This document shows positions 1-64,000 of a stretch of 64,000 nt of DNA, piece after piece. The stretch comes from a virus, in the IMG/VR virus record IMGVR_UViG_3300033148_006706, positions 1 to 64,000 of that record, one strand, 5' to 3'. Both the position numbers and the translations under genes were made by a program. The notes under the pieces were generated by a model. The model did not search any database. It saw only the letters and a list, made by a program, of their open reading frames with translations, and was not told the origin of the DNA. How positions within the stretch are numbered: the first letter of the stretch is position 1; each line of letters begins with the position of its first letter.

Positions 1-198
1 TGTGAAAGGCTGGATACAATTGAGGGATCGTTTTTATTATCCTGTTATGAAAGAAGTGCATTTAAAATTCCTGACAGCTGGGAAAAGTATCAGATAAAAA
101 CAGTTAAATCGGCGGGGTTTAATAGATGTAAAAGTATAGAAACTGTATATAGAAAAGTAAGTAAGAAGGTGATGGAGCAGGGGTTATTGTTTACATAA
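1..198 (+). CDS. Dam-type adenine methyltransferase, C-terminal fragment (cut by window edge)
   Basis: The first 198 bases are an open frame in phase 1 ending in TAA. The 65 residues match the C-terminus of the next gene nearly residue for residue: both have FLLSCYE, then a WEKYQIKTVKS block, then NRCKSIETVYRKV. It is therefore the tail of a second D12-class DNA N6-adenine methyltransferase. The catalytic part lies outside the window. The final residues (EQGLLFT) differ from those of the neighbour, so the two are distinct tandem paralogs and not an assembly duplicate. Confidence 0.85.
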   Translation, partial: CERLDTIEGSFLLSCYERSAFKIPDSWEKYQIKTVKSAGFNRCKSIETVYRKVSKKVMEQGLLFT

Positions 199-220
199 AT
201 CAGTAAAAAAGGGATAATAA

Positions 221-1018
221 GTGGATAATAAAATACCTTTGAGTTATTATGGTGGGAAGTATAAAATATCTAAGAAACTAATTGAATTATTCCCCCCTCA
301 TACAACTTATTGTGAGCCTTTTTGTGGCGGAGCTTCTGTTTTCTGGAATAAACCAAAAAGTAAAATTGAGGCGCTTAATGATCATGATGAACGTCTGATA
401 ATTTTTTATAGATGTTTACAAGGGGGTTCTGAGGAGTTTTTAAGAAAAATTGAATATACCCCTTATAGTGAAGTCGAATATAGAAAAGCAAATCAAATTT
501 TAAAGAATCATAAACAACACACACAAGTAGATGTTGCGTGGGCTATTTTTGTAAGCATGAATCAAGGTTTTTCAGGTATAGCAGGAGGGGGATGGGGCAG
601 AAGCAAAAAAGATGAACGTAATGCATTAAATTTCTTAAACAAGAAAAAAATGTTGCAACAATTTATTAAAAGATTAGAAAAAGTTTATATTAGTTGTAGT
701 GATGTAATTCAGTGTATAGATTATTGGGACTTTGAGGATACACTTTTTTATCTAGACCCGCCTTATCCCGAGACTGATCAAGGTCATTATTCTGGATATT
801 TAATGCAGGATTTTAATATATTGTGTGAGAAGTTGAATACTATTAAAGGTTCTTTTTTATTATCCTGTTATGAAAAAGCAGCGATGAAAGTTCCTGATAA
901 TTGGGAGAAATATCAGATAAAAACAGTTAAATCGGTGGGGCCAAACAGATGTAAAAGTATAGAGACTGTATATAGAAAAGTAAATGAAAAGATGAAAAGA
1001 CAAATTTTCTTTATATAG
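221..1018 (+). CDS. DNA N6-adenine methyltransferase, Dam/D12 class
   Basis: Transfers a methyl group from AdoMet to adenine in DNA, probably to protect or mark phage DNA. The 265-residue length is normal for Dam. Visible motifs are SYYGGK (8-13) and EPFCGGASVFW (32-42), the AdoMet-binding region, and the catalytic DPPY at 179-182 in FYLDPPYP. The start is GTG at 221; a weak GGGATAA lies just upstream, and no better start would keep the N-terminal GGK motif. It follows the related partial gene after 22 bases, so the pair is a tandem duplication. The target sequence (GATC or other) cannot be read from the protein. Confidence 0.9.
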   Translation: MDNKIPLSYYGGKYKISKKLIELFPPHTTYCEPFCGGASVFWNKPKSKIEALNDHDERLIIFYRCLQGGSEEFLRKIEYTPYSEVEYRKANQILKNHKQHTQVDVAWAIFVSMNQGFSGIAGGGWGRSKKDERNALNFLNKKKMLQQFIKRLEKVYISCSDVIQCIDYWDFEDTLFYLDPPYPETDQGHYSGYLMQDFNILCEKLNTIKGSFLLSCYEKAAMKVPDNWEKYQIKTVKSVGPNRCKSIETVYRKVNEKMKRQIFFI

Positions 1019-1044
1019 AAACAACAATAGATAGGAGGGAAAAC

Positions 1045-2031
1045 ATGTTTAAAAAATGGAAAGATATTGAAAATAGTTGTAAAGAGAAAATGATTAAAAA
1101 ATTTTTTAATACGTATACTTTTGAAGATGAAATTTTTCAAGTGACAGAAAAAATTCATGGTAGTAATCTGTCAATTATCTTTTACCCTGACGGGCATAGA
1201 GAATATGCTAGACGTAGCGGAGTATTAAAAGATGAAAACTTTTATAATTATAAAGAAGCCTTTAAAAAAGAAAACAATCCTGACCTTTATATTTTTCTTA
1301 ATGCGATTCAACAATTTGCAATAAAAAATGGACAGATAATACAACTTATAGGAGAGCTTTTTGGTAAAGGAGTACAAAAGGGAATTTATTATGGAGAGGG
1401 AATTTATTGGCGCTGGTTCGGTACATACGCAAACGAAGAATTTCTAGCAGTAGAAGATGAGGAGCTTTTGTTGAGTAAAATCGAGGATTTAGGATTTGAT
1501 GTGTATCCGGATAAAATTAGAGTGCCGCTTCTCTGTTTATTTTCTAATATAAGTTCAGCTAAAGATTTTATAGATCAAGTAAAACAAATAGACTTGGAGA
1601 AAGATAGTTTATTAACTCCTCCAGGATATAACAAAAAGAACATAGCTGAAGGTGTTGTTATACGACCTTATAATCGAAATTATGCGATTAATCATCAATG
1701 GTTTCTTTTTAAATATAAGCATCCAAAATTTGAGGAAATTATAATGGGAAAAAATAAAGCAAAGAAGCCTAAAGTTAAGGTTTCAGAGAAAGTACAGAAT
1801 ATAGCTCAAGAAATGTGTAGATATGTAAATGAGAACAGGACAGAGAGCCTCTTTTCAAAAGAAGGAGAAATACAAGATGAAAAACAGATAGGAGAATATA
1901 TCAAATTATATTTAGAAGATATATATAAAGATTGCCTTTTAGATTTAAAAGATTTAAAAAAAGAAGAAAAAAAGTATATTAATAAACAGATGACAAACTT
2001 GATAGTAAAGGAATTGAGAAGATGTTTATAG
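1045..2031 (+). CDS. rnlB: RNA ligase, Rnl2 (T4 gp24.1) type
   Basis: ATP-dependent RNA ligase that seals 3'-OH/5'-phosphate nicks in double-stranded RNA. The N-terminus (MFKKW...) and overall layout follow T4 Rnl2. Nucleotidyltransferase motif I is EKIHGSN, with the predicted adenylated lysine K36. Later motifs are IQLIGELFGKGVQKG, AEGVVIRP and FLFKYKHPKF, followed by the C-terminal helical domain of Rnl2 enzymes. Length 328 residues, close to T4 Rnl2. Ribosome binding site GGAGGG precedes ATG 1045. The last 10 bases overlap the start of the gp46-like gene, so translation of the two is probably coupled. Confidence 0.92.
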   Translation: MFKKWKDIENSCKEKMIKKFFNTYTFEDEIFQVTEKIHGSNLSIIFYPDGHREYARRSGVLKDENFYNYKEAFKKENNPDLYIFLNAIQQFAIKNGQIIQLIGELFGKGVQKGIYYGEGIYWRWFGTYANEEFLAVEDEELLLSKIEDLGFDVYPDKIRVPLLCLFSNISSAKDFIDQVKQIDLEKDSLLTPPGYNKKNIAEGVVIRPYNRNYAINHQWFLFKYKHPKFEEIIMGKNKAKKPKVKVSEKVQNIAQEMCRYVNENRTESLFSKEGEIQDEKQIGEYIKLYLEDIYKDCLLDLKDLKKEEKKYINKQMTNLIVKELRRCL

Positions 2032-4058
2032 AAAATCTTACGATTGAGAACTATGGCGCATTAAAAAATGCGATGTTAGAATTTCAAAAAGGATTCAATA
2101 TTCTTAGTGGTTCTAATGGGGCAGGGAAGTCACATATTATTAGAGCATTAGCATATCTCATTCTTAATCACAATGAAGGTAAAATTGAAGATGATTTAAA
2201 TTGGCATAGTAATTCTTTTACTATCCAGACTAAGATTAAATATGGTGGGAAAGATTTTATAATTAAGAATCATTATGATGGAAAAAATGTATTGAAAGAG
2301 TTAATAATTTCCTCTAATGGAAATAAACAGCAGTACAGCGGAAATAAAGATGTAGTGGACGTACTTTCACAATATTTTGATCCTACTTATTCTAAACCGG
2401 CTCTTATAGCTTTTCAGGGTGAAATGGATGTAGTAACAGCAACTCCTGCTAAAAGACGAGAGAGTTTAAAAAATATTTACGATTTGAATTTTCAAAAAGA
2501 AATTCAGCAATTAGAAGATGAAAAAACGTCATTAGAATTAAAAGTACAGGAATTGGAAAAGCAGATAGCAATTCTTGAAAGTAAAAGCTATAATTTATAT
2601 AAAAAAGAAAGACTCCCTTTTAATGAGAATACATATAAAGAAAAAGAAACAGATGTTAAAAAATTACAAAGTAAGAAACAATCTTTAGAAAATGAGATAA
2701 ACGATTTTGAATCAAAATTACAAAATGTTAATCGATTTAAAAGTTTTTATGAAAGTAAAGAAAGAGAAATTAAAGAATTATTGGACAAGAAAGATATTTT
2801 GCAAAGTAAGATAAACGAATTAAAAAATGTTATAACTAATCCCAATTATAATGTAGTAGATAAATTAAAAAAACAAATAGATGATATTAAACTCGAAAGG
2901 ATTAAAGAGGATTTCGATATAAATGTTCTTAATTCTAAAAAAGAAAAACTTTATGAAGAAAAAAATGAGCTTAAGAATATAAAAAAGAATATAGAATTGG
3001 TGGAAATGGGTAAGTGCCCGACTTGTGGAGCGGATTTTTCTAATGTCGATATAAATGATTATAAGAGACGTTATGAAGAAAAAGAAGAAATAGTAAGCGC
3101 CATTAATAAAGAAATAGAGGCTATTGAGAAAGATTATAAAACTTGGCAGGAGAAAAAGAAAAAAAACGATAGAAAGAAGGAATTAAAAAATAATTTAATT
3201 AATCAACTTAAATATGAAGAAAAGAAAATAGAAGATGTTATTAACAGTAGTAAAGAAAGTTTAGAAGAAAGAAGTAATGAATTAGTTAATGTTAATAAAA
3301 AAATAGAAGATTATGCCGAGGAAAAGGAAGTTTTAAAAAAAGATTTACAAAAGGAGCTTGATCAACTACCAGATGAAGCAGATATAGAATCTAAGAATAA
3401 GCAAATTGAGGATATAAAAAACAAAATTGATTTAATAAGCCGGGAAATTGAAGAATATAGAACAGTTCTTAATAAGAATAAATGGATAGAGGAAGAAAAT
3501 AAAAAGATACTGAAACAAAAAGATGAGGATGAAAAATTAAAGCAAAAGATTAATAAAGATCATGATCATTTATTGAAAGAAGTAAACGAATATAAAAAAT
3601 CTGTAGATATTCTAAAAAAGGATTTTCCTAATTATATAATAAACGAACTTAAAAGCGATATAGAAACAGGAATGAATGAAATACTGGATAAAGCATATAA
3701 CGGAAGATATCATGTACAAATAAAAGAAAATCGCAGTGGACTTTCTATTGTATATGGAAACGATAAAGAAATAAAACTTGCAAGCGGAGCAGAAAAAAAT
3801 TTATTTACCATAGGATTTAAGAATGCATTTACGAGGCTGGCAGGATTAAAGGTACTTTTGTTGGATGAATGCGATAACTTCATGGATGAAGATATAGCGA
3901 AAAAGACCTTTGATGTTCTTCAGAATCTTATAGAACAAGAAGCACTTAATCAGGTTATTCTTATTACTCATAAGCAGAGTGTTAAAGAATTACTGGAGGG
4001 TGATTATAGAGCTAGAGTTTTTGAAGTAAAAAATGGTGGGGCATTTTTACTTGAATGA
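2022..4058 (+). CDS. Recombination nuclease ATPase subunit, gp46/Rad50/SbcC-like
   Basis: SMC-type ATPase of the T4 gp46-gp47 complex, which resects DNA ends for recombination-dependent replication. The Walker A GSNGAGKS is at residues 30-37. A long Lys/Glu-rich coiled coil is interrupted by a zinc-hook CPTC (C332 and C335). The ABC signature region LASGAEKN and Walker B LLLDECDN (D615, E616) lie in the C-terminal half-domain. At 678 residues it is somewhat longer than T4 gp46. Its nuclease partner is encoded 11 kb away at 15531-16481, unlike in T4 where 46 and 47 are neighbours. The ATG overlaps the ligase gene. Confidence 0.93.
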   Translation: MFIENLTIENYGALKNAMLEFQKGFNILSGSNGAGKSHIIRALAYLILNHNEGKIEDDLNWHSNSFTIQTKIKYGGKDFIIKNHYDGKNVLKELIISSNGNKQQYSGNKDVVDVLSQYFDPTYSKPALIAFQGEMDVVTATPAKRRESLKNIYDLNFQKEIQQLEDEKTSLELKVQELEKQIAILESKSYNLYKKERLPFNENTYKEKETDVKKLQSKKQSLENEINDFESKLQNVNRFKSFYESKEREIKELLDKKDILQSKINELKNVITNPNYNVVDKLKKQIDDIKLERIKEDFDINVLNSKKEKLYEEKNELKNIKKNIELVEMGKCPTCGADFSNVDINDYKRRYEEKEEIVSAINKEIEAIEKDYKTWQEKKKKNDRKKELKNNLINQLKYEEKKIEDVINSSKESLEERSNELVNVNKKIEDYAEEKEVLKKDLQKELDQLPDEADIESKNKQIEDIKNKIDLISREIEEYRTVLNKNKWIEEENKKILKQKDEDEKLKQKINKDHDHLLKEVNEYKKSVDILKKDFPNYIINELKSDIETGMNEILDKAYNGRYHVQIKENRSGLSIVYGNDKEIKLASGAEKNLFTIGFKNAFTRLAGLKVLLLDECDNFMDEDIAKKTFDVLQNLIEQEALNQVILITHKQSVKELLEGDYRARVFEVKNGGAFLLE

Positions 4059-4194
4059 CAAATTTTTAAAATAACGATTCCGATAATACTCTTATGCTAT
4101 ATAGTGAATTTTTTAAAAAAAGTATATTTTTTTATTAAAAATTTGGATAAAGAAATATATATTAGACATATAAACGAATAAATTAAAGGAAGAA

Positions 4195-5118
4195 ATGGTG
4201 AATATTAAAAAGCAAAAGTTGATAATGTTGAAAGGGCTCCCCGCATCTGGAAAAACTACTTGGGCAAAGGAACAAATTTTAAAAGCCAATGGATCAATAA
4301 AAAGAGTTAATAAAGACGATTTAAGAAAGATGATCGATATATCTCAATGGAGTAAAGAAAAAGAATTACATATCCTAAGGATTAGAGACACGATTATATA
4401 TTATTACCTCAGTAACGGGTATTCAGTAATTGTAGATGATACAAATTTGAATCCATATCATGAACAACGACTCAGACGAATTGTAAGCGAGTATAATAGT
4501 AATGTCAGAGAGCATTCTGTTGAGTTTGAAGTTAATGATTCTTTCTGTGATGTTGATTATCGAGAATGTATTAAAAGAGATTTGATAAGAGGAAAAGAAG
4601 CGGTGGGAGAAAAGGTTATCATTAATATGTATAGAAAATATTTACATAAGGCACCCGTTCTTATTCCTTATAAAGTTGAATTACCCGACTGTATTTTAGT
4701 GGATGTTGATTGGACTCTTGCTATTCATGAATACCGTGATCCTTTTGATTATTATAAATGCACAGAAGATAAATTAAATACACCAATTGCATCTTTAATA
4801 AACGATATTCAAAATCGACATTCACTATCGTATACAATGATTGTAACAGGTAGAGAGAATATAAAGTATGAATCGGGAGTAACAGTTTGGGATTTAACAA
4901 GTGAATGGCTTAATAAAAATCATATTCGTTATGATAGAATTTTTATTAGAGAAGAAGGAGATCATAGACCTGATTGGATGGTAAAAAAAGAAATGTTTGA
5001 AAAGCATATTAAGGATAAATATAACGTGTTATATGTTATAGACGACAGAAGGCAAACTATAGACATGTGGCGTAAAGAGGGATTGACAGTACTTGATGTA
5101 GCTGGTCACGATTTTTAA
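4195..5118 (+). CDS. pseT: Polynucleotide 5'-kinase / 3'-phosphatase (T4 PseT type)
   Basis: Repairs broken RNA ends by adding 5'-phosphate and removing 3'-phosphate, so that RNA ligase can rejoin cut tRNA. The N-terminal kinase has the P-loop GLPASGKT (14-21). The C-terminal half is a HAD phosphatase with VDVDWTLA (nucleophile region D170 and D172), VTGRE and VIDDRRQTIDMWR, in the same order as T4 Pnkp. The usual DxDGT has Trp instead of Gly (W173). Length 307, like T4 PseT (301). AAAGGAAG precedes ATG 4195, and the Rnl1-type ligase follows after 13 bases. The 136 bases upstream hold AT-rich sequence with no clear motif. Confidence 0.93.
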   Translation: MVNIKKQKLIMLKGLPASGKTTWAKEQILKANGSIKRVNKDDLRKMIDISQWSKEKELHILRIRDTIIYYYLSNGYSVIVDDTNLNPYHEQRLRRIVSEYNSNVREHSVEFEVNDSFCDVDYRECIKRDLIRGKEAVGEKVIINMYRKYLHKAPVLIPYKVELPDCILVDVDWTLAIHEYRDPFDYYKCTEDKLNTPIASLINDIQNRHSLSYTMIVTGRENIKYESGVTVWDLTSEWLNKNHIRYDRIFIREEGDHRPDWMVKKEMFEKHIKDKYNVLYVIDDRRQTIDMWRKEGLTVLDVAGHDF

Positions 5119-5131
5119 ATGAGGAAAAAAA

Positions 5132-6262
5132 ATGAATCTATATTTACAGAATTTTTTAATTGAGCATCCCAACGATTGGAAGGAAATATTAAAAGAAAAA
5201 CCTTATGCATTTAAAGTTATAGAGAAAGACGATTTAGTATTATTTAAATATAATCAGATAGACAGTGATTTTAATATTCCTTTAGTACAGGAGGCACGAG
5301 GAATTGTATTTGATAAAAGCGATTGGAGTGTTATTAAGCACCCTTTCCATAAATTTTTTAACTATGGAGAATCTAACGCAGCCGTTATCGATTGGGGATC
5401 AGCTAGTATACAAGAAAAAATTGATGGCTCTCTTATCGCATGTTATTTTTATAAAAATGAATGGATGATATCGACTAACGGAACTATCGATGCACGAGAT
5501 GCAAGTTTACAGTTTCCCGTTCAATTAAATAAAAAGAAAAAAATAAACTCATTTTACGATCTTGTAGTTTATACACTAGAACAAATGTTTGGACGTGATT
5601 ATATTTTTGGAGTTTTCCAGAATATAGATAAAAAGTCAACGCATCTTTTTGAAATAGCAACCCCAATTAATAGGATAGTTGTCCCCTATAAGGATTTTAA
5701 AATTTATTACTTATGTTCAAAGGTAAATAGTACAGGTATCGAATATTACAGTAAACCATTACTTGATAGATTCCCAATTCCGAAAGTATATTCATTTAAT
5801 TCATTGGAAGATTGTGTTAAAGCAGCTAAAGAATTACAATATGATAGTGAGGGCTATGTAATAGTGGATAAAAACTGGAATCGTATTAAAATTAAGAGTC
5901 CAGCATATATAGCTGCGCATCATTTAAGAGGTGAAGATGTCGTAACAGATAAAAAATTACTCAATCTTATTCTTGCTAATGAAGGGAATGAATTTCTTAC
6001 GTATTTCCCCGAGTTTAAAGATGCCTATAATAATTTATATAATAGACTTTTACAGTTAAAAACAAGAATGGGGGCGGATGCAAAAAAGCTTGAAGAGATG
6101 CAGAAAGGGAATAAATCAAGAAAAGAAATAGCTTTATGGGCTAATAAAGAGTGCGTTATACCTGCGTTTATATTTCAATTGCTTGATAAGAAAATTGAAA
6201 ACATTGATAATTTTATATATAATAAATGTAAAGTAGAAAAACTTTTAGAGTATATAAAATAA
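5132..6262 (+). CDS. rnlA: RNA ligase 1 (T4 gp63/RnlA type)
   Basis: Joins 3'-OH and 5'-phosphate ends of single-stranded RNA, in T4 chiefly cleaved tRNA anticodon loops. VQEARGIVFD at about 52-61 matches the conserved region of the T4 enzyme. Motif I is EKIDGSL with predicted lysine K96 (K99 in T4). SEGYVIVDK and RIKIKSPAY fit the later motifs IV and V. Length 376, essentially that of T4 Rnl1 (374). It stands directly behind the kinase-phosphatase, forming the classic end-healing and end-sealing pair. Ribosome site GAGG lies just before ATG 5132. Confidence 0.92.
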   Translation: MNLYLQNFLIEHPNDWKEILKEKPYAFKVIEKDDLVLFKYNQIDSDFNIPLVQEARGIVFDKSDWSVIKHPFHKFFNYGESNAAVIDWGSASIQEKIDGSLIACYFYKNEWMISTNGTIDARDASLQFPVQLNKKKKINSFYDLVVYTLEQMFGRDYIFGVFQNIDKKSTHLFEIATPINRIVVPYKDFKIYYLCSKVNSTGIEYYSKPLLDRFPIPKVYSFNSLEDCVKAAKELQYDSEGYVIVDKNWNRIKIKSPAYIAAHHLRGEDVVTDKKLLNLILANEGNEFLTYFPEFKDAYNNLYNRLLQLKTRMGADAKKLEEMQKGNKSRKEIALWANKECVIPAFIFQLLDKKIENIDNFIYNKCKVEKLLEYIK

Positions 6263-6263
6263 T

Positions 6264-6289
6264 ATCTTATAGAGGGGGGGATATAAGAT
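6264..6289 (+). promoter_or_regulatory. Hairpin presenting the ribosome binding site of the ThyX-like gene
   Basis: ATCTTATA (6264-6271) pairs perfectly with TATAAGAT (6282-6289). The 10-base loop is GAGGGGGGGA, the Shine-Dalgarno sequence, and the last two stem bases are the A and T of the ATG at 6288. The ribosome site would be exposed while the start codon is partly closed. The pairing is seen directly; a regulatory role is inference. Confidence 0.4.
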
Positions 6290-6982
6290 GAGAATATTTA
6301 ATGACAGGGTATACGGATTAGAAACTTCTATTGTTGCTAGTGGATATCCGATGCGAGATGTAGTAAAAGAATTTACTCCTGTTCTTTTAGTTAAAGATTC
6401 TATAAGGGCTAGAAAACTTGGAAGATCTAAAAGTAATAGTGGGCATGACTGCTATTTAAAAGGTATCGTAGTGCAAGCCGATATAGAGTTTCCTCTGTAT
6501 TGGCTTAAACAGTTTCAGCGATATCATTTCGTTGATATAGTATCAAGTCAATCAACAATGCATCGGATTCTTAGTATGAACATAAAAGAACATTGCAATA
6601 AGTGGGTAGATGAAGAAGTAATAGATATAGTGAACAAATGGATAACATTATACAATGATTTTGATAATAAATTACAAGAAATTAATAATAATGAAAGATT
6701 AACATTTAAAGAAGCATCTAATATACGCCCTCAAGATAAAATTTATATAGAGGACAAAAAAAAAGGGGGGGGGGTGATTGGTATTCTAAAGAAGATATTT
6801 ATATGAAAATAATATCAAATTTGCCTAGCGGATTCCAGATGGTTATGCGTATTACTACTAATTATTTACAATTAAAAACTATTTACCGGCAGAGAAAAAA
6901 TCACAAATTACCAGAATGGCGTATATTCTGTGATTGGATTTTATCATTGCCGGAATTTAAAGAATTAACAGGAGTTCCTTGA
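6288..6982 (+). CDS. ThyX-like (flavin-dependent thymidylate synthase-like) protein, frame broken at a homopolymer
   Basis: The first frame gives 172 residues and stops at 6806. It contains a conserved phage block with QFQRYHFVDIVSSQSTMHR, which resembles the RHRxxSxNExSxRY signature of ThyX. At 6756-6774 lies A9G10. Moving to the -1 frame there opens a further stretch with RITTNYLQL, RQRKNHKLPEW and FCDWILSLPEF, which reads like the missing ThyX C-terminal half and ends in TGA 6980-6982, overlapping the next ATG by one base. The intact protein is therefore probably about 230 residues. Causes could be a sequencing error in the run, slippage, or a real mutation. The ThyX relation is my inference from motif spacing. 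Confidence 0.6.
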
Positions 6983-7539
6983 TGTGGATACATAAATTTG
7001 TTTGGTATAAAATAACTTGTATTTTTAAAGAAGTAAAATGGTTTTTTCAAAAGTTGCTTAGGGGGTATGATGATTTGTACTTGCGGAATTTTTATTCTTC
7101 TTTTGTAAAAGAAGTATATCCTAAATTTAAAGCCTTTGCAGAAATGGAAAAACGGGGAATAGCAACATGTTATTTTGAAAATCCTAAAGAGACATGTCAT
7201 GATGACGAGAGTTTTAAAATAGCTTTTAAAAATTATAATAGTGTATTGAAGAAAATACTATTTGCTTTTGAATGGGTATTATATGATAATGAGTTGTGTG
7301 ATAAAAAATTTAAGAAATATTTTGAAGAGAAGTATGGTAATCCGTATGAAAAGATTGAATCAAATCGACATGAACCGTTAACATATACATTAATAAGTAA
7401 TGATGGTACACGAAGGAAAGAGTATCTTTTTGATGATAAACCGTTTTATTATAATAGAAAAATGATAAAAGATTTTAATGATAAAGCTGAAGAGGGATTT
7501 AAACTTTTTGGAGAATATTTATTTACCTTTTGGGATTAA
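6982..7539 (+). CDS. Conserved phage protein of unknown function
   Basis: 185 residues from ATG 6982, which overlaps the TGA of the restored ThyX-like frame; a TTG one codon upstream is also possible. The protein is rich in Lys, Phe and Tyr. It ends in a block with FDDKPFYYNR and EEGFKLFGEYLFTFWD, a pattern I associate with hypothetical proteins of large phages. There is no catalytic motif, signal peptide or membrane segment that I can defend. The overlap suggests translation coupled to the upstream gene. Confidence 0.75.
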   Translation: MWIHKFVWYKITCIFKEVKWFFQKLLRGYDDLYLRNFYSSFVKEVYPKFKAFAEMEKRGIATCYFENPKETCHDDESFKIAFKNYNSVLKKILFAFEWVLYDNELCDKKFKKYFEEKYGNPYEKIESNRHEPLTYTLISNDGTRRKEYLFDDKPFYYNRKMIKDFNDKAEEGFKLFGEYLFTFWD

Positions 7540-7563
7540 AAAATTTATAAAGGCGGTATACTG

Positions 7564-7956
7564 ATGAATCAAAAAAACAGTGTAAAATTATTTAAGAGAT
7601 TTACATTTTTTCATCCTGAAAAGAGGTTGACTGAAAGTCTTATGGCATTTGGATTTGAATGTGGGGATGGGTGGTTTAATATTATTTGGAATTTATGTGA
7701 GAAAATAGAAGAGGAACTTAAGAATCATTCAAGATTAGATGATTTTGTAGTGTTGCAAGTAAAAGAAAAATTTGGCATGTTACGATTTTATACAAATTTT
7801 GAAATTGGAAAAATGAGGAAATATATTGAAGAAGCTGAAAAAGAATCTGCTAATACATGTGAAATTTGTGGGAAAAAAGGAAAATTGAGAGATGATTTAG
7901 GCTGGATAGTTACGCTGTGCGATAAGCATTATAGTGAGAAATTAAACAAATGCTAA
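7564..7956 (+). CDS. Conserved phage protein with C-terminal zinc-binding motif
   Basis: 130 residues. The N-terminal part has GFECGDGWFNIIWNL and QVKEKFGMLRFY, a combination widespread in small phage hypothetical proteins. The C-terminal part carries CEICGKKG and then TLCDKH, a CxxC/CxxH arrangement that could bind one zinc ion. AAAGGCGG precedes ATG 7564. The reading frame overlaps the next gene by a few bases. The role is unknown; a nucleic-acid contact through the zinc motif is possible but not shown. Confidence 0.75.
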   Translation: MNQKNSVKLFKRFTFFHPEKRLTESLMAFGFECGDGWFNIIWNLCEKIEEELKNHSRLDDFVVLQVKEKFGMLRFYTNFEIGKMRKYIEEAEKESANTCEICGKKGKLRDDLGWIVTLCDKHYSEKLNKC

Positions 7957-8240
7957 GAATTGTGGTATATGTTAATAAAGATAAAATAGACGAAATACGA
8001 ATTCGTAATACAATGATTAAGAATGATAAAGGCGAAAATAAGTACATTTTAACTATGCCAAAAGGATACGGGAGTATTGAAGTATGGCATGATAGAATTA
8101 AGCCTTGGCATATACTTGTAGAAAAAGTGCTTTATGAATTGAATAAGACAAATTATAATAATATTATAAATAGAACGGCAGATAAAATAATTCGATATGT
8201 CAGGTATCAAGAAAACAATAAAAAAAATAAAGGGAATTGA
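7950..8240 (+). CDS. Small hypothetical protein
   Basis: 96 residues starting at an ATG that overlaps the end of the preceding gene, so expression is probably by translational coupling. The sequence is mixed charged and beta-prone at the N-terminus (LRIVVYVNKDKIDEIRIRN) and basic at the end (ENNKKNKGN). I do not recognise a family. The tight overlap, the length and the absence of other candidates in the interval support it as a real gene. Confidence 0.6.
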   Translation: MLRIVVYVNKDKIDEIRIRNTMIKNDKGENKYILTMPKGYGSIEVWHDRIKPWHILVEKVLYELNKTNYNNIINRTADKIIRYVRYQENNKKNKGN

Positions 8241-8246
8241 TATATT

Positions 8247-8259
8247 TACTAATATTTTG
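8247..8259 (+). promoter_or_regulatory. Late-promoter motif abutting the terminase start
   Basis: TACTAATATTTTG, whose last base is the G of the GTG start codon. The first nine bases match the motif seen before capsid, sheath and tube genes. No Shine-Dalgarno sequence lies between motif and start, which would fit a leaderless transcript. Confidence 0.5.
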
Positions 8260-10304
8260 TGAATAAAGAAATTTATGAATATTTGTCTCCATACCTATCA
8301 GATGATAGTAGTATACTTTTAAAAGAAGGCTATCTAGATGATAATATTAATGATATTCTTGATTATTTACAAGTATTGCTTACAGATACGTCAATTCCTG
8401 ATAACGTTAAAGCCTATAAACTTAGGAATCTATGGCAATTATTCTACAGGATAAGACCTCCTACGGTAGAAGAGTTTCTTACTCCAAAGTGGATAGGCGT
8501 AATCGCAGACAAGATATATCCACAAGTAAAGGAGGCATTTAAACAGTACATGCAGCCATTAAATGGAAAAAGGGTATTGGCGTTAAGCACCTGTATTGGA
8601 TGGGGAAAAACGACCCTGTCTACACTTATAGCAACATATATTGTTGTTCATTTGCATTATATGAAAAATCCGAAACGATTTTTTAATCTCAATGAAATAG
8701 GGGCTATTGTAATTGCTCTTATGAGCTTCACACAAAGGAAGGTAAACCAGTTATTACTCCAGCCATTTTATACCTTGTTGAAATCTTCTCCAATGTTTGA
8801 AAGGGTATGGAGGGAGGACAGACTTGAAATTAAACAGAAAGAAATCGGTGATAAAAAAATAGCCTATACAAGTGCGGGTAGAATGGGCGCTTTCCAATTT
8901 AGTAGAGATATTCATATAACAATTGCAAGCAGTAGAGAAGATTTGCTCGGTATGAATATTATCTTAGGAATTGTTTCAGAAATTTCCTTTTGGATTAATC
9001 GTGGAATAGCTATTGAGGAGATTTGGGGGGCGTTTTCGGATATGAGAGAAAGAGTTAACTCACGATTTGCTCATCGATATTTAAGTGGAGTTATATTAGA
9101 CAGCTCCCCATTAGATCTTTCTACATCCCCTATTGATAAGTGGATTTATGAGGGGGACGCTCAAACCGATCCTGAAGTACTCATCATAAATGCTAAGCAT
9201 TGGGATATGTTTCCTGAAAAATACCCAAAGTGGCAGAAAACAAATCAAACTATTCCGGTTTTTAAAGGAGATGCAGCGAGGCCTCCAAAAGTATTAAATG
9301 ATGAAGAGTATGAACGATATGCAAAAGAAGAGATAATAGAATTCCCGATTGATATGGTGGAAGCATTGAAAAACTCAACGGGGTTAAAAAGAGTAGTAGC
9401 TGATTTTGCAGGATGGCCTGCAGGAAGTCTTCCAAAGTTGATAGATGATAAAAGAGTGGTTGAAAATATTTTTACAAATAAACTTAATAATGTTTATACC
9501 TCTATTGTAGCGCCGGACGATAAAGACCCTGAAAAATTAATATGGTACAAAGTAAGGGACTTGTTCTTTATTAAATCAGGACGTTGTTATGAGTTTTATA
9601 GGGCCCCTCATGCATTACGTACAATTCATATTGATTTAGCTGAAAGCGGTGATATGGCTTGTATAAGCATGTGCCATTTAGAGATTGATATTGATTCGGG
9701 TTCAAATATTGTAGTAGGAGATTTTACGATACCAATATCCCCCGAAAAGTCTAAAATAAATCTTGACGCTGTATGCAATTTTATACTCGATTTAAAAAAA
9801 GAAGGGCATATAAGTTTTTATAAAGTTACTGCAGATCAATATCAAAGTAGTGCTCTTTTACAAAGATTAAAACGGAATAATATAGAAGTTGACAAATTAT
9901 CAGTTGATAGAGATACCACTCCCTACAGAGTGGTTATTAGTTGGATATATAATAATAGAATCAGAATTGGAAGAAATGTTATTCTTAAGAATAATTTACT
10001 TTCACTTGTTGAAGTAAAAAATGAAAGGGGGAGAACAAAAATAGATCATACTAATGGTCGAATGGTGTATGAAGATAACGGTGATTGGAACAGATCATTA
10101 ATGGGAATAAATGCAAAAGATGCAAGTGACAGTTTTGTTGGTAGTGCTTATACTCTTATAGCAGAACTTGAAAATTCTATTCCACAATACACTTGGAGAG
10201 ATGAACAATCTTTACAAAGTGATCAAAATGATGAAGATGTAGTTGATATGCCTATATTAGAAGAGTTACGTAAGAAGTTTAATTATATTTACTCTGATAA
10301 TTAA
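8259..10304 (+). CDS. Terminase large subunit (gp17-like DNA packaging ATPase/nuclease)
   Basis: Motor that cuts concatemeric phage DNA and pumps it into the prohead. The N-terminal ATPase has a Walker A-like STCIGWGKTT (110-119, K117) and a Walker B region ending IVSEISFW, with the catalytic Glu after the hydrophobic strand. The C-terminal RNase H-like nuclease has HIDLAESGD, TADQYQSS and NAKDASDSFVGS, the usual acidic triad positions. Length 681 is somewhat above T4 gp17. The start is GTG 8259 with no ribosome site; it sits exactly at the end of a late-promoter motif. No small terminase subunit is evident next to it, but the following 116-residue gene is a candidate. Confidence 0.9.
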   Translation: MNKEIYEYLSPYLSDDSSILLKEGYLDDNINDILDYLQVLLTDTSIPDNVKAYKLRNLWQLFYRIRPPTVEEFLTPKWIGVIADKIYPQVKEAFKQYMQPLNGKRVLALSTCIGWGKTTLSTLIATYIVVHLHYMKNPKRFFNLNEIGAIVIALMSFTQRKVNQLLLQPFYTLLKSSPMFERVWREDRLEIKQKEIGDKKIAYTSAGRMGAFQFSRDIHITIASSREDLLGMNIILGIVSEISFWINRGIAIEEIWGAFSDMRERVNSRFAHRYLSGVILDSSPLDLSTSPIDKWIYEGDAQTDPEVLIINAKHWDMFPEKYPKWQKTNQTIPVFKGDAARPPKVLNDEEYERYAKEEIIEFPIDMVEALKNSTGLKRVVADFAGWPAGSLPKLIDDKRVVENIFTNKLNNVYTSIVAPDDKDPEKLIWYKVRDLFFIKSGRCYEFYRAPHALRTIHIDLAESGDMACISMCHLEIDIDSGSNIVVGDFTIPISPEKSKINLDAVCNFILDLKKEGHISFYKVTADQYQSSALLQRLKRNNIEVDKLSVDRDTTPYRVVISWIYNNRIRIGRNVILKNNLLSLVEVKNERGRTKIDHTNGRMVYEDNGDWNRSLMGINAKDASDSFVGSAYTLIAELENSIPQYTWRDEQSLQSDQNDEDVVDMPILEELRKKFNYIYSDN

Positions 10305-10346
10305 ATTTTTTTATAAAAAAATTTATATTTTATATACGGGAGAGTT

Positions 10347-10697
10347 ATGAAAGTAAATAAAGAAGGTAAAGAAATATTAGAAAGAATACATTTAATATCG
10401 GGAGTTAAAAAAGATGATGTAATTAGTGTATTGGAATCGTTATCGATTCTTATTGTTTTAAACTATCTTAATAATGATGATACTTATATCCCATTTATTG
10501 GAAATTGTCATTTAGAATATAAAGGTGATAAAGTAATAGATGGGAAAGCAGAAGCTGTAGTAAAATGTATCTTTAGTGTAGATGATTTTCTTCTCCGTAA
10601 CATCGGCCAAATAGAAGATGGTATTTCGGTTGATGCAGAAAAAATTCTTAAAAGGAAGATTTACTCTACATTAGGCGAATATCTAAACAAGGAGTAA
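10347..10697 (+). CDS. Small protein with possible HU/IHF-like domain
   Basis: 116 residues. The central segment ISGVKKDDVISVLESLS, then a helix, then TYIPFIGNCHLE follows the helix-helix-beta order of HU/IHF proteins, where a Gly-Phe or Phe-Gly turn precedes the DNA-binding arm. The resemblance is weak and the arm itself is not obvious. It sits directly behind the terminase, so it could also be a packaging or head factor. GGGAGAG precedes ATG 10347. An AT-rich stretch at 10308-10335 upstream may hold a promoter, but it lacks the late motif. Confidence 0.55.
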   Translation: MKVNKEGKEILERIHLISGVKKDDVISVLESLSILIVLNYLNNDDTYIPFIGNCHLEYKGDKVIDGKAEAVVKCIFSVDDFLLRNIGQIEDGISVDAEKILKRKIYSTLGEYLNKE

Positions 10698-10737
10698 TAA
10701 TTAAAAATTTTTAAAGAAAAAGAGATACTTTTGAAAA

Positions 10738-11481
10738 ATGAAACTACCGAAATTTAGACCTTGTGTAAAGTGTGATAACGGATACATATATAGTACAAAT
10801 TCATTTAATGAACCTGTAGTTACAATTTGCTCATGTTTACAGAAATATCAGTATCAAATAAATCTGTTACAGAAATTAGAAAAAGCCAATATATTTCCTT
10901 CTCAATTTCTCTTGAAATATGATATAGATAACGATTATATCGGGCCTGATAAACAAGGTAATATACCAAAATTGAAAAAATTTATAAGGGAATTTAAGGA
11001 CACTTTTTATGATAAAACTCTGTATATATACGGAAAAGTTGGAACTCAAAAAACAACAGTTGCTAATTGGATAGCAAAAGAGTTGATAGAGAAAGGCGTA
11101 AGTGTTTATTTTACTTTTTTAAATGATTTAATAAAAGAATTGCAAGAAAATACTTTTAGTGAACTTGATTTGGAAGATAAATACTATGATTGTGATTGTC
11201 TTATTATAGACAGAGCTTTTGGTAGGGATAAAGTTACCATTTATAAAAGTGGATATCAAATTCCGTTCTTAGATAATTTCCTTCGTAGAAGAATAGATCA
11301 ATTAAATAAAGCAACTATTATTATATCAAATGATGCAATAGAGAATATATCTAAGAATGGATTTAACGAGGATATTCAAAGTTTGATCGAAAGAAAAACG
11401 AAACCGATTAAGTCAGTTTTTCTTTTTGAAGATTATTATGGAATTAAAGATGATTTTGGAACATTAAAGTTATGGGAATAA
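10738..11481 (+). CDS. DnaC/IstB-like ATPase, probable helicase loader
   Basis: A 247-residue AAA+ type ATPase placed directly before the replicative helicase, the usual place for a loader. The N-terminus has CVKC and CSC, a probable zinc ribbon. The P-loop is GKVGTQKT (99-106), with Gln where DnaC proteins usually have Gly before the Lys. The Walker B strand is CLIIDRAFG, with Arg after the Asp instead of Asp or Glu. Sensor-like TIIISND follows. These departures suggest altered ATP use. The stop codon lies one base before the helicase ATG, so the two are cotranslated. Confidence 0.75.
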   Translation: MKLPKFRPCVKCDNGYIYSTNSFNEPVVTICSCLQKYQYQINLLQKLEKANIFPSQFLLKYDIDNDYIGPDKQGNIPKLKKFIREFKDTFYDKTLYIYGKVGTQKTTVANWIAKELIEKGVSVYFTFLNDLIKELQENTFSELDLEDKYYDCDCLIIDRAFGRDKVTIYKSGYQIPFLDNFLRRRIDQLNKATIIISNDAIENISKNGFNEDIQSLIERKTKPIKSVFLFEDYYGIKDDFGTLKLWE

Positions 11482-11482
11482 T

Positions 11483-12904
11483 ATGAACGAAAAAAGTATT
11501 GTTTATCTTGAACAAAATATATTATCGTGTTGTATTGAAAATCCTAGATATATTTTTGATATTGATAGTAAGTTTTTTTTATCCGAAGAAGGGGCTGAGT
11601 TATTTAAAACATTTAAGAATCTTTATATTCGGGATTTACCAATTAATAAAAGAAATATTTTAATTGATTTAAGCAAAAAAAATAAATCAATACAAGAAAC
11701 TATTATTGATAGTTTATTTGATCTTAATGTTGAAAAAGATGAGTCAAATTTTCAAAAATACCTTAAAGATTTAAAAGAGCAACGATTTAAGTTTAATGTT
11801 ATAAAACAAATAATTCCTAGTATGCTTAAAGAAAGCTCTAAAGCAGAGGTTTCAATTGGCGAAATAACCGAACTTGTTCAAAGTATACAAGAAGAACTTT
11901 ATGAATTAAATAAGAAAGAAACAAAGTTGTATACTCCTGATCGTATGTTTAGTGATTATGAATTAACTTTGTATTCAAGGCAGGATACTGTATTTGATTA
12001 TAGTACAGGCGATAGTTATTTAGATAGCATGCTATTAGAAAAATTCCAACCAGGAAGAATAACAACAATATTTGGCCCTAGCGGAGTGGGTAAAAGTGCT
12101 TTTGCCTTATTTCTTGTAAATAGACAGATGCATAAGATGATTCCTAGTATGTATTTCACTCTTGAAATGACGTACGAATCTACTATGGATAGATTAGTTG
12201 CACAAATATTAAATATTCCTGTAAAAGAACTATACCCACAAATATATAGTAGAGATAACATTGAAGAGGTAAATCATTCAATTATTCAACAGGTAAGAGA
12301 GTTAAAAGAAAGATTTAAAGATTCGCAATTTTTTGAGCTTATTGAAGAGGATTCTTTGTACATTCATAATATTGAATCACTGATACGGGATTTTAAAGTT
12401 AAAAGTAAAGTTGATTATGTAATCGTAACGATTGATTTGTTAACTATGTTAAAAGAATTTAACGAGGGAAGTAAAAGTAAAGCGGATAAATATGAAGATG
12501 CTATGAATTTATTACATGAGATGGCAAGAAGAAATAATGTTCATATAGTGGGGGTAGTGCAGGGAAGAAGACAGAATGAAAGAGTTAATATTACAAGCAT
12601 AGATCAATTAGAAAGATTTAGACCCCAATCACAAGAAATAAAAAATTCGGGGGCTATTTATGAAAGATCACGAACAATATTGGGCATATTTAGAAAGAAG
12701 CACTTTGCTAATTTATATCTTCCAAATGATCCTAATACATCTATAATGCCAGATATAATGGAAATTGATATTTTAAAACAGAACATGGGGGCAACAGGAC
12801 GTATAAACTATTTGTTTGAACCTGAAACATATAGATTTATGAAAATTGTAGATAATGTAGAAGAGATAGAAAATTCAGGAGAGGGAAATGAAGATATTAG
12901 TTAA
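11483..12904 (+). CDS. DnaB-type replicative DNA helicase (gp41-like)
   Basis: Hexameric 5'-3' helicase of the phage replisome. The N-terminal ~150 residues are helical. The RecA-like core starts near residue 165 with TGDSYLDSML, then Walker A FGPSGVGKSA (K204), then YFTLEMTYESTMDRLVAQIL typical of DnaB motif H1a. Motif H2 is VDYVIVTIDLLTML and motif H3 is HIVGVVQGRR. A long region with ERFRPQSQEIKNSGAIYERS fits DnaB motif H4. Length 473 matches T4 gp41 (475). Replication genes elsewhere (polymerase, primase) are not in this window. Confidence 0.9.
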   Translation: MNEKSIVYLEQNILSCCIENPRYIFDIDSKFFLSEEGAELFKTFKNLYIRDLPINKRNILIDLSKKNKSIQETIIDSLFDLNVEKDESNFQKYLKDLKEQRFKFNVIKQIIPSMLKESSKAEVSIGEITELVQSIQEELYELNKKETKLYTPDRMFSDYELTLYSRQDTVFDYSTGDSYLDSMLLEKFQPGRITTIFGPSGVGKSAFALFLVNRQMHKMIPSMYFTLEMTYESTMDRLVAQILNIPVKELYPQIYSRDNIEEVNHSIIQQVRELKERFKDSQFFELIEEDSLYIHNIESLIRDFKVKSKVDYVIVTIDLLTMLKEFNEGSKSKADKYEDAMNLLHEMARRNNVHIVGVVQGRRQNERVNITSIDQLERFRPQSQEIKNSGAIYERSRTILGIFRKKHFANLYLPNDPNTSIMPDIMEIDILKQNMGATGRINYLFEPETYRFMKIVDNVEEIENSGEGNEDIS

Positions 12905-12964
12905 AAAATTTTTAAAAAAAATTTATATTATAATTAAAGAAAAATCTTTTTAAGGAGTGTAAAA

Positions 12965-13822
12965 ATGAATAATTTTAATTCTGTACAAGGACTTGATCTT
13001 AATCAAGTCAAACAAAGTATAGCGTTTCCTATTTCACGTATGGATTTAGTAACAGAAAATCCACATGAGGAAACAAAATTTCAACTAGTACGGAGGGAAG
13101 ATACGGGGAGGAAGTTAGGTATTATTAGAAAAAATCATCCCACTATTCCATATCCGGATGTTATGGATTGGCTTACTGCTGAATTTGATAACGCTGAAGT
13201 AGTATATAAACTTCGAGATTCGGTAGTAAAAAATGATGGGTCATTATTTCAAGAATATCTTTTTGATTACAATATTGAACCGCCAGATGGTGAGGATATC
13301 TCCCCTCTTGTTATAGTAAAATCAAGTTACGTAGGCCCCCCGCTTGATATATACTTCGGCACCTATCGATTTGTGTGTAGTAATGGAGTAATAACAGGGG
13401 AAACAATTGAAAAAATTCACATTAATGCACGATCCTCCGATATTCTTAATTCATCTATTCGAGATGATATAAGAGTGTCCTTAGATAAATTTGAAAGAGT
13501 AGCGGGGCTGTATAAAAATCTTACTCATGAAAAATTTAATCCATATCTTAATGCAGTCATTGCCAATATGTATATTTCAACTGGAGTTAAGAAAGTAATT
13601 CTTAAAGAACTTCAAAAACAAGGCAGTGTTGAATTATTAAAAGAAAAAATTAAAGCTGAAGACTTTAATGAAAATTTTAGAGAAAATCTATTCAATATAA
13701 TAAATGAAATTACCGCATGGGAATTTTACAATATTGTAACTAATATTGCCACAAGAAAGAGTAATACTGTAGCGGCTCGATTAGGAAATTACATAAATAT
13801 TTCTAAGGTATTTAGAATTTAA
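12965..13822 (+). CDS. DUF932-type phage/plasmid protein
   Basis: 285 residues. The central block VKSSYVGPPLDIYFGTYRFVCSNGVITG is the hallmark of DUF932 proteins (typically NS..G......GafRfvCsNGl). The C-terminus TAWEFYNIVTNIAT...RLGNYINISKVF also fits the family. Function is unknown; members occur in phages and plasmids and are often near recombination genes. AAGGAG precedes ATG 12965 at good spacing. The 60 bases upstream contain ATTTATATTATAAT, a possible promoter different from the late motif. The tmRNA-like RNA begins 8 bases after the stop codon. Confidence 0.75.
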   Translation: MNNFNSVQGLDLNQVKQSIAFPISRMDLVTENPHEETKFQLVRREDTGRKLGIIRKNHPTIPYPDVMDWLTAEFDNAEVVYKLRDSVVKNDGSLFQEYLFDYNIEPPDGEDISPLVIVKSSYVGPPLDIYFGTYRFVCSNGVITGETIEKIHINARSSDILNSSIRDDIRVSLDKFERVAGLYKNLTHEKFNPYLNAVIANMYISTGVKKVILKELQKQGSVELLKEKIKAEDFNENFRENLFNIINEITAWEFYNIVTNIATRKSNTVAARLGNYINISKVFRI

Positions 13823-13830
13823 ATAGAATT

Positions 13831-13942
13831 GGGGATGCAATTGGTTCGACTGTTAAAATAACACGGGGAGAGATACGATGCTCTCCCCGTGCTTTAAAAG
13901 ACGACTTTAACTAGGACGAGGGTTCAAGGCCCTCCATCTCCA
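13831..13942 (+). ncRNA. Minimal tmRNA-like RNA (tRNA-like domain without message region)
   Basis: The 5' end GGGGATG (13831-13837) pairs with CATCTCC (13935-13941), giving a 7-bp acceptor stem with a G-U pair at position 3, the alanine identity mark of tmRNA. TTGGTTCGAC follows, as in the tmRNA D-loop. The 3' part has GGAC and then a T arm, GAGGG (13918-13922) with CCCTC (13930-13934) around loop TTCAAGG; this matches the tmRNA 3' end. GTTAAA (13852-13857) pairs with TTTAAC (13906-13911) as P2. Inside is an 11-bp hairpin, 13862-13872 with 13881-13891. CCA is not encoded. Whole length is 112 nt against about 350 for bacterial tmRNA. No canonical ALAA tag frame is present; GCTTTAAAAGACGACTTTAA would read ALKDDFN then TAG. 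Confidence 0.85.
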
Positions 13943-13958
13943 AAAGTAGAGAAGTAAT

Positions 13959-14219
13959 ATGGTGTGTTTAGAGGATAAAGATAAAGATACTGCACTTACA
14001 AAAGTGGCGATAGGATTTACTCAAGCCGGCAATACTTTAGGAACTACTTCAGATATGGAGGAGTTAACATTGGAGGTGGAAAGTCAGTATGGCGATATTT
14101 CTAAGGGGGGACTTTTTTTTGTTCTAAGAACTAATACAGGATGGAGTTTTGATAATATTAACGATATTGAACAAACGATAAGAAAATTATGGAGTAAATT
14201 AAAAAATATAAAAATTTAA
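13959..14219 (+). CDS. Small conserved phage protein
   Basis: 86 residues starting 17 bases after the tmRNA-like RNA. The segment TKVAIGFTQAGNTLGTTSDME followed by EVESQYGDISKGGLFFVLRT and GWSFDN looks like a folded beta-rich domain that I associate with short phage hypothetical proteins. A weak AGAGAAG precedes ATG 13959. No enzyme motif is visible. The end of the gene is rich in Lys and Ile. Confidence 0.6.
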   Translation: MVCLEDKDKDTALTKVAIGFTQAGNTLGTTSDMEELTLEVESQYGDISKGGLFFVLRTNTGWSFDNINDIEQTIRKLWSKLKNIKI

Positions 14220-14245
14220 ATTTTTAAATAAAAAATTGAACCACA

Positions 14246-14258
14246 TACTAATATATTG
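14246..14258 (+). promoter_or_regulatory. Late-promoter motif
   Basis: TACTAATATATTG, 15 bases before ATG 14274. The ribosome site AAAAGGTGG begins right at the motif end, so transcription must start within or just after the motif if this promoter serves the gene. Confidence 0.55.
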
Positions 14259-14273
14259 TAAAAGGTGGTTTTT

Positions 14274-14708
14274 ATGCTTAAGGCGATTGTAACAGGATCA
14301 AAAAATTTTAGTGATTATAAATTTCTCGAGGATATAATTGATGAAGTTTTATTTGAGATATACGTTTTTTCAAAAGGATTTAATTATGTTGAAATAGTGT
14401 CAGGAACATCTTCTAAAGGGGTTGACAGTCTTAGTGTACAGTATGCAAAGAGTAGAAATTATCAAATTAAACAATTTCCAGTACAATGGGATTTATATGG
14501 TAGAAGAGCGGGAATATTACGCAACAATGAAATGGCAAAGTATTTATACAGAAATATATACGAGCACAAAGGGCTTGGAATTTGTATATGTTTTTGGGAT
14601 GAAAAAAGTAAAGGCACTGCCAATATGATTGATACTGCAAAGCAGTATAATATTCCTACTTATGTAATAAATTATAATTCCCTAGAATGGGATGAGGAGG
14701 AAATATAA
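14274..14708 (+). CDS. SLOG-fold protein, DUF2493 type
   Basis: 144 residues. IVTGSKNFSDY (near residues 4-14), IVSGTSSKGVDSLSVQYA, FPVQWDLYGRRAGILRNNEMA and DEKSKGTANMIDTA are the ordered motifs of DUF2493 proteins, a branch of the SLOG superfamily that binds nucleotide-like ligands. In phages and bacteria the precise ligand is unknown; some SLOG proteins act as sensors in conflict systems. A GTG at 14265 is in frame, but AAAAGGTGG points to ATG 14274. The stop overlaps the next start as TAATG. Confidence 0.8.
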   Translation: MLKAIVTGSKNFSDYKFLEDIIDEVLFEIYVFSKGFNYVEIVSGTSSKGVDSLSVQYAKSRNYQIKQFPVQWDLYGRRAGILRNNEMAKYLYRNIYEHKGLGICICFWDEKSKGTANMIDTAKQYNIPTYVINYNSLEWDEEEI

Positions 14709-14848
14709 TGGGAGATAAGGTGAAACTTAATGAAAAAGAAATAACTCGAGAAGAATTAGAAAAAAAGAAAGAAGAGATCGCAAACATGTCAGGAGCTCGA
14801 ATAGTTGAAGTCCGACCCGGAGAATTCAAGATTAGACTTTACGATTAA
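14708..14848 (+). CDS. Short charged protein, 46 residues
   Basis: Starts at ATG 14708, whose A is the last base of the preceding TAA stop, a typical coupled arrangement. It encodes MGDKVKLNEKEITREELE and ends VEVRPGEFKIRLYD. The N-terminal half is a Lys/Glu-rich helix, the C-terminal half a short beta-prone segment; the layout resembles small phage regulatory peptides, but I recognise no family. It is too short to appear in a 60-residue search. Confidence 0.6.
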   Translation: MGDKVKLNEKEITREELEKKKEEIANMSGARIVEVRPGEFKIRLYD

Positions 14849-14876
14849 TTTTTTTTTAAAAAGGAAATCAGAAAAC

Positions 14877-15254
14877 ATGGAAAAAAAAGAAGAAAAAAAT
14901 AGAATAAAAAAATTTGAAAATGATCCGCCTAAAAATTTATATTCTAGACTTGCATATCGATACCTTTTTAATAGATTAAAGACGTATATTCGAATTGTTA
15001 TGGTGCATAAAAAAACTGAAGAAGAAGCAAAAGCTGAAATATATCGACATCTTGTTCGCTATATGCTTAAAATACAAGAATGTATAGATCAATTTGAAAA
15101 GGATTTAGAAAATTTATTAGAGGATGGCGACAGAGTTTATTTTCCATTAGAAGAGGAATGTATAGAAAAGACGAATGGCAAAATTCAAATAGTTTCAGTT
15201 GGAAAAGATCAAATTCATAAATGGGTAAAAACTTATAAAAAAAATGAACAATAA
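14877..15254 (+). CDS. Hypothetical charged helical protein
   Basis: 125 residues from ATG 14877, preceded by AAGGAA at suitable spacing. A GTG 72 bases upstream is in frame but lies inside the preceding small gene, so the ATG is preferred. The protein is basic and helical, with NLYSRLAYRYLFNRLKTYIRI and a later acidic stretch EKDLENLLEDGD. No family recognised. Confidence 0.6.
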   Translation: MEKKEEKNRIKKFENDPPKNLYSRLAYRYLFNRLKTYIRIVMVHKKTEEEAKAEIYRHLVRYMLKIQECIDQFEKDLENLLEDGDRVYFPLEEECIEKTNGKIQIVSVGKDQIHKWVKTYKKNEQ

Positions 15255-15278
15255 TAAAAAATTATCATAAAATGTATA

Positions 15279-15291
15279 TATTAATATTAAA
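15279..15291 (+). promoter_or_regulatory. Variant late-promoter motif
   Basis: TATTAATATTAAA differs from the common motif by T for C at position 3 and by changes near the end. It lies 22 bases before ATG 15314, with GGGGG between as ribosome site. Confidence 0.35.
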
Positions 15292-15313
15292 AATAAAACG
15301 GGGGTATCTAGAA

Positions 15314-15502
15314 ATGAAAAGAACGTTAAATGAAATAACCGCAATCATTAAATTAAAGACCGATTTTGAAAAACTTAAAGCATTATTTATATTGTTGAAT
15401 ATCGATTTTGAAGTTGCTGGCAATAGTCTGCGCATAGAAAATAGAAGATTTGATTTTGGACCAAAAACTGGAGATTTAACTAATATTGAAGATTGTGAAT
15501 GA
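15314..15502 (+). CDS. Small hypothetical protein
   Basis: 62 residues from ATG 15314; an ATG 42 bases upstream is in frame, but it overlaps the probable promoter and has no ribosome site. The sequence MKRTLNEITAIIKLKTDFE, then LNIDFEVAGNSLRIENRRFDFG, suggests a small helix-plus-beta domain. Function unknown. It ends in TGA, one of several genes showing that TGA is read as stop in this phage. Confidence 0.55.
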   Translation: MKRTLNEITAIIKLKTDFEKLKALFILLNIDFEVAGNSLRIENRRFDFGPKTGDLTNIEDCE

Positions 15503-15530
15503 AAAAAAGAAAGATAGGAGTTAAAATAAT

Positions 15531-16481
15531 ATGAAAAATAAAATTATCATATTCGGTGATGATCATATTCGATATGATGAGCCTTTCTTTAGCGCTAAAA
15601 AAGATTATTTTCAATGGGTAATACAGCAAGATTTTAATAATAAAGATAATATAGCAATTCATGTTGGGGATTTGTTTCATAGTAATCATCCAACTCCTCG
15701 TGAGTATGATTTAGCGTATTGGTTTTTACAAAAGTTAAGATTTTCTAAAGTATTTATTCTCTCGGGAAATGGTATACATGAATATAACAGAGTAAAAGAG
15801 ACGTATGCTATAAAACCTCTTGATAGAATAGATAATGTAGAAATTATTATTAAACCACAGGAATCGAAGTTAGGTAATCTTAATATTTTATTCCTTCCAT
15901 GGATTCCAAGTCGTTATTATAATGACATGACTATGAGGGAGTGGTATGAAGGTCTTCCAGAGAAAGAGTACGATTATATATTTGGACATTTTGCTCACAA
16001 AGAATTTTACGGAACTGAAATTGATATTTCCCAATTAAAAGGGAAAAAAAGAATGGGGCATATCCATGTGCCTGATGATGAGTATGTTGGAGTAAATACA
16101 ATTACAAGAGCAGATGAAAAAGGAATACATTGCAGGCTTAATTGTATTGATATGTTTACAGGAGAGGAAGAACTTATCGAAATTCCCAAATTTTTAGACT
16201 ATTATGAAGTAGAATACCCAAATAAATTGCCGGATAATATAGAAGCTCGATATTCGATATGGACGGTTACTAATGCTCCATCAAAAGAAAAAGCTGAACA
16301 GAAGTACAGTTACATTTATATAAAGAATATTGTTCTAGATAATAAAAGTTTGTCCAGGAGCAATAATAAAAATACTAATATAACAGGAAAAAAAGCGTCA
16401 ATAAGGGAATATTTTGATTTCTTTATACAGGACTATGGAATAAGTAAAGAAATAGAAAAAAAATTAAGGAGTGTTATATGA
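15531..16481 (+). CDS. Recombination nuclease subunit, gp47/Mre11/SbcD-like
   Basis: Metallophosphoesterase partner of the gp46-like ATPase. Motif I is FGDDHIR (D10 and H12), motif II GDLFH (46-50), motif III region GNGIHE (79-84), motif IV GHFAH and motif V GHIH. Motif II usually reads GDxFD and motif III GNHD/E, so the His after GN is displaced by two residues and the second Asp of motif II is His. Overall length of 316 and the downstream beta domain match T4 gp47 (about 340). AGGAG precedes ATG 15531. A late-promoter-like sequence lies inside the 3' end. Confidence 0.88.
   Translation: MKNKIIIFGDDHIRYDEPFFSAKKDYFQWVIQQDFNNKDNIAIHVGDLFHSNHPTPREYDLAYWFLQKLRFSKVFILSGNGIHEYNRVKETYAIKPLDRIDNVEIIIKPQESKLGNLNILFLPWIPSRYYNDMTMREWYEGLPEKEYDYIFGHFAHKEFYGTEIDISQLKGKKRMGHIHVPDDEYVGVNTITRADEKGIHCRLNCIDMFTGEEELIEIPKFLDYYEVEYPNKLPDNIEARYSIWTVTNAPSKEKAEQKYSYIYIKNIVLDNKSLSRSNNKNTNITGKKASIREYFDFFIQDYGISKEIEKKLRSVI
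16373..16385 (+). promoter_or_regulatory. Possible late-promoter motif inside the gp47-like gene
   Basis: TACTAATATAACA differs in one base from the motif at 51844. It is inside coding sequence (NTNITG) but about 90 bases before the small gene at 16478 and ahead of the head genes, so it could drive them. Chance occurrence is possible. Confidence 0.3.
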
Positions 16482-16687
16482 TTGACATAAAAATAAGAGA
16501 CGTGGAATTAGAGTTAACAGAGAAAGAGGCCTGGAATTTATATGATAATTTAAGTAAATTTTTTAAGGAAAAAGAAATGGGAAGTTATAAAAATTTATCG
16601 GATACTTCAAAAGATAATGAATTAAAGGTGGATTTGGAATGTTGGGGAAGCTCGAAAAGTCCATCTGTAAATTTGTATATTAAATAG
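16478..16687 (+). CDS. Small hypothetical protein
   Basis: 69 residues; the ATG overlaps the TGA of the gp47-like gene (ATGA) and AAGGAG lies upstream, so translation is coupled. Begins MIDIKIRDVELELTEKEAWN, then a Lys/Ser-rich part and a C-terminal beta strand (SPSVNLYIK). No recognised family. Confidence 0.6.
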   Translation: MIDIKIRDVELELTEKEAWNLYDNLSKFFKEKEMGSYKNLSDTSKDNELKVDLECWGSSKSPSVNLYIK

Positions 16688-16721
16688 CAACTATTAAGAG
16701 GGGAGGCATTAAAAGTTATTT

Positions 16722-16979
16722 ATGAAAGTATGTAGAGATTTTGAAGTAGGAAAGACAGCATATAGCTATAAATGTAAAATATGTGGATTAAACGAAGACC
16801 TTTACTATCACATGGACGAGGAAAGACCAAAGAGCTATCAATGTCCTATGTGTAAAACTAAAAATTCAATGTACAGAGTATATGGGAATAATAAAATTAT
16901 TATTCCATTTCAATGGGGGACTACAGATAACGAGATAAAATTTGATAAAAGGCCGAGTAGAAGGAAACAATATTTTTGA
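16722..16979 (+). CDS. Small zinc-ribbon protein upstream of portal
   Basis: 85 residues with CKICG near residue 20 and CPMC near residue 45, a two-knuckle zinc ribbon similar in layout to FmdB-type small regulators. The remainder is basic and ends RRKQYF. GGGGAGG lies 15 bases before ATG 16722, a longer gap than usual. Ends in TGA. Position just before the portal gene may mean a head-assembly or regulatory role; that is inference. Confidence 0.6.
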   Translation: MKVCRDFEVGKTAYSYKCKICGLNEDLYYHMDEERPKSYQCPMCKTKNSMYRVYGNNKIIIPFQWGTTDNEIKFDKRPSRRKQYF

Positions 16980-16983
16980 TAAT

Positions 16984-16996
16984 TACTAATATGGTA
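16984..16996 (+). promoter_or_regulatory. Late-promoter motif before portal
   Basis: TACTAATATGGTA, starting 45 bases upstream of the portal ATG, in the gap between the zinc-ribbon gene and the portal gene. Confidence 0.5.
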
Positions 16997-17028
16997 TGTA
17001 TTAAGATTTAGTAAAAAAAAGAGGAAAT

Positions 17029-18840
17029 ATGGCAAATAATAGCATAATTGATAAGCTAAAAAGTATATTTAATATTTCCAGTGTAAAGACAAATAGTGGC
17101 AATCAGAAAAGGGTGCATCCAGGATATAGAGATGTTAAAACTGGGAAAATAAAACCGGTTAAGTTCCCCGACGACATATTACGTCTTTATGATTATTGGT
17201 TAAAGGATACATTTGAAACTTCATCTTCACTTAAAAATAGACTTGAAAGGTATGCGGCTTTATCTTATGCTTATTATAATAACACTATTTTTTCAAAAGC
17301 TGTTAATCTTTATGCCGATGAAACTGTACAAAGTGATGTAAATGATGAAATATTAAGCGTAGAGGCTGATAAAAAAGTAAAAAATTATATATATGATTTT
17401 CTAGATAAGTTGGGAGTTAGAGAAGGGCAGAAATTGTATGACGTGGCCCATAATTTGGTATTATATGGCGACTCCTTTTGGATAAACTCAATTGATTATA
17501 GAAAAGGAAGCGGTTATACAGATAGTACTCCTGTAAATGTAGAGGATATATCAGATAGAATTGAATTTAATGCATCTAATGTAGCAAAAGATCAGAGAAG
17601 AAACAATAAGTTTCTTATTCATATTCAAAAAGATACTCGTCTTAATATTATTTATAAAATGCTGCAAGATACGAAAGAAAATAATGATTATTCTCAATTT
17701 TTTAAATCTTATCTATTTGGTTTTTGGTTATCAAATAAAGTTTATTTGCCTCCTTGGAATGTTAGCCATTTTAGAATGTTTACTACTATGAATGAATTTG
17801 CTCCTTTCGGTAGACCTGTTATGATTAATTGTTTAGGCCCATATAGACAACTTCAAGCCGGGAAAAATCTTATGGCATTAGCAAGACCTTATAATTTCCC
17901 AATCAAAAAATTTGAAGTAAAAGTAGATGAAAATATGGATCAAGGAGATATATGGGAGGTTGTTGATGAAGCTAAAAGTGAGTATCACAACCTTGGTTAT
18001 AGTGAAACTGATAAAGAACAGTTCGCTATGGGTGGTGAAGTGTGGCTTCCTCAAGGCCTTTTAAATATGGATAATATTGAAAGCAGAATGGATCTTGATG
18101 CTATTGCAGATATTGAAATGCTGCGAGATGATCTTATCATGGGTACGGATATTCCCAAGGGGTATCTAATAGTAGATAGGGCGAGCTTTGGTACAAGTGG
18201 TCAGGCTTTATTACGACAACATAAACCATTTGCACGTTCAGTGTTTAAGATCCAAACAGTTATTCTGGAACAAATTTCACAATTAATCCGTTTACAATTT
18301 GTAATTAGTAATGATTTTGATTATGATACGCCTTTTGAATTAAGTATGCCGTTTCCTGAAGTTGAGGAGAGTAGTGATAGATTAAGGATGAAGAGTGATA
18401 CGCTTAGACTTGCCAAGGACGTACTAGATAACATAGGGGATGCAATAGGTCTTGAACGAGGAGAGGCGCTGCCTCCCGATGTTGTAAAAGCAGTGTTTTC
18501 ACAAATTTCATTTCTGAATGATGATGATATAATAAAATGGATTGACGATACAATAAAAATGCAACAGCAAAAGCCTGATGAAGGAGAGGAGTCTAAAGAC
18601 TATATGTTTGAAAGTAAAAAATTTGCAAATAGGAATAAGATACAGGAACGTTTGACTCCGAAAACAATACGTGAATGCTGGAATAAAGCTAGAAAAAATA
18701 CAAGAATATATGAAAACATTAGTAACGACAGGCATCATTATAGCTCTTATAATATGAACCCCGATCATAGATTACAATTGGAACTTTTATCAATTGATCC
18801 TAAAAAATTAAAGGAAAAATATGGTATTAATAAGGAATAA
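17029..18840 (+). CDS. Portal protein (gp20-like)
   Basis: Dodecameric ring at the head vertex through which DNA passes and to which the terminase docks. 603 residues, near the gp20 length of 524 but with a longer C-terminus. The central part (IEMLRDDLIMGTDIPKGYL, then RASFGTSGQALLRQHKPFAR) matches myovirus portals, which have a conserved clip/wing region with a similar G-T-S-G-Q core. The final 90 residues (ERLTPKTIRECWNKARKN and on) are basic. GAGG precedes ATG 17029. Protease, scaffold and capsid follow in the usual order. Confidence 0.88.
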   Translation: MANNSIIDKLKSIFNISSVKTNSGNQKRVHPGYRDVKTGKIKPVKFPDDILRLYDYWLKDTFETSSSLKNRLERYAALSYAYYNNTIFSKAVNLYADETVQSDVNDEILSVEADKKVKNYIYDFLDKLGVREGQKLYDVAHNLVLYGDSFWINSIDYRKGSGYTDSTPVNVEDISDRIEFNASNVAKDQRRNNKFLIHIQKDTRLNIIYKMLQDTKENNDYSQFFKSYLFGFWLSNKVYLPPWNVSHFRMFTTMNEFAPFGRPVMINCLGPYRQLQAGKNLMALARPYNFPIKKFEVKVDENMDQGDIWEVVDEAKSEYHNLGYSETDKEQFAMGGEVWLPQGLLNMDNIESRMDLDAIADIEMLRDDLIMGTDIPKGYLIVDRASFGTSGQALLRQHKPFARSVFKIQTVILEQISQLIRLQFVISNDFDYDTPFELSMPFPEVEESSDRLRMKSDTLRLAKDVLDNIGDAIGLERGEALPPDVVKAVFSQISFLNDDDIIKWIDDTIKMQQQKPDEGEESKDYMFESKKFANRNKIQERLTPKTIRECWNKARKNTRIYENISNDRHHYSSYNMNPDHRLQLELLSIDPKKLKEKYGINKE

Positions 18841-18854
18841 TTTTTAAATCTTTA

Positions 18855-18867
18855 TACTAATATAATA
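18855..18867 (+). promoter_or_regulatory. Late-promoter motif
   Basis: TACTAATATAATA, an exact match to the consensus, 44 bases before ATG 18912. Confidence 0.6.
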
Positions 18868-18911
18868 TATAAAGTATTTAATAGAGAAAAAACATTTTTA
18901 GGAGTTGAAAT

Positions 18912-19301
18912 ATGAGAGAACAAGATTACTTAGTAAGTACAAATGAATTCGCTTCATTAGATGAGCTTGCTGATGCTACCGTGAAATGGTTTCGGAGATA
19001 TCGCCCTATGCATAGATTTGTAAATGCCTCTGCTAAATGGGCGAATAAAGAAAAAACCAAAGCGATTGTCTATTGTGGAGATAGCGGTCATGTGCATGAA
19101 CTTGTTCTTAGAGAAAATCCTGAGATATCTTATGCTGACGCTACATTTTATGCCTGGTACCTAGTGAATGAAAGAGAAAAAGTAAGAAGAAAGAGAAATA
19201 CAATTATTGAAATTCAAGAAAATATAGAAATTGATCAAGGAGATGAGATTATCATCCTTGAAAAAGGTGATAAAATAAGAATTCTTGATAAAAATAGATA
19301 G
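18912..19301 (+). CDS. Head-region protein with C-terminal GDKI module
   Basis: 129 residues between portal and protease. The N-terminal domain has VKWFRRYRPMHRFVNASAKW and IVYCGDSGHVHELV and is unfamiliar. The last 30 residues (IEIDQGDEIIILEKGDKIRIL) are a short beta module that also occurs in five other proteins of this window, at 21835, 34436, 35303, 35551 and 51882. AGGAG precedes ATG 18912. The position and the shared module suggest a virion or assembly protein. Confidence 0.65.
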   Translation: MREQDYLVSTNEFASLDELADATVKWFRRYRPMHRFVNASAKWANKEKTKAIVYCGDSGHVHELVLRENPEISYADATFYAWYLVNEREKVRRKRNTIIEIQENIEIDQGDEIIILEKGDKIRILDKNR

Positions 19302-19363
19302 TTTTCCCCTTTTAAAGGAGTTGTTTTGATAAAAAACAAATTAGTGAGAGGATTAAATATACA

Positions 19364-20944
19364 ATGGAAACACGACAAAAGCTGGTTGAAAGTTATGTAG
19401 TTAATGGATCTAATTTAAAAAAGATTCCCTTAACCGAGTCCACTAAAATTATAGAAAAAGATGGTAAAGAATATAAGTGTAGGGCGGCCTATGAATTGCC
19501 GGTGTGGCGGTTAGGAGAAAAGAATCTTAATGAACGTATCTACAGTAAAGAACTAGCCGAGAAGCTTATAAAAGAAAATCCCGTTACCTTAGGGTTAGCT
19601 AATCATCCTGAAAATGAAGCTGATGTTACTTATACTTTTGCAGTAGAGCGGAATCCGCATATCAAAGAAAATATTTTGTATGTAGATGCATATCTGGTAG
19701 GAGATAACGGGGAGTTGGCTAACGAGATTATCGAAGCGGGGGGAAATATTGGACTTAGTTCTAGTGCGTATGGAGATGTTGATAGTGAGGGGAGAGTACA
19801 ACTTGAGGGATTTGAAATTGAAAGATTTTGCGATTGGGTAGAGATGCCTTCTTATGGAGTATATGCTGGAAAAGAAAATGCTATCGGATCAGAAAAAAAT
19901 AAGGAAAGTTTTTCAAATTCTAATACTAATATAATAATAGAAAAAGAAGAAAAAGGTAAAAAGGAGAATAAAAATATGAGTACTGAAAATAAAGAAACTT
20001 CTAAAACTAAGAGCTTAGAAGAAAAGAATCTTAGATTAGGAGTAAGAAACCTTTTTAAAGAAGCTGAAAACAAGGAATCACTTCAAGAGAAACTCGAAGT
20101 TTATAAAGAGGTTATTGACTATTGTGGTGATTCAGAATTTGGTGAAGATTATGTAAAGAAAGCGGCTGAAAAAATTGAAGAAATTCAACAGGAATTATAT
20201 GAGTTAGCAGATAAAGGAAAGGAAGTTGATGAACTTAAAGAGAACTCCGAAAAAACTCATAAAGAATTAGAAGAGAAAGTAGAAACCCTTGAAAAGGAAA
20301 AATCAGATCTTCAAGAACAGTATGAAATGGCAACACAGCTTCTTGATGATATGAAAACAAGAGAATCAAAAATTAAAGAAATGTATGAAATGGCAATAGC
20401 AGAGAAGAACGGAATGGTTTCTGCTGAGGAGTATCAAGAATTGGCGGTATATTTAAAAGGTAAAGAGGAGAAATTGGAAGAATTACTTGAGGAAAATAGA
20501 AGATTGAAGAAAAGAATAAGATTTTATATGCAGGAAACGATGAATCGTAATCGTGTGAAAGAAGTAAACGGAGATGAAAAAGAAGACGAGGATGAAGAAG
20601 ATGAGGAAAGAGAGGAAGATAAAGATAAGAAAAAAGAATCTTCATTTGTAAGAAAAAGTAACAGAGAAGCTGACTATCGTTTTGTAAGAGATAATAAACA
20701 GGTAAGAGATTATTATGAGGATCTCTTGCTTGAAAATCCTAATGTGGAAAAAATTAAAGAAGAAATTCTTGGATGTGGTACCCTTTTTGAAGCACAGAAA
20801 AAGTATCTTAATTTAAAAGATTTGGTAGAGGATATTCCTAATCCAAATTCGATTAAAAGGTTGAGAATGAGCAATATTGAAGAGGAAGATAAGCAATTAA
20901 AAAATAGAAAAACGAGACTTACAATAAGAGAGGGGTGGGTATAA
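19364..20944 (+). CDS. Prohead protease fused to scaffold (gp21 + gp22-like)
   Basis: Residues 1-170 are a gp21-type serine protease: NLNERIYSKELAEKLI at about 54-69, LANHPENE with candidate catalytic H81, and NIGLSSSAYGDV with candidate Ser 132-134. From about residue 205 the protein becomes a charged coiled coil (about 220-400), then a very acidic stretch near 405-430, then a C-terminal domain ending TRLTIREGWV, as in scaffold proteins. The 526-residue fusion has an internal late promoter, ribosome site and ATG at codon 205. The start ATG 19364 follows GAGAGG. A TTG-started 24-codon frame (19326-19400) with AAAGGAG overlaps the start and could be a leader. Confidence 0.85.
   Translation: METRQKLVESYVVNGSNLKKIPLTESTKIIEKDGKEYKCRAAYELPVWRLGEKNLNERIYSKELAEKLIKENPVTLGLANHPENEADVTYTFAVERNPHIKENILYVDAYLVGDNGELANEIIEAGGNIGLSSSAYGDVDSEGRVQLEGFEIERFCDWVEMPSYGVYAGKENAIGSEKNKESFSNSNTNIIIEKEEKGKKENKNMSTENKETSKTKSLEEKNLRLGVRNLFKEAENKESLQEKLEVYKEVIDYCGDSEFGEDYVKKAAEKIEEIQQELYELADKGKEVDELKENSEKTHKELEEKVETLEKEKSDLQEQYEMATQLLDDMKTRESKIKEMYEMAIAEKNGMVSAEEYQELAVYLKGKEEKLEELLEENRRLKKRIRFYMQETMNRNRVKEVNGDEKEDEDEEDEEREEDKDKKKESSFVRKSNREADYRFVRDNKQVRDYYEDLLLENPNVEKIKEEILGCGTLFEAQKKYLNLKDLVEDIPNPNSIKRLRMSNIEEEDKQLKNRKTRLTIREGWV
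19924..19966 (+). promoter_or_regulatory. Internal late promoter and ribosome site within the protease gene
   Basis: TACTAATATAATA at 19924-19936 is an exact consensus copy inside coding sequence. It is followed by AAGGAG at 19961-19966 and an in-frame ATG at 19976. The region between the protease and coil domains is low-complexity linker, so it can tolerate these signals. Confidence 0.7.
19976..20944 (+). CDS. Nested scaffold/core protein, separate product of the fusion gene
   Basis: In-frame ATG at codon 205 of the protease-scaffold gene, with AAGGAG 9 bases upstream and a consensus late promoter 40 bases upstream. The product would be 322 residues, beginning MSTENKETSKTK and carrying the whole coiled coil and C-terminal domain but no protease. 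This gives excess scaffold over protease, as the nested C/Nu3 pair does in phage lambda. Evidence is sequence signals only; no expression data. Confidence 0.7.
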   Translation: MSTENKETSKTKSLEEKNLRLGVRNLFKEAENKESLQEKLEVYKEVIDYCGDSEFGEDYVKKAAEKIEEIQQELYELADKGKEVDELKENSEKTHKELEEKVETLEKEKSDLQEQYEMATQLLDDMKTRESKIKEMYEMAIAEKNGMVSAEEYQELAVYLKGKEEKLEELLEENRRLKKRIRFYMQETMNRNRVKEVNGDEKEDEDEEDEEREEDKDKKKESSFVRKSNREADYRFVRDNKQVRDYYEDLLLENPNVEKIKEEILGCGTLFEAQKKYLNLKDLVEDIPNPNSIKRLRMSNIEEEDKQLKNRKTRLTIREGWV

Positions 20945-20946
20945 GC

Positions 20947-21399
20947 ATGGAGATAAAAATGAAAGAAAAAGATAAGATTGATTTTGAGCAGGAAGTAATT
21001 GATGCATACTATGATTACAAAGAATATGAAGATTTAGAACGGGAAGATGCTATTATAGCTACTGCCAGACTTTTATTGATGAAGCCGAGCGATGTAGAAA
21101 AGATTCTTATTAAGAATAAAATATATGAAGACAAAAGAATCAGGGCAAAAAAGAAGAAAAGCCGACTTAAAAAAGTTTTGAATGAAGTATCAGATTTCCA
21201 TGATTTTAAATCAAGAGTGTGGATAGAAGGTAAAAAATCTTTAGATTATTATGGAGATCTGGGAGACGTTTTAGAAGAAATTTTTAGAGACTTTACAGAA
21301 GAGGAAATTCGAAACAGTAGAAAAGAATGGGCTATTCTTTTTAGAGGAAGTGTAGTGGCATATATAGACTTTGAAGAAGTGCTAGATGCACTTGAATAA
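20947..21399 (+). CDS. Hypothetical head-region protein
   Basis: About 150 residues, Lys/Glu-rich and helical. An in-frame GTG at 20935 overlaps the end of the scaffold gene; ATG 20947 with AGAGGGG upstream is the better start. The middle has a basic run RIRAKKKKSRLKKVL and the end has LFRGSVVAYIDFEEVLDAL. Placement between scaffold and capsid suggests a prohead component or assembly factor, but no family is recognised. Confidence 0.6.
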   Translation: MEIKMKEKDKIDFEQEVIDAYYDYKEYEDLEREDAIIATARLLLMKPSDVEKILIKNKIYEDKRIRAKKKKSRLKKVLNEVSDFHDFKSRVWIEGKKSLDYYGDLGDVLEEIFRDFTEEEIRNSRKEWAILFRGSVVAYIDFEEVLDALE

Positions 21400-21456
21400 T
21401 TAGAGAAATTAAATTATAAAAAATGAAACGAAAAAATTATACTTTTAATTTTTATT

Positions 21457-21469
21457 TACTAATACAATA
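21457..21469 (+). promoter_or_regulatory. Late-promoter motif
   Basis: TACTAATACAATA (one change, C for T at position 9), 35 bases before ATG 21505. Confidence 0.5.
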
Positions 21470-21504
21470 TATAGAGAAGAGAATAAAAGAAGGAGAATAA
21501 AAGT

Positions 21505-21819
21505 ATGAGTATGGTAACAACTTCTGTAACAAACGGTGTTTCAATGGGATATGTCCATACGGTAACTGCTGCCGATGCAGCGAGTGGCGAAATTATATTT
21601 GATTTTCAGACAGATTATAACTTAGCTGCTGTGTTTATGGTAACAAATCCCGGAACAAGCGATCCTAATCAAAGTGCTCCAGTAGTTGATCTTGGCGATG
21701 CTGAAATATCTTACCCTGACGTGGGGCAGGTTAAGATTGCTAATGGTGATTCTACATTTACATTAACTGCTGGATATATGATTCATGTAATAGCTCAAAG
21801 ACGGTCAAGTGCTGAATAA
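21505..21819 (+). CDS. Small beta-rich structural protein, possibly capsid decoration
   Basis: 104 residues, low in charge and rich in Thr, Ser, Val and Ala, unlike the Lys-rich nonstructural proteins. Features are TAADAASGEIIFDFQTDYNLAA, then AEISYPDVGQVKIANGDSTF and AGYMIHVIAQRR, all beta-strand-like. It has its own late promoter and a strong AAGGAG site, so high expression is likely. Lying just before the capsid gene, it could be a head decoration protein. No family assignment is certain. Confidence 0.6.
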   Translation: MSMVTTSVTNGVSMGYVHTVTAADAASGEIIFDFQTDYNLAAVFMVTNPGTSDPNQSAPVVDLGDAEISYPDVGQVKIANGDSTFTLTAGYMIHVIAQRRSSAE

Positions 21820-21834
21820 AAAGGAGGGAGATAA

Positions 21835-22452
21835 ATGAAAGCAATAAAAAGAAAAAACGGCACACATGATACTTTTAAAGCTAAAAGAAAATCTATAATT
21901 ATCGAAATTGATAAACCGGTTCGTATTCCTGATACTGATATCATTCTCACGAAAGGGGATAAAATAGAAGTACTTCATGAGGGGGTAGAACAAAGTATTT
22001 CTATTACAAATGATTGCACCAAAGGAACACTTAGTGTATATGAAAATGACGATGGGGGTCAGTTTGTATCGGGGAATATTGAAATATTTAATTGTCCAAG
22101 TGGGGGAAAAATTACCGCTGATGTAGTAAAAAAAGTCCTTGATTCGGTAGTTAGTGGATTGAAACTTCAAGCACCTGAATTTGAACTAGTTAGTGAAAAA
22201 AGAAATAATAATAACAGATCGGTTAAAGAATCAATTAGGGGAGATTACATATCATTTGATTATGCCGGGCATTCTTGGCTCTGGCCTGTTGAAGTAGATA
22301 AATATGGAGATATAGAACTTTCTCTTAATACAATTTCAAGTGAAGATGATTCGAGTGTTGTCTTGTCAGCAGATGATGTTATTGAATTGACTGACGAATA
22401 TATTTATTTTGACGATGGAACAAATGTTCCTTATACTCTTGTAAATTTATAA
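21835..22452 (+). CDS. Structural-region protein with N-terminal GDKI module
   Basis: 205 residues. Residues about 20-46 are IIIEIDKPVRIPDTDIILTK followed by GDKIEVL, the same module found at the C-terminus of the 18912 protein. The following part contains CTKGTLSVYENDDGGQFVSG and SGGKITADVVKKVLDSVVSG, and then an acidic C-terminus with several Asp-rich strands. GGAGGGA precedes ATG 21835, 15 bases after the preceding stop, so the two genes share an mRNA. Role unknown; probably virion-associated. Confidence 0.6.
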   Translation: MKAIKRKNGTHDTFKAKRKSIIIEIDKPVRIPDTDIILTKGDKIEVLHEGVEQSISITNDCTKGTLSVYENDDGGQFVSGNIEIFNCPSGGKITADVVKKVLDSVVSGLKLQAPEFELVSEKRNNNNRSVKESIRGDYISFDYAGHSWLWPVEVDKYGDIELSLNTISSEDDSSVVLSADDVIELTDEYIYFDDGTNVPYTLVNL

Positions 22453-22483
22453 AATTATAAAAAAAAACTTTTTAGAAAATTGT

Positions 22484-22496
22484 TACTAATATAATG
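22484..22496 (+). promoter_or_regulatory. Late promoter of the major capsid gene
   Basis: TACTAATATAATG, 135 bases upstream of the capsid ATG; this gives the longest leader of the motif-bearing genes here. Confidence 0.6.
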
Positions 22497-22526
22497 TGGA
22501 GGATTAAAAATAATTCTTCACTTAAC

Positions 22527-22554
22527 TATTTTCTTTTAAAAATAAAAGAAAATA
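22527..22554 (+). promoter_or_regulatory. 5'-leader stem-loop of the capsid mRNA
   Basis: A perfect 12-bp inverted repeat, 22527-22538 with 22543-22554, around loop AAAA. It lies about 30 bases after the late promoter and 77 bases before the capsid ATG. It could protect the 5' end of the mRNA; no run of T follows, so it is not a terminator. Confidence 0.5.
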
Positions 22555-22631
22555 TAGAACTGTTTCTTTCAAATAAACGTTCAAAGTAAAAATTAAAAAT
22601 CTCAAAAAAAGAAAGAAGAGGAGAAATTATT

Positions 22632-24071
22632 ATGCGTAGGCAAATGAAGGAAGCCTTTCTCCGGGAGGAGCGAACTGTAGCACTTTCTGAAAGGAAAAGG
22701 CATGCAGATAGGCTCTTTGAGAAATGGCAGAAAAAAGCAGATATAGGCAAGAATATGGACAAGCTTATGGATACAAATCCAGAGAAAGCCCGTAACTTAG
22801 CCATTATTCTTGAGAATCAGGAGAATCACCTTAAAGCTCTTACTGAGACTCAAATCAGTAATGACTTTCAAACAACTCCTGAAAACGTACTAAGAATTGT
22901 ACGTCTTGGATATCCGAACAGTATACGTGGAGAGATCTTTTTTGATTATCCTATGATTACTGCTCGTGATTCGATTTATTACCTTAGACCGGTATATTCT
23001 TCAACTGCAAGAGGTGCTACCGCTGGTACTGTAACTCACGAGTCTAGCGCTTGGAGATATGCAAATGAAGCTCAGGAGCAGATAATTGACCCTTCTGCGG
23101 AAGACTCCGATACTGATTATAGCGCTACTCTTAGCGGTTATCCTGTACGTCCTTATACCGTTATCGTAATGATAGACGATAAGCCAGTTGGTTCTGATGA
23201 TGGTAGCGGGAATATAACTGGAAGCGGACTTAATCCTGCACTTACAAATAGTATTACCTATTCCACCGGAGCAATTACGTTGAACTTTACCCCTTCTGCT
23301 ATTACAGGCGGTGAGGAGATCAAGGTGTACTACAGAACTGATACAGAAGATGAGACTAATGGAAGGGATTATATTAAATCTGTTGAGCTTCAGTTAACTG
23401 ATTATCAGTTTAGAGCGCATCCTTATCCTTTATACGTAAGCTGGACTAAGATGGCAGAGCTTCTTCTTGGAACTACTCTTGATATCGATGCTGAAGAGGC
23501 GTTGATAGCAGGGGCTGGTGACGAATTGAAGAAAACATTGGACTTTATGGCTGTTAAGTTCGGATATAGGTACAGCGAGCAGAATGCTATAACTACATTT
23601 AATGCTGATTGGGCAACTGGAGGTGCAGATAGCGAAAAAGCTCATGCGCAGTCTCTTACTAAAGTTGCAAAACAAGCTGCTAACCAGATTTATTCTGAAT
23701 TACAGCGCGGTGGGATTAGTGCATGGGTAGTTGGAAATGATGCATCGGCATTCCTGACTTTACACGATCAGTATACCTCTGATGGTGCACAACCTGAAAT
23801 AGGTATTTATAGAGTAGGTACATGGATGGGGAAGCCGGTTTATCAAGCACCTACAGATGTTATTCCTACCAATGAAATGCTTGGTGTTTGGAGGAATCCA
23901 AATGCTGATGGTGGGGACTACAGTATAATCTTCGGAACACTGATACCGTTGTACCAGACACAGGTTTTAGAATATAAGGAAGGATATAGCGAAACCGGTC
24001 TTTTCCATTATGGAGATTGGAAAGCTATTAATCCTAAGTATCTAACTAGAGTTCAACTTCAAAATTTATAA
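22632..24071 (+). CDS. Major capsid protein (gp23-like)
   Basis: 479 residues. The N-terminal ~60 residues are charged and helical, like the scaffold-contacting part of gp23 that the prohead protease removes. ENVLRIVRLGYPNSIRGEIF followed by DYPMITARDSIYYLRP is the conserved gp23 region at the start of the HK97-fold body. The C-terminus has GTLIPLYQTQVLEYKEGYSE and ends LTRVQLQNL. Base composition is less AT-rich than neighbours, as expected for a highly expressed gene. AGGAG precedes ATG 22632 and a strong terminator follows. Confidence 0.92.
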   Translation: MRRQMKEAFLREERTVALSERKRHADRLFEKWQKKADIGKNMDKLMDTNPEKARNLAIILENQENHLKALTETQISNDFQTTPENVLRIVRLGYPNSIRGEIFFDYPMITARDSIYYLRPVYSSTARGATAGTVTHESSAWRYANEAQEQIIDPSAEDSDTDYSATLSGYPVRPYTVIVMIDDKPVGSDDGSGNITGSGLNPALTNSITYSTGAITLNFTPSAITGGEEIKVYYRTDTEDETNGRDYIKSVELQLTDYQFRAHPYPLYVSWTKMAELLLGTTLDIDAEEALIAGAGDELKKTLDFMAVKFGYRYSEQNAITTFNADWATGGADSEKAHAQSLTKVAKQAANQIYSELQRGGISAWVVGNDASAFLTLHDQYTSDGAQPEIGIYRVGTWMGKPVYQAPTDVIPTNEMLGVWRNPNADGGDYSIIFGTLIPLYQTQVLEYKEGYSETGLFHYGDWKAINPKYLTRVQLQNL

Positions 24072-24102
24072 AAGTTTAAAGCTTATTTGGGCACTCCTTA
24101 AT

Positions 24103-24138
24103 AAAGCCTGTTCATTCGATTGGACAGGCTTTTTTTTT
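24103..24138 (+). terminator. Rho-independent terminator after the capsid gene
   Basis: An 11-bp stem (24103-24113 with 24122-24132, one G-T pair), core GCCTGT/ACAGGC, followed by a run of nine T. It stops transcription 30 bases after the capsid stop codon. Confidence 0.9.
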
Positions 24139-24166
24139 ATTTTTTTTAAATTTTTAAGAAAAATTT

Positions 24167-24183
24167 CTTATATTAATATAAGG
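24167..24183 (+). promoter_or_regulatory. Palindrome containing a variant late motif
   Basis: CTTATATTAATATAAG (24167-24182) is a perfect 16-bp palindrome. Within it TATTAATATAAGG resembles the late motif with T at position 3. Just upstream AAATTTTT and AAAAATTT (24148-24166) form another short hairpin. AAGGAG begins at the palindrome end. Confidence 0.4.
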
Positions 24184-24193
24184 AGCTAATAAA

Positions 24194-24259
24194 ATGAAGA
24201 ATAAAAAAGAATGGCTTAACGAAGAAAATTTATATAACGATTTAAAATTTATATTATAG
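24194..24259 (+). CDS. Possible 21-residue peptide
   Basis: ATG 24194 follows AAGGAG at ideal spacing. The frame reads MKNKKEWLNEENLYNDLKFI plus one Leu, then TAG. It fills part of the 263-base gap between the capsid and the next gene; the rest of the gap holds the terminator, the palindrome and AT-rich sequence. Short length makes the call uncertain. Confidence 0.35.
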   Translation: MKNKKEWLNEENLYNDLKFIL

Positions 24260-24334
24260 TATATCATATATTATTAACTCTCATATTTATAATGAATGTA
24301 AGAAAATATAAATTAAAGAAAGGATATATTAAAA

Positions 24335-24874
24335 ATGATACCGATAAAAGATAAAGATAATAAAATCAAAAATATAAATCCCGATCGAGTTAAATGGTTT
24401 GGAACAGAAGTAAAGAGAGTATATAAAAAAGACGGAGATTTTAAACGGTTTGAATCACTCACATGGATTCAAACTTATAAAGGTGATAGATTTTACACCG
24501 ATTTAAGTATTGGAAAATTAAAGAAACAGTTTAAATTCTTTCAAAGTGATAAAAAAGTTATTAAAGAATTAAAAAAAGGAAAGTTTGTGAAAGCGATTGA
24601 GTGGTGTTGTGAAACAGTAAAAGAGAGAGGAACAAAAATTCGAAATGATGAAATGAAACAAATACTTGAATCAATACGCCGGCATAGACCTTTCACATTA
24701 GATGGTAAATATCTATATTATTATATAGATGGAAGAGTATTTAAGGACTCTAGAAATGGGCGGCTGGTTTATGTAGATATTAAGAAAAATATACTTGTTA
24801 ATGTGAATATAGATGGTAAACTCACCGCTAACAAAATAGAAGAGTGGATAATTAAATATAACAGTAAAAAATAA
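24335..24874 (+). CDS. Hypothetical basic protein
   Basis: 179 residues, strongly basic. Features are WFGTEVKRVYKKDGDFKRFE, AIEWCCETVKERGTKIRNDE and a Tyr-rich segment KYLYYYIDGRVF. AAAGGA precedes ATG 24335. No motif or family recognised. It follows the capsid terminator without a consensus late promoter of its own, apart from the variant at 24171. Virion or host-takeover roles are equally possible. Confidence 0.55.
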   Translation: MIPIKDKDNKIKNINPDRVKWFGTEVKRVYKKDGDFKRFESLTWIQTYKGDRFYTDLSIGKLKKQFKFFQSDKKVIKELKKGKFVKAIEWCCETVKERGTKIRNDEMKQILESIRRHRPFTLDGKYLYYYIDGRVFKDSRNGRLVYVDIKKNILVNVNIDGKLTANKIEEWIIKYNSKK

Positions 24875-24883
24875 CTCCTTTAA

Positions 24884-24896
24884 TACTAATATAGTA
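24884..24896 (+). promoter_or_regulatory. Late-promoter motif fused to a ribosome site
   Basis: TACTAATATAGTA; its last base is the first A of AAAGGAG (24896-24902). If both work, the mRNA must begin at about the motif end, which helps place the transcription start. Confidence 0.6.
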
Positions 24897-24912
24897 AAGG
24901 AGTTTGTTAAAT

Positions 24913-25647
24913 ATGGCCATACTTTCAATTCCCGATAATATTTATGAAAGAATTTTAACTTGTATTGGGTATCCGATTATAAGTGAATCGGATATGGGGC
25001 TTACTAAAGATCAGATTTTAGACTTACTTATTCTCCCCCCTTTAAAAAATGTTTACTATAAATGGTTTCCAATACTTGAGAGAGAGGATTATAGCACTTC
25101 TGCTTCTTTTGAAATAGATTTTCCAGATGAACAAACCTTTGGGGTAGTTGATATTCGTCTTGTATGGCAAGGAGTTGGAGGAGCGGGTAGAACGGGTAAT
25201 CCGCTTCTTGACCAATTTAATATCAGAATAAAAGGGCAAACTCGTAATAAATGGAATACAGGAAACGATTACGGGTATACTCAAGTTTATTACGCTGAAC
25301 AGGCGTATAGCAGAGCAAGAATTCAAAATGTTAAAGCTTTAAAACAATGGGTAGATTATACAAATAGAAAAGTGAAGGGGTATACGAATGCTATCGGAAA
25401 AATATCTATTACCTGGGCTAAATGGGCAAATGATTGGAGCGGTGTACAATTCAAATTTGAAGAAGATGTTATCAAACTTTGTCAATCTTATGTACTTGGA
25501 TATTTTGGAAGATTATTAAATCAAGGAACCGGTGATTTACCGACTGAGCTTACTGGAGATGATATGATAAGCAGGAGTGAAGATTTAGAAGAACAAATTA
25601 TAGAAAAATTTAAACAATATAGCAAGGTTGTTATTTTGAGAGGATAG
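24913..25647 (+). CDS. Probable neck or head-completion structural protein
   Basis: 244 residues from ATG 24913; a TTG three codons upstream is in frame, but AAAGGAG spacing favours the ATG. The N-terminal YERILTCIGYPIISESDMGL and LILPPLKNVYYKWFPI resemble the start of head-tail connector proteins of large myoviruses. The rest is mixed beta (EIDFPDEQTFGVVDIRLVW) with Trp-rich helices. It lies between capsid and the next basic protein, where gp13/gp14-like neck genes may be expected. The assignment rests on position and general look, not a firm motif. Confidence 0.55.
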   Translation: MAILSIPDNIYERILTCIGYPIISESDMGLTKDQILDLLILPPLKNVYYKWFPILEREDYSTSASFEIDFPDEQTFGVVDIRLVWQGVGGAGRTGNPLLDQFNIRIKGQTRNKWNTGNDYGYTQVYYAEQAYSRARIQNVKALKQWVDYTNRKVKGYTNAIGKISITWAKWANDWSGVQFKFEEDVIKLCQSYVLGYFGRLLNQGTGDLPTELTGDDMISRSEDLEEQIIEKFKQYSKVVILRG

Positions 25648-25723
25648 TGTGATAAGAATACTTGAAGTTAAGACAAACAGAGTAATTTTAAATTATTAAA
25701 ATTAGAGAAAAAAGTTAGTTGAT

Positions 25724-26422
25724 ATGGGAGATTATACTATTAAAGAAGTACTTCAAATTACAGATAAATATTATCCAAATAGATTTACATATAAAGAACG
25801 TGATGTAGTAAAACGTATTGTTATAAAAGAAGTGAAAGAAGTACAACGACATGATATTCCTGGAGGCCCGAGAGTATATACGAAATATGTTATTGAAAGC
25901 AAATCATGGCCACAGTATTATCCTTATTTTACTAGAACAGATAGCAGAGGTAGACGTAGACGCTATCAAAGAAGTGTAGCTCATTATTATGATGTAATAT
26001 TCGAAACGGATAGATTGAGCTTAAATACTAAGAAATGGGTGGGTAGAGTTGGCAGTGGAAAAAAGTGGAATGCTAGACCGCCACAATCGCAAATAAAAAG
26101 TTTATATCCTGAAACAAGGGAAAAATTTAGAAGAAGGGCTAGAGGTAATCAACAAGAATATAAGAGACTTGTAGAAAGACATAAAAGAAGTGCACCGTAT
26201 CTTGATGTAGGCGATTATAATAGTAGAGTAAATGGAATTATGGGGGATTTTTGTTTTAGACAAGCTTGGGCATATTACACTCATGGCCATCTATTTGGAA
26301 GACAATATTATGGTAACGTACCTTCTTCAATTACAAATCCTAACGCTATTGTTTTTTTCGATAAACATCAATTAAATGTAATTGACCAACTTATGAGAAG
26401 AGGGATCTTAAAAGATGATTAA
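25724..26422 (+). CDS. Arg-rich probable structural protein
   Basis: 232 residues with many Arg, Tyr and Trp: YFTRTDSRGRRRRYQRSVAH, VGRVGSGKKWNARPPQ and REKFRRRARGNQQEYKR. The C-terminal half has YYTHGHLFGRQYYGNVPSSI. Such composition suits a DNA- or RNA-contacting virion component, perhaps in the neck. The ribosome site before ATG 25724 is weak. The 76-base gap upstream holds only a 16-codon GTG frame that I do not trust. The last 8 bases overlap the start of the repeat-protein pseudogene. Confidence 0.55.
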   Translation: MGDYTIKEVLQITDKYYPNRFTYKERDVVKRIVIKEVKEVQRHDIPGGPRVYTKYVIESKSWPQYYPYFTRTDSRGRRRRYQRSVAHYYDVIFETDRLSLNTKKWVGRVGSGKKWNARPPQSQIKSLYPETREKFRRRARGNQQEYKRLVERHKRSAPYLDVGDYNSRVNGIMGDFCFRQAWAYYTHGHLFGRQYYGNVPSSITNPNAIVFFDKHQLNVIDQLMRRGILKDD

Positions 26423-26927
26423 GATTATAAATTTTAAAGAAAAGATTTATGGAAATATGGCAATAGTTTTCCATAGAACTAGCGTTTCAGATTTAGTAAA
26501 TAAAGTTTTTACAAGTGGATTTAAACCTGGTACAGGAGATAAATATGGAAGAGGATTTTATGCTACTTATGAACTTGAGTCACAAGAGCGACCAGAAATG
26601 AAGAAATATGGAACCTGGAAAAATGGAACTTGGAGAAATGGAGTCTGAAAAGACGGAACCTGGAAAAAAGGAATCTGGAAAGATGGGATTTGGGAAGACG
26701 GAGCTTGGGAAGGCGGGCAATGGGAAAAAGGAGTTTGGAAAAAAGGTACCTGGGAAAATGGGATTTGGGAGTATGGAACTTGGGAAAATGGAGATTGGAA
26801 AGATGGAATTTGGGAAAGTGGGGTGTGGAAAGGTGGAAAGATATGGAACCCTCAAACAAAAAAATATCAGTATAGTGACAAAAACCCTTATGATTGCGAA
26901 TGGAGCTTGAGTTATTATAAAAGATAA
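26415..26927 (+). pseudogene. ART-like/GxWxx repeat protein with an internal TGA
   Basis: The N-terminus reads MIKIINFKEKIYGNMAIVFH, then RTSVSDLVNKVFTSGFKPGT and YGRGFYATYEL; the HRTS, SGF and YGxGFYAT order resembles the start of ADP-ribosyltransferase-like phage domains. At about residue 62 it passes straight into GTWKNGTW repeats. TGA at 26646-26648 then stops the frame where every paralog has TGG. Beyond it the same frame continues through some 13 more repeats and the standard cap (GGKIWNPQ, CEWSLSYYKR) to TAA 26925-26927. One base change (TGG to TGA) explains the break. The ART-like part is too short to be a full enzyme. Confidence 0.8.
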
Positions 26928-26960
26928 TAATATTTATGACATAAGGAGGGAGAGTAAAAC

Positions 26961-28253
26961 GTGATTAAAATATTTAAAAACCTGAACCTTCTTGAAAAGA
27001 AAGATCACATTATAAGAAAAATGCCCAATTTGACTAGTGAGCAGAAGGAAGAACTAATAAACTTTTTCAATAGACACCCAAATTATGAAAATAGGGTCGA
27101 TTGGAATAAGTGGAGAACTTTAACATACGAAGATTTTAAAGACATTCTTGAAATTGAATCCAAAACTCAAAGGAAGAAATCCGTTAAGACAAGAGGAATA
27201 AAAGGACTAAAAGAGGGTAAGGATTATATTCAATTGAAGAATTTGCCCGACGATATACAAGGATATATTCCTTTGAATTACGAGGCATCAAAATTTATTG
27301 CTTCTAGATATGTAGGAGGCATTGAAGGAAAATGGTGTACTGCATATCAAAAAACCGATAAATATTGGGAAGAATATAAAAGCTACGGGGTAATTTTTAT
27401 ATATTTAATCAAAGACAATGAAAAATATGCAATAGCTGTTTATCTCGACAATAAAACTTATGAAATTTATAATAAAGATGACGATAAAATTTCTTTTATA
27501 GAAGGCATTAATATTAAATCAGATATATTAAATGATCGAAATGTTTCTCTTTTTGAAAAAGTAAGAAAAGAAATCGGTTTTGAACATTGGATTACCAAAG
27601 CTGAAATATCAAAGGATGCTAAGTTTGAATATGGCGAATTTAGGCAAATAGTTTGGTTAGATGGGGCGTGGTATAAAGGGACTTGGTATAACGGAATTTG
27701 GAAAAATGGAATTTGGAAAAATGGAACTTGGGAAGATGGTTCTTGGAAGAGTGGAACTTGGAAGAGTGGAACTTGGAAGTTTGGAACTTGGGAAGATGGA
27801 ATATGGGAAAATGGAAATTGGATAATGGGATTATGGGAAGATGGAATTTGGAAAGACGGAACTTGGAAAGATGGAACTTGGGAGGATGGAACATGGAAAA
27901 GTGGAATTTGGAACAAAGGGGGATGGACAAAAGGGATATGGGAAGACGGAATATGGAAAAATGGAATTTGGGGTGGAGGAACCTGGGAAAGTGGAATTTG
28001 GAAGGATGGATCTTGGATTAAGGGGACGTGGATTAATGGAACTTGGGAATTTGGAACTTGGTATAACGGAATTTGGAAAAACGGAACTTGGAAAGATGGA
28101 ACTTGGATTGATGGGGAATGGAAAGACGGAATCTGGAAAGATGGAGTATGGAAAGGTGGAAAAATATGGGATCCTCAAATAGAAAAATATCAATATAGTG
28201 ACAAAAACCCCTATGATTGTGAATGGAGCTTAAGTTATTACAAAGAACAATAG
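26961..28253 (+). CDS. GxWxx repeat protein, type A copy 1
   Basis: 430 residues. The type A N-terminal module (about 1-225) begins MIKIFKNLNLLEKKDHIIRK, has LTSEQKEELINFF, and contains a domain centred on GKWCTAYQKT and KYAIAVY that I know only as an unassigned element of large-phage proteins. Residues about 233-398 are some 33 pentapeptides of the GTWKD kind. The end is a fixed cap, GGKIWDPQ...YQYSDKNPYDCEWSLSYYK. Small Gly and large Trp alternate as the small and bulky core residues do in pentapeptide-repeat beta-helices, so a rod-like stalk is likely (inference). GTG start with AGGAGGG upstream. The linker FEHWITKAEISKDAKFEYGE differs from copies 2, 3, 5 and 6. Confidence 0.85.
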   Translation: MIKIFKNLNLLEKKDHIIRKMPNLTSEQKEELINFFNRHPNYENRVDWNKWRTLTYEDFKDILEIESKTQRKKSVKTRGIKGLKEGKDYIQLKNLPDDIQGYIPLNYEASKFIASRYVGGIEGKWCTAYQKTDKYWEEYKSYGVIFIYLIKDNEKYAIAVYLDNKTYEIYNKDDDKISFIEGINIKSDILNDRNVSLFEKVRKEIGFEHWITKAEISKDAKFEYGEFRQIVWLDGAWYKGTWYNGIWKNGIWKNGTWEDGSWKSGTWKSGTWKFGTWEDGIWENGNWIMGLWEDGIWKDGTWKDGTWEDGTWKSGIWNKGGWTKGIWEDGIWKNGIWGGGTWESGIWKDGSWIKGTWINGTWEFGTWYNGIWKNGTWKDGTWIDGEWKDGIWKDGVWKGGKIWDPQIEKYQYSDKNPYDCEWSLSYYKEQ

Positions 28254-28285
28254 TATTTATATTATAAAGATGGTGGTTGAGGGGC

Positions 28286-29563
28286 ATGATCAAAATATTT
28301 AAAAATTTAAACTTACTTGAAAAAAAAGATCATATTATAAGAAAAATACCTAATTTGACTAATGAGCAGAAGGAGGAGCTGATAAACTTTTTCGATAAAC
28401 ACCCAAATTACGAAAATAGAATTGATTGGAACAGGTGGAGGACTTTAACATACGAAGATTTTAAGGGTATTCTTGAAATTGAATCAAAGACTCAGAAAAA
28501 AAAATCCGTTAAGATAAGTGGAATAAAAGGACTAAAAGAGGGTGAGGATTATATTCAACTGAAAGGGTTGCCCGATGATACGCAAGGATACATACCTCTA
28601 AATTACGAGGCTTCAAAATTTATTGCTTCTAGATATGTAGGGGGTATCGAGGGGAGATGGTGTACAGCATATCAAAAAACTAGGGAATATTGGGAAAAAT
28701 ATACAAGTGAGAATATAATCTTAATTTATTTGATTAATAATAATACAAAATATGCAATAGCCGTTTATCCAAATAATAAAACTCATAAAATTTATGATAG
28801 TGATGACAACAAAATTTCTTATATTCCCGGTATTGATATTAACCGAGATATATTAAATAAAAGAAACATTTCTATTTTTGAAAAAATAAGAAGAGAAGTT
28901 GAAGACTATAAGCATTGGATTCATAAAGCTGAAATATCAAGAGACGCTAGATTCGAAATTGATAAAACAAATCAAGTAATTTGGTACAAAGGGACTTGGG
29001 TAGATGGGGTATGGGAAAGGGGAACTTGGATTAATGGGATTTGGTTTGATGGTTATTGGGCAAAAGGAGCTTGGAAGAATGGAATTTGGAGAGGGGGAAC
29101 TTGGGAAAAAGGAACTTGGGAAGACGGAACCTGGGAAAAAGGAATTTGGTATGGCGGGACTTGGAAAGATGGAATTTGGGAACATGGAACTTGGAAAGAT
29201 GGAACTTGGAAATATGGAACCTGGAAAAATGGAGTTTGGGAAAGTGGAACTTGGAAAGATGGAGTCTGGAAAAGCGGAACCTGGAAAAATGGAGCCTGGG
29301 AAAGCGGAACTTGGAAAGATGGAACCTGGAAGCTTGGAATCTGGGAACTTGGGACTTGGATTAATGGAACCTGGGAGTCTGGAACTTGGGAATATGGAAC
29401 CTGGAAAGATGGAGTCTGGGAAGGTGGGGATTGGGACGATGGAAATTGGGAAAAGGGAGTATGGAAAGGTGGAAGGATATGGAATCCAGAAACAGGAAAA
29501 TATCAATATAGCGATAAGAACCCAAACGAATGTGAATGGAGCTTAAGTTATTACAAAAGATAA
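28286..29563 (+). CDS. GxWxx repeat protein, type A copy 2
   Basis: 425 residues from ATG 28286 (a TTG three codons earlier is in frame). It has the same N-terminal module as copy 1 but the second linker form, VEDYKHWIHKAEISRDARFE, entering repeats near residue 233. The array includes the segment KLGIWELGTW, whose DNA at 29330-29359 is identical for 30 bases to part of a type B gene (48555-48584). It ends EGGDWDDGNWEKGVWKGGRI before the common cap, an ending shared with copy 6. Confidence 0.85.
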   Translation: MIKIFKNLNLLEKKDHIIRKIPNLTNEQKEELINFFDKHPNYENRIDWNRWRTLTYEDFKGILEIESKTQKKKSVKISGIKGLKEGEDYIQLKGLPDDTQGYIPLNYEASKFIASRYVGGIEGRWCTAYQKTREYWEKYTSENIILIYLINNNTKYAIAVYPNNKTHKIYDSDDNKISYIPGIDINRDILNKRNISIFEKIRREVEDYKHWIHKAEISRDARFEIDKTNQVIWYKGTWVDGVWERGTWINGIWFDGYWAKGAWKNGIWRGGTWEKGTWEDGTWEKGIWYGGTWKDGIWEHGTWKDGTWKYGTWKNGVWESGTWKDGVWKSGTWKNGAWESGTWKDGTWKLGIWELGTWINGTWESGTWEYGTWKDGVWEGGDWDDGNWEKGVWKGGRIWNPETGKYQYSDKNPNECEWSLSYYKR

Positions 29564-29582
29564 TAATATGGGGGAGTAAAAC

Positions 29583-30725
29583 GTGATTAAAATATTTAAA
29601 AATCTGAACCTTCTTGAAAAAAAAGATCACATTATAAGAAAAATACCTAATTTGACTAGTGAACAGAAGGAGGAGCTAATAAATTTTTTCAATAAACACC
29701 CAAATTACGAGAACAGAATTGATTGGAATAAGTGGAAAACTTTAACATACGAAGATTTTAAAGACATTCTAGGGATTGAATCTAAGACTCAAAGGAAAAA
29801 ATCCGTTAAGATAAGTGGAATAAAAGGATTAAAAGAGGGCGAGGATTATATTCAATTGAAGAATTTGCCTGACGATACGCAAGGATATATCCCTTTGAAT
29901 TACGAGGCTTCAAAATTTATTGCTTCTAGATATGTAGGGGGTATCGAGGGGAAATGGTGTACAGCATACCAAAAAACTAGGGAATATTGGGAAGAATATA
30001 AAAGTGATAGGATAATTTTTATATATTTAATCAAAGACAATGAAAAATATGCAATAGCCGTTTATCCTGACAATAGAACTTATGAAGTTTATGATAAAAA
30101 TGATAACAAAATTTCTTATATTCCCGGTATTGATATTAAACGAGATATATTAAATAAAAAAAATATTTCTATTTTTGAAAAAATAAAAAGAGAAGTTGAA
30201 GACTACAAGCATTGGATTTATAAAGTTAAAATATCAAAAGACGCTAGATTTGAAATTGATAAGACGAATCGGGTATTTTGGTATGAAGGGACTTGGATAG
30301 ATGAGGTATGGGAAAGTGGAACCTGGAAAGATGGAACTTGGCTTGATGGTTATTGGACAGATGGAACTTGGGAGAATGGAACCTGGGAAAATGGTACTTG
30401 GGAATATGGAATCTGGGAAAATGGGGTTTGGAAAGACGGAATTTGGAAAGATGGAACTTGGTTGAAGGGGGTTTGGAAAGAGGGAATTTGGAAAAATGGA
30501 GTTTGGGAAAATGGAACTTGGGAAGATGGGACATGGGAGGATGGGTTTTGGGAAAATGGAATCTGGAAAGATGGAACTTGGAAAGATGGAACTTGGAAGG
30601 ATGGAATCTGGAAAGACGGAGTGTGGAAAGGTGGAAAGATATGGAACCCTCAAACAAAAAAATATCAGTATAGTAACAAAAACCCCTATGATTGTGAATG
30701 GGGTTTAAGCTATTACAAGAAATAA
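29583..30725 (+). CDS. GxWxx repeat protein, type A copy 3
   Basis: 380 residues, GTG start with GGGGGAG before it. The N-terminal module is nearly identical to copy 2, including TREYWEEYKS and PGIDIKRDILNKKN. The repeat array is shorter (about 30270-30640, near 24 units). One early unit reads IDEVW in place of IDGVW, a Gly-to-Glu change in an otherwise fixed position. The cap is KIWNPQTKKYQYSNKNPYD followed by CEWGLSYYKK. The 19-base gap after copy 2 shows the tight tandem arrangement. Confidence 0.85.
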   Translation: MIKIFKNLNLLEKKDHIIRKIPNLTSEQKEELINFFNKHPNYENRIDWNKWKTLTYEDFKDILGIESKTQRKKSVKISGIKGLKEGEDYIQLKNLPDDTQGYIPLNYEASKFIASRYVGGIEGKWCTAYQKTREYWEEYKSDRIIFIYLIKDNEKYAIAVYPDNRTYEVYDKNDNKISYIPGIDIKRDILNKKNISIFEKIKREVEDYKHWIYKVKISKDARFEIDKTNRVFWYEGTWIDEVWESGTWKDGTWLDGYWTDGTWENGTWENGTWEYGIWENGVWKDGIWKDGTWLKGVWKEGIWKNGVWENGTWEDGTWEDGFWENGIWKDGTWKDGTWKDGIWKDGVWKGGKIWNPQTKKYQYSNKNPYDCEWGLSYYKK

Positions 30726-30761
30726 TAATACTTATATTATAAAAATGGGGGGTTGAGGGGC

Positions 30762-31550
30762 ATGATCAAAATATTTAAAAATTTGAACCTTCTTGAAAAA
30801 AAAGATCACATTATAAGAAAAATGCCCAATTTAACTAGTGAACAGAAGGAAGAAATAATAAATTTTTTTAATAAGTGTCCAAATTACGAGAATGGAATTG
30901 ATTGGAACGAGTGGGAAACTTTAATATATGAAGATTTTAAGAATATTCTTAAAATTGATCCCAGAATTCAAGGAAGGGAATTTGTTAAAATAAGCGGAAT
31001 AAAAGAATTAAAGAGGGGTGATGATTATATTCAATTGAAGAAAGCCCCTAATAATGTGCAAGAATACACCCCCTTAGATTATAAAGCGTCAAAATTTATT
31101 ATTTCTGAAAAAGAAATCGGTTTTGAGCATTGGATTACCAAAGCTGAAATATTAAAGGAGGCTAAATTTAAATTTGATGGGCCTACACAAATAATTTGGT
31201 TAAGTGGAACTTGGAAAAACGGAACTTGGAAAAACGGAACTTGGAAGGATGGGATTTGGGAAAACGGAACCTGGCAAACTGGAACTTGGGAAAATGGAAC
31301 TTGGAAAAACGGAACTTGGGAAGACGGAATTTGGAAAAATGGAACTTGGAAATTTGGAACTTGGAAAGGTGGGGTTTGGAATGATGGGATTTGGGTAATG
31401 GGAATTTGGAAAGATGGAAATTGGAAAGATGGAGCATGGAAAGGCGGGGAGATATGGAATCTAGAAACAAGAAAATATGAATATAGCGATAAAAACCCAT
31501 ACGAATGTGAATGGAGTTTAAGTTATAGAAAGTTTCCATATCAATATTAA
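30762..31550 (+). CDS. GxWxx repeat protein, type A copy 4, internally deleted
   Basis: 262 residues from ATG 30762. The N-terminal helix-rich start is kept, but the sequence jumps from DYKASKFIISE straight to KEIGFEHWITKAEILKEAKF. About 90 residues containing the WCTAY domain are missing, with the frame preserved. The linker matches copy 1. More point differences than in other copies (EEIINFFNKCPNYENGIDWN, YTPLDYKAS) indicate that this copy is under weaker constraint. The array has about 17 units and the usual cap, then a few extra residues (FPYQY). Confidence 0.8.
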   Translation: MIKIFKNLNLLEKKDHIIRKMPNLTSEQKEEIINFFNKCPNYENGIDWNEWETLIYEDFKNILKIDPRIQGREFVKISGIKELKRGDDYIQLKKAPNNVQEYTPLDYKASKFIISEKEIGFEHWITKAEILKEAKFKFDGPTQIIWLSGTWKNGTWKNGTWKDGIWENGTWQTGTWENGTWKNGTWEDGIWKNGTWKFGTWKGGVWNDGIWVMGIWKDGNWKDGAWKGGEIWNLETRKYEYSDKNPYECEWSLSYRKFPYQY

Positions 31551-31563
31551 AAAGAGGTGTGTT

Positions 31564-31797
31564 GTGGAAATAATAAATGAAGAAGAATTTAGAATAGATT
31601 ATAGCAATTTTTATATAGCATATAATAAAACTCAAGATTTATGGTATGCACGACATGAGAATGAAGATTTATATGAAGAAGATGTTATTATTGATATAGA
31701 AAATTTAAAAGATGAACCGGTGGAGCTATTTGATGGCTTTATACTTGATATACAAGAATTTAAAGAAATAGAGGGGCTAAAAAATACGATCATTTAG
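31564..31797 (+). CDS. Small acidic protein inside the repeat-protein cluster
   Basis: 77 residues, GTG start with AGAGGTG upstream, 13 bases after copy 4. Very acidic: MEIINEEEFRIDYSNFYIAY, then ENEDLYEEDVIIDIENLKDE. No repeats and no resemblance to the flanking family. The 133 bases after it hold no gene; TACTAAGATATGA at 31798 is a poor match to the late motif. Function unknown. Confidence 0.5.
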   Translation: MEIINEEEFRIDYSNFYIAYNKTQDLWYARHENEDLYEEDVIIDIENLKDEPVELFDGFILDIQEFKEIEGLKNTII

Positions 31798-31930
31798 TAC
31801 TAAGATATGAAAAGATAGATTAAGATGATGCTTGGTTAGAAAAATGATTACAATTTTTGAATTTTAAGAAAAAACTTATAGAGTTTAAGTTATAATAAAA
31901 AATAGATTAGAGAGATATGCGGTATAAAAG

Positions 31931-33163
31931 ATGGTTAGAATATTCAAAAATTTAAATTTACTCGAAAAGAAAGATCATATTATAAGAAAAATGCCCAATT
32001 TGACTAGTGAACAAAAAGAAGAGCTGATAAATTTCTTTAGTAGGCATCCTAACTATGAAAATAGAATTGATTGGAATAAGTGGAAAACTTTAACATACGA
32101 AGATTTTAAAGACATTCTAGGAATTGAATCAAAGACTCAAAGAAAGAAATCTGTTAAGATAAGTGGAATAAAAGGATTAAAAGAGGGCAAGGATTATATT
32201 CAACTGAAAGGGTTGCCTGACGATATGCAAGGATACATTCCTTTAAACTATGAGGCATCAAAATTTATTGCCTCTAAATATGTAGGAGGCATCAAAGGAA
32301 AATGGTGCACAGCATATCGAAAAAGTAAGGAATATTGGGAAAAATATACAAGTAAGAGTATAATCTTAATTTATTTGATTGGTAATAATACAAAATATGC
32401 AATATCCGTTTATCTAGATAATAGAACTTATGAAATTTATGATAGTAAGGATAACAAAATTTCTTATATTCCCGGTATTGATATTAAACGAGATATATTA
32501 AATAAAAGAAATATTTTTATTTTTGAAAAAATAAGAAGAGAAGTTGAAGACTACAAGCATTGGATTTATAAAGTTAAAATATTAAAAGGCGCTAGATTTG
32601 AAATTGATAAGACAAATCAAGTAATTTGGTATAAAGGAATTTGGATAGATGGAGTATGGGAAAGGGGAACTTGGGTTAATGGAGTTTGGCTTGATGGTTA
32701 TTGGACAGATGGAACTTGGGAAGACGGAACTTGGAAAGAGGGGACTTGGGAAAAGGGAACCTGGAAAGACGGAACCTGGGAAAAAGGAATTTGGTATGGC
32801 GGGATTTGGAAAGATGGGATCTGGGAATTTGGAACTTGGAAAGATGGAACTTGGAAAGGGGGGACTTGGGAAAAGGGTACTTGGGAAGACGGAACTTGGG
32901 AAGATGGCTTCTGGGAAAACGGAACTTGGGAAGATGGGACTTGGCTGGAGGGGGTTTGGAAAGATGGAACTTGGGAAGACGGAACTTGGGAAGATGGAAC
33001 TTGGAAATATGGAGTCTGGGAAGGTGGAGTTTGGAAAGATGGAATTTGGGAAAGTGGAGTGTGGGAAGGTGGAAAGATATGGAACCTGAAAACAAAAAAA
33101 TATAAATATAGCGATAAGAACCCATACGAATGTGAATGGAGTTTGAGTTATTACAAAAGATAA
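31931..33163 (+). CDS. GxWxx repeat protein, type A copy 5
   Basis: 410 residues, starting MVRIFKNLNLLEKKDHIIRK from ATG 31931. The N-terminal module has GGIKGKWCTAYRKSKEYWEK, with Arg and Ser changes next to the WCTAY motif, and the VEDYKHWIYKVKILKGARFE linker. Repeats cover about 32625-33080, with many units of the GTWEDGTW type and a LEGVW unit also seen in other copies. The cap reads KIWNLKTKKYKYSDKNPYE followed by CEWSLSYYKR. Confidence 0.85.
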   Translation: MVRIFKNLNLLEKKDHIIRKMPNLTSEQKEELINFFSRHPNYENRIDWNKWKTLTYEDFKDILGIESKTQRKKSVKISGIKGLKEGKDYIQLKGLPDDMQGYIPLNYEASKFIASKYVGGIKGKWCTAYRKSKEYWEKYTSKSIILIYLIGNNTKYAISVYLDNRTYEIYDSKDNKISYIPGIDIKRDILNKRNIFIFEKIRREVEDYKHWIYKVKILKGARFEIDKTNQVIWYKGIWIDGVWERGTWVNGVWLDGYWTDGTWEDGTWKEGTWEKGTWKDGTWEKGIWYGGIWKDGIWEFGTWKDGTWKGGTWEKGTWEDGTWEDGFWENGTWEDGTWLEGVWKDGTWEDGTWEDGTWKYGVWEGGVWKDGIWESGVWEGGKIWNLKTKKYKYSDKNPYECEWSLSYYKR

Positions 33164-33196
33164 TAATATTTATGGCGTAAAAAGGGAGAATAAAAG

Positions 33197-34384
33197 ATGA
33201 TTAGAATATTTAAAAATTTAAACTTACTTGAAAAAAAAGATCATATTATAAGAAAGATGCCCAATTTGACTAGTGAGCAGAAGGAAGAGCTAATAAACTT
33301 TTTCAACAAACATCCAAATTATGAAAACAGGATTGATTGGAACAAATGGAAAACTTTAACTTATGATGATTTTAAAAATGTTCTAGGGATTGAATCTAAA
33401 ACTCAGAGAAAAAAATCTGTCAAAACAAAAGGAATACGGGGATTAAAGGAAGGCGAGGATTATGTTCAATTAAAAGAACTTCCAAATAATGTAGAGGCAT
33501 ATATTCCTTTAAATTATGAGGCTTCAAAATTTATTGCCTCCAAATATGTAGGGGGTATCGAGGGAAAATGGTGTACTGCATATCAAAAAACCGATGAGTA
33601 TTGGAAGAAATATACAAATGAGAGTATAATCTTAATTTATTTAATTAGTAATGATACAAAATATGCAATAGCCGTTTATCCAAATAATAAAACTCATAAA
33701 ATTTATGATAGTGATGATAACAAAATTTCTTATATCCCTGATATTTATATTAACCGAGATATATTAAATAAAAGAAACATTTCTATTTTTGAAAAAATAA
33801 GAAGAGAAGTTGAAGATTATAAGCATTGGGTTCATAAAGCTGAAATATCGAAAGACGCCAAATTCGAAATTGATAAGACAAATCAAGTAATTTGGTACAA
33901 AGGGGTTTGGATAGATGGATTATGGGAAAGGGGAACCTGGAAAGATGGAACTTGGGAATATGGAATCTGGAAAGATGGTATCTGGGAAAAAGGAATCTGG
34001 AAAGATGGTATTTGGGAAGACGGAACTTGGAAATTTGGAACTTGGGTATACGGAATTTGGATAGATGGAACTTGGGAAAACGGAACTTGGAAGAAGGGAA
34101 CCTGGGAAGATGGAGTCTGGGAAACCGGAACTTGGGCGAAAGGAACTTGGGAAGATGGAATCTGGAAAGATGGGGTTTGGAAAGATGGAACCTGGGAGTC
34201 TGGAACTTGGGAATATGGAACCTGGAAAGATGGCATCTGGGAAGGTGGGGATTGGGACGATGGAAATTGGGAAAAGGGAGTATGGAAAGGTGGAAGGATA
34301 TGGAGTTCAAAAACAGAAAGATATGAATATAGTGTAAAAAATCCTTATGACTGTAAATGGAGTTTAAGCTATAAAAAACGTTAG
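33197..34384 (+). CDS. GxWxx repeat protein, type A copy 6
   Basis: 395 residues, ATG 33197 with AGGGAG upstream. It is the most divergent full N-terminal module (KTKGIRGLKEGEDYVQLKEL, LPNNVEAYIPLNYEAS), yet WCTAYQKTDEYW is kept. The array ends with the same EGGDWDDGNWEKGVWKGGRI segment as copy 2, then a cap in which several conserved positions have changed (IWSSKTERYEYSVKNPYDCK). It is the last member of cluster A; a consensus late promoter follows. Confidence 0.85.
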   Translation: MIRIFKNLNLLEKKDHIIRKMPNLTSEQKEELINFFNKHPNYENRIDWNKWKTLTYDDFKNVLGIESKTQRKKSVKTKGIRGLKEGEDYVQLKELPNNVEAYIPLNYEASKFIASKYVGGIEGKWCTAYQKTDEYWKKYTNESIILIYLISNDTKYAIAVYPNNKTHKIYDSDDNKISYIPDIYINRDILNKRNISIFEKIRREVEDYKHWVHKAEISKDAKFEIDKTNQVIWYKGVWIDGLWERGTWKDGTWEYGIWKDGIWEKGIWKDGIWEDGTWKFGTWVYGIWIDGTWENGTWKKGTWEDGVWETGTWAKGTWEDGIWKDGVWKDGTWESGTWEYGTWKDGIWEGGDWDDGNWEKGVWKGGRIWSSKTERYEYSVKNPYDCKWSLSYKKR

Positions 34385-34416
34385 ATTGTAAATAATTAAA
34401 GTTTTATTTGCTTAAT

Positions 34417-34429
34417 TACTAATATAATA
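34417..34429 (+). promoter_or_regulatory. Late-promoter motif
   Basis: TACTAATATAATA, exact consensus, six bases before ATG 34436 and 18 before ATG 34448. Confidence 0.6.
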
Positions 34430-34435
34430 GAACGA

Positions 34436-34888
34436 ATGGGAAATAGTATGGAAAATAAAAAGATAATAGAAGAATTCAACAGGCTTCTTAAAGTAAGACT
34501 CTATAAGCAAGGAGAAAATCAGTGGCGCCTTGTACCGGTGCAAAAACGTGATGGTACACAAATTAGAAGAGGAGAAATTATATTCAGAGGAGATGAAGAA
34601 AAGCTTAAATTACTTCTCCGTAGATTAAAAGCTAAAGATAATGAAACCGATCCGCCGTCGGTAAAGAATAGAACATATCAACAAATGATAGACGGAGCAA
34701 AGGATAAAAGCGATCCGTGGATTTGGATCGAACTAAAAGATTGGAATAAATATAGAAATAATAATAAGATAACTACTATGGAAAATTATAAAACTTTAAA
34801 TCTTGAAATTAATAAACCGGTAAAAATAGAACAGAAAGACGGGGCTCTTATTTTAGAGAGAGGGGATAAAATACGTATATTACAATAA
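34436..34888 (+). CDS. Protein with C-terminal GDKI module
   Basis: 150 residues. The body has RLLKVRLYKQGENQWRLVPV, RRGEIIFRGDEEKLKLLLRR and SDPWIWIELKDW, basic and unfamiliar. The last 30 residues are LEINKPVKIEQKDGALILER followed by GDKIRIL, the shared module. Two starts are possible: ATG 34436, only six bases from the promoter and lacking a ribosome site, and ATG 34448 with GGGAAAT upstream. Either gives the same domains. Confidence 0.6.
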   Translation: MGNSMENKKIIEEFNRLLKVRLYKQGENQWRLVPVQKRDGTQIRRGEIIFRGDEEKLKLLLRRLKAKDNETDPPSVKNRTYQQMIDGAKDKSDPWIWIELKDWNKYRNNNKITTMENYKTLNLEINKPVKIEQKDGALILERGDKIRILQ

Positions 34889-34918
34889 AACAGAATACAT
34901 AGGTGGATAATATTAATA

Positions 34919-35281
34919 ATGAAAGCTATATTTAAAGTTTATGAACAAGAGACATTGGAGAATTATTTTAAAAAAGAACTAACATGGACTCTTTCAGAAA
35001 AGTTAGAATATAATATTGCTATACAGAATCAAACAAAAATCATAAATTTTAGCGATATTGATAATATAAAACTTATACTTTTTTCAAGTACAAATAATGA
35101 AATATTTAAAGTAAGAATTAGCACTTCTACAGATACTATAACATTTACAGTAGATGATATATTCTTATTTACCCCGACCGACTTAATGATAAATAGTATA
35201 ACAGAAATAGCATTGGTTGAGGAATTGGGCAATGAAGTAGAGGTAAAAACGATATTTTATGGAGAATTACAAGAAAGCTAA
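34919..35281 (+). CDS. Hypothetical beta-rich protein
   Basis: 120 residues with AGGTGG before ATG 34919. Alternating hydrophobic stretches (NIKLILFSSTNNEIFKVRI, TDTITFTVDDIFLF, EVEVKTIFYGEL) indicate a beta domain. Composition and position between the GDKI-module genes suggest a virion component. No family recognised. Confidence 0.55.
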   Translation: MKAIFKVYEQETLENYFKKELTWTLSEKLEYNIAIQNQTKIINFSDIDNIKLILFSSTNNEIFKVRISTSTDTITFTVDDIFLFTPTDLMINSITEIALVEELGNEVEVKTIFYGELQES

Positions 35282-35302
35282 ATTATAAAAAAGGATTATA
35301 AT

Positions 35303-35551
35303 ATGACAGATATTGAAATTTTTTTACAAAGAAACATGGACAGGATGGATAGGGACACGTTGATAGGGGTGATGGCCGATAAATTTAATTTGAGCTTGGA
35401 ACAAGCAGAAGAAATAATTATGGAAAGGGAAAAAATAAGAAAAAAAGAATCCCTTATAACAGTAACAAGATCTTTTTTAATAGAGACGAATAATATAGTT
35501 TTTGCTTTAGAAAAAGGGGATAAAATTAATATATTACATAGAGTTGAGTAA
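35303..35551 (+). CDS. Small protein made of a helical region plus GDKI module
   Basis: 82 residues. The first 50 are helical (MTDIEIFLQRNMDRMDRDTL, then a UBA-like spacing FNLSLEQAEEIIMERE). The last 30 are VTRSFLIETNNIVFALEKGD then KINILHRVE, the shared module. AAGGA precedes ATG 35303. The stop overlaps the next ATG by one base (TAATG), so it is translated together with the type C repeat protein, which carries the same module. Confidence 0.6.
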   Translation: MTDIEIFLQRNMDRMDRDTLIGVMADKFNLSLEQAEEIIMEREKIRKKESLITVTRSFLIETNNIVFALEKGDKINILHRVE

Positions 35552-36528
35552 TGCCATTACCAGAACCAAGAAAAGATGAAAGTAAACAAGATTTTATTAG
35601 TAGATGTGCAGGAGACAGCACAATGAATAGTGAGTTTCCTGATCAAAAACAAAGACTTGCGGTTTGTTATAGTCAATGGAAAAAACAAAAAAAAGAAGAA
35701 ATTATAAAACAAATAGAAAAGAAAAAAGAGAATGTAATTGAAATAACTAGACCGGTGAAAATAGAACAAAAAAATAAGATTATTTTCTTAGAAAAAGGGG
35801 ATAAGATTACACTATTAGAAGTGTCTCCTTTAAGAGAGTTTAATAATTTTTTTATAGAAGCAAGTATTTCAAGTGATGCAATAATCGAATGGGATCAAAG
35901 GAATGATACCCCAACCTGGAAGAGGGGAATTTGGGGAAGTGGAACATGGAAAGAAGGAGATTGGGAAAATGGAACTTGGAAAGATGGAACTTGGAAAGAT
36001 GGAACTTGGGAACTTGGAATTTGGGAGAGGGGGACTTGGGAAGATGGTATTTGGGAAAGCGGTATTTGGAAAAGTGGGACTTGGAAAGATGGTACTTGGA
36101 AAGGTGGAACTTGGATAAAAGGAACCTGGGAATTCGGAACTTGGATAGAAGGAACCTGGAGAAAGGGTACTTGGAAAAATGGAGTTTGGAAGTATGGAAC
36201 TTGGTATGGTGGGATTTGGGAAGATGGAATTTGGATGTATGGAGTTTGGAATGATGGAATCTGGAAAAATGGGACTTGGAAAGATGGAACCTGGGAAAAT
36301 GGAACTTGGTTATACGGAACATGGGAAAGCGGAACTTGGAAAGATGGAACTTGGGAAAATGGAACTTGGAAAGATGGAACTTGGATCGACGGGGTATGGA
36401 TAGACGGAATTTGGGAAGGTGGAGTATGGAAAGGTGGGAAAATATGGAATCCTAAAATAAGAAATTATGAATATAGCAACAAAAATCCATACGAATGTGA
36501 ATGGAGTTTAAGTTATATGAAGAGGTGA
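35551..36528 (+). CDS. GxWxx repeat protein, type C (PEPRKDE head, GDKI module, stalk)
   Basis: 325 residues. The N-terminus MPLPEPRKDESKQDFISRCA, then EFPDQKQRLAVCYSQW, is a short Cys-containing domain I associate with phage head-gene products. Residues about 59-90 are the GDKI module (ITRPVKIEQKNKIIFLEKGD). From about residue 119 some 36 pentapeptides run to the family cap (GGKIWNPKIRNYEYSNKNPY, CEWSLSYMKR). It carries the longest uninterrupted run of GTW units in cluster A/C and links the stalk family to the GDKI module. Ends in TGA. Confidence 0.85.
   Translation: MPLPEPRKDESKQDFISRCAGDSTMNSEFPDQKQRLAVCYSQWKKQKKEEIIKQIEKKKENVIEITRPVKIEQKNKIIFLEKGDKITLLEVSPLREFNNFFIEASISSDAIIEWDQRNDTPTWKRGIWGSGTWKEGDWENGTWKDGTWKDGTWELGIWERGTWEDGIWESGIWKSGTWKDGTWKGGTWIKGTWEFGTWIEGTWRKGTWKNGVWKYGTWYGGIWEDGIWMYGVWNDGIWKNGTWKDGTWENGTWLYGTWESGTWKDGTWENGTWKDGTWIDGVWIDGIWEGGVWKGGKIWNPKIRNYEYSNKNPYECEWSLSYMKR
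35907..36445 (+). repeat. 15-bp coding repeats, type C gene
   Basis: About 36 tandem units encoding GxWxx, same unit as clusters A and B, flanked upstream by the GDKI-module coding sequence. Confidence 0.95.
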
Positions 36529-36536
36529 TTGTTATT

Positions 36537-37124
36537 ATGAATAAGAAAATAAAAAAAATTTCTCCATACGTACAAGAACTCGTAAAATTGACTGGCAAAA
36601 AGGTAAGTGAAATAGAAAAACTTTGGGATAAAGCAAAAAAAATTGCAAAAGATATGTACGGAATCGAAGAAAAAGATTTTAAAGAAACGCATTATAGATT
36701 TATGGTTGATACAGTAAAAAACATGCTGGGATTTAATGAAAATAAGTCTCTTGTTGTTGAATTTATAAATTCAGAAAAATCAGCTAAAGAATTTATTCAA
36801 GAAGCTATTACTACAACAAGTGATTTTCCCCAACTTTGGAAAAGCCATATTAAATCGGAAGAAGATGAAGATGATGAAATAAATGTTGGTGAAGAAATAG
36901 ATAAAATTGTTAAACAAACAGAAATCGAAGATAATTATAATGACGGGTCAAATAAAAAAATAGTGTATGATATAGAACAATTAAAGAAATTTCCTATTGA
37001 GGAAGTATATAAAATAGAGGAAGGTATCACGATGGAAATTAAGCTGCCCAATGGAAAGCGAAAATATATTAAAGCGGAGTCGATAGAAAAAGCAAAAGAA
37101 GAAGGATGGTGTATAGGGGATTAG
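36537..37124 (+). CDS. Conserved phage protein with a helical VKLTGK domain
   Basis: 195 residues. An in-frame upstream ATG at 36501 lies inside the repeat gene; GAGGTGAT before ATG 36537 marks the true start. SPYVQELVKLTGKKVSEIEK, LWDKAKKIAKDMYG and YRFMVDTVKNMLG form a helical domain that recurs in phage structural-region proteins. The middle is acidic (KSEEDEDDEINVGEEIDK), and the end EGITMEIKLPNGKRKYIKAE is a short beta piece. Role unknown, probably virion-related. Confidence 0.6.
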   Translation: MNKKIKKISPYVQELVKLTGKKVSEIEKLWDKAKKIAKDMYGIEEKDFKETHYRFMVDTVKNMLGFNENKSLVVEFINSEKSAKEFIQEAITTTSDFPQLWKSHIKSEEDEDDEINVGEEIDKIVKQTEIEDNYNDGSNKKIVYDIEQLKKFPIEEVYKIEEGITMEIKLPNGKRKYIKAESIEKAKEEGWCIGD

Positions 37125-37149
37125 TTTAAAAAAATGTAAAAAAAGTATA

Positions 37150-37160
37150 TATTAATAATA
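37150..37160 (+). promoter_or_regulatory. Variant late motif abutting a start codon
   Basis: TATTAATAATA, whose last A is the first base of ATG 37160. No ribosome site is present between. Similar to the arrangement at 8247 and 54009. Confidence 0.35.
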
Positions 37161-37720
37161 TGAAAAACACACTTGAAAAATATGTAGAATTTGTACAAGA
37201 GCAAATTCAAAAGTATCACAGATACTCCCAACTTATAAATTATGATGCCGGGGAAATAAATCCTGAAGCAATTAATACAGCACTTGCTCAATATAATGAC
37301 ATATTACTTATGCTTATCTCAGAATACAATAGATTAAAAGCGGATGCGCATGATGTTGAGGTTGAATATCAAATATGGTGGGATGATAAATTTACTTCTA
37401 TGCGTAGGCAATTAAACCCACCGGATATTGTTGCCTCTAAATGGCTTTCTAAGAGTGAAATAGAATCAGAAACTCGAGCTCAGTATTCTAAAGAATATAG
37501 AGAATGGCAAGATAAATTATTTCAAGCACAACAGAAGAAAGCTTTTTTAGGACAATTATTGGACTCATGGAAAAAAATGGATTCAATTCTTATCACAATT
37601 AGTACAAATCTAAGAGCAGAAATGCGTTCTCTATCACTTGATAATAGACTGATGTATAAAAAAGAAGAATTAGCGAGCTCTTCCACTCCAATAAGACGGG
37701 AAAAAATCATTAAAAAATAA
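37160..37720 (+). CDS. Conserved phage helical protein
   Basis: 186 residues, almost entirely helical. EVEYQIWWDDKFTSMRRQLN, then ASKWLSKSEIESETRAQY and LLDSWKKMDSILITISTNLR AEM, is a recurrent pattern in phages, where the gene usually sits near neck or recombination genes. There is no ribosome site; the ATG lies at the end of a promoter-like sequence. Function not established. Confidence 0.65.
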   Translation: MKNTLEKYVEFVQEQIQKYHRYSQLINYDAGEINPEAINTALAQYNDILLMLISEYNRLKADAHDVEVEYQIWWDDKFTSMRRQLNPPDIVASKWLSKSEIESETRAQYSKEYREWQDKLFQAQQKKAFLGQLLDSWKKMDSILITISTNLRAEMRSLSLDNRLMYKKEELASSSTPIRREKIIKK

Positions 37721-37732
37721 TTGTAAACCTAT

Positions 37733-37745
37733 TACTAATATACTA
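37733..37745 (+). promoter_or_regulatory. Late-promoter motif
   Basis: TACTAATATACTA, 25 bases before GTG 37771. Confidence 0.5.
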
Positions 37746-37770
37746 TAGACATTAGAAATAGGTTAGCTTA

Positions 37771-38289
37771 GTGGGGTATCAAGATAAAATTTCCTCTACA
37801 TTTGCGCAATGGACTCGCAATATAAACGATTATAAAATCCAGCAAAGTGGATTTGAAGGTCAAGTTATTCGTCTTAAGACAACAGCAAACATGTACGGGG
37901 ACGAAACAGAGTGGGAAATAGTTTCTCATGACATTGTAACTGTTTCACTTTCTATTCCAGGTGAGATTCCTTTAACAAGATTGCGAAAGGACGTAACTGA
38001 AGAAGTTCCAGAAATTAAAAATGTTTTTCTTTACGATATATTGCCTATTACAGGCAGTTCACGTTTTGAAGATAATATAGAGAAAGATGATTTACTTATA
38101 CATAAAATATATACTGAAAGGGAAAAAGATTCATACTATCTTGTACTTAAAGTATCTGAAATTCAAGGGAATATATCAATTAAGCAACTTATTAGAAAAT
38201 CTTTTTCTTGTGCTCCATATAATGGATCCCTTCCACAAAAGGTACAAGATATTATCGATAGTTATATAGAAGATGAGGATAAAATATAA
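37771..38289 (+). CDS. Probable structural protein, beta-rich
   Basis: 172 residues, GTG start (weak AGG upstream). Begins MGYQDKISSTFAQWTRNIND, then VIRLKTTANMYGDETEWEIV and VSLSIPGEIPLTRLR. The N-terminal helix plus beta domain resembles head-tail joining proteins, but no motif secures this. Its stop overlaps the next ATG by one base, and it is under its own late promoter, so it is coexpressed with the large structural gene that follows. Confidence 0.55.
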   Translation: MGYQDKISSTFAQWTRNINDYKIQQSGFEGQVIRLKTTANMYGDETEWEIVSHDIVTVSLSIPGEIPLTRLRKDVTEEVPEIKNVFLYDILPITGSSRFEDNIEKDDLLIHKIYTEREKDSYYLVLKVSEIQGNISIKQLIRKSFSCAPYNGSLPQKVQDIIDSYIEDEDKI

Positions 38290-39704
38290 TGACTACAGGG
38301 GAAAAATTAAAAAAAAATTTAGGTCTTGAAAAATTAAAATATGTTAAAATAAGTAGGGCAGTTTTGTCTTCGTATAGAATTTTATTTGTTTGGTACGATA
38401 GTTACAGGCCTACAATGCCTATAACCAATCACAGAATAAAAAAGTTTCCGTGGATAGCTCATATTTTTCATGGAACCGACTTATACCACAATACAAATAA
38501 AATAACAGTTTTTACTCCAGCTATTAATATAGAGGATTATAATGGTGCTATTAGAGGGTCACTAATTATTCCTGTTAATCTAGCGGGGGATAGATTTATT
38601 AATAAGAAACAATTTACAAAAATTTTTGAAAGTAAATTGAATGAGAAGTTTGTTGATTATATCAAAAGCGTATTCAATAATAAAGAGTATACAATTTATG
38701 TAAACCCCACTGCTAAAGAAGTAAAAGAAATACATAAAGAAGACCCTGATAATCCGGGAATGCGGGGCATATTCCTTTCAAATATTAATAAAGTATTCGT
38801 TGCTAATTCAAATTTGTTACATAAAAGTATAAAAAACTATTTAGAAAAGCTTTATTCTCCTCTTAATCTTAATGAATATGGATTATATTTCACAACTGAT
38901 AGCAGAATAGAAACAATAATAATAGAATGTATAAGCGATGACGCATTTAAAGAATTTGTATCTAGTGATTTTTATAATAAATTTCTTTTAAATTATGAAA
39001 TCGAGTTAAAAGAAGTGCTACTTGAGAAACAATCTATATTACTTGGAGAGAGGGCTTTAAAAGAATTTGTAACACTTAATGATTTAAAAAGTGTTGATAC
39101 TATTAGTAATTTTACACAAGTATGGAGAAAAGATAGGAATCGAGTTATGGGCGCAGAGAATATAACTGCTAAACTTATTGATTGTGTTATAGATGAAGCT
39201 GATAGAAGTGTTACATTTCAATTTCTTACTGAAGCGACAGAATTGGGGAATAAAGAACCAAACGATAATATAAATAGCCCATACAGATTTTATCCGGGGC
39301 CTAAAGGGGAAGTTGATCCCGAGACTTTTAAAATAAAGCGTAATAGAAGCAGAACGTATGAAATACAAATTAAAATACTTGAATTTTTTGATTGGCTAGA
39401 TGCATTTGAAGGTGAAAAAATAGGACGAAAAGAAATAAATGAAATTTTAGAAGTAAGTAATGTACAAATATTTAGTACAAGCCCATCTTTTCATTGGCAA
39501 GGGATGAATTATAATCTTTCTCAAATAGATGCAAGTATATATCCAACTGACATTCCAAATTCAGTATGGGGGCCACGACATGGCGATCCTAGTGGATATT
39601 TTCTTGACAAACACACTTATGGATTACTAAGACAAATTTCATTTTTTGCACAACAAATGGGAAGTATGTTAACTGGTAAACTTCAAAGAAGAGGGCTAAT
39701 ATAA
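38289..39704 (+). CDS. Large structural protein of unknown role
   Basis: 471 residues. The C-terminal third is the most distinctive: VQIFSTSPSFHWQGMNYNLS, DASIYPTDIPNSVWGPRHGD and YGLLRQISFFAQQMGSMLTG. The middle has LNDLKSVDTISNFTQVWRKD. I have the impression of a conserved large-myovirus virion protein, but no specific T4 counterpart. Coupled to the upstream gene by a one-base overlap. It ends with LQRRGLI. Confidence 0.6.
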   Translation: MTTGEKLKKNLGLEKLKYVKISRAVLSSYRILFVWYDSYRPTMPITNHRIKKFPWIAHIFHGTDLYHNTNKITVFTPAINIEDYNGAIRGSLIIPVNLAGDRFINKKQFTKIFESKLNEKFVDYIKSVFNNKEYTIYVNPTAKEVKEIHKEDPDNPGMRGIFLSNINKVFVANSNLLHKSIKNYLEKLYSPLNLNEYGLYFTTDSRIETIIIECISDDAFKEFVSSDFYNKFLLNYEIELKEVLLEKQSILLGERALKEFVTLNDLKSVDTISNFTQVWRKDRNRVMGAENITAKLIDCVIDEADRSVTFQFLTEATELGNKEPNDNINSPYRFYPGPKGEVDPETFKIKRNRSRTYEIQIKILEFFDWLDAFEGEKIGRKEINEILEVSNVQIFSTSPSFHWQGMNYNLSQIDASIYPTDIPNSVWGPRHGDPSGYFLDKHTYGLLRQISFFAQQMGSMLTGKLQRRGLI

Positions 39705-39779
39705 TATTTTAAGATTTTTTTACTAAAATATCATAGGAATATAATATTTAAAATTGTTATAATAGAGAGGATAAGAATA

Positions 39780-40355
39780 ATGATCAATATTATAAGAGAA
39801 ATTAGATTTAGCAAATACTTTCCTTTTGTGGTTAATAAAGATTCGTTGAAACATTTTCAAGCAAATTTTAAACTAGATCCGTCTATTGTACAGATACAAA
39901 ATGACGAAGGCGAATGGGTGAGCTTAGATACTATAATAGATAAAGAAAAAGGGCTGAAATATACTGTAGATATTAAAAAGGTGTCTGGAGGCAAACGAGT
40001 ACCGGTTAATCGAGGTAATATTATAGACGAGATAAAAGTTTTTGTACATGTAGTTACTTTTTCAAATGATTTTACAACTATGAGGAATTTAAAAGGCAAT
40101 TTTGGCATTATGGTTTTTTCAACTGTTGCCAGAATTTTAATAGAGTTTCAAAAGAGGTATTCAACGCAATTTCAATGTTTTACATTTACTCCAGCACATC
40201 CTAAATTAGAAGGTGTTTATGAAATATTAGCTAGAGAATCCGAAAAACAAGGAGACCTGGTATATATAAATAGTAATATTGGAAGATCATCAAAAAAATG
40301 GTATTTATTAAATAAGAAACTTTGGAAAAAATATACACAAATTAAAGGAGTTTAA
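39780..40355 (+). CDS. Hypothetical protein with MIxII N-terminus
   Basis: 191 residues, ATG 39780 with AGAGG upstream. It begins MINIIREIRFSKYF, similar to the starts of the next gene (MRFITREIRSLAKI) and of the type B repeat proteins (MIKIIRVKPKIKEIF). The rest has VKVSGGKRVPV-like and FTPAHPKLEGVYEILARESE segments, the latter resembling the last strand-helix part of a GNAT fold, but without acetyltransferase motifs I can confirm. A poor late-motif variant lies at 39721. Confidence 0.55.
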   Translation: MINIIREIRFSKYFPFVVNKDSLKHFQANFKLDPSIVQIQNDEGEWVSLDTIIDKEKGLKYTVDIKKVSGGKRVPVNRGNIIDEIKVFVHVVTFSNDFTTMRNLKGNFGIMVFSTVARILIEFQKRYSTQFQCFTFTPAHPKLEGVYEILARESEKQGDLVYINSNIGRSSKKWYLLNKKLWKKYTQIKGV

Positions 40356-40357
40356 TT

Positions 40358-41911
40358 ATGAGATTTATAACACGAGAGATAAGATCTCTAGCGAAGATTC
40401 ATCCTAGAAGGATTGATGAAGCTTTTCAAGTTCATTCGTTAAAAAAAGCAGCTAAGAATATATTCAGTTATCTAGGTAAAAAGGTAGGTTGGCGAGAACT
40501 TGTTGGTATATCTGAAGATATAATGGTTCCAACATATTATTCGTTAACAGGTATAGGTAATTTTGTAGGATTTGAAGCATATCTTACTTCTGGTGGAAAA
40601 ATAAGATTGGATTTTTCTATTAAAGATGGATCAGGAAAAGTATATTCAGTATCGTGGTTTGAAAAACCTGCTAGAAAAGCAACTAAATATATTAAAATTC
40701 CCCCGCAATTTAACATAGTTGAAGTGTTAGATCATGTAATTGTCGCATTAACTGGTGAATATAGTCAATTGTTTTCAGAATCTATTTCTTTCAGAGAAAG
40801 AGTTAGAAAATTTGATTTTGTAAGAGAGTGGTTGACGAACACTCCAGATAAAGGACGAATCTATAGTGAAATTAAGAGAAGAGGAACCGATTGGGACGGT
40901 TTATTAGTTCAATATTATGAATATCACGAGTCTAAAGGGCAACCGCGTTCTAAAGTGAGCTTAAATAAAGTAACTTTTCAAGTTTATTGTAGTAAAATTT
41001 TCAAGGAGGAGGGGCAAGAAAATTTAAGTAATAGTATACCTCATGTAAATGTTTCGGCTGGGGTAGAAGAACAAGCGGTTAGTAGCGATGTTGAGTCAGA
41101 AAACCTATTCCAAAATGAGCTTTTAGAAAATGAGCATATTGAAAAATTTGAGTATTTAAAATTTCAATTATATAATATTAAAAACGGGGATCCGAATACG
41201 TTATCTTTATATATTTATGGGAGAGGTGGAATTGGAAAAAGCTACTGGGCAAAAAAGATATTAGGCGATTTACCCAATACTTATTATACTAAAGGCAAGA
41301 TAAAAGGATATCAAGGCCTTCTTCAATTGCTCTACGATCATAAAGATAATGAAATATTGATATTAGATGATATAATTAGCAAAGAGGATATGAAAAATAC
41401 CACAATTGAAAACATTTTAAAAGCTGTACTAGATCCAGAACCTCCTAGACGAGTAAAAGTTGAAAGAAGGATACCTAGTTCAGAAATAAGTTCTGCAGAA
41501 GCTCCGATATCAGGTGAAGAGGACATAGTTGATTTTACATCTGAACAAGGAATAATTGTTGAAGATAATTTATATAATTTTGAATTTAATTCAAGAGTAG
41601 TTTTTATTACAAATTATCCTGAAAAACCGCAAGCCTTTGGTGACCGTGTTTTAAGTATATCTATGTTATTTTCTGATACGCAAGTGGCCGATATTATAAA
41701 AAACGTTTTGGATAAAATTGAACCCGTAGATGTAGGAATAGAGAATAAACAATTTATTCTAAATTGGTTGCAAGAAAGATATAGAGGAAGACGTAAATTA
41801 CAACAATTGAGTTTTCGTGTTTTTCAAAAGGTGTTGAGCATATATATGGGTGCTAAACATCTGGGTGGGAATAAATGGCAGAAATGGGCTTTTTATGAAT
41901 TAGCTTCATAA
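40358..41911 (+). CDS. AAA+/SF3-like ATPase in the structural region
   Basis: 517 residues. The N-terminal ~260 residues are unfamiliar (begins MRFITREIRSLAKI). The ATPase core has Walker A GRGGIGKS (288-295), a Walker B strand EILILDDI, a long insertion rich in Glu and Ser, and RVVFITNYPEKPQAFGDRVL, which resembles the sensor region of superfamily 3 helicases and related phage ATPases. AAAGGAG precedes ATG 40358. It stands alone among structural genes, so a DNA-handling role in late infection or a packaged enzyme are both possible. Confidence 0.65.
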   Translation: MRFITREIRSLAKIHPRRIDEAFQVHSLKKAAKNIFSYLGKKVGWRELVGISEDIMVPTYYSLTGIGNFVGFEAYLTSGGKIRLDFSIKDGSGKVYSVSWFEKPARKATKYIKIPPQFNIVEVLDHVIVALTGEYSQLFSESISFRERVRKFDFVREWLTNTPDKGRIYSEIKRRGTDWDGLLVQYYEYHESKGQPRSKVSLNKVTFQVYCSKIFKEEGQENLSNSIPHVNVSAGVEEQAVSSDVESENLFQNELLENEHIEKFEYLKFQLYNIKNGDPNTLSLYIYGRGGIGKSYWAKKILGDLPNTYYTKGKIKGYQGLLQLLYDHKDNEILILDDIISKEDMKNTTIENILKAVLDPEPPRRVKVERRIPSSEISSAEAPISGEEDIVDFTSEQGIIVEDNLYNFEFNSRVVFITNYPEKPQAFGDRVLSISMLFSDTQVADIIKNVLDKIEPVDVGIENKQFILNWLQERYRGRRKLQQLSFRVFQKVLSIYMGAKHLGGNKWQKWAFYELAS

Positions 41912-41928
41912 AATCAAAGAGAAAAAAA

Positions 41929-42282
41929 GTGAAAAGAAAATTAGAAATTTATATGTATAGTAACAACTGGGTTTTTGATGAACCAGGGGTTTGTGAAAAA
42001 GAACCGTTTGTTATGGGCAGTTCAGAAATTATAACAAATGTAGCAAAGAAAAAAGGTATTAAAAATTTACGAGAGAAAGTTTTGTTACTTATATTTAGCG
42101 ATTCTCCTTTTCAAGGGGCAGATTGTAAATTATTTTGGGATGGTGAATCTTTAAATGGTAATTGGTATGTCAACTCTGAAACAAATGAAAAAGGATGGCT
42201 ATGTCCGGTGTTATTATATTATTTTAATAAAGCACCAGAGAATATTTATTTTTCTGTAGAAGAAAAAATAAATTGTTATTAG
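41929..42282 (+). CDS. Conserved small protein (WVFD...EPFV type)
   Basis: 117 residues from GTG 41929. NNWVFDEPGVCEKEPFVMGS, then LLLIFSDSPFQGADCKLFWD and GWLCPVLLYYFNKAPENIYF, form a pattern that I recognise from small bacterial and phage hypothetical proteins with the same W-F-D and E-P-F-V core. No activity is known to me. It lies just before cluster B of the repeat proteins. Confidence 0.6.
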   Translation: MKRKLEIYMYSNNWVFDEPGVCEKEPFVMGSSEIITNVAKKKGIKNLREKVLLLIFSDSPFQGADCKLFWDGESLNGNWYVNSETNEKGWLCPVLLYYFNKAPENIYFSVEEKINCY

Positions 42283-42301
42283 CAAACAAGGGGATTGATT
42301 G

Positions 42302-43774
42302 ATGATCATTATAAGAAAATTAAATGAATATTTATCAGGATTTGATTATCGTCTTCCTGATGACCCCGAATTGATTTTATACGATTTCTATTTCTTAACT
42401 ACTTACGGGAACGATATAGAAACAAATATGCCTGAGGCGGACTTCGCAATAAAGGAGGCTTCTGATAAAATTGTAGAGAGTCTTCATGCCCACATGTTAA
42501 AGGCAGTAAAATATGCGCTATGTAGTGAAATTAGACATATTTTCGATGGATTAAGAGATATTGAATCTCTTGAAGAATTAGCAAAAATGGATAAAAAAAT
42601 AAATAGATTTGTTAATTCATATTCTAGAAATTATGAATTAAGTACTGGTATTGATCTTACGAATCGAGAACTTCGAGGTGTACTTACAAAAGAAACAGAA
42701 TCAAGCAGACTAGCCTCTTATGAAGCTATTATTGAAACACAAAAAGAATTAAATATGACAAATATGGAATTGGCTAAAATTTTTAGTAGCCTGTTTTTAG
42801 AATTAGATTGGAAACGTGATTACGGGGGAAGAGCTTGGGATATGATAGTTGATGGATATAAAATGCTTCTGAAAGCTAAGAGGAAAAATGAAAAAATCAT
42901 TGCCATCGATCACACTTATGATTTACAGCATAATACTGATACGGTTTTTAATAAACTGCAGATATACTATAAAGATAGCTCTGGATATGGGTGGATTAGA
43001 AGAGCGTTAAATTGGAAAAAGGATGTAGAAGATATTCGTTTTTTTTATGAAAAAGTATCACCTCAACTACGGAGAATAGTAGCTTTTATAGCGTATAATG
43101 TGTACGGACTTACAATGGAAGATAAATCTTATCAGCATAGAGTTTGGACAGGCGGAATTTGGGCGGGGGGAACTTGGAATGATGGAATTTGGAAAAATGG
43201 GATTTGGAAAGATGGAACTTGGAATGACGGGGCTTGGATTAACGGAACCTGGGAGAAAGGAGCCTGGAGAAATGGAATTTGGAAAAATGGAATATGGCAA
43301 AATGGAACCTGGGAGCTTGGAACCTGGGAAAATGGTACTTGGGAATATGGAATTTGGGAAAACGGTACTTGGAAATATGGAACTTGGTTTTACGGAACTT
43401 GGAAAAATGGAACTTGGGAAGACGGGGAATGGAAAGATGGGGTCTGGGAATATGGAGTTTGGAAAAATGGAGTTTGGAAGTATGGAACTTGGTATAATGG
43501 AACCTGGGAAAACGGGACTCGAGAAAGTGGAACATGGCTAGAAGGGGTTTGGAAAAATGGAGTTTGGGAAGATGGTACTTGGTTGTATGGAGTTTGGAAA
43601 GATGGGGTTTGGAATGATGGAATCTGGGAAAATGGGATTTGGGAAGATGGAATTTGGAGAAACGGAGCTTGGGAGGGTGGCAAAATATGGAATCCTAAAA
43701 CAAGAGAATATGAATATAGTAATAAAAACCCATACAAGTGTGAATGGAGTTTAAGCTATAGAAAAGAGCGATAA
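42302..43774 (+). CDS. GxWxx repeat protein, type B copy 1
   Basis: 490 residues from ATG 42302 with AAGGGGAT upstream. The type B N-terminal module (about 1-275) is helical: PDDPELILYDFYFLTTYG, SLHAHMLKAVKYALCSEIRH, IIAIDHTYDLQHNTDTVFNK and SPQLRRIVAFIAYNVYGL. I know similar blocks only from unassigned large-phage proteins. It is the most divergent of five copies in the middle third. The linker EDKSYQHRVWTGG is like copy 5. About 36 repeats follow; one reads GTRES, a Trp-to-Arg change. The cap is as in type A. Confidence 0.85.
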   Translation: MIIIRKLNEYLSGFDYRLPDDPELILYDFYFLTTYGNDIETNMPEADFAIKEASDKIVESLHAHMLKAVKYALCSEIRHIFDGLRDIESLEELAKMDKKINRFVNSYSRNYELSTGIDLTNRELRGVLTKETESSRLASYEAIIETQKELNMTNMELAKIFSSLFLELDWKRDYGGRAWDMIVDGYKMLLKAKRKNEKIIAIDHTYDLQHNTDTVFNKLQIYYKDSSGYGWIRRALNWKKDVEDIRFFYEKVSPQLRRIVAFIAYNVYGLTMEDKSYQHRVWTGGIWAGGTWNDGIWKNGIWKDGTWNDGAWINGTWEKGAWRNGIWKNGIWQNGTWELGTWENGTWEYGIWENGTWKYGTWFYGTWKNGTWEDGEWKDGVWEYGVWKNGVWKYGTWYNGTWENGTRESGTWLEGVWKNGVWEDGTWLYGVWKDGVWNDGIWENGIWEDGIWRNGAWEGGKIWNPKTREYEYSNKNPYKCEWSLSYRKER

Positions 43775-43792
43775 AACAAAGGTCTGTCAGCA

Positions 43793-45343
43793 ATGATTAA
43801 AATAATTCGAGTAAAGCCAAAAATAAAAGAAATCTTCTCAAACTTTGTATACAGAATGCCTGATGATCCTGAGTTGATTTTATACGATTTTTATTTCTTA
43901 ACTACTTACGGAAAAAATATAGAAACAAACATGCCCGAAGCAGATTTTGCGATAAACGAAGCGGTCGAACAGATTATTGAAAATCTTCATGCACACATGT
44001 TAAAGGCTGTAAAATATGCTCTATGCGCTGAGATTCGTCATATTTTTGATTCTACAGCAGCTGAATCATTAAAGCAATTAGTTGAAAAAAACAAGAACAT
44101 TGGAACCTTTATCAAGACATATTATAAAAAATATATCACTTTTACAGAAATAAGTAGAACACCGCTTGATTTCTTACTTGATGATAGATCGGGGGAGGCT
44201 GACAGATTAAGAAACGTTCTTTCTAAAGAGACAGATTCAAAAAGAAAAAGCTCATACAGGGCAGTTACAGAGACACAAAAAGATTTAAAGATAACAAACT
44301 CTGAACTGTCAAAAATATTTGAATACGTATTCTTAAAGCTTGTTTGGCAACCACAATTCGGAGGCCCAGCATGGGCCGATATTGCCAAAGCTTATTATAG
44401 ACTTCTAAGGGCTAAGAGGAAAAACGAAAAAATCATTGCCATTGACCATGCCTATGATTTACAGCATAACACCGATACGGTTTTTAATAAGTTGCAGATA
44501 TACTATAAAGATGGTTATAGTTGGATTAAAGATGCTTTGGATTGGAAAAGAGATGTAAAGGATATTCGATCTTTTTACAATAAAGTTTCTCCTCAATTAA
44601 GGAGAATAGTAGCCTTCATAGCATACAATGTATATGGGCTTACAATGGAGGGAGGAACTCCTCGTTCAGTTGATCAAGATAAAATCTGGACGAGGGGGCT
44701 CTGGAAGGGGGGAACCTGGACAGGAGAAATTTGGAAATATGGAATTTGGGAGAAAGGAACTTGGAAAGGCGGGACTTGGAAAGATGGAATTTGGAAAGAC
44801 GGAACTTGGGAAGATGGAATTTGGAAAGACGGAATTTGGAAAAATGGAACTTGGAAAAATGGAACTTGGAAGGGTGGAACTTGGGAAAGTGGAAGTTGGA
44901 GAAATGGAATTTGGGAAGATGGGATTTGGAAAGAAGGTGATTGGGAAAATGGAACTTGGAAAGATGGATTCTGGATGTACGGATATTGGAAAAATGGTAC
45001 CTGGAAGAGCGGAACTTGGAAAGATGGGATTTGGAAAAGTGGAACCTGGAAAAATGGAACTTGGAGATATGGAACTTGGAAAAGTGGAACTTGGAAAAAT
45101 GGAACCTGGAGGGATGGGATCTGGGAAAATGGAACTTGGGAAGATGGAACTTGGTTTAAAGGGGTTTGGAAAAATGGAACTTGGAAAAATGGAACTTGGG
45201 AAAATGGATTTTGGAAAGATGGGGTTTGGGAAGGCGGAATATGGAAGAGTGGGGAGATATGGAATCCGGAGACAGATGAATATGAATATAGTGATAGAAA
45301 TCCATACGAATGTGAATGGAGTTTAAGTTATAGAAAAGGATAA
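43793..45343 (+). CDS. GxWxx repeat protein, type B copy 2
   Basis: 516 residues, beginning MIKIIRVKPKIKEIFSNFVY. It carries the type B module in the form shared with copies 3-5 (LKQLVEKNKNIGTFIKTYYK, PLDFLLDDRSGEADRLRNVL). The linker to the stalk is EGGTPRSVDQDKIW, shared with copy 3 and nearly with copy 4, but not with copies 1 and 5. Repeats run about 44690-45260, then the cap with GEIWNPETDEYEYSDRNPYE. AAAGGT precedes the ATG. Confidence 0.85.
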   Translation: MIKIIRVKPKIKEIFSNFVYRMPDDPELILYDFYFLTTYGKNIETNMPEADFAINEAVEQIIENLHAHMLKAVKYALCAEIRHIFDSTAAESLKQLVEKNKNIGTFIKTYYKKYITFTEISRTPLDFLLDDRSGEADRLRNVLSKETDSKRKSSYRAVTETQKDLKITNSELSKIFEYVFLKLVWQPQFGGPAWADIAKAYYRLLRAKRKNEKIIAIDHAYDLQHNTDTVFNKLQIYYKDGYSWIKDALDWKRDVKDIRSFYNKVSPQLRRIVAFIAYNVYGLTMEGGTPRSVDQDKIWTRGLWKGGTWTGEIWKYGIWEKGTWKGGTWKDGIWKDGTWEDGIWKDGIWKNGTWKNGTWKGGTWESGSWRNGIWEDGIWKEGDWENGTWKDGFWMYGYWKNGTWKSGTWKDGIWKSGTWKNGTWRYGTWKSGTWKNGTWRDGIWENGTWEDGTWFKGVWKNGTWKNGTWENGFWKDGVWEGGIWKSGEIWNPETDEYEYSDRNPYECEWSLSYRKG

Positions 45344-45380
45344 TTATTATTAGAAAGTTATAAAAAGGGAAGTAATAATA

Positions 45381-47144
45381 ATGATTAAAATAGTTCGAGT
45401 AAAACCGAAAATAAAAGAAATTTTCTCAAACTTTGTATATAGGATGCCTAAAGATCCCGAGTTAATTCTGTACGATTTTTATTTTTTGACTACTTACGGG
45501 AAAGATATAGAAACAAATATGCCTGAGGCTGACTTTGCAATAAAGGAGGCTTCTGATGAAATTGTAGAATCCCTTCATACCCACATGCTAAAGGCAGTAA
45601 AATATGCCCTGTGTGCCGAGATTCGTCATATTTTTGATGCTATAGCAACCGAATCATTGAAACGATTGGTTGGGGAAAACAAGAATATAGGGGCATTTAT
45701 TAAAGTGTACTATAGAAAATATCTTGCCTTTATAGAAATAGGTAAAGTACCGCTTGACTTTTTACTCGATGATAGATCGGAGGAGGCTGGCAGATTAAGA
45801 AACGTTCTCTCTAAAGAAACTGATTTGAAAAGGAAAAGCTCATATAGAGCGATTGCAGAAACGCAAAAAGAGTTGAAGATAACAAATTCGGAACTGTCAA
45901 AAATATTTGAATATTTATTCTTAAATCTTATTTGGTATTCACAATTCGGAGGTTTTGCATGGGCCGATATTGCCGAAGCTTATTATAGACTTTTAAAGGC
46001 TAAGAGGAAAAATGAAAAAATCATTGCTATAGATCATGCCTATGATTTGCAACACAATACCGATATAGTTTTCAATAAATTACGGCTATATTACAAAGAT
46101 GGTTATAGTTGGATTAAAAGAGCACTGGATTGGAAAAAGAATGTGAAGGATATTCGATCTTTTTACAAAAAAGTTTCTCCTCAATTAAAGAGAATAGTAG
46201 CCTTCATAGCATACAATGTATACGGGCTTACAATGGAGGGGGGAACTCCTCGTTCAGTTGATCAAGATAGAATCCGGACAGGAAGATCCTGGGAGGGAGG
46301 AACCTGGACAGGGGGAATCTGGGAAAACGGGACTTGGGAAAAAGGAACCTGGGAAAACGGAACCTGGAAAAACGGAACTTGGAAACTTGGAATCTGGGAA
46401 CTTGGGACTTGGGAAAATGGAACTTGGGAGTCTGGGACTTGGGAATATGGAACCTGGAAAAATGGAGTCTGGAAAGACGGAGATTGGGAAGATGGAATTT
46501 GGAAGGGAGGAATTTGGGAATATGGAACTTGGATGAGTGGAGTCTGGAAATTTGGAACTTGGAAAGACGGAACATGGGAAAATGGGGTTTGGGAAAAAGG
46601 AATTTGGGAAAAAGGAACTTGGAAAAGTGGAGCTTGGAAGAACGGGGTTTGGAAAAATGGAACTTGGAAAGATGGAAGATGGGAAGATGGAATCTGGAAA
46701 GATGGAACTTGGGAAGACGGGGTTTGGAAAAATGGAACTTGGGAAAATGGGACTTGGGAAAATGGAATTTGGTTAGAAGGGATCTGGAAAAATGGAACTT
46801 GGAAAAACGGAACTTGGGAATATGGATTCTGGAAAAATGGGGTTTGGAAAGATGGAACTTGGGAAGATGGAACATGGGGAGAGGGGGTCTGGAAAGAAGG
46901 AATTTGGAAGGGAGGAATTTGGGAATACGGAACTTGGAATAATGGAATTTGGAAATTCGGAACCTGGAATAATGGAATTTGGAATAATGGGATTTGGGAA
47001 GATGGAGTGTGGAAAGATGGGGTTTGGAAAGATGGAGCATGGAAAGGTGGGGAAATATGGAATCCAAAGACAAATGAATATGAATATAGTAATAAAAACC
47101 CATACGAATGTGAGTGGGGTTTAAGTTATAGAAAAGAGCAATAA
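45381..47144 (+). CDS. GxWxx repeat protein, type B copy 3
   Basis: 587 residues, with about 52 repeats. It contains GTWKLGIWELGTW followed by ESGTWEYGTW, the same run of units as in type A copy 2 (28286), which points to exchange between clusters. Two internal blocks repeat the order GGIWEYGTW within the gene. The N-terminal module is close to copy 2, with scattered changes (GGFAWADIAEAYYRLLKAKR). The cap ends CEWGLSYRKEQ. Confidence 0.85.
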   Translation: MIKIVRVKPKIKEIFSNFVYRMPKDPELILYDFYFLTTYGKDIETNMPEADFAIKEASDEIVESLHTHMLKAVKYALCAEIRHIFDAIATESLKRLVGENKNIGAFIKVYYRKYLAFIEIGKVPLDFLLDDRSEEAGRLRNVLSKETDLKRKSSYRAIAETQKELKITNSELSKIFEYLFLNLIWYSQFGGFAWADIAEAYYRLLKAKRKNEKIIAIDHAYDLQHNTDIVFNKLRLYYKDGYSWIKRALDWKKNVKDIRSFYKKVSPQLKRIVAFIAYNVYGLTMEGGTPRSVDQDRIRTGRSWEGGTWTGGIWENGTWEKGTWENGTWKNGTWKLGIWELGTWENGTWESGTWEYGTWKNGVWKDGDWEDGIWKGGIWEYGTWMSGVWKFGTWKDGTWENGVWEKGIWEKGTWKSGAWKNGVWKNGTWKDGRWEDGIWKDGTWEDGVWKNGTWENGTWENGIWLEGIWKNGTWKNGTWEYGFWKNGVWKDGTWEDGTWGEGVWKEGIWKGGIWEYGTWNNGIWKFGTWNNGIWNNGIWEDGVWKDGVWKDGAWKGGEIWNPKTNEYEYSNKNPYECEWGLSYRKEQ

Positions 47145-47162
47145 AATAAGGAGCTATCAGCA

Positions 47163-48953
47163 ATGATTAAAATAATTCAAGTAAAATCAAAAATGAAAGA
47201 AATTTTCTCAAATTTTGTATACAGGATGCCCAAAGATCCTGAGTTAATTTTGTACGATTTTTATTTCTTGACTACTTACGGGAACGATATAGAAACAAAT
47301 ATGCCTGAGGCTGATTTTGCAATAAAAGAGGCTTCTGATGAAATTGTTGAAAATCTTCATGCACACATGCTAAAGGCAGTAAAATATGCCCTGTGTGCCG
47401 AGATTCGTCATATTTTTGATGCTACAGCAATTGAATCATTAAAACAATTGGTTGAGAAAAACAAGAACATTGGGGCTTTTATTAAAATGTACTATAAAAA
47501 ATATCTCACCTTTACAGATGTAGGTAAGGCCCCACTTGATTTTTTACTTGATGATAGATCGGGCGAGGCTGACAGATTAAGAAATGTTCTCTCTAAAGAA
47601 ACCGATTTAAGAAGAAAATGCTCATACAGAGCAGTTACAGAGACACAAAAAGAGTTGAGGATAACAAACTCTGAACTGTCAAAAATATTTGAATACCTAT
47701 TTTTGAATCTTGTCTGGCAATCACAATTCGGTGGTTCAGCATGGGCTGATATTGCCAAATCTTATTATATGCTTTTAAAAGCCAAGAGGAAAAATGAAAA
47801 AATCATCGCTATTGATCATGCTTACGATTTGCAACATAATACCGATACGGTTTTCAATAAATTACAGTTATATTATAAAGACGGTTATAGTTGGATTAGA
47901 AATGCTTTAGATTGGAAAAGGGATGTAGATGATATTCGTTCTTTTTATGAAAAAGTTTCCCCCCAGCTAAGGAGAATAGTGGCATTTATAGCATACAATG
48001 TATATGGGATTACGATGGAGGGGTGGCTTTCCCATTCAGTTGATCAAGATAAAATTTGGACAGGGGGGTCCTGGAAAGGAGGAACTTGGACAGGAGGGAC
48101 TTGGGAAAATGGGACATGGGAAAAAGGAATTTGGGAAAACGGTATTTGGGCGGGTGGAACTTGGGTAAGTGGGGCCTGGAAAGATGGAGTTTGGGAAAGT
48201 GGAACTTGGAAATTCGGAACTTGGACGGATGGGACTTGGGAAAATGGAACTTGGGAAAATGGGATTTGGGAATATGGAACTTGGAAAGATGGAACTTGGA
48301 TATATGGAATTTGGAAAAACGGAACTTGGTTATTTGGAACTTGGTATGACGGGATTTGGAAAAAGGGGGTCTGGATATATGGAACTTGGAAAAATGGAAC
48401 TTGGGAAGATGGAACTTGGAAAAATGGAACCTGGAAAGATGGAACTTGGAGAAATGGAGTCTGGAAAGATGGAACCTGGAAAAATGGAGTCTGGGAACTT
48501 GGAACCTGGAAAGATGGAGTTTGGGAAAGTGGAATTTGGAAATATGGAACTTGGAAGCTTGGAATCTGGGAACTTGGGACTTGGGAAAATGGAATTTGGG
48601 AAGATGGGGATTGGGAAGATGGAACCTGGAAAAATGGAATTTGGAAAGGTGGGGATTGGGAAGATGGAACCTGGAAAGACGGGATCTGGGAACTTGGAAC
48701 TTGGAAAGATGGAGTTTGGAAAAGTGGAACTTGGGAGGATGGAGTTTGGAAAAGTGGAACTTGGGAAAATGGAGCCTGGACAATGGGGACTTGGGAAGAT
48801 GGGATCTGGGAAAATGGAACTTGGAAAGAAGGAACCTGGAAAGACGGGATATGGAAAGGTGGGGGGATATGGAATCCAGAAACAAAAGAATATGAATATA
48901 GTAATAAAAACCCATACGAGTGTGAGTGGAGTTTAAGCTATAGAAAGAGATAA
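47163..48953 (+). CDS. GxWxx repeat protein, type B copy 4 (longest)
   Basis: 596 residues and about 54 repeats, the longest stalk in the family. Shares the KLGIWELGTW block with copy 3 and with type A copy 2. It has several EDGDWEDGTW and KGGDWEDGTW units not common elsewhere. The linker reads EGWLSHSVDQDKIW, a variant of that in copies 2 and 3. Begins MIKIIQVKSKMKEIFSNFVY; AAGGAG precedes the ATG. Confidence 0.85.
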   Translation: MIKIIQVKSKMKEIFSNFVYRMPKDPELILYDFYFLTTYGNDIETNMPEADFAIKEASDEIVENLHAHMLKAVKYALCAEIRHIFDATAIESLKQLVEKNKNIGAFIKMYYKKYLTFTDVGKAPLDFLLDDRSGEADRLRNVLSKETDLRRKCSYRAVTETQKELRITNSELSKIFEYLFLNLVWQSQFGGSAWADIAKSYYMLLKAKRKNEKIIAIDHAYDLQHNTDTVFNKLQLYYKDGYSWIRNALDWKRDVDDIRSFYEKVSPQLRRIVAFIAYNVYGITMEGWLSHSVDQDKIWTGGSWKGGTWTGGTWENGTWEKGIWENGIWAGGTWVSGAWKDGVWESGTWKFGTWTDGTWENGTWENGIWEYGTWKDGTWIYGIWKNGTWLFGTWYDGIWKKGVWIYGTWKNGTWEDGTWKNGTWKDGTWRNGVWKDGTWKNGVWELGTWKDGVWESGIWKYGTWKLGIWELGTWENGIWEDGDWEDGTWKNGIWKGGDWEDGTWKDGIWELGTWKDGVWKSGTWEDGVWKSGTWENGAWTMGTWEDGIWENGTWKEGTWKDGIWKGGGIWNPETKEYEYSNKNPYECEWSLSYRKR

Positions 48954-48991
48954 CAAAATAATAAAATTATAGAAAAAAGGGGTTGCCAGCA

Positions 48992-50425
48992 ATGATTAAA
49001 ATAATTCGAGTAAAACCAAAAATAAAAGAAATTTTCTCAAATTTTGTATACAGGATGCCTGATGATCCTGAGTTAATTCTGTATGATTTCTATTTCTTGA
49101 CTACTTATGGGAAAGATATAGAAACAAACATGCCTGAGGCTGATTTTGCGATAAACGAAGCGGTCGAACAGATTATTGAAAATCTTCATACCCACATGTT
49201 GAAGGCAGTAAAATATGCCTTGTGTGCCGAGATTCGTCATATTTTTGATGCTACAGCAACCGAATCATTAAAACAATTAGTTGAAAAAAATAAGAACATT
49301 AGAACCTTTATCAAGACATATTATAAAAAATATATCACTTTTACAGAAATAAGTAGAACACCGCTTGACTTTTTACTCGATGATAGATCGGGCGGGGCTG
49401 ATAGATTAAGAAACGTTCTTTCTAAAGAAACAGATTCAAAAAGAAAAAGCTCATACAGGGCAATTACAGAGACACAAAAAGAGTTAAAGATAACAAACTT
49501 GGAACTGTCAAAAATATTTGAATACCTATTTTTGAATCTTGTCTGGCAATCACAATTCGGTGGTTCAGCATGGGCTGATATTGCTAAATCTTATTACATG
49601 CTTTTAAAAGCCAAAAGGAAAAATGAAAAAATCATTGCCATTGATCATGCCTATGATTTGCAGCATAATACTGATACGGTTTTTAATAAGTTGCAGATAT
49701 ACTATAAAGATGGTTATAGTTGGATTAGAGATGCTTTGGATTGGAAAAGGGATGTAGAAGATATTCGATTTTTTTACAATAAAGTATCGCCTCAACTACG
49801 GAGAATAGTAGCTTTTATAGCGTACAATGTATATGGGATTACGATGGAGGATAAACTTTATCAACATGGAGTTTGGACAGGGGGAGCTTGGAAAGGTGGA
49901 ATTTGGACAGGAGGGACTTGGAAAAAAGGTACTTGGATATATGGAACATGGGAAAATGGTATTTGGGAAGACGGAACTTGGGAAAGTGGAACTTGGAAAA
50001 ACGGAACTTGGAAAAACGGAACTTGGAAATTCGGAACTTGGGTAGACGGAACTTGGAAAAGAGGTACTTGGGAAAACGGGGTTTGGCAAAATGGAACATG
50101 GAAAGATGGAACTTGGATATATGGAATTTGGAAAAGTGGAATTTGGAAAAATGGATTCTGGGAGGACGGAATTTGGGAACTTGGAACTTGGGAAAATGGA
50201 GATTGGAAGAACGGAACTTGGAGGGATGGGATTTGGAAAGATGGAATTTGGAAAAATGGAATATGGCAAAATGGAACCTGGGAAAAAGGAGTTTGGAAAG
50301 ATGGAGTTTGGAAAGATGGAATTTGGAAAAACGGCAAAATATGGAACTCAGAGACAAGAGAATATGAATATAGTAATAAAAACCCATACGAGTGTGAGTG
50401 GAGTTTAAGTTATGGTAAAAAATAA
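48992..50425 (+). CDS. GxWxx repeat protein, type B copy 5
   Basis: 477 residues from ATG 48992 (an upstream TTG is in frame). The N-terminal half is almost identical to copy 2 (NIRTFIKTYYKKYITFTEIS), its middle to copy 4 (NLVWQSQFGGSAWADIAKSY), and its linker EDKLYQHGVWTGG to copy 1, so it appears to be a mosaic. About 31 repeats follow, then a cap with NGKIWNSETREYEYSNKNPY. Last member of the family; the phosphatase gene follows. Confidence 0.85.
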   Translation: MIKIIRVKPKIKEIFSNFVYRMPDDPELILYDFYFLTTYGKDIETNMPEADFAINEAVEQIIENLHTHMLKAVKYALCAEIRHIFDATATESLKQLVEKNKNIRTFIKTYYKKYITFTEISRTPLDFLLDDRSGGADRLRNVLSKETDSKRKSSYRAITETQKELKITNLELSKIFEYLFLNLVWQSQFGGSAWADIAKSYYMLLKAKRKNEKIIAIDHAYDLQHNTDTVFNKLQIYYKDGYSWIRDALDWKRDVEDIRFFYNKVSPQLRRIVAFIAYNVYGITMEDKLYQHGVWTGGAWKGGIWTGGTWKKGTWIYGTWENGIWEDGTWESGTWKNGTWKNGTWKFGTWVDGTWKRGTWENGVWQNGTWKDGTWIYGIWKSGIWKNGFWEDGIWELGTWENGDWKNGTWRDGIWKDGIWKNGIWQNGTWEKGVWKDGVWKDGIWKNGKIWNSETREYEYSNKNPYECEWSLSYGKK

Positions 50426-50474
50426 ACTATTTAAATTTAATATTAAAAAATTATTTGATTAAAAGGTAAAAAAG

Positions 50475-51818
50475 GTGATAAGATTATACTCTCCGGTAAA
50501 ATTAAATAAAATTAAACTTCAAAAACTACCTTCAAACTTATATTTTTCTTCTAAACCTCATGTTCTTGATATTGAAGACTTTATAGAAACTCTCAAAAAA
50601 TACAATATTTTTGATGTTGTTGTCCTTATGACACGAGAAGAAATAACAGATTATTATTTCTATAATTTATTTTCTTTTTATGAAAAAAATAATATAAACT
50701 TTATTCATTATCCAATCGAAGATTTGGGAATACCAAAGAGCTTAAAAAGTTTTGATCTAGTTATACATAGAATAATCGATCTGTTAAATAAAGGTAGAAA
50801 TGTTATAATTCATTGTAGTGGAGGAGTAGGAAGAAGCGGTCTAGTAATTGTTGGGGTATTAATGAATATACTTAAAAAACCCCCTAATGTTATTCTAGAT
50901 GTAATAAGAGATCAAAAATTTATTGTAGAGACTAGAGAACAAGAAATCTTTTTATCTAATTATTATAAAATGATAAAGGCATCAACTGAACAGTTTAAAG
51001 AACAAGAAGATTCAGAGGTTGTTGATCTTAAAAAAGAAATACTTCAAATTGAACAAGATATAATTAAACTTAGGGCACAACAGCTTGAAACTGACGATCC
51101 CGACGAGATAGAAGATATTAAACGACAAATTGATGATTTGAACCAACAAAAACAAGATATAAGCGATAAAATAGTAGATATTAAAGAAAGATTATACAAT
51201 AAAAAATTGAAAAAATTAAAGGAAGAAATTTCTCTTTTACAAGAAGCTAGAATGATTCCTACATTCCCTGGACATGAAATACAAGGGGACGTCTATGATA
51301 TATGGCAAAATTATAAAAAAGCTATGGAAAAACGCAGACCGGATAGCTATTTGGAATATGACAAATTTGAATATTATCTGGAAACCTCCGCTTCTGTATA
51401 TAAATATAAGAATAGTTATGTAATTGGACAATATGATGGAAATTTGTTTATTCCAACTCATTTTTCACCTGCCGGGTTAAAGGAAGGTATTGATATAATT
51501 AAATCGATGAAAAAATATGATAACATTGTATTTATAGTTACTAAAGATCTAAAAGATATGTTAAATAAGATGGGGTTTAAGACTCTTCCTGTTACGATAA
51601 TAAGACAATTCAGAGGGGTGGATGTTGAAAAGTCGATAGTCTATTCTAATATATTTTACATAGCTGTTGAGAGAATATGGATGCAATTATTAAGATTGAT
51701 ACAATTTGTAAAAGCTAAATTTAGAAAAGTTACTTTTAATTTAGTAAATAAATTTAAAGATCGATTTGATTTTGAAGACGATTTTATTATTGATGAAAAA
51801 ACATTGTATGATGATTAA
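50475..51818 (+). CDS. Dual-specificity/tyrosine phosphatase with coiled-coil and C-terminal domain
   Basis: 447 residues, GTG start with AAGG upstream. Residues about 20-165 form a cysteine phosphatase domain with the full P-loop HCSGGVGRSG (nucleophile C114, R120), and an upstream Asp in IEDLGIP may act as the general acid. Then comes a coiled coil (about 180-260), and a C-terminal part with YVIGQYDGNLFIPTHFSP and a final hydrophobic helix (RIWMQLLRLIQFVKAKF). The substrate is unknown: protein phosphate or an RNA/nucleotide phosphate are both possible. Unusual position between repeat proteins and virion genes. Confidence 0.85.
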   Translation: MIRLYSPVKLNKIKLQKLPSNLYFSSKPHVLDIEDFIETLKKYNIFDVVVLMTREEITDYYFYNLFSFYEKNNINFIHYPIEDLGIPKSLKSFDLVIHRIIDLLNKGRNVIIHCSGGVGRSGLVIVGVLMNILKKPPNVILDVIRDQKFIVETREQEIFLSNYYKMIKASTEQFKEQEDSEVVDLKKEILQIEQDIIKLRAQQLETDDPDEIEDIKRQIDDLNQQKQDISDKIVDIKERLYNKKLKKLKEEISLLQEARMIPTFPGHEIQGDVYDIWQNYKKAMEKRRPDSYLEYDKFEYYLETSASVYKYKNSYVIGQYDGNLFIPTHFSPAGLKEGIDIIKSMKKYDNIVFIVTKDLKDMLNKMGFKTLPVTIIRQFRGVDVEKSIVYSNIFYIAVERIWMQLLRLIQFVKAKFRKVTFNLVNKFKDRFDFEDDFIIDEKTLYDD

Positions 51819-51843
51819 AAAAAACAAATATTCAGAATAGAAT

Positions 51844-51856
51844 TACTAATATAACG
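51844..51856 (+). promoter_or_regulatory. Late-promoter motif
   Basis: TACTAATATAACG, 25 bases before ATG 51882. Confidence 0.55.
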
Positions 51857-51881
51857 GATAAGTAAAAAGAGGGAGATACAA

Positions 51882-52391
51882 ATGGCTGATGTGAAAAAAA
51901 TCATACAAGACATAGAAAGTAAAGACCTTAGTAGTACAAATAAACAACAAGCTGCTTTTGCTGAAATGATAAAAGGATTAGCTTTTAGTGATGATCCTCT
52001 CGCAAACAAATTTATGAAAAAAGTGGATAAAGCAATTACTAAAATTGCTAAAGATGTATTAAGTAAAGAGGAATCCTTTAGTAAATTTATTACTATTTCA
52101 AAAAGCGTTCATATTCCAGAATCCAATATTATTCTTACCAAAGGAGATAAAATCAGAATTATAGAACAGGATAAATGGATTCAAAAAGCTGTAAAGCACC
52201 CTGGAGCGTTATCTAAAGCCCTTGGTATACCGGAAGAGGAAAATATACCAGCAGCATTACTCAATGCGATTATTAATGCAGAAACCGGAGAGACTATATC
52301 AAATCCAACAAAGGTGGGCAAGTCTAGTATCAAAGTAACTACTGAACTTAAAAGAATGGCTAACTTAGCACGTACCTTAAAAGGGATATAA
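51882..52391 (+). CDS. Protein with central GDKI module
   Basis: 169 residues. A helical N-terminus (MADVKKIIQDIESKDLSSTN) leads to ISKSVHIPESNIILTKGDKI at about 72-91, the shared module. The C-terminus HPGALSKALGIPEEENIPAA is a short motif I associate with small phage structural-region proteins, where G-A-L and L-G-I-P spacing is kept. GGGAGA precedes the ATG. Late promoter directly upstream. Probably virion- or assembly-related. Confidence 0.6.
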   Translation: MADVKKIIQDIESKDLSSTNKQQAAFAEMIKGLAFSDDPLANKFMKKVDKAITKIAKDVLSKEESFSKFITISKSVHIPESNIILTKGDKIRIIEQDKWIQKAVKHPGALSKALGIPEEENIPAALLNAIINAETGETISNPTKVGKSSIKVTTELKRMANLARTLKGI

Positions 52392-52395
52392 CTTA

Positions 52396-52698
52396 ATGAA
52401 ACAAATTAAAAAAATTTTTCTTTTTATTAAGAAATACTGGTTTGTAGTTGCAACTGTTAGTGGCGTAATAATATTTTTTCTTATTAAATTATTTGCTAAT
52501 ACTTCTGTAAAAAAGAACGAAATAAAGCAAAAAATAGAAGTTATTAAAAAGTCTAATAATGAAACAATTAAAGAAGTAGAAAAAGAAATAAAACAAATGG
52601 ATGAGGAAATAGAACAGATAAAAAAGAATAGACGGGAGGTTATTAAAAATAAAAAAGAGCGAGATAAAAAAGCAAAAAAATATTTTAAGGGAATTTAA
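52396..52698 (+). CDS. Small membrane protein with coiled coil, possible inner-membrane spanin
   Basis: 100 residues. Basic N-terminus, one transmembrane helix at about 14-34 (YWFVVATVSGVIIFFLIKLF), then a Lys/Glu coiled coil to the end. This is the layout of i-spanin (Rz-like) proteins. The next gene encodes a secreted protein, as an o-spanin partner would be. No holin or endolysin is adjacent, so the assignment is tentative; other roles for a membrane-anchored coil are possible. Confidence 0.5.
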   Translation: MKQIKKIFLFIKKYWFVVATVSGVIIFFLIKLFANTSVKKNEIKQKIEVIKKSNNETIKEVEKEIKQMDEEIEQIKKNRREVIKNKKERDKKAKKYFKGI

Positions 52699-52710
52699 AA
52701 CAAGAATATT

Positions 52711-53211
52711 ATGAAAAAATTTTTATCATTTTTAATGATTTTATATATCTCATTAAATCATCTTACAGCCGAAGAAGTAAAAATAGACCATCCCAACCCT
52801 AATAAAGACCCAATTGTTCTTATTGTCCCCGATACTTACGAGGAGCTTAAAGAAGCCTATATAGAGATGGCAAAATTGTATCTTGGGGAACGATACGATT
52901 TGGAACAGTGCTTATCGGATCAAGAAAAACTTTTTAAAAATTATGATAAAATAAAAGAAGAGGTTATTACTCCTCTTATGGATCAACTTAAAAAGAATGA
53001 AAAAGCTATTAAAGATATAGCAAATAAAAAAGTAAAAATTGAACCATTTCAATTCGGTATATTTCTTCAAACAGGGATAGAACTTAAAAATGAAACAATT
53101 ATCCATACATTCTACGGAATGCCGTACATACAATTATTTCAAACAATAAATGTAGGGGTATTTATTGGATATCCTTTACAGTTAGGAATTGGAGCGGGGG
53201 TACAATTTTAG
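52711..53211 (+). CDS. Secreted protein with signal peptide and outer-membrane-like end
   Basis: 166 residues. MKKFLSFLMILYISLNHLTA is a clear signal peptide; there is no lipobox Cys. A coiled coil follows (about 65-105, LIKEEVITPLM-like and KNEKAIKDIANKK). The C-terminus alternates hydrophobic residues and ends GVFIGYPLQLGIGAGVQF, with a terminal Phe as in outer-membrane beta-barrel proteins. It could be a spanin-like or outer-membrane lysis factor working with the preceding membrane protein. This is one of the few hints that the host is diderm. Confidence 0.55.
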   Translation: MKKFLSFLMILYISLNHLTAEEVKIDHPNPNKDPIVLIVPDTYEELKEAYIEMAKLYLGERYDLEQCLSDQEKLFKNYDKIKEEVITPLMDQLKKNEKAIKDIANKKVKIEPFQFGIFLQTGIELKNETIIHTFYGMPYIQLFQTINVGVFIGYPLQLGIGAGVQF

Positions 53212-53448
53212 ATGATTAAGATATTTTCAAAGTATGAAAAATTAAAGGAAATACTTAGTAGATATAATGTCAAAGATTGGAATCGAGTACAGATGCAAAT
53301 ATGGCTTAAATTAGTACAAGATAACATAGTAGAAATGGACGATATGAATAAACTATTCATGTTTGGTCAAATATTTAGTGATTATTTTGATAAATATGGA
53401 AAAATAATTCCTTATGATCTAGTAAAGAAAAAATTATCAGAGGTATAA
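53212..53448 (+). CDS. Small hypothetical protein
   Basis: 78 residues, ATG immediately after the preceding TAG. Begins MIKIFSKYEKLKEILSRYNV, similar in its first residues to the type A repeat proteins, then VKDWNRVQMQIWLKLVQDN and FMFGQIFSDYFDKYGK. Helical; no known family. Confidence 0.55.
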   Translation: MIKIFSKYEKLKEILSRYNVKDWNRVQMQIWLKLVQDNIVEMDDMNKLFMFGQIFSDYFDKYGKIIPYDLVKKKLSEV

Positions 53449-53452
53449 AATT

Positions 53453-54007
53453 GTGGCTATAACCAGGGGATTCAGAACAGATAGTAGTGGAGTATTTATA
53501 ACGATGACTTGGGCACATGTACTTGCACATAAAGGGGAGGTATTTGAAGTAAATGATTATGATGTAGATGTAGACATAGCAGGGCCTAAATACTGGCATT
53601 TCAAAACAGCAGATGACGATGAAAATGCGGTTCATTTTCGATATGATGTAACTTGTAATGGTGGTGCAATGATAGAGGTCTTTGAAGACTCCACGCTTTC
53701 AAACGACGGCACTTCTCTTACTATATTTAACATGAATAGGCAATCTACTAAAACTTCCAGTCTTCTGACTGCATATTATGATCCTGCTGTTAGCAGTGAC
53801 GGAACAAGACTTACTGTTCATGAAATTGGCAGTACGGGAGGCGGGAGCCGTTTTGCAGGTACAGTACCTGGGTTTCTAGGCGCACTAGAATTTATTCTTA
53901 AATCCAATACCTCGTATTTAATAAAGGTAACAGTACGACAAGACGACTCGACTGTGGGCATGAATGTATTCTTTTATGAATATAACTATACAGACTTAAC
54001 TTCATAA
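53453..54007 (+). CDS. Virion structural protein, beta-rich
   Basis: 184 residues, GTG start with AGAGG before it. The pattern HVLAHKGEVFEVNDYDVDVD, HFRYDVTCNGGAMIEVFEDS, SLTIFNMNRQSTKTS and FILKSNTSYLIKVT matches a widespread phage structural family in which an N-x-N-R segment and a terminal strand of tYliKvt type are conserved. Low Lys content agrees with a virion role. Probably a decoration or minor capsid/tail protein. Confidence 0.65.
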   Translation: MAITRGFRTDSSGVFITMTWAHVLAHKGEVFEVNDYDVDVDIAGPKYWHFKTADDDENAVHFRYDVTCNGGAMIEVFEDSTLSNDGTSLTIFNMNRQSTKTSSLLTAYYDPAVSSDGTRLTVHEIGSTGGGSRFAGTVPGFLGALEFILKSNTSYLIKVTVRQDDSTVGMNVFFYEYNYTDLTS

Positions 54008-54008
54008 T

Positions 54009-54021
54009 TACTAATATAATA
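54009..54021 (+). promoter_or_regulatory. Late-promoter motif overlapping a start codon
   Basis: TACTAATATAATA, exact consensus; its last base is the A of ATG 54021. No ribosome site for that gene, so a leaderless mRNA is suggested. Confidence 0.6.
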
Positions 54022-54725
54022 TGGCAGTAGTATCATCATATTACTCTGATAAAAATTTTCTGAATATAGCATACGCAATTGATCTTTCTCTAATAAGCCA
54101 TTTCTCATCTATGTTATTTAATAATGATGTTAACAGGGTACAGTATTCTAGCAATGCATACGCCATGAGAAAAAGAAGCGATAATAATAATGGGCGACTA
54201 GATTTACCGTTTTTAAATTTCAAAGCTGTTAGCTATGAACCAGGAGAAAGAGCTTGGTGGAATGCCTCTGCATATACAAAAGGCGTTTATATACCCGAAT
54301 TATCACAAAAAATAAAAATGGCGCCTGTAACAATTGGATATGAAGCATCTATTTGGCTACATAAAGATAGTGATTTACGATACGCCTTTAGTGAACTTAT
54401 CTTTGATGCAGATAATAAAACAATTTTAAATGTTCAACAGGCGACATATATAGATATTAATGGACAAACAGTATCTCTTCCTACAGTATTAAATTATACA
54501 GGGCTTGATTTTGAACCCGAGTACAATGAACAAGACTGGTTAGAACGGAATAATATTCACAGTGCTAGTTTAGATTTTGAGATAGGTACATTTGCTATAA
54601 AATCAAATGATAATATATGTATCCCCGAGAGAGTATTGTTTAACTTTGCTAATACTAAGGATATGAAAAATTATACTTACGATGAAGTATATAACTTTTT
54701 AGTTGAAGATTTAAATAGCAAATGA
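54021..54725 (+). CDS. Probable tail-completion or sheath-proximal structural protein
   Basis: 234 residues. RLDLPFLNFKAVSYEPGERA, KGVYIPELSQKIKMAPVTIG and YEASIWLHKDSDLRYAF suggest a conserved large-myovirus structural protein. It lies directly before the sheath gene, where T4-type phages of this organisation may carry tail-completion or connector genes, but I cannot assign gp3 or gp15. There is no Shine-Dalgarno sequence; the ATG is the last base of the promoter motif plus two. Confidence 0.55.
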   Translation: MAVVSSYYSDKNFLNIAYAIDLSLISHFSSMLFNNDVNRVQYSSNAYAMRKRSDNNNGRLDLPFLNFKAVSYEPGERAWWNASAYTKGVYIPELSQKIKMAPVTIGYEASIWLHKDSDLRYAFSELIFDADNKTILNVQQATYIDINGQTVSLPTVLNYTGLDFEPEYNEQDWLERNNIHSASLDFEIGTFAIKSNDNICIPERVLFNFANTKDMKNYTYDEVYNFLVEDLNSK

Positions 54726-54746
54726 TTAACTTTTTAATAGTTCTTT

Positions 54747-54759
54747 TACTAATATAATG
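54747..54759 (+). promoter_or_regulatory. Late promoter of the tail sheath gene
   Basis: TACTAATATAATG, 32 bases before ATG 54792. Confidence 0.6.
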
Positions 54760-54791
54760 TAATATACGTGAAAAGAAAAGGAGACTAATAT

Positions 54792-56369
54792 ATGGCATTA
54801 TCAAATAGCTGGAGATTAGATGTTCGTGAAATAGATAAATCTAGTACAGTACGCCTTTCTGTGAATACAACGGGTGCAATGGTAATACGAGCATCAAAAG
54901 GGCCTACTAAACCCGTTTTTATAAATCCTAATAAAGAACAGAGAATTATTAATCTTTTGGGTAAACCTTCGGTAAGTTATCCTGATGTACAAGAGGTAAT
55001 AGAATATAATAAGGAAGCCCCGGTGTGGGTTTCAGCTCCCTATGCTGTAAGTGATACTTATGGGGGGGTATTAGTTTCTTCTACTGGAACAGCTCCATTA
55101 GAAAGCGGACTTACTGATTCTGACATAGAAAGCTATACTTTTTCTGAAAGTTCACAATATTTTGTTCTTCTTTCAAGAAGTCCTTATAAAACTGATGACC
55201 TTGCAGTACTTGTAACTCAAACAATATTAAGGGAAAACGAGGCTAATGAGTTAAAAGCATTTGAAATTGAACTTTATCAAAAAGATAAGGGCCTTTGGGA
55301 TTTAAAAAAAGAGTATACGGTATGTTTAGATAGCGAGGGAGTAGACGGATTTGGTAGAGGAATATATATAGAAGATGTTCTAGAAAACGACGATTTTCTT
55401 AAAGTTATAGTAAATGAAAATTATGATACAACGTTGACATTTAATGACGATTCTGAGAAAGTCGAATTTGCTGGAGGCTCTAGGACAGATCCTACGATTG
55501 AAGAGTTGACTGATGGGTGGGATTATTTTAAAAAACCAAGGCAATATGAAGCAAATATTTTTATGGACTGTACAGCTGATGATGGTATTCCATCTATTTT
55601 TAATAATTTACGAAATAATTATCAAAAATATGCGCACTATATTATAAAACTCCCTATGAGCGAGAATGTATCCACGGCTATTTCTACTAAACAAGATTAC
55701 GGAATAGATAACAGGGGATTATCGTTTTCTTGGAATCATGGTAAGGTTAAAAACTTTTATGGCGGATCCTCCTTTTGGACATCTCTTATAGGAAGAGTAG
55801 GTAGAAAATATGCTCAAATGGCGCCCATTTTTAATGGTGGAGCTCCTGCATGGATCGATGAGAATGGATATGGAGGTCAATTAGGCCCGGGAATAGAGGA
55901 AATGGAATTTGACCCTACTGAAACAGAATTGGAACAACTTGATGAGAATGGTATTAATCCTATAATATTAGATCCGGGAGTTGGGGCTTTAATAGTATCA
56001 CAGAGAACTGCCCAATCACCGACCAAACTTTCTGACACTTCTTGGATTGCTCATAGCAGATTGTTCGATTTTATACTTAAGAATATAATAGAACAAGTTC
56101 TAGTACAACAAATTGTGAAACTTAATGATACACAACATAGGCAAATGGCTAAATCTAAAGGCAACACAATTATGGCTTCTATAGCTGCTGAAAATCTAAT
56201 ATCTGATTATGCTATAATTTGTGATGAAACCAATAACACTGATGAAATGTTAGCGCAAAGATATTTTGTATATGATGTAATTCTTAAAGTAACTCCCTAT
56301 TCAGAGCAGATAAGGTTTAACTTTGTTAACATAGGACAAACTGTAGAGGTAAGTGAGTTTGTGGGGTAA
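54792..56369 (+). CDS. Tail sheath protein (gp18-like)
   Basis: Forms the contractile sheath round the tail tube. 525 residues, shorter than T4 gp18 (659) as in many myoviruses. The C-terminal domain is diagnostic: GALIVSQRTAQSPTKLSDTS, then IAHSRLFDFILKNIIEQVLV, and a final strand RFNFVNIGQTVEVSEF. The N-terminal part begins RLSVNTTGAMVIRASKGPTK, typical of sheath domains. AAGGAG precedes the ATG and the tube gene follows 38 bases later. Confidence 0.92.
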   Translation: MALSNSWRLDVREIDKSSTVRLSVNTTGAMVIRASKGPTKPVFINPNKEQRIINLLGKPSVSYPDVQEVIEYNKEAPVWVSAPYAVSDTYGGVLVSSTGTAPLESGLTDSDIESYTFSESSQYFVLLSRSPYKTDDLAVLVTQTILRENEANELKAFEIELYQKDKGLWDLKKEYTVCLDSEGVDGFGRGIYIEDVLENDDFLKVIVNENYDTTLTFNDDSEKVEFAGGSRTDPTIEELTDGWDYFKKPRQYEANIFMDCTADDGIPSIFNNLRNNYQKYAHYIIKLPMSENVSTAISTKQDYGIDNRGLSFSWNHGKVKNFYGGSSFWTSLIGRVGRKYAQMAPIFNGGAPAWIDENGYGGQLGPGIEEMEFDPTETELEQLDENGINPIILDPGVGALIVSQRTAQSPTKLSDTSWIAHSRLFDFILKNIIEQVLVQQIVKLNDTQHRQMAKSKGNTIMASIAAENLISDYAIICDETNNTDEMLAQRYFVYDVILKVTPYSEQIRFNFVNIGQTVEVSEFVG

Positions 56370-56375
56370 AATTTC

Positions 56376-56388
56376 TACTAATATAAAA
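56376..56388 (+). promoter_or_regulatory. Late promoter of the tail tube gene
   Basis: TACTAATATAAAA, 19 bases before ATG 56408, with AAAGGAG between. Confidence 0.55.
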
Positions 56389-56407
56389 GAAAGGAGATTT
56401 AGAAATT

Positions 56408-56926
56408 ATGAGTATAGAACAGCTATATGATTTAGGAGATGATGCTTTACAGAATTTATTTGAAATGACAATAGCTCCTACTCAATATCTATCAGAACTA
56501 GCACCTACTTTATTACGTGTTCAAAATTTAACTATCCCTGCTAGTGGTGCAAATAAATATGAAGTTCATTACAAAACGGTAATGATAGAGAAAATAGGAG
56601 GTAAGCCTGATTCTCCTAAAGAGTTTACTTTTGATATACGAATCGACAGAAATTACTTGGTATATAAAGGTCTTGTTGCTTGGAAGAATGCGGTTAGTAA
56701 TACTAAGACAGGTGTTATGATGCCAGATACCGGTGGGTTAAGAGTCCCTATAACAGTATATCCTGTGACCCCTGAAGGTGATAAAATTACAGGTTTTGGA
56801 GAATGGTTATTTGAAGGGTGTTGCCCCACTAATATAAGTGATATTGGATATGATTATAGCTCGGGAGATCCCATTACGGTAACAGTTACTATGAGTTTTT
56901 TGGCCATGAATGATAACAATTTATAA
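56408..56926 (+). CDS. Tail tube protein (gp19-like)
   Basis: 172 residues, same size as T4 gp19 (163). A beta-barrel pattern with LAPTLLRVQNLTIPASGANK, then EFTFDIRIDRNYLVYKGLVA, WKNAV and YPVTPEGDKITGFGEWLFEG, ending in VTVTMSFLAM, as tube proteins do. It directly follows the sheath gene. A strong ribosome site and own late promoter suggest high expression; a terminator follows. Confidence 0.88.
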   Translation: MSIEQLYDLGDDALQNLFEMTIAPTQYLSELAPTLLRVQNLTIPASGANKYEVHYKTVMIEKIGGKPDSPKEFTFDIRIDRNYLVYKGLVAWKNAVSNTKTGVMMPDTGGLRVPITVYPVTPEGDKITGFGEWLFEGCCPTNISDIGYDYSSGDPITVTVTMSFLAMNDNNL

Positions 56927-56957
56927 TTTTTTAAAGCCTTTCCATATTTTATTTTTT

Positions 56958-56982
56958 ATCCCTCTTTTTTGAGGGATTTTTT
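56958..56982 (+). terminator. Rho-independent terminator after the tail tube gene
   Basis: Stem ATCCCTC (56958-56964) with GAGGGAT (56971-56977), loop TTTTTT, then five more T. Lies 31 bases after the tube stop codon. Confidence 0.85.
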
Positions 56983-57004
56983 ATTCTCCAAGTAAATGAA
57001 AAAT

Positions 57005-57017
57005 TACTAATATAATA
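57005..57017 (+). promoter_or_regulatory. Late-promoter motif two bases before a start codon
   Basis: TACTAATATAATA, exact consensus, then GT and ATG 57020. There is no room for a ribosome site. Confidence 0.6.
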
Positions 57018-57019
57018 GT

Positions 57020-57631
57020 ATGATTCTATTTAATAAATATCTAAGAAAACTTAGAGCACTCGACATTCAAAATCCTAATTTATGGGAATTCTATTTTACT
57101 GATAATCAAGATATTCAATTCAATGTGGTTAGTATGTCTTTACCTTTTAAATCGTTAGAATTAGAAAAACATAATTCCGGATTACAGTATTACAGATCTT
57201 GTTCTTTAGAAGACTCCTTTTCTATTACTTTTAATGAAACCACCGACTTTGCTGTACTTTCTTATCTTAAAAGATGGTTTAATGAAATATACGATGAGGA
57301 AAATAGAGTTTTTAAAAGCGGTGATCATAATAAGATAGGAATAATGAATTTCAGTAAGCATGTGTTTTTTGACATTTTTAGCATTCTAGGCTTACCTGTT
57401 ACACTTAAAGAACTAGAAAAAAATACTCTATCTGTTACATTTTATAATATGCTATTAGCATCTATTGATGCTATTGATTTATCTTACGATAATACATCTG
57501 GAGGATTTACAGTAAGTGCCGAATTTTCTTCTTCAGAAATTCAATTTGATTTCTCTAATATTAAACAACCGTTGTCTGCGGCTATAGAGTCTAGAATTTC
57601 TTCTGGATTATCAAGTATGAGATTAGAATAA
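57020..57631 (+). CDS. Tube-like baseplate/tail protein
   Basis: 203 residues. NPNLWEFYFTDNQDIQFNVV, SLEDSFSITFNETTDFAVLS YLKRWFNEIYD and IDAIDLSYDNTSGGFTVSAE follow the tail-tube fold (initial strands, loop, and the late I-D-L-S-Y-D strand before a final beta hairpin), so it is a tube paralog such as a gp54-like or second tube protein at the baseplate. It has no Shine-Dalgarno sequence, being two bases after the promoter motif. A chaperone gene follows after 14 bases. Confidence 0.65.
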   Translation: MILFNKYLRKLRALDIQNPNLWEFYFTDNQDIQFNVVSMSLPFKSLELEKHNSGLQYYRSCSLEDSFSITFNETTDFAVLSYLKRWFNEIYDEENRVFKSGDHNKIGIMNFSKHVFFDIFSILGLPVTLKELEKNTLSVTFYNMLLASIDAIDLSYDNTSGGFTVSAEFSSSEIQFDFSNIKQPLSAAIESRISSGLSSMRLE

Positions 57632-57645
57632 GGAGATTATAAACC

Positions 57646-58686
57646 ATGAGTGATGAAGTAAAGGATTTCTTTGTTAACGATGAAGAGAATAAACAGCAAG
57701 AGATACAAAAAAGTAAGAAAAAAGATCAAAGATCAGACATCGTACCTAATGACTATATAAAAGTAAAATTAAGTACCTGTGGAAAACTTTCAGCTCCACC
57801 CATTGTTCATGTCAGAGACTATAGCGGGGAGGAGGCTTTTAAGCTTTCGTTGATGAATGATGATAATATGGTAGAAACTATTATTGATGTAATAAATAAT
57901 CTTCTATATGAAGATTTTGATGCTGGGAAATTTCACGAGAGGGAAGTAGAAGAAATTTTACTTAATATTCATGCCAACTTTTGGGATTCTACCATAAGCT
58001 ATAATTATGAACCTACTGAGGAGGAGTTAAACGAATTAAAAGAAAGTGATAGTGAAAAATTAAAGAAAATCCAAAATAGCAATGAGCCCTTAAAAGTAGC
58101 TATTCCTATAACTAATATCGAAACTAAACCGTTGCCCGATAATTTCAGTGAGCCTATTTCTATAAAAGATAAGAATATAAAAGTTCAATTTATACTTCCT
58201 AGAATTGAACATATTCTTGAAACCAGCAAATATCTGCAGACAAAATTTGCCCAGGAAGATCAAAAATTTGCTACTTTAAAACAAATAATAAGCCATAATG
58301 ATAGAATGAAAAGAGAGAGAAAATTTAATGAAATAGAATACATTTCAGAAGATAAAATGCAAGAATATAATAATTATCAAATTAGAAGAACTAGAGAATA
58401 TATATTAATACAGCAATCGCTACTGATTAAAAAAATTAATAATCAAAAATTAATAACAATAAATGAAAAAAGAAAGGCGTATGAACGAATACCTCAGAGA
58501 TTATGGGATGTCCTGGGAAATATACTAAATAAAGACCTGTTTTTTGGCGTACAAAGAGAAGTAAAAGTCAAATCTCCATTAACTAACAAAAAAGTTACTA
58601 GGAGGTTTCAATTTCGATTATTGGATTTTATACCGACCCTGGAGTTACAGGACACTTCAGGATATACTATTTCATTTGGGGAATAG
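57646..58686 (+). CDS. Tail assembly chaperone-like protein (gp26/gp51 region), frame-shift candidate
   Basis: 346 residues between the tube-like and tape-measure genes, the place of tail assembly chaperones. VKLSTCGKLSAPPIVHVRDY and EEAFKLSLMNDDNM open a conserved domain; the middle is charged and helical; the end RRFQFRLLDFIPTLELQDTS agrees with baseplate-hub assembly proteins of T4-like phages. The frame ends GGG-GAA-TAG at 58678-58686. The +1 frame continues from there to the tape-measure start (see next entry). AAGGAG precedes ATG 57646. Confidence 0.75.
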   Translation: MSDEVKDFFVNDEENKQQEIQKSKKKDQRSDIVPNDYIKVKLSTCGKLSAPPIVHVRDYSGEEAFKLSLMNDDNMVETIIDVINNLLYEDFDAGKFHEREVEEILLNIHANFWDSTISYNYEPTEEELNELKESDSEKLKKIQNSNEPLKVAIPITNIETKPLPDNFSEPISIKDKNIKVQFILPRIEHILETSKYLQTKFAQEDQKFATLKQIISHNDRMKRERKFNEIEYISEDKMQEYNNYQIRRTREYILIQQSLLIKKINNQKLITINEKRKAYERIPQRLWDVLGNILNKDLFFGVQREVKVKSPLTNKKVTRRFQFRLLDFIPTLELQDTSGYTISFGE

Positions 58687-58810
58687 TAATTTCAGTGAAA
58701 CATATTTTGATTATATGAGAATGCCAGCTCATATAATTAGAGACAGATTTAAGAAGTGGAAAAAATTAATGGAAAAACAAAACATAAATAATAAAAGGTT
58801 TTCCTTATGA
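58676..58810 (+). CDS. +1-frame extension of the tail chaperone gene
   Basis: The +1 frame is open from 58583 to TGA 58808-58810. Beyond the end of the main frame it reads NSNFSETYFDYMRMPAHIIR, then DRFKKWKKLMEKQ, a plausible folded segment. Its stop overlaps the tape-measure ATG as ATGA. A tRNA on GGG at 58678-58680 could re-pair after a +1 slip on the four Gs, just before the TAG; tandem AGG codons at 58600-58605 are another possible site. Alternatives are reinitiation at TTG 58676 or ATG 58715, or one extra base in the read. The product would be about 390 residues. Confidence 0.6.
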   Translation: MGNSNFSETYFDYMRMPAHIIRDRFKKWKKLMEKQNINNKRFSL

Positions 58811-61122
58811 GTGATAGTATACCAATTTTAACAAGAAGAGAAGATACTCAAAATTTAGGTACAGAGATAGAGAAGCATCTTTTTGATATATCAGATTCTT
58901 TAGGTAGAGTGAAGGAAAGATTTATACAGCAACAGGAGAGAACAGGAATTATTGTAAAAAATGTTCTAGGCAATATAACAGATAACTTATTTAAAAAAAG
59001 AGAGAAAAAATATGAGATAGTGCCTCCGAATGAAGGACAACTTAAAAAAATGGGGGTCGAGGGCGCCAGTGCTGTATATTTAGGAGAAAAACTAGATGAA
59101 ATAATAAAAGAAGATAAAAAAGAAGAAAGAAGAAAAGATGGAAAGGGACTTTTTACTGGTTTGGGTTTGGGGGCTACTGGGATAGGAGCAGTAGCGGCTA
59201 GATTATTTCCTAGTTTAATGAAAGTTCTCCCTTTAGCTGCAATTGCTGGAGGTATAATTTGGATGGTGGTTGATGGTATTAAAGCTTCAATAAAGGCTGA
59301 AGAATGGGGTGTTAGCAAAATATCCGCTATCCTTGGTGGTGTATTAGGAGGAACGGGTAAAGGATTAGAAAATGCATTTAAAAATGCGGGGAAATTTGCA
59401 TTGCTAGGCGCAGGTATAGGTACACTGATAGCCCCCGGATTAGGTACTATAGCTGGAGGGATTTTAGGCGCTGCTATAGGAGGGATTCTAGGTTTTATAG
59501 GTGGAGAAAAGATAGCTCAAAGCATTGAGAAAATAAAAGAAATAGGCGGCAATGTGTGGGAAAAAGCTAAAGAAATACTCCCCACTCTAATTGATAATAT
59601 ATTTGGTGGCTTAATCGATAGAATTAAAGAAAAAATAGGTTCAATTAAGGAAATATGGAAGGGCGACGACTCAATTGGAAGTAAAATAGGAGAAACCATA
59701 GGACATATTGTAACTTTTGTTCCCGGGGTTATATGGAAGTGGATCTTAGAAGATATTTGGCCTCCTATATGGGAAAAAATAAATGAGTATAAAGATGAGC
59801 TTTTAGGAATAATTATTTCTCCTTTTACAGGAGCCTGGGAGGCAATTCTAGGATGGAGGGAAAGATTTGGGAAAATTTGGAAAGACGAAGATAAAACTAT
59901 TTGGACTAAAATAAAAGAAAGTGCTTTAAATTATATTTCATTTATTCCTCAAATTTTAGGAGGGTTCTTTGGAGGATTGTTTACTTCAGTAAGAAATTTC
60001 TTTAAAAAAGTCTTTGGAAAAGAAGAAGACATAATGAGTGAAAAGGAACAACGTGAAACTTCTAAGGAAACCGGTTCAATGATATTCGATTTATTTAAAA
60101 TTATCACGGGTTTTTTAGGAGATATATTCAAAGGATTTCTTTCGGGTATAAGAAGCGGATTGGGATTAGATAAGGGCTGGTTCCAAGAAAAGATAATTAA
60201 TCCCATAGTACAAACTATTGGGAACTTAATTTCTAAAGCTATAGAAATAAAGGAGAAAGCGGAAAAGTGGATAAAAGATCATATTACTGGGCCTATAGGT
60301 AATTTCTTCGGGGGAATAGGGAAAAGAATTTCAATTTTAATACATGGGGGAACAATAGAAGGAGAAGAATATGAAGGAGTTGTTAACTGGGTAAAAACAC
60401 GGTTTGCAGATCCCATAGTTAAATTTTTTAATAATTTAAAGGATAAAGTCGATGAATATAAAACCAAGATATCAGACTGGGTAACTACGTATATTATTAA
60501 CCCCGTGAAGAATTTTTTCAATATAATAGGTGAATTTTTAGCTAAGGCGCAATTAACTGGTGCTAAGTTTGCCCATCCACTCCAGTTTGGTAAAATAGGA
60601 AGAAACATAGAACAACTCCTGGGGCTAGGTTTAACACATTCACAAATACTTAAATTAACAAGTGCAATAGAAGGCGATATACCCACATCGCTTAAACAAA
60701 TTGTCTCTGAATTACAAAGGTGGTATGGTGTAGAGGCGAAGAGAAGCTACCTTCAAAGAAAATATGGAATAGAAGTAAAAGAAACAGAAAACGCTCAAGA
60801 TGTTATTATTACTCCAGAAGGTAAGCTAATCAGAACTCATCCAGACGATACGCTTATAGCTACTAAAAATCCAGTAGTAAACGTCGATTCTGAATTTGAT
60901 AAAGAAATTTCTAGTGATATTAGAAAATTGGAAAGAGAAACATCTTCTACAATAATAGAACAAAATAATAAGATAATAGATTTGCTTTCCACAATAGCCG
61001 AAAGAACAATAGGAGAACAAAATAATAATGTATTGATTGATAGTAGAGGCGGAGTAGGCAGTGAATTTGATCCATTCTCTTCAATGCAAATTTTTAAAAA
61101 GGGGTTAGCTTATGGCGTATAG
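58807..61122 (+). CDS. Tape measure protein (gp29-like)
   Basis: 771 residues, larger than T4 gp29 (590). Long Gly/Ala/Ile-rich hydrophobic stretches with small-residue zippers (LGAGIGTLIAPGLGTIAGGI and neighbours at about 200-240) alternate with helical blocks such as EKIKEIGGNVWEKAKEIL. It sets tail length and lies inside the tube until injection. It follows the chaperone by an ATGA overlap and precedes the hub genes, as expected. C-terminal 90 residues are polar. The ATG also has AAAAGG upstream. Confidence 0.85.
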   Translation: MSDSIPILTRREDTQNLGTEIEKHLFDISDSLGRVKERFIQQQERTGIIVKNVLGNITDNLFKKREKKYEIVPPNEGQLKKMGVEGASAVYLGEKLDEIIKEDKKEERRKDGKGLFTGLGLGATGIGAVAARLFPSLMKVLPLAAIAGGIIWMVVDGIKASIKAEEWGVSKISAILGGVLGGTGKGLENAFKNAGKFALLGAGIGTLIAPGLGTIAGGILGAAIGGILGFIGGEKIAQSIEKIKEIGGNVWEKAKEILPTLIDNIFGGLIDRIKEKIGSIKEIWKGDDSIGSKIGETIGHIVTFVPGVIWKWILEDIWPPIWEKINEYKDELLGIIISPFTGAWEAILGWRERFGKIWKDEDKTIWTKIKESALNYISFIPQILGGFFGGLFTSVRNFFKKVFGKEEDIMSEKEQRETSKETGSMIFDLFKIITGFLGDIFKGFLSGIRSGLGLDKGWFQEKIINPIVQTIGNLISKAIEIKEKAEKWIKDHITGPIGNFFGGIGKRISILIHGGTIEGEEYEGVVNWVKTRFADPIVKFFNNLKDKVDEYKTKISDWVTTYIINPVKNFFNIIGEFLAKAQLTGAKFAHPLQFGKIGRNIEQLLGLGLTHSQILKLTSAIEGDIPTSLKQIVSELQRWYGVEAKRSYLQRKYGIEVKETENAQDVIITPEGKLIRTHPDDTLIATKNPVVNVDSEFDKEISSDIRKLERETSSTIIEQNNKIIDLLSTIAERTIGEQNNNVLIDSRGGVGSEFDPFSSMQIFKKGLAYGV

Positions 61123-61861
61123 AATAAAAATACCCGAGGGAAAAAAAGTAACTATAAATAAAAATGGAGAACCTTTACTTCCTAATACTCCACTTATCTT
61201 AGACGATGACGTAACCATTTCATTATCATCTTCTTTTTCTCCATTTTTAGGAGCTTTATTTTCATCTCCATCTACTAAAACAGCAAAAATAATTAGTTCA
61301 TTAGGCGCAATTATAGCTAGAAAATTTGGAGAAGAAAGGGGAGTGTCAACTCAATTAAAACAATTTGGAATTCAAACTTGGGACTCCACTGATCCTATAT
61401 CTTTAAATTTAACTTTTTCTTTTTTTAGAGGATTAAGAGGGCTTTATGATGCTAAGAAGGAAGTATACGACCCGATTATGACTTTATGTGAGTTGCCCTT
61501 GCCTTCCTTGGGTGTCTTAGATAGTGTATTAACCGCTCCTGGTCCAACTGGTGCAGAAGCAGTAGAAGAGGTGGCTTCTTTATTGAGTGAAGAGGCTAAG
61601 GCAGCGTTATCCGACCTTACAAATTATTATTCTATAAGAATAGGAAATATAATCTCGATTTCAGGAATAGTTATACTTAAAGCAGAGCCCACTTTTACAA
61701 GCGAATGTGATGAAAGGGGATATCCCATTTGGGGGCAGATAAACTTAGATATAAATTCAATAGAAACCGCTACTGTAGATTTATTAAGAGAAGGCGCTTC
61801 TCCTGTAGATAAGATCTCTCCCGAACCAAAGTATACGCCTCCGCCTTTAAGCGGGCCTTAA
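61112..61861 (+). CDS. Baseplate tail-tube/hub protein (gp48/gp54-like)
   Basis: 249 residues, ATG inside the end of the tape-measure gene (11-base overlap, AAGGGG before it). Begins MAYRIKIPEGKKVTINKNGE; the middle is low in charge, with SLNLTFSFFRGLRGLYDAKK. The final part NIISISGIVILKAEPTFTSE and GYPIWGQINLDINSIETATV is a tube-type final strand pattern, with C-terminal Pro-rich tail. Order tape measure, this gene, LysM-like gene, hub suits a baseplate tube initiator. Confidence 0.65.
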   Translation: MAYRIKIPEGKKVTINKNGEPLLPNTPLILDDDVTISLSSSFSPFLGALFSSPSTKTAKIISSLGAIIARKFGEERGVSTQLKQFGIQTWDSTDPISLNLTFSFFRGLRGLYDAKKEVYDPIMTLCELPLPSLGVLDSVLTAPGPTGAEAVEEVASLLSEEAKAALSDLTNYYSIRIGNIISISGIVILKAEPTFTSECDERGYPIWGQINLDINSIETATVDLLREGASPVDKISPEPKYTPPPLSGP

Positions 61862-61885
61862 TCTTTAGAGGAGGGCAATTTAGTA

Positions 61886-62197
61886 ATGTTAACACGTTAT
61901 TCCTTTATGAAAAGCTCAAATACTTTAGCTTCGGATGGTACTTATTATCCCGATCCCTTAACTTTCTCTACTCAAAAATTTAGATTTACTGAATACGGTG
62001 TAGATTATTCTTTAATTGATATTGATATATCCAGATTTGATATATTAATAAGCAAAGTTTATAATAATCAAAGATACAAAGATTTAATACTCGATATTAA
62101 TAATATCGATTATATTTGGAATCAAGAAATAGGACGAACAATAATTTTTCCTACTAAATCTGATTTAGAAAGGTTTATCGAAGATTTTATAGAATAA
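61886..62197 (+). CDS. LysM-like baseplate protein (gp53/gpX type)
   Basis: 103 residues. Core IDISRFDILISKVYNNQRYK, then LILDINNIDYIWNQEIGRTI and IFPTKSDLE, matches the LysM-like layout (D-x-L hydrophobics, N-x-I, final I-x-x-P) of myovirus baseplate proteins that join hub and wedge. The N-terminus has YYPDPLTFSTQKF. GGAGGG precedes ATG 61886; its stop overlaps the next ATG. Confidence 0.65.
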   Translation: MLTRYSFMKSSNTLASDGTYYPDPLTFSTQKFRFTEYGVDYSLIDIDISRFDILISKVYNNQRYKDLILDINNIDYIWNQEIGRTIIFPTKSDLERFIEDFIE

Positions 62198-63381
62198 TGA
62201 AATACTACGGATATAATATAAAATTAAAAATTAATAAGAGCGTTGATCTCGATGATCCTAGTCTTTACTCTTTTTCTCTTACAGATAGTATCTTCAACTT
62301 ACTTAATTTCGGCACTATATCGTTCTATGATATAGGCGGACATTTTAGAGAATTTCTAATATTGGAAAACGGCAATGAAGTAAATGTAACTTTTGGTAGA
62401 GGGGAGACAATTAATAAATGTAATTATAATATAAAAAGTAACAGTATAGATAGAACAGAGAGTACAAATAGTATAACAGGAGAAATAAAAACAAAAGTAG
62501 AACATGCTTGGGGATCAGCAGATGAAAAAATAAAAAGCATTGCTTACGATGATACGATATCTAATATAATTTTAAAACTTGCGAATAGCTATCAATTTAA
62601 AAATAAAGATATTACTACAACTCACGATAGAGATATTTGGTATCAACCTTTATTAAATGATATTGATTTTATACAACAACAGTTATTGCCTAATGTGTAT
62701 TCAACTTCAAGTAGCGATACTCCTTTATTTTGTTATACCACATACGATAACAATATTCACCTTATTAGCGCAAAAGAAATGTTTGACAAAAAACCAGTAA
62801 AAGAATTGTTTTTTACTCCTGCATCTTATAAAGAATTTGAAAGCATGATATTTGTTTTAAAACACTGGACTGTTAATTCTGATGATTATGATAATTTGTT
62901 GAATCAAACCATTACTTATATAGATAAAGAGAGCGGTAGTATAATAGAAAAAACAGATAAATTTAAAGATCATTTAATAAATAAAAGCGGTAAGTTATTT
63001 CACATAGGAGATGATAATCAAGCTAAAGGATACGAAAAATTCTTATATAAAGAAAAAGGGCAAAGAGAAAATATCTATAAAGGACAAATTATTAATAAAT
63101 TAAAAAAGAATTATTTTATAAATGAGTTGATGATTACCTGCCCCTATGATCCTAATTTAAAAGCAGGAGAAACGATAAAGTTAAATATTTTTTTATCTGG
63201 GGAGGGAAAGAATCCTGTAAGATCAAAAAGACTCAGTGGAAAATATATAATTGAAGCTAGCGAACAGATATGGAGTGCACAATTAAAGAAAGCTTTTTCT
63301 AAATTGCTTATTGGAGTACCCTCTAGCGGTACCGATCCTAATATTCCTAGTGATTATAGATATAAAGAACTTTTGGTATAA
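62197..63381 (+). CDS. Baseplate hub protein (gp27/gpD-like)
   Basis: 394 residues, same size as T4 gp27 (391). The N-terminal domain has IFNLLNFGTISFYDIGGHFR with EVNVTFGRG, the first tube-like domain. The middle has DTISNIILKLANSY and DRDIWYQPLLNDIDFIQQQL, typical of hub proteins in which late phage control D-type domains contact the spike. The last part is KSKRLSG-like, SGKYIIEASEQIW, another common hub strand. The spike gene begins 4 bases after the stop. Confidence 0.82.
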   Translation: MKYYGYNIKLKINKSVDLDDPSLYSFSLTDSIFNLLNFGTISFYDIGGHFREFLILENGNEVNVTFGRGETINKCNYNIKSNSIDRTESTNSITGEIKTKVEHAWGSADEKIKSIAYDDTISNIILKLANSYQFKNKDITTTHDRDIWYQPLLNDIDFIQQQLLPNVYSTSSSDTPLFCYTTYDNNIHLISAKEMFDKKPVKELFFTPASYKEFESMIFVLKHWTVNSDDYDNLLNQTITYIDKESGSIIEKTDKFKDHLINKSGKLFHIGDDNQAKGYEKFLYKEKGQRENIYKGQIINKLKKNYFINELMITCPYDPNLKAGETIKLNIFLSGEGKNPVRSKRLSGKYIIEASEQIWSAQLKKAFSKLLIGVPSSGTDPNIPSDYRYKELLV

Positions 63382-63385
63382 AACT

Positions 63386-64000
63386 ATGTACAATATAAGA
63401 TTATACTACGGAAAAGTAGAAGAGAATAACGACCCTGATAAAGAATCAAAAATACAGGTACGATTATTACCTGAGATGAAAGATGTAGCAAAGTCTGATT
63501 TGCCCTGGGTACGTCCTTTTCTAGTAGAGAATATGACGGAGGAGGCAACATCTCATTGTCCTTTAGAAGAAGGTAGTACAGTTTGGGTATTCTTTTTAGA
63601 CGAGTACTTTAAATATGGCTTTTACATTAAAGCAACTTTTTTAGATGATTTATTTGATTATGACTCTGTAAAAAGCGATATTGATTCTATAAGTGATTTA
63701 GACTCTCAATCCTATCCTCAACCGAAGTTTACAAGATATAAAGACGGAACTATAGTATTTCACAATTCTGAGACAGGGGAGACAGGAATTTATCATAAAA
63801 GCGGTTCTTATAATGTAATCGATAAAGATGGAAATGTTTTTTCTTATTCAACCGGAGATATTAAAATTTATAATGATAATGGCTCAATCACAATAGATTC
63901 TAACGGGGAGATAGAATTAAATAATTCAAATACTTCTACCTTTACTGTTAAGAATGGAAGTTTTGAATTTGATGGCAATGCAAAAAGTTTAGTTAAATAT
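63386..64000 (+). CDS. Baseplate spike, gp5/VgrG-like N-terminal part (cut by window edge)
   Basis: The first 205 residues are in the window. MYNIRLYYGKVEENNDPDKE SKIQVRLLPEM is the OB-fold start of gp5-type spikes, with LPWVRPF and a hydrophobic VWVFFLDEYFKYGFYIKA strand. From about residue 115 the sequence turns into Gly/Asn/Asp-rich beta-helix repeats (YKDGTIVFHNSETGETGIYH, DGNVFSYSTGDIKIYNDNG). No lysozyme domain is seen between the OB fold and the beta-helix, unlike in T4 gp5. The C-terminus lies beyond the window. Confidence 0.8.
   Translation, partial: MYNIRLYYGKVEENNDPDKESKIQVRLLPEMKDVAKSDLPWVRPFLVENMTEEATSHCPLEEGSTVWVFFLDEYFKYGFYIKATFLDDLFDYDSVKSDIDSISDLDSQSYPQPKFTRYKDGTIVFHNSETGETGIYHKSGSYNVIDKDGNVFSYSTGDIKIYNDNGSITIDSNGEIELNNSNTSTFTVKNGSFEFDGNAKSLVKY

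What the first reader, a model, noticed from the sequence alone, without database searches (positions are those of the whole stretch)
13831..13942. A 112-nt phage RNA that keeps the tRNA-like domain of tmRNA but not its message
All parts of the tmRNA tRNA-like domain are present: 7-bp acceptor stem with the alanine-type G3-U pair, a TTGGTTCGAC D-loop, GGAC and a perfect T arm, and a P2 helix. Where tmRNA has pseudoknots and the tag frame, there is one 11-bp hairpin and a short stretch that could read ALKDDFN-stop. Such an RNA could be charged with alanine and bind SmpB, yet not tag proteins normally. It may block host trans-translation, release stalled ribosomes without tagging, or act as a shortened tmRNA. 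It sits with RNA repair enzymes that also protect translation.
Basis: partly seen in the sequence, partly recalled or inferred. Interest (0 to 1): 0.85.

Follow-up and report, generated by a model that had tools for sequence, protein, structure and literature searches.

The report
Message-less tmRNA carried by a phage
This phage carries a 112-base RNA that keeps the tRNA-like half of the bacterial ribosome-rescue RNA (tmRNA) but has lost the message half; more than a hundred different phage RNAs of this type turned up, all keeping the alanine-charging signal, so many phages probably use such decoys to jam or bypass their host's ribosome rescue.

Summary
Window 13831-13942 (+) matches the Rfam tmRNA model from end to end (44.4 bits, E 1.1e-17 in the 139.9-kb virus record), just under the curated cut-off because the decoding domain is absent. 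Acceptor stem (7/7, G3-U), T arm and an 11-bp central hairpin are solid; P2 is weak. The "ALKDDFN" frame is expected by chance.

Four contigs of the same phage (>=99.98% identical) give no covariation for this copy. The kind, however, is real and widespread: pattern scans of IMG/VR found 118 distinct one-piece RNAs of 65-136 nt with the same plan, including in isolated Streptomyces phages and a Stenotrophomonas phage, unannotated. Acceptor pairs 4-7 covary freely (38 distinct stems), yet G3-U70 and A73 are kept in 118/118. A model built without the window finds this RNA and nothing else in the window (48.6 bits). None of 43 carriers tested has SmpB.

Prior art: mycobacteriophage DS6A carries a TLD-only tmRNA, and a similar molecule inhibits E. 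coli tmRNA. Best explanation: an alanine-charged decoy competing with host tmRNA for SmpB, EF-Tu and stalled ribosomes. New: breadth, covariation, invariant alanine identity, this copy's own central domain. Expression and binding are untested.

The parts
13831..13942 (+). TLD-only tmRNA-like RNA, predicted mature form up to the discriminator base A13942 (CCA not encoded)
   Evidence: RF00023 1-374, 44.4 bits, E 1.1e-17; model R1 built without the window 48.6 bits, E 9.4e-10, only hit in the window
13831..13837 (+). acceptor stem 5' strand GGGGAUG; G13833 forms the G3-U70 pair
   Evidence: sequence; pairing probability 0.98-1.0
13935..13941 (+). acceptor stem 3' strand CAUCUCC; U13939 is the partner of G3
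   Evidence: sequence
13841..13850 (+). D-loop-like segment UUGGUUCGAC
   Evidence: sequence; RF00023 alignment
13852..13857 (+). P2 helix 5' strand GUUAAA (pairs with 13906-13911)
   Evidence: 6/6 pairs, but only about 0.25 probability in the free RNA
13906..13911 (+). P2 helix 3' strand UUUAAC
13862..13891 (+). 11-bp hairpin (13862-13872 / 13881-13891, 8-nt loop) in the place of the pseudoknots and tag region
   Evidence: pairing probability 0.99-1.0
13914..13934 (+). GGAC plus T arm (GAGGG UUCAAGG CCCUC)
   Evidence: sequence; probability 0.99-1.0 for the T stem

Best explanation
It is a phage-encoded tmRNA derivative reduced to the tRNA-like domain (TLD). It is probably cut out of the operon transcript between two genes by tRNA-processing enzymes, given CCA and charged with alanine by the host AlaRS (G3-U70, A73). 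The Ala-TLD then binds host SmpB and EF-Tu and competes with host tmRNA for stalled ribosomes. Having no resume codon, it cannot add a degradation tag, so trans-translation is inhibited during infection. Shown here: TLD anatomy, absence of a message domain, breadth of the family in phages, covariation in relatives, invariant alanine identity, absence of phage SmpB. Inferred: transcription, processing, charging, SmpB binding, inhibition.
For: End-to-end tmRNA match with the middle missing. A model from 28 other viral TLD-only RNAs finds the window RNA. In the relatives 94.9% of pair cells are paired against 71.5% in shuffles, with double changes in P2 and in acceptor pairs 4-7. G3-U70 and A73 in 118/118 distinct sequences with 38 acceptor stems; neither was part of the search patterns. 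A like filter on 72 GTDB stretches that fit the pattern passes only one, a Mycobacterium MAG contig. No SmpB in 43 carriers and no second strong tmRNA match in 40. Literature: DS6A is 'TLD only', and a similar molecule, chargeable or not, strongly inhibits tmRNA, perhaps by titrating SmpB (PMC4131195; PMC11915505). G-U as AlaRS identity element: PMC3985003.
Against: No transcript, charging or SmpB-binding data. The window copy exists only in four contigs of one phage, so its own helices are not tested by covariation. P2 is weak alone. If inhibition needs no charging, as reported for the DS6A-like molecule, pure SmpB titration would not explain why G3-U is never lost; that points to a step using the charged form, which may be rescue rather than inhibition.
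Confidence: 0.55

Rival explanations
1. Tagless ribosome rescue: the Ala-TLD with SmpB and EF-Tu enters stalled ribosomes, takes the nascent chain and lets it drop off without a tag, keeping ribosomes in use while sparing phage proteins from degradation.
For: G3-U70 and A73 are never lost in 118 distinct sequences, which fits a role for the charged form better than simple SmpB titration. Mitochondrial tmRNAs without a tag frame are kept together with SmpB (PMC11915505).
Against: The published test of a DS6A-like molecule showed inhibition, charged or not (PMC4131195). No known step would release a peptidyl-TLD that has no resume codon.
Confidence: 0.22
2. A working miniature tmRNA with a very short tag, ALKDDFN.
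For: The frame GCT TTA AAA GAC GAC TTT AAC TAG exists at 13891-13914. Two-residue tags are known in bacteria (PMC11915505).
Against: A GCN-to-stop frame of at least 5 codons occurs in 47.5% of shuffles of the middle part. The frame begins in the hairpin, runs through the P2 strand, and its stop codon uses the first G of GGAC. Most relatives have only about 20-35 nt between the two TLD halves.
Confidence: 0.04
3. An mRNA punctuation element: a tRNA mimic that recruits RNase P and 3' tRNase to split the operon transcript.
For: It fills the 136-nt gap between two same-strand genes (stop at 13822, start at 13959; median gap 34). No promoter or terminator stands out on the + strand around it.
Against: Processing does not need G3-U, A73, GGAC or the tmRNA-type D-loop, which are all present.
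Confidence: 0.08
4. A decaying remnant of a full tmRNA gene caught from a host, or an attachment-site relic.
For: tmRNA genes are common integration sites; no diverged syntenic copy of the window RNA was found.
Against: All 7 acceptor, 5 T-stem and 11 hairpin pairs are intact and both halves are present in order. The Streptomyces phages BRock, LuckySocke and pSt2308 keep syntenic copies with different, compensated acceptor stems. Among bacterial genomes only one of 72 pattern hits is TLD-only.
Confidence: 0.08

Closest known systems
TLD-only tmRNA of mycobacteriophage DS6A (tmID 11587; Mao et al. 2009; Hudson et al. 2014)
   Different: Here 112 nt with an 11-bp GC-rich hairpin on a weak P2, in an AT-rich myovirus without close relatives; DS6A itself is not in the phage collection, so no direct alignment was made
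Full-length and permuted phage tmRNAs (Bxz1 group, phage G, Melnitz)
   Same: Same TLD; phage-borne; no phage SmpB in the three such records tested (G002, G010, G015)
   Different: Those keep the tag frame; ARAGORN finds such genes but misses the TLD-only kind
tmRNAs without a tag frame in jakobid mitochondria and Mallomonadaceae plastids
   Same: TLD without message
   Different: Organellar, with nucleus-encoded SmpB in the mitochondrial case, no conflict with a host (PMC11915505)
Rfam RF00023 tmRNA
   Same: Homologous over both ends of the model; 37 of 40 viral relatives pass the cut-off
   Different: No pseudoknots and no tag region; the window copy scores 44.4 against a cut-off of 47

Membership tests
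tmRNA (ssrA), full function | tRNA-like domain: 7-bp acceptor, D-loop UUCGAC, GGAC, T arm | tested here: met
tmRNA (ssrA), full function | alanine identity: G3-U70 pair and A73 | tested here: met
   118/118 in the wider set
tmRNA (ssrA), full function | tag reading frame with resume codon | tested here: not met
   only a chance-level frame ALKDDFN; message part of the model deleted
tmRNA (ssrA), full function | pseudoknots PK1-PK4 | tested here: not met
   one 11-bp hairpin in their place
tmRNA (ssrA), full function | Rfam RF00023 gathering score 47 | tested here: not met
   44.4 bits, although E is 1.1e-17
tmRNA (ssrA), full function | SmpB binding and alanylation | not testable with these tools
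   needs biochemistry
Permuted (two-piece) tmRNA | 3' piece upstream of 5' piece | tested here: not met
   both halves in normal order; RF04321 only 11 bits, E 6.1; no ARAGORN tmRNA*
TLD-only phage tmRNA (DS6A kind) | complete TLD in one piece without message, on a phage genome | tested here: met
   tail sheath and tape measure genes in the record
TLD-only phage tmRNA (DS6A kind) | inhibits host trans-translation | not testable with these tools
   reported for a similar molecule (PMC4131195)
short viral TLD-only RNAs found here (65-83 nt) | P2 - A-rich asymmetric loop - short hairpin - P2' | tested here: not met
   the window has the TLD and a weak P2, but a longer, different middle
tRNA | anticodon arm / ARAGORN or tRNA model call | tested here: not met
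   ARAGORN finds none; the tmRNA model is the best of the clan

The most novel reading that the evidence does not exclude
TLD-only tmRNAs are a large, old and overlooked class of phage RNA under selection to stay charged with alanine. They work through the charged form, by entering stalled ribosomes with host SmpB and EF-Tu, either as dead-end interceptors of trans-translation or as tagless rescue agents, rather than merely soaking up SmpB. The window RNA is a divergent subtype with its own central domain.
Probability: 0.45. Interest if true: 0.85.

Novelty: new variant of a known kind. Interest (0 to 1): 0.72.

Why it matters
Trans-translation is near-universal in bacteria and a drug target, and a phage RNA that interferes with it has been discussed for one phage, DS6A. 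A family of over a hundred distinct phage RNAs, with alanine identity never lost, suggests that control of ribosome rescue is a common part of infection. It can be tested now, since isolated Streptomyces phages and a Stenotrophomonas phage carry it unannotated. It would also give natural minimal TLDs for structural and inhibitor work.

Tried and rejected
Default Rfam and ARAGORN scans are silent and would have dismissed the RNA. DNA similarity of the locus in named phages: none. DS6A record: not held under JN698994 or NC_023744; the mycobacterial MAG contig with a TLD-only RNA has no near match either. Searches for diverged relatives of this phage by a flanking protein and the DNA polymerase found only the same phage; its baseplate protein has no match in named phages, so its host and the covariation of its own RNA stay open. 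Several first-round candidates (L039, L045, L048, L049) proved to be permuted tmRNAs with real tags and were dropped. Most GTDB pattern hits examined are 3' ends of full-length tmRNAs. A tag frame ALKDDFN was rejected. Mao et al. 2009 itself is not held; its result is taken from two later papers.

Full report
What is there. Window 13831-13942 on the + strand lies in the 136-nt gap between two same-strand genes (stop codon ends at 13822, next start at 13959; median gap in this block 34 nt). The first and last parts are those of tmRNA: GGGGAUG / CAUCUCC with G3-U70, UUGGUUCGAC, GGAC and a perfect T arm, then discriminator A13942. CCA is not encoded. Rfam's tmRNA model aligns from position 1 to 374 with its middle deleted, 44.4 bits, E 2e-16 in 601 nt and 1.1e-17 over the 139,904-base virus record. 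The gathering score is 47, so a default scan misses it, as does ARAGORN. The RNA folds far better than shuffles (z -4.77). Pairing probabilities are 0.98-1.0 for acceptor stem, T stem and the 11-bp hairpin, but only about 0.25 for P2, which competes with a second UUUAA.

What is not there. There is no pseudoknot and no credible tag. The ALKDDFN frame is of a sort seen in 47.5% of shuffles. It is not a permuted gene: both halves are in normal order and the permuted model gives 11 bits, E 6.1. The phage record has no SmpB.

The genome that carries it. The record is a myovirus (tail sheath, tape measure, baseplate, RIIA, DNA polymerase, ribonucleotide reductase) of about 31-32% G+C. It carries an RNA repair set: Rnl2-like ligase 1045-2031, PNKP 4195-5118, Rnl1-like ligase 5132-6262. 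These are 7.5-13 kb upstream; the direct neighbours are a helicase loader, a DnaB-like helicase, a DUF932-like gene and a YspA/SLOG gene. The three other contigs with the RNA are the same phage (at least 99.98% identity over 15-21 kb), so this copy cannot be tested by covariation.

Relatives. Pattern scans of IMG/VR for TTCGAC, a gap of 15-105 nt, and GGAC plus T arm, followed by a test of the acceptor stem, give 118 distinct sequences with 7/7 acceptor pairs (the window's and those of the named phages included), 3 with 6/7, and 69 stretches with 5 or fewer. Of these RNAs 96 are about 72-82 nt long. The result is bimodal, as real stems should be: in one unfiltered scan 28 of 37 distinct stretches had 7/7 pairs and none had 6/7. 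Acceptor pairs 4-7 vary with compensation (38 distinct stems), but pairs 1-3, including G3-U70, and A73 never do (118/118). TTCGAC, GGAC and the T-arm core were fixed by the patterns and are no evidence; the acceptor stem, A73 and P2 were free. How many independent phage lineages the 118 sequences represent was not worked out.

Covariation. On 28 short relatives 94.9% of pair cells are paired against 71.5% in shuffles, the covariation score is 0.549 against 0.124, and sliding the 3' partner by 1-3 columns destroys it. P2 varies on both sides in all five pairs (acceptor stems and four P2 pairs had entered the choice of these sequences, so the percentage paired is inflated, but the variety of pair types is not). 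A covariance model built from these 28, without the window, finds window 13831-13945 with 48.6 bits, E 9.4e-10, and nothing else in the window. A caution: 3' ends of some full-length bacterial tmRNAs reach 47 bits with this model, so the model score shows TLD homology, while the TLD-only state rests on the contiguous acceptor pairing.

Phage-specific. In 40 viral records the TLD-only RNA is the only strong tmRNA match, 37 of them over Rfam's cut-off. together tested 51 viral records for SmpB, 43 of them carriers of a TLD-only RNA; none has it. In one genome each of about 85,000 bacterial and archaeal species, 72 stretches fit the comparable pattern; those examined are mostly full-length tmRNA 3' ends, and a single one, a Mycobacterium MAG contig (L191), is TLD-only. 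Isolated phages carry it: Streptomyces phages BRock, LuckySocke, pSt2308, GiJojo, Alone3 (with a damaged T stem), Riptide and Shaeky, and Stenotrophomonas phage Jojan60. None is annotated as such in the features shown. In the BRock group the copies are syntenic in a tRNA cluster, and their acceptor stems differ by compensated changes (GGGUUUG/CAAAUCC, GGGUCUG/CAGAUCC, GGGGCUG/CAGCUCC), which shows selection within one phage lineage. Most other copies are not near tRNA genes (91 of 118).

What is known. Mycobacteriophage DS6A is listed as 'TLD only', and a similar molecule, chargeable or not, strongly inhibits tmRNA, perhaps by titrating SmpB (Hudson et al. 2014, PMC4131195, citing Mao et al. 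2009). A 2025 survey names DS6A as the phage example beside message-less organellar tmRNAs (PMC11915505). A 2022 survey counted 402 phages with tmRNAs (PMC9004378) and sorted them with ARAGORN, a program that misses nearly all RNAs of this kind (3 of 118 overlapped by any ARAGORN gene). G-U at the third pair is the main AlaRS identity element (PMC3985003). I found no report of a wide phage family, but subscription papers are mostly not held.

Mechanism. The best-supported reading is an alanine-charged decoy of tmRNA that takes host SmpB, EF-Tu and stalled ribosomes and cannot tag. The steps of anatomy, phage origin, covariation of the class and conserved alanine identity are shown; transcription, processing, charging, SmpB binding and inhibition are inferred. 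The invariant G3-U argues that the charged form matters, which simple titration of SmpB would not need. This keeps tagless rescue as the main rival.

Noticed in passing
L062, L068, L037, L064, L073, L040, L036, L072, L120/L129: A middle-sized class of viral TLD-only RNAs (104-136 nt) shares an A-rich central motif (like GGxGAAAAxGCCC ... AAGAC ... GAAAA) inside a second helix, possibly a relic of a tmRNA pseudoknot.
   Followed up: partly
L225:526-606 (Streptomyces phage GiJojo, record 17025-17105): The TLD-only RNA lies under an annotated protein gene (gene 44), which is probably a wrong annotation.
   Followed up: no
L216, L217 (Pseudomonas Samunavirus phages), L224 (Acinetobacter phage vB_AbaM_3098), L226 (Bordetella phage PHB04): Permuted tmRNA genes with plausible tags (such as ANDTSFDVRLAA) that are not annotated in the records.
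   Followed up: no
L222 (Enterococcus phage ZJGS2), L223 and L227 (uncultured giant phages): Unannotated one-piece full-length tmRNAs with tags AKNEELLAVA, GNNAEMRMAA and ANPEFAMAA.
   Followed up: no
window 26600-27600 and 29224-30194: About 82% identical repeat of nearly 1 kb within a block of similar-sized same-strand genes (26961-34384), seen when comparing L024 with the window.
   Followed up: no
L054:4534-4626 (-), record 108534-108626: ARAGORN reports a single tRNA-like gene with an unreadable anticodon, the only tRNA call in the record.
   Followed up: no
L197 (Polyangia MAG): Repeated T-arm-like matches about 100-200 nt apart along 2 kb; possibly a tRNA or tRNA-like array.
   Followed up: no
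L137, L211 (Streptomyces phages BRock and pSt2308): The TLD-only RNA lies in a tRNA cluster bounded by an RNA ligase and a Ro-like RNA-binding protein, a set that may act together on small RNAs.
   Followed up: no

What the first reader, a model, noticed from the sequence alone, without database searches (positions are those of the whole stretch)
26415..50425. Thirteen-member family of Trp pentapeptide stalk proteins
Thirteen genes, together most of 24 kb, encode long tandem G-x-W-x-x repeats ending in the same cap (KIWNP...KNPY.CEWSLSY). This is a large share of a phage genome for one repeat class. Alternation of Gly with Trp suggests a regular beta rod with a Trp ladder. Possible roles are a set of fibres or adhesins with varying length, or head proteins delivered with the DNA. 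I know of no described phage system with this architecture at this copy number.
Basis: partly seen in the sequence, partly recalled or inferred. Interest (0 to 1): 0.8.

Follow-up and report, generated by a model that had tools for sequence, protein, structure and literature searches.

The report
Trp-cored rods on phage head proteins
A virus of bacteria carries twelve intact genes (and one broken one) for proteins that end in a short rigid rod built on tryptophan, and a conserved protease-cut tag at their start suggests that they are loaded into the virus head and probably injected with its DNA, a design found in many other large phages but, as far as we could find, not described.

Summary
In detail: 13 copies of the cap, each after 12-53 G-x-W-x-x repeats, at window 26415-50425 of a 139,904-bp phage contig. 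Twelve genes are intact; the copy at 26415 is a remnant (truncated N-domain, in-frame TGA). The N-domains are under strong purifying selection (dN/dS 0.09-0.20). The repeat is a Gly/Trp variant of the pentapeptide-repeat fold: AlphaFold2 gives a period-5 square beta-helix matching MfpA (VIA Z 14.4, 1.5 A over 98 residues). At 4 repeats per turn the rods are only 2-6.4 nm long, so these are not fibres. The key new evidence is outside the stalk: the variable N-terminal domains start with a 9-25-residue peptide ending in [L/I]-x-E, the cut motif of T4-type prohead proteases. The Glu is invariant in alignments of two unrelated N-domain families. The motif is enriched in W-repeat proteins (27/30 versus 28%; one per locus 16/19 versus 4.9 expected). 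The phage has a gp21-like protease and a gp23-like major head protein with the same motif at the aligned site. Best reading: a modular class of T4-type internal head proteins (capsid-targeting peptide, domain, Trp beta-helix, genome-specific cap), probably ejected with the DNA. Packaging and ejection are inferred, not shown.

The parts
26415..26927 (+). broken copy: N-terminal stretch of an ART-like 'HRT' domain (type D), about 14 repeats, cap; in-frame TGA at 26646-26648
   Evidence: N-part aligns to the L090 type-D domain, score 193 versus shuffles 31+-5
26961..28253 (+). type A ('WCTA') protein, 33 repeats + cap
28286..29563 (+). type A protein, 32 repeats + cap (ORF also opens at TTG 28277)
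29583..30725 (+). type A protein, 21 repeats + cap; AlphaFold2 model mb6077766affa
30762..31550 (+). type A protein with most of the WCTA domain deleted in frame, 16 repeats + cap
31931..33163 (+). type A protein, 29 repeats + cap
33197..34384 (+). type A protein, 26 repeats + cap
35551..36528 (+). type C protein (EFPDxxQRxAVC motif, then a GDKI motif), 34 repeats + cap
42299..43774 (+). type B protein, 35 repeats (one degenerate) + cap
43793..45343 (+). type B protein (phrog_20946 match), 34 repeats + cap
45381..47144 (+). type B protein, 50 repeats + cap
47163..48953 (+). type B protein, 53 repeats + cap; the one type-B copy with M instead of L/I at P3 (MKE)
48992..50425 (+). type B protein, 31 repeats + cap; AlphaFold2 model mf5555dba42f5
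19364..20944 (+). gp21-like prohead protease fused to a coiled-coil (scaffold-like) C-terminal part
   Evidence: aligned to T4 gp21, score 100 versus shuffles 33+-5.4; not found by PF03420 itself
22632..24071 (+). gp23-like major head protein with LTE at the position aligned to the T4 gp23 cleavage site
54792..56369 (+). tail sheath (context: the W genes lie between head and tail genes)

Best explanation
These are modular internal head proteins of a T4-type phage. Plan: (1) a 9-25-residue N-terminal targeting peptide ending in [L/I]-x-E; (2) a variable effector-like domain (types A-D here; also amidoligase-like and other domains in relatives); (3) a Trp-pentapeptide square beta-helix 2-6 nm long; (4) a C-terminal cap that is similar within a genome and different between genomes. 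In the proposed cycle the peptide brings the protein into the prohead core, the gp21-like protease removes it during head maturation, the mature protein stays with the DNA, and it enters the host on infection, where the N-domains act on host targets or defences. The rod may keep the protein narrow and stiff, or give the cap a fixed distance to a phage-specific partner. Shown here: anatomy, predicted fold, conservation and enrichment of the [L/I]xE peptide, the protease and MCP homologues, purifying selection, cap linked to genome. Inferred: packaging, cleavage, ejection, all enzymatic roles and the purpose of the rod.
For: N-termini: [L/I]xE near the N-terminus in 27/30 long-N-domain W-repeat proteins versus 209/748 other ORFs of the same loci (p 5e-12), while [L/I]xD and [L/I]xK are not enriched; one per locus 16/19 versus 4.9 expected. 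The Glu is an invariant column in type A (15 and 10 sequences) and in type B (7 sequences, P3 = L or I in all), although residues before it are poorly conserved. Further type-B proteins without any W repeats mostly carry it at the same place. T4 head proteins read from the T4 record have the same form (IPII and IPIII MKTYQEFIAE|A, gp23 FLTE|A), and gp21 specificity L/I-X-E and the 10-residue capsid-targeting sequence are described in PMC9026906. Protease and MCP; Peptidase_S77 in 9 of 21 records searched, including PspYZU05 and T4; gp23-type MCP in 9 of 24 W-repeat records. Fold. Selection. Cap identity 0.64 within a genome across different N-classes versus 0.25 between genomes within one N-class. 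Jumbo Salicola phage SCTP-2 has paralogous proteins of the same N-domain with nearly identical N-termini (MKVKHITQYLFE) and different repeat tails, plus an S77 protease.
Against: [L/I]xE is short: 28-36% of ordinary ORFs have one near the N-terminus, and GIWE in the stalk also fits it. Types C and D of the window do not fit it cleanly, one type-B copy has MKE, and one relative has VVE. No proteomics was found for any of these phages. PF03420 does not recognise the window's protease. In several relatives the W genes are far from the head genes (G018, G021). Models rest on 8-15 sequences (pLDDT 72 and 77, pTM 0.44 and 0.52), and outward residues show no lag-4 periodicity, so four repeats per turn rests on the model alone. 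In LR745206 and G015 the same repeats lie inside 1,667-2,344-residue proteins, a different use. N-domain functions are unknown.
Confidence: 0.62

Rival explanations
1. Packaged in the head by the same signal but structural: an internal scaffold or inner-body component that stays in the capsid, with the rods acting as spacers or cross-links.
For: Same N-terminal and protease evidence; many copies; rods of several lengths; cap linked to genome, as if it binds a phage-specific partner.
Against: Variable N-domains that include ART-like and amidoligase-like types suit injected effectors better; N-domains are under strong constraint.
Confidence: 0.17
2. Intracellular DNA-mimic proteins of the MfpA/Qnr kind, made after infection, that bind gyrase or another DNA-binding protein.
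For: Best structural matches are MfpA, Qnr and AlbG.
Against: Stalk net charge is only -18 to +3; large N-domains; conserved N-terminal [L/I]xE; no A(D/N)LXX consensus. A shared fold shows no function.
Confidence: 0.1
3. External fibres or adhesins of varying length.
For: Repetitive rods; genes between head and tail modules; W repeats occur inside very large proteins of unknown role in some huge phages.
Against: Rod length 2-6.4 nm; targeting-like N-terminus; intracellular-type N-domains; the phage's long tail-region gene (69593-76315, 2,240 aa) was not among the W-repeat matches in its genome.
Confidence: 0.07
4. Selfish or neutral repeat expansion without function.
For: Simple-looking repeats, a deletion derivative (30762) and one broken copy (26415).
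Against: dN/dS 0.09-0.20 at dS mostly 0.5-1.9 and 12 intact ORFs; similar proteins in dozens of other phages.
Confidence: 0.02

Closest known systems
T4 internal head proteins IPI, IPII, IPIII and Alt (capsid-targeting sequence, gp21 processing)
   Same: Short N-terminal peptide ending in [L/I]xE; gp21-like protease and gp23-like MCP in the same genome; variable cargo behind a similar peptide; an ART-like cargo in one type
   Different: No sequence homology of the cargo shown; much larger proteins; C-terminal Trp beta-helix and cap, which the T4 proteins lack; twelve copies
Pentapeptide repeat proteins (PF00805; Rfr fold; MfpA, Qnr, AlbG, HetL)
   Same: Period of five and predicted square beta-helix, 1.5 A over 98 residues to MfpA
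   Different: G-x-W-x-x instead of A(D/N)LXX; no Pfam match at E<=1; not strongly acidic; fused behind other domains; own C-cap
Trp-repeat protein of Pseudomonas phage PspYZU05 (ASD52006.1, annotated 'phosphatidylinositol 4-phosphate 5-kinase 5-like')
   Same: Same repeat and N-cap in a T4-like phage with an S77 protease
   Different: One short protein without a large N-domain; a MORN-type name is not supported by Pfam for the window proteins
phiKZ/SPN3US ejection and inner-body proteins (PMC5694885, PMC9026906)
   Same: Large set of protease-processed head proteins, some paralogous
   Different: Propeptides there are often over 100 residues and cut at S/A-x-E or A-x-E; no Trp beta-helix known
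Paralogous 'WCTA' proteins of Salicola phage SCTP-2 (gp34, 37, 40, 45, 46)
   Same: Same N-domain type and near-identical N-termini MKVKHITQYLFE in several; S77 protease present
   Different: C-terminal part is a different, Trp-poor repeat

Membership tests
Pentapeptide repeat family (PF00805 and relatives) | A(D/N)LXX consensus | tested here: not met
   Position i-2 is Gly in 99%, position i is Trp in 100% of 385 units
Pentapeptide repeat family (PF00805 and relatives) | Match to a pentapeptide-repeat profile | tested here: not met
   No such Pfam match at E<=1 in any of seven intact window W proteins scanned; NCBIfam none
Pentapeptide repeat family (PF00805 and relatives) | Quadrilateral beta-helix fold | tested here: met
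   Predicted models only: VIA Z 14.4 to 2bm4 and Z 10.5 to QnrB1, 12.0 to a synthetic solenoid; handedness not measured
T4-type internal head proteins | Short N-terminal peptide ending in L/I-x-E | tested here: met
   Types A and B; types C and D of the window: not clear
T4-type internal head proteins | Prohead protease of the gp21 type in the genome | tested here: met
   19364-20944 aligns to T4 gp21, score 100 versus shuffles 33+-5.4, max 54; PF03420 itself does not find it
T4-type internal head proteins | Presence in the virion, cleavage and ejection | not testable with these tools
   Needs proteomics and infection experiments
T4-type internal head proteins | Sequence homology to IPI, IPII, IPIII or Alt | not tested
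   No direct comparison made; the ART-like label of type D rests on motif resemblance and had no Pfam or PDB sequence match
MORN / PIP5K-like proteins | Match to a MORN profile | tested here: not met
   No MORN match in Pfam at E<=1 for the window proteins
Tail fibres | Long, usually trimeric, near distal tail genes | tested here: not met
   Rods 2-6.4 nm (model-based), genes between MCP and sheath; oligomeric state not tested

The most novel reading that the evidence does not exclude
A widespread, undescribed class of capsid-delivered phage proteins shares one chassis: a removable targeting peptide, an exchangeable effector domain, a Trp-cored beta-helix about as thin as DNA, and a genome-specific cap. 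Phages amplify and reload this chassis, and the stiff thin rod lets folded effectors lie beside the DNA and pass down the tail.
Probability: 0.4. Interest if true: 0.82.

Novelty: new variant of a known kind. Interest (0 to 1): 0.64.

Why it matters
If right, a simple rule (a short N-terminal peptide ending in L/I-x-E before a conserved domain, with or without a Trp rod) would let one list the proteins that large T4-type phages carry into the cell, a set now hidden among 'hypothetical proteins' and likely rich in anti-defence and host-takeover functions. It also adds a Gly/Trp version of the pentapeptide beta-helix, and a natural set of rods of many lengths, to known protein architecture.

Tried and rejected
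T4-type late promoters: TATAAATA not enriched (16 found, 17.7 expected). Sigma-70 and terminator scans near chance. Lag-4 pattern of outward residues to confirm four repeats per turn: none. Length variation between strains: three other contigs are essentially 100% identical here. Function of N-domains: Pfam, PHROGs, NCBIfam and PDB sequence searches gave no name except weak amidoligase (L045) and unknown-function PHROGs; Foldseek and VIA rows were filled by the stalk, so the N-domain folds remain untested. tblastn of the type A and C N-domains against phage records: no match, although profile search finds type A in SCTP-2. Cellular origin: only 7 weak matches in 84,980 species genomes, mostly MAG contigs. 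Recoding of TGA as Trp to rescue the 26415 copy: rejected, TGA is a normal stop. Papers on Trp pentapeptides in phages: none found.

Full report
What is there. The window is the first 64 kb of a 139,904-bp phage record. A six-frame scan finds 13 caps with the reported motif, all on the + strand, each after a tandem G-x-W-x-x run. Twelve belong to intact ORFs; the first copy (26415-26927) has a truncated N-domain and an in-frame TGA, and TGA is a normal stop here. The intact genes cover 15.9 of 24.0 kb, and several follow each other within 18-38 bases. Among 385 repeat units Gly and Trp are nearly fixed, i-1 is mostly T/I/V, i+1 K/E, i+2 D/N. Pairwise dN/dS of the N-domains is 0.09-0.20 at dS mostly 0.5-1.9. 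The proteins are therefore old, kept copies, presumably expressed.

Anatomy. Four N-terminal types share one stalk and cap: A (six copies, one with most of the domain deleted), B (five), C (35551) and D (the remnant). Relatives in IMG/VR show the same plan with these and further N-domains: type D in L090 (aligned to the remnant with score 193 versus shuffles 31+-5), an amidoligase-like one in L045, and several unnamed ones. A short stretch before the first repeat (pWl..A....A.i....ivW..G.W) recurs by eye across types and looks like an N-cap. Cap identity is 0.64 between different N-classes of one genome but 0.25 between genomes within one N-class: stalk and cap evolve with the genome and N-domains are exchanged. 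Some phages have sets of 5-7 (L044, L073).

Fold. AlphaFold2 gives 3-residue strands every five residues in a type A model and the same solenoid behind an all-helical N-domain in a type B model. The closest solved structures are pentapeptide-repeat proteins: Foldseek's best rows for type A, VIA Z 14.4 at 1.5 A over 98 residues to MfpA, and Z 10.5 to QnrB1 for type B (there the first four rows are left-handed-helix transferases with rmsd above 11 A). With four repeats per turn and 0.48 nm rise the stalks are 2.0-6.4 nm long. Membership in the sequence family PF00805 is not met: the consensus differs and no profile matches. Four per turn rests on the models, since outward positions show no lag-4 signal.

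The N-terminal peptide. T4 head proteins are cut by gp21 after L/I-X-E, and a 10-residue N-terminal peptide of IPIII is enough for packaging (PMC9026906; T4 sequences read). Type A and B proteins have an invariant Glu at the end of a poorly conserved N-terminal peptide, with L or I two residues before it in all sequences of the type A alignments and of the diverse type B alignment; the window copy 47163 has M. W-repeat proteins with long N-domains carry the motif in 27/30 cases against 28% of other ORFs, with no enrichment of control motifs, and in 16 of 19 loci taken once each against 4.9 expected. Type B proteins without W repeats mostly carry it at the same place, so it belongs to the N-domain class, not to the repeat. 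Salicola phage SCTP-2 has paralogues with near-identical N-termini, divergent repeat tails and an S77 protease. The window encodes a protein aligned to T4 gp21 (score 100, shuffles at most 54) and a gp23-like MCP with LTE at the aligned cleavage site. Nine of 24 W-repeat records have a gp23-type MCP and nine of 21 searched records, T4 included, have an S77 protease; several others are fragments.

Interpretation. I take these as T4-type internal head proteins with a Trp beta-helix added. ARTs and other enzymes packaged in myovirus heads are known (PMC9503650), and CTS-like peptides on varied proteins have been suggested as a general means of T4-like phages to load their heads (PMC9026906). New here are the Trp rod, the exchangeable N-domains, the genome-specific cap and the copy number. 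Packaging, cutting and ejection are inferred. The rod being about as wide as DNA and passing the tail folded is speculation from the MfpA-like fold.

Limits. The motif is short, types C and D do not show it cleanly, the models are shallow, the window's protease is not found by PF03420, and no virion data were found. Fibres are unlikely on length; DNA mimicry is possible but the stalks are only mildly charged.

Noticed in passing
window 18912-19301, 21835-22452, 34436-34888, 35303-35551, 35551-36528, 51882-52391: Six proteins share a short motif (I.I..PV.I.....I.L.KGDKI.[IL]L), mostly near an end of the protein; it may be another virion-associated tag.
   Followed up: partly
window 50475-51818: Dual-specificity phosphatase domain (PF05706/PF00782) fused to a coiled-coil and a further domain, directly after the W cluster; possibly another packaged effector.
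   Followed up: no
window 19364-20944: gp21-like protease and a long coiled-coil, scaffold-like part in one 526-residue ORF.
   Followed up: partly
MF360958.1 28933-42463 (L194): Salicola phage SCTP-2 has a cluster of WCTA-domain paralogues, several with near-identical N-termini MKVKHITQYLFE and some with tails made of another repeat (DNPSEE.QLEAVK).
   Followed up: partly
LR745206.1 about 279.5-285.3 kb (L018); G015 about 63.6-64.7 and 98-100 kb: Trp-pentapeptide repeats embedded in very large proteins (1,667-2,344 aa) of large phages, a different use of the same repeat.
   Followed up: no
L073 2838-6731: Seven short Trp-repeat proteins in tandem without large N-domains.
   Followed up: no
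genome 90-102 kb (L010): A run of minus-strand genes that look like glycan synthesis (sialic-acid-synthase-like, glycosyltransferase-like, sugar-nucleotide dehydrogenase-like), judged by eye only.
   Followed up: no
genome 138433-139904 and window 221-1018: Very similar Dam-like methylase genes at both ends of the contig; tandem copies or assembly overlap.
   Followed up: no
window 39251-39306: One contig (L013, 3300033153_010210) lacks about 60 bases here; the rest of the region is essentially identical in the related contigs.
   Followed up: no
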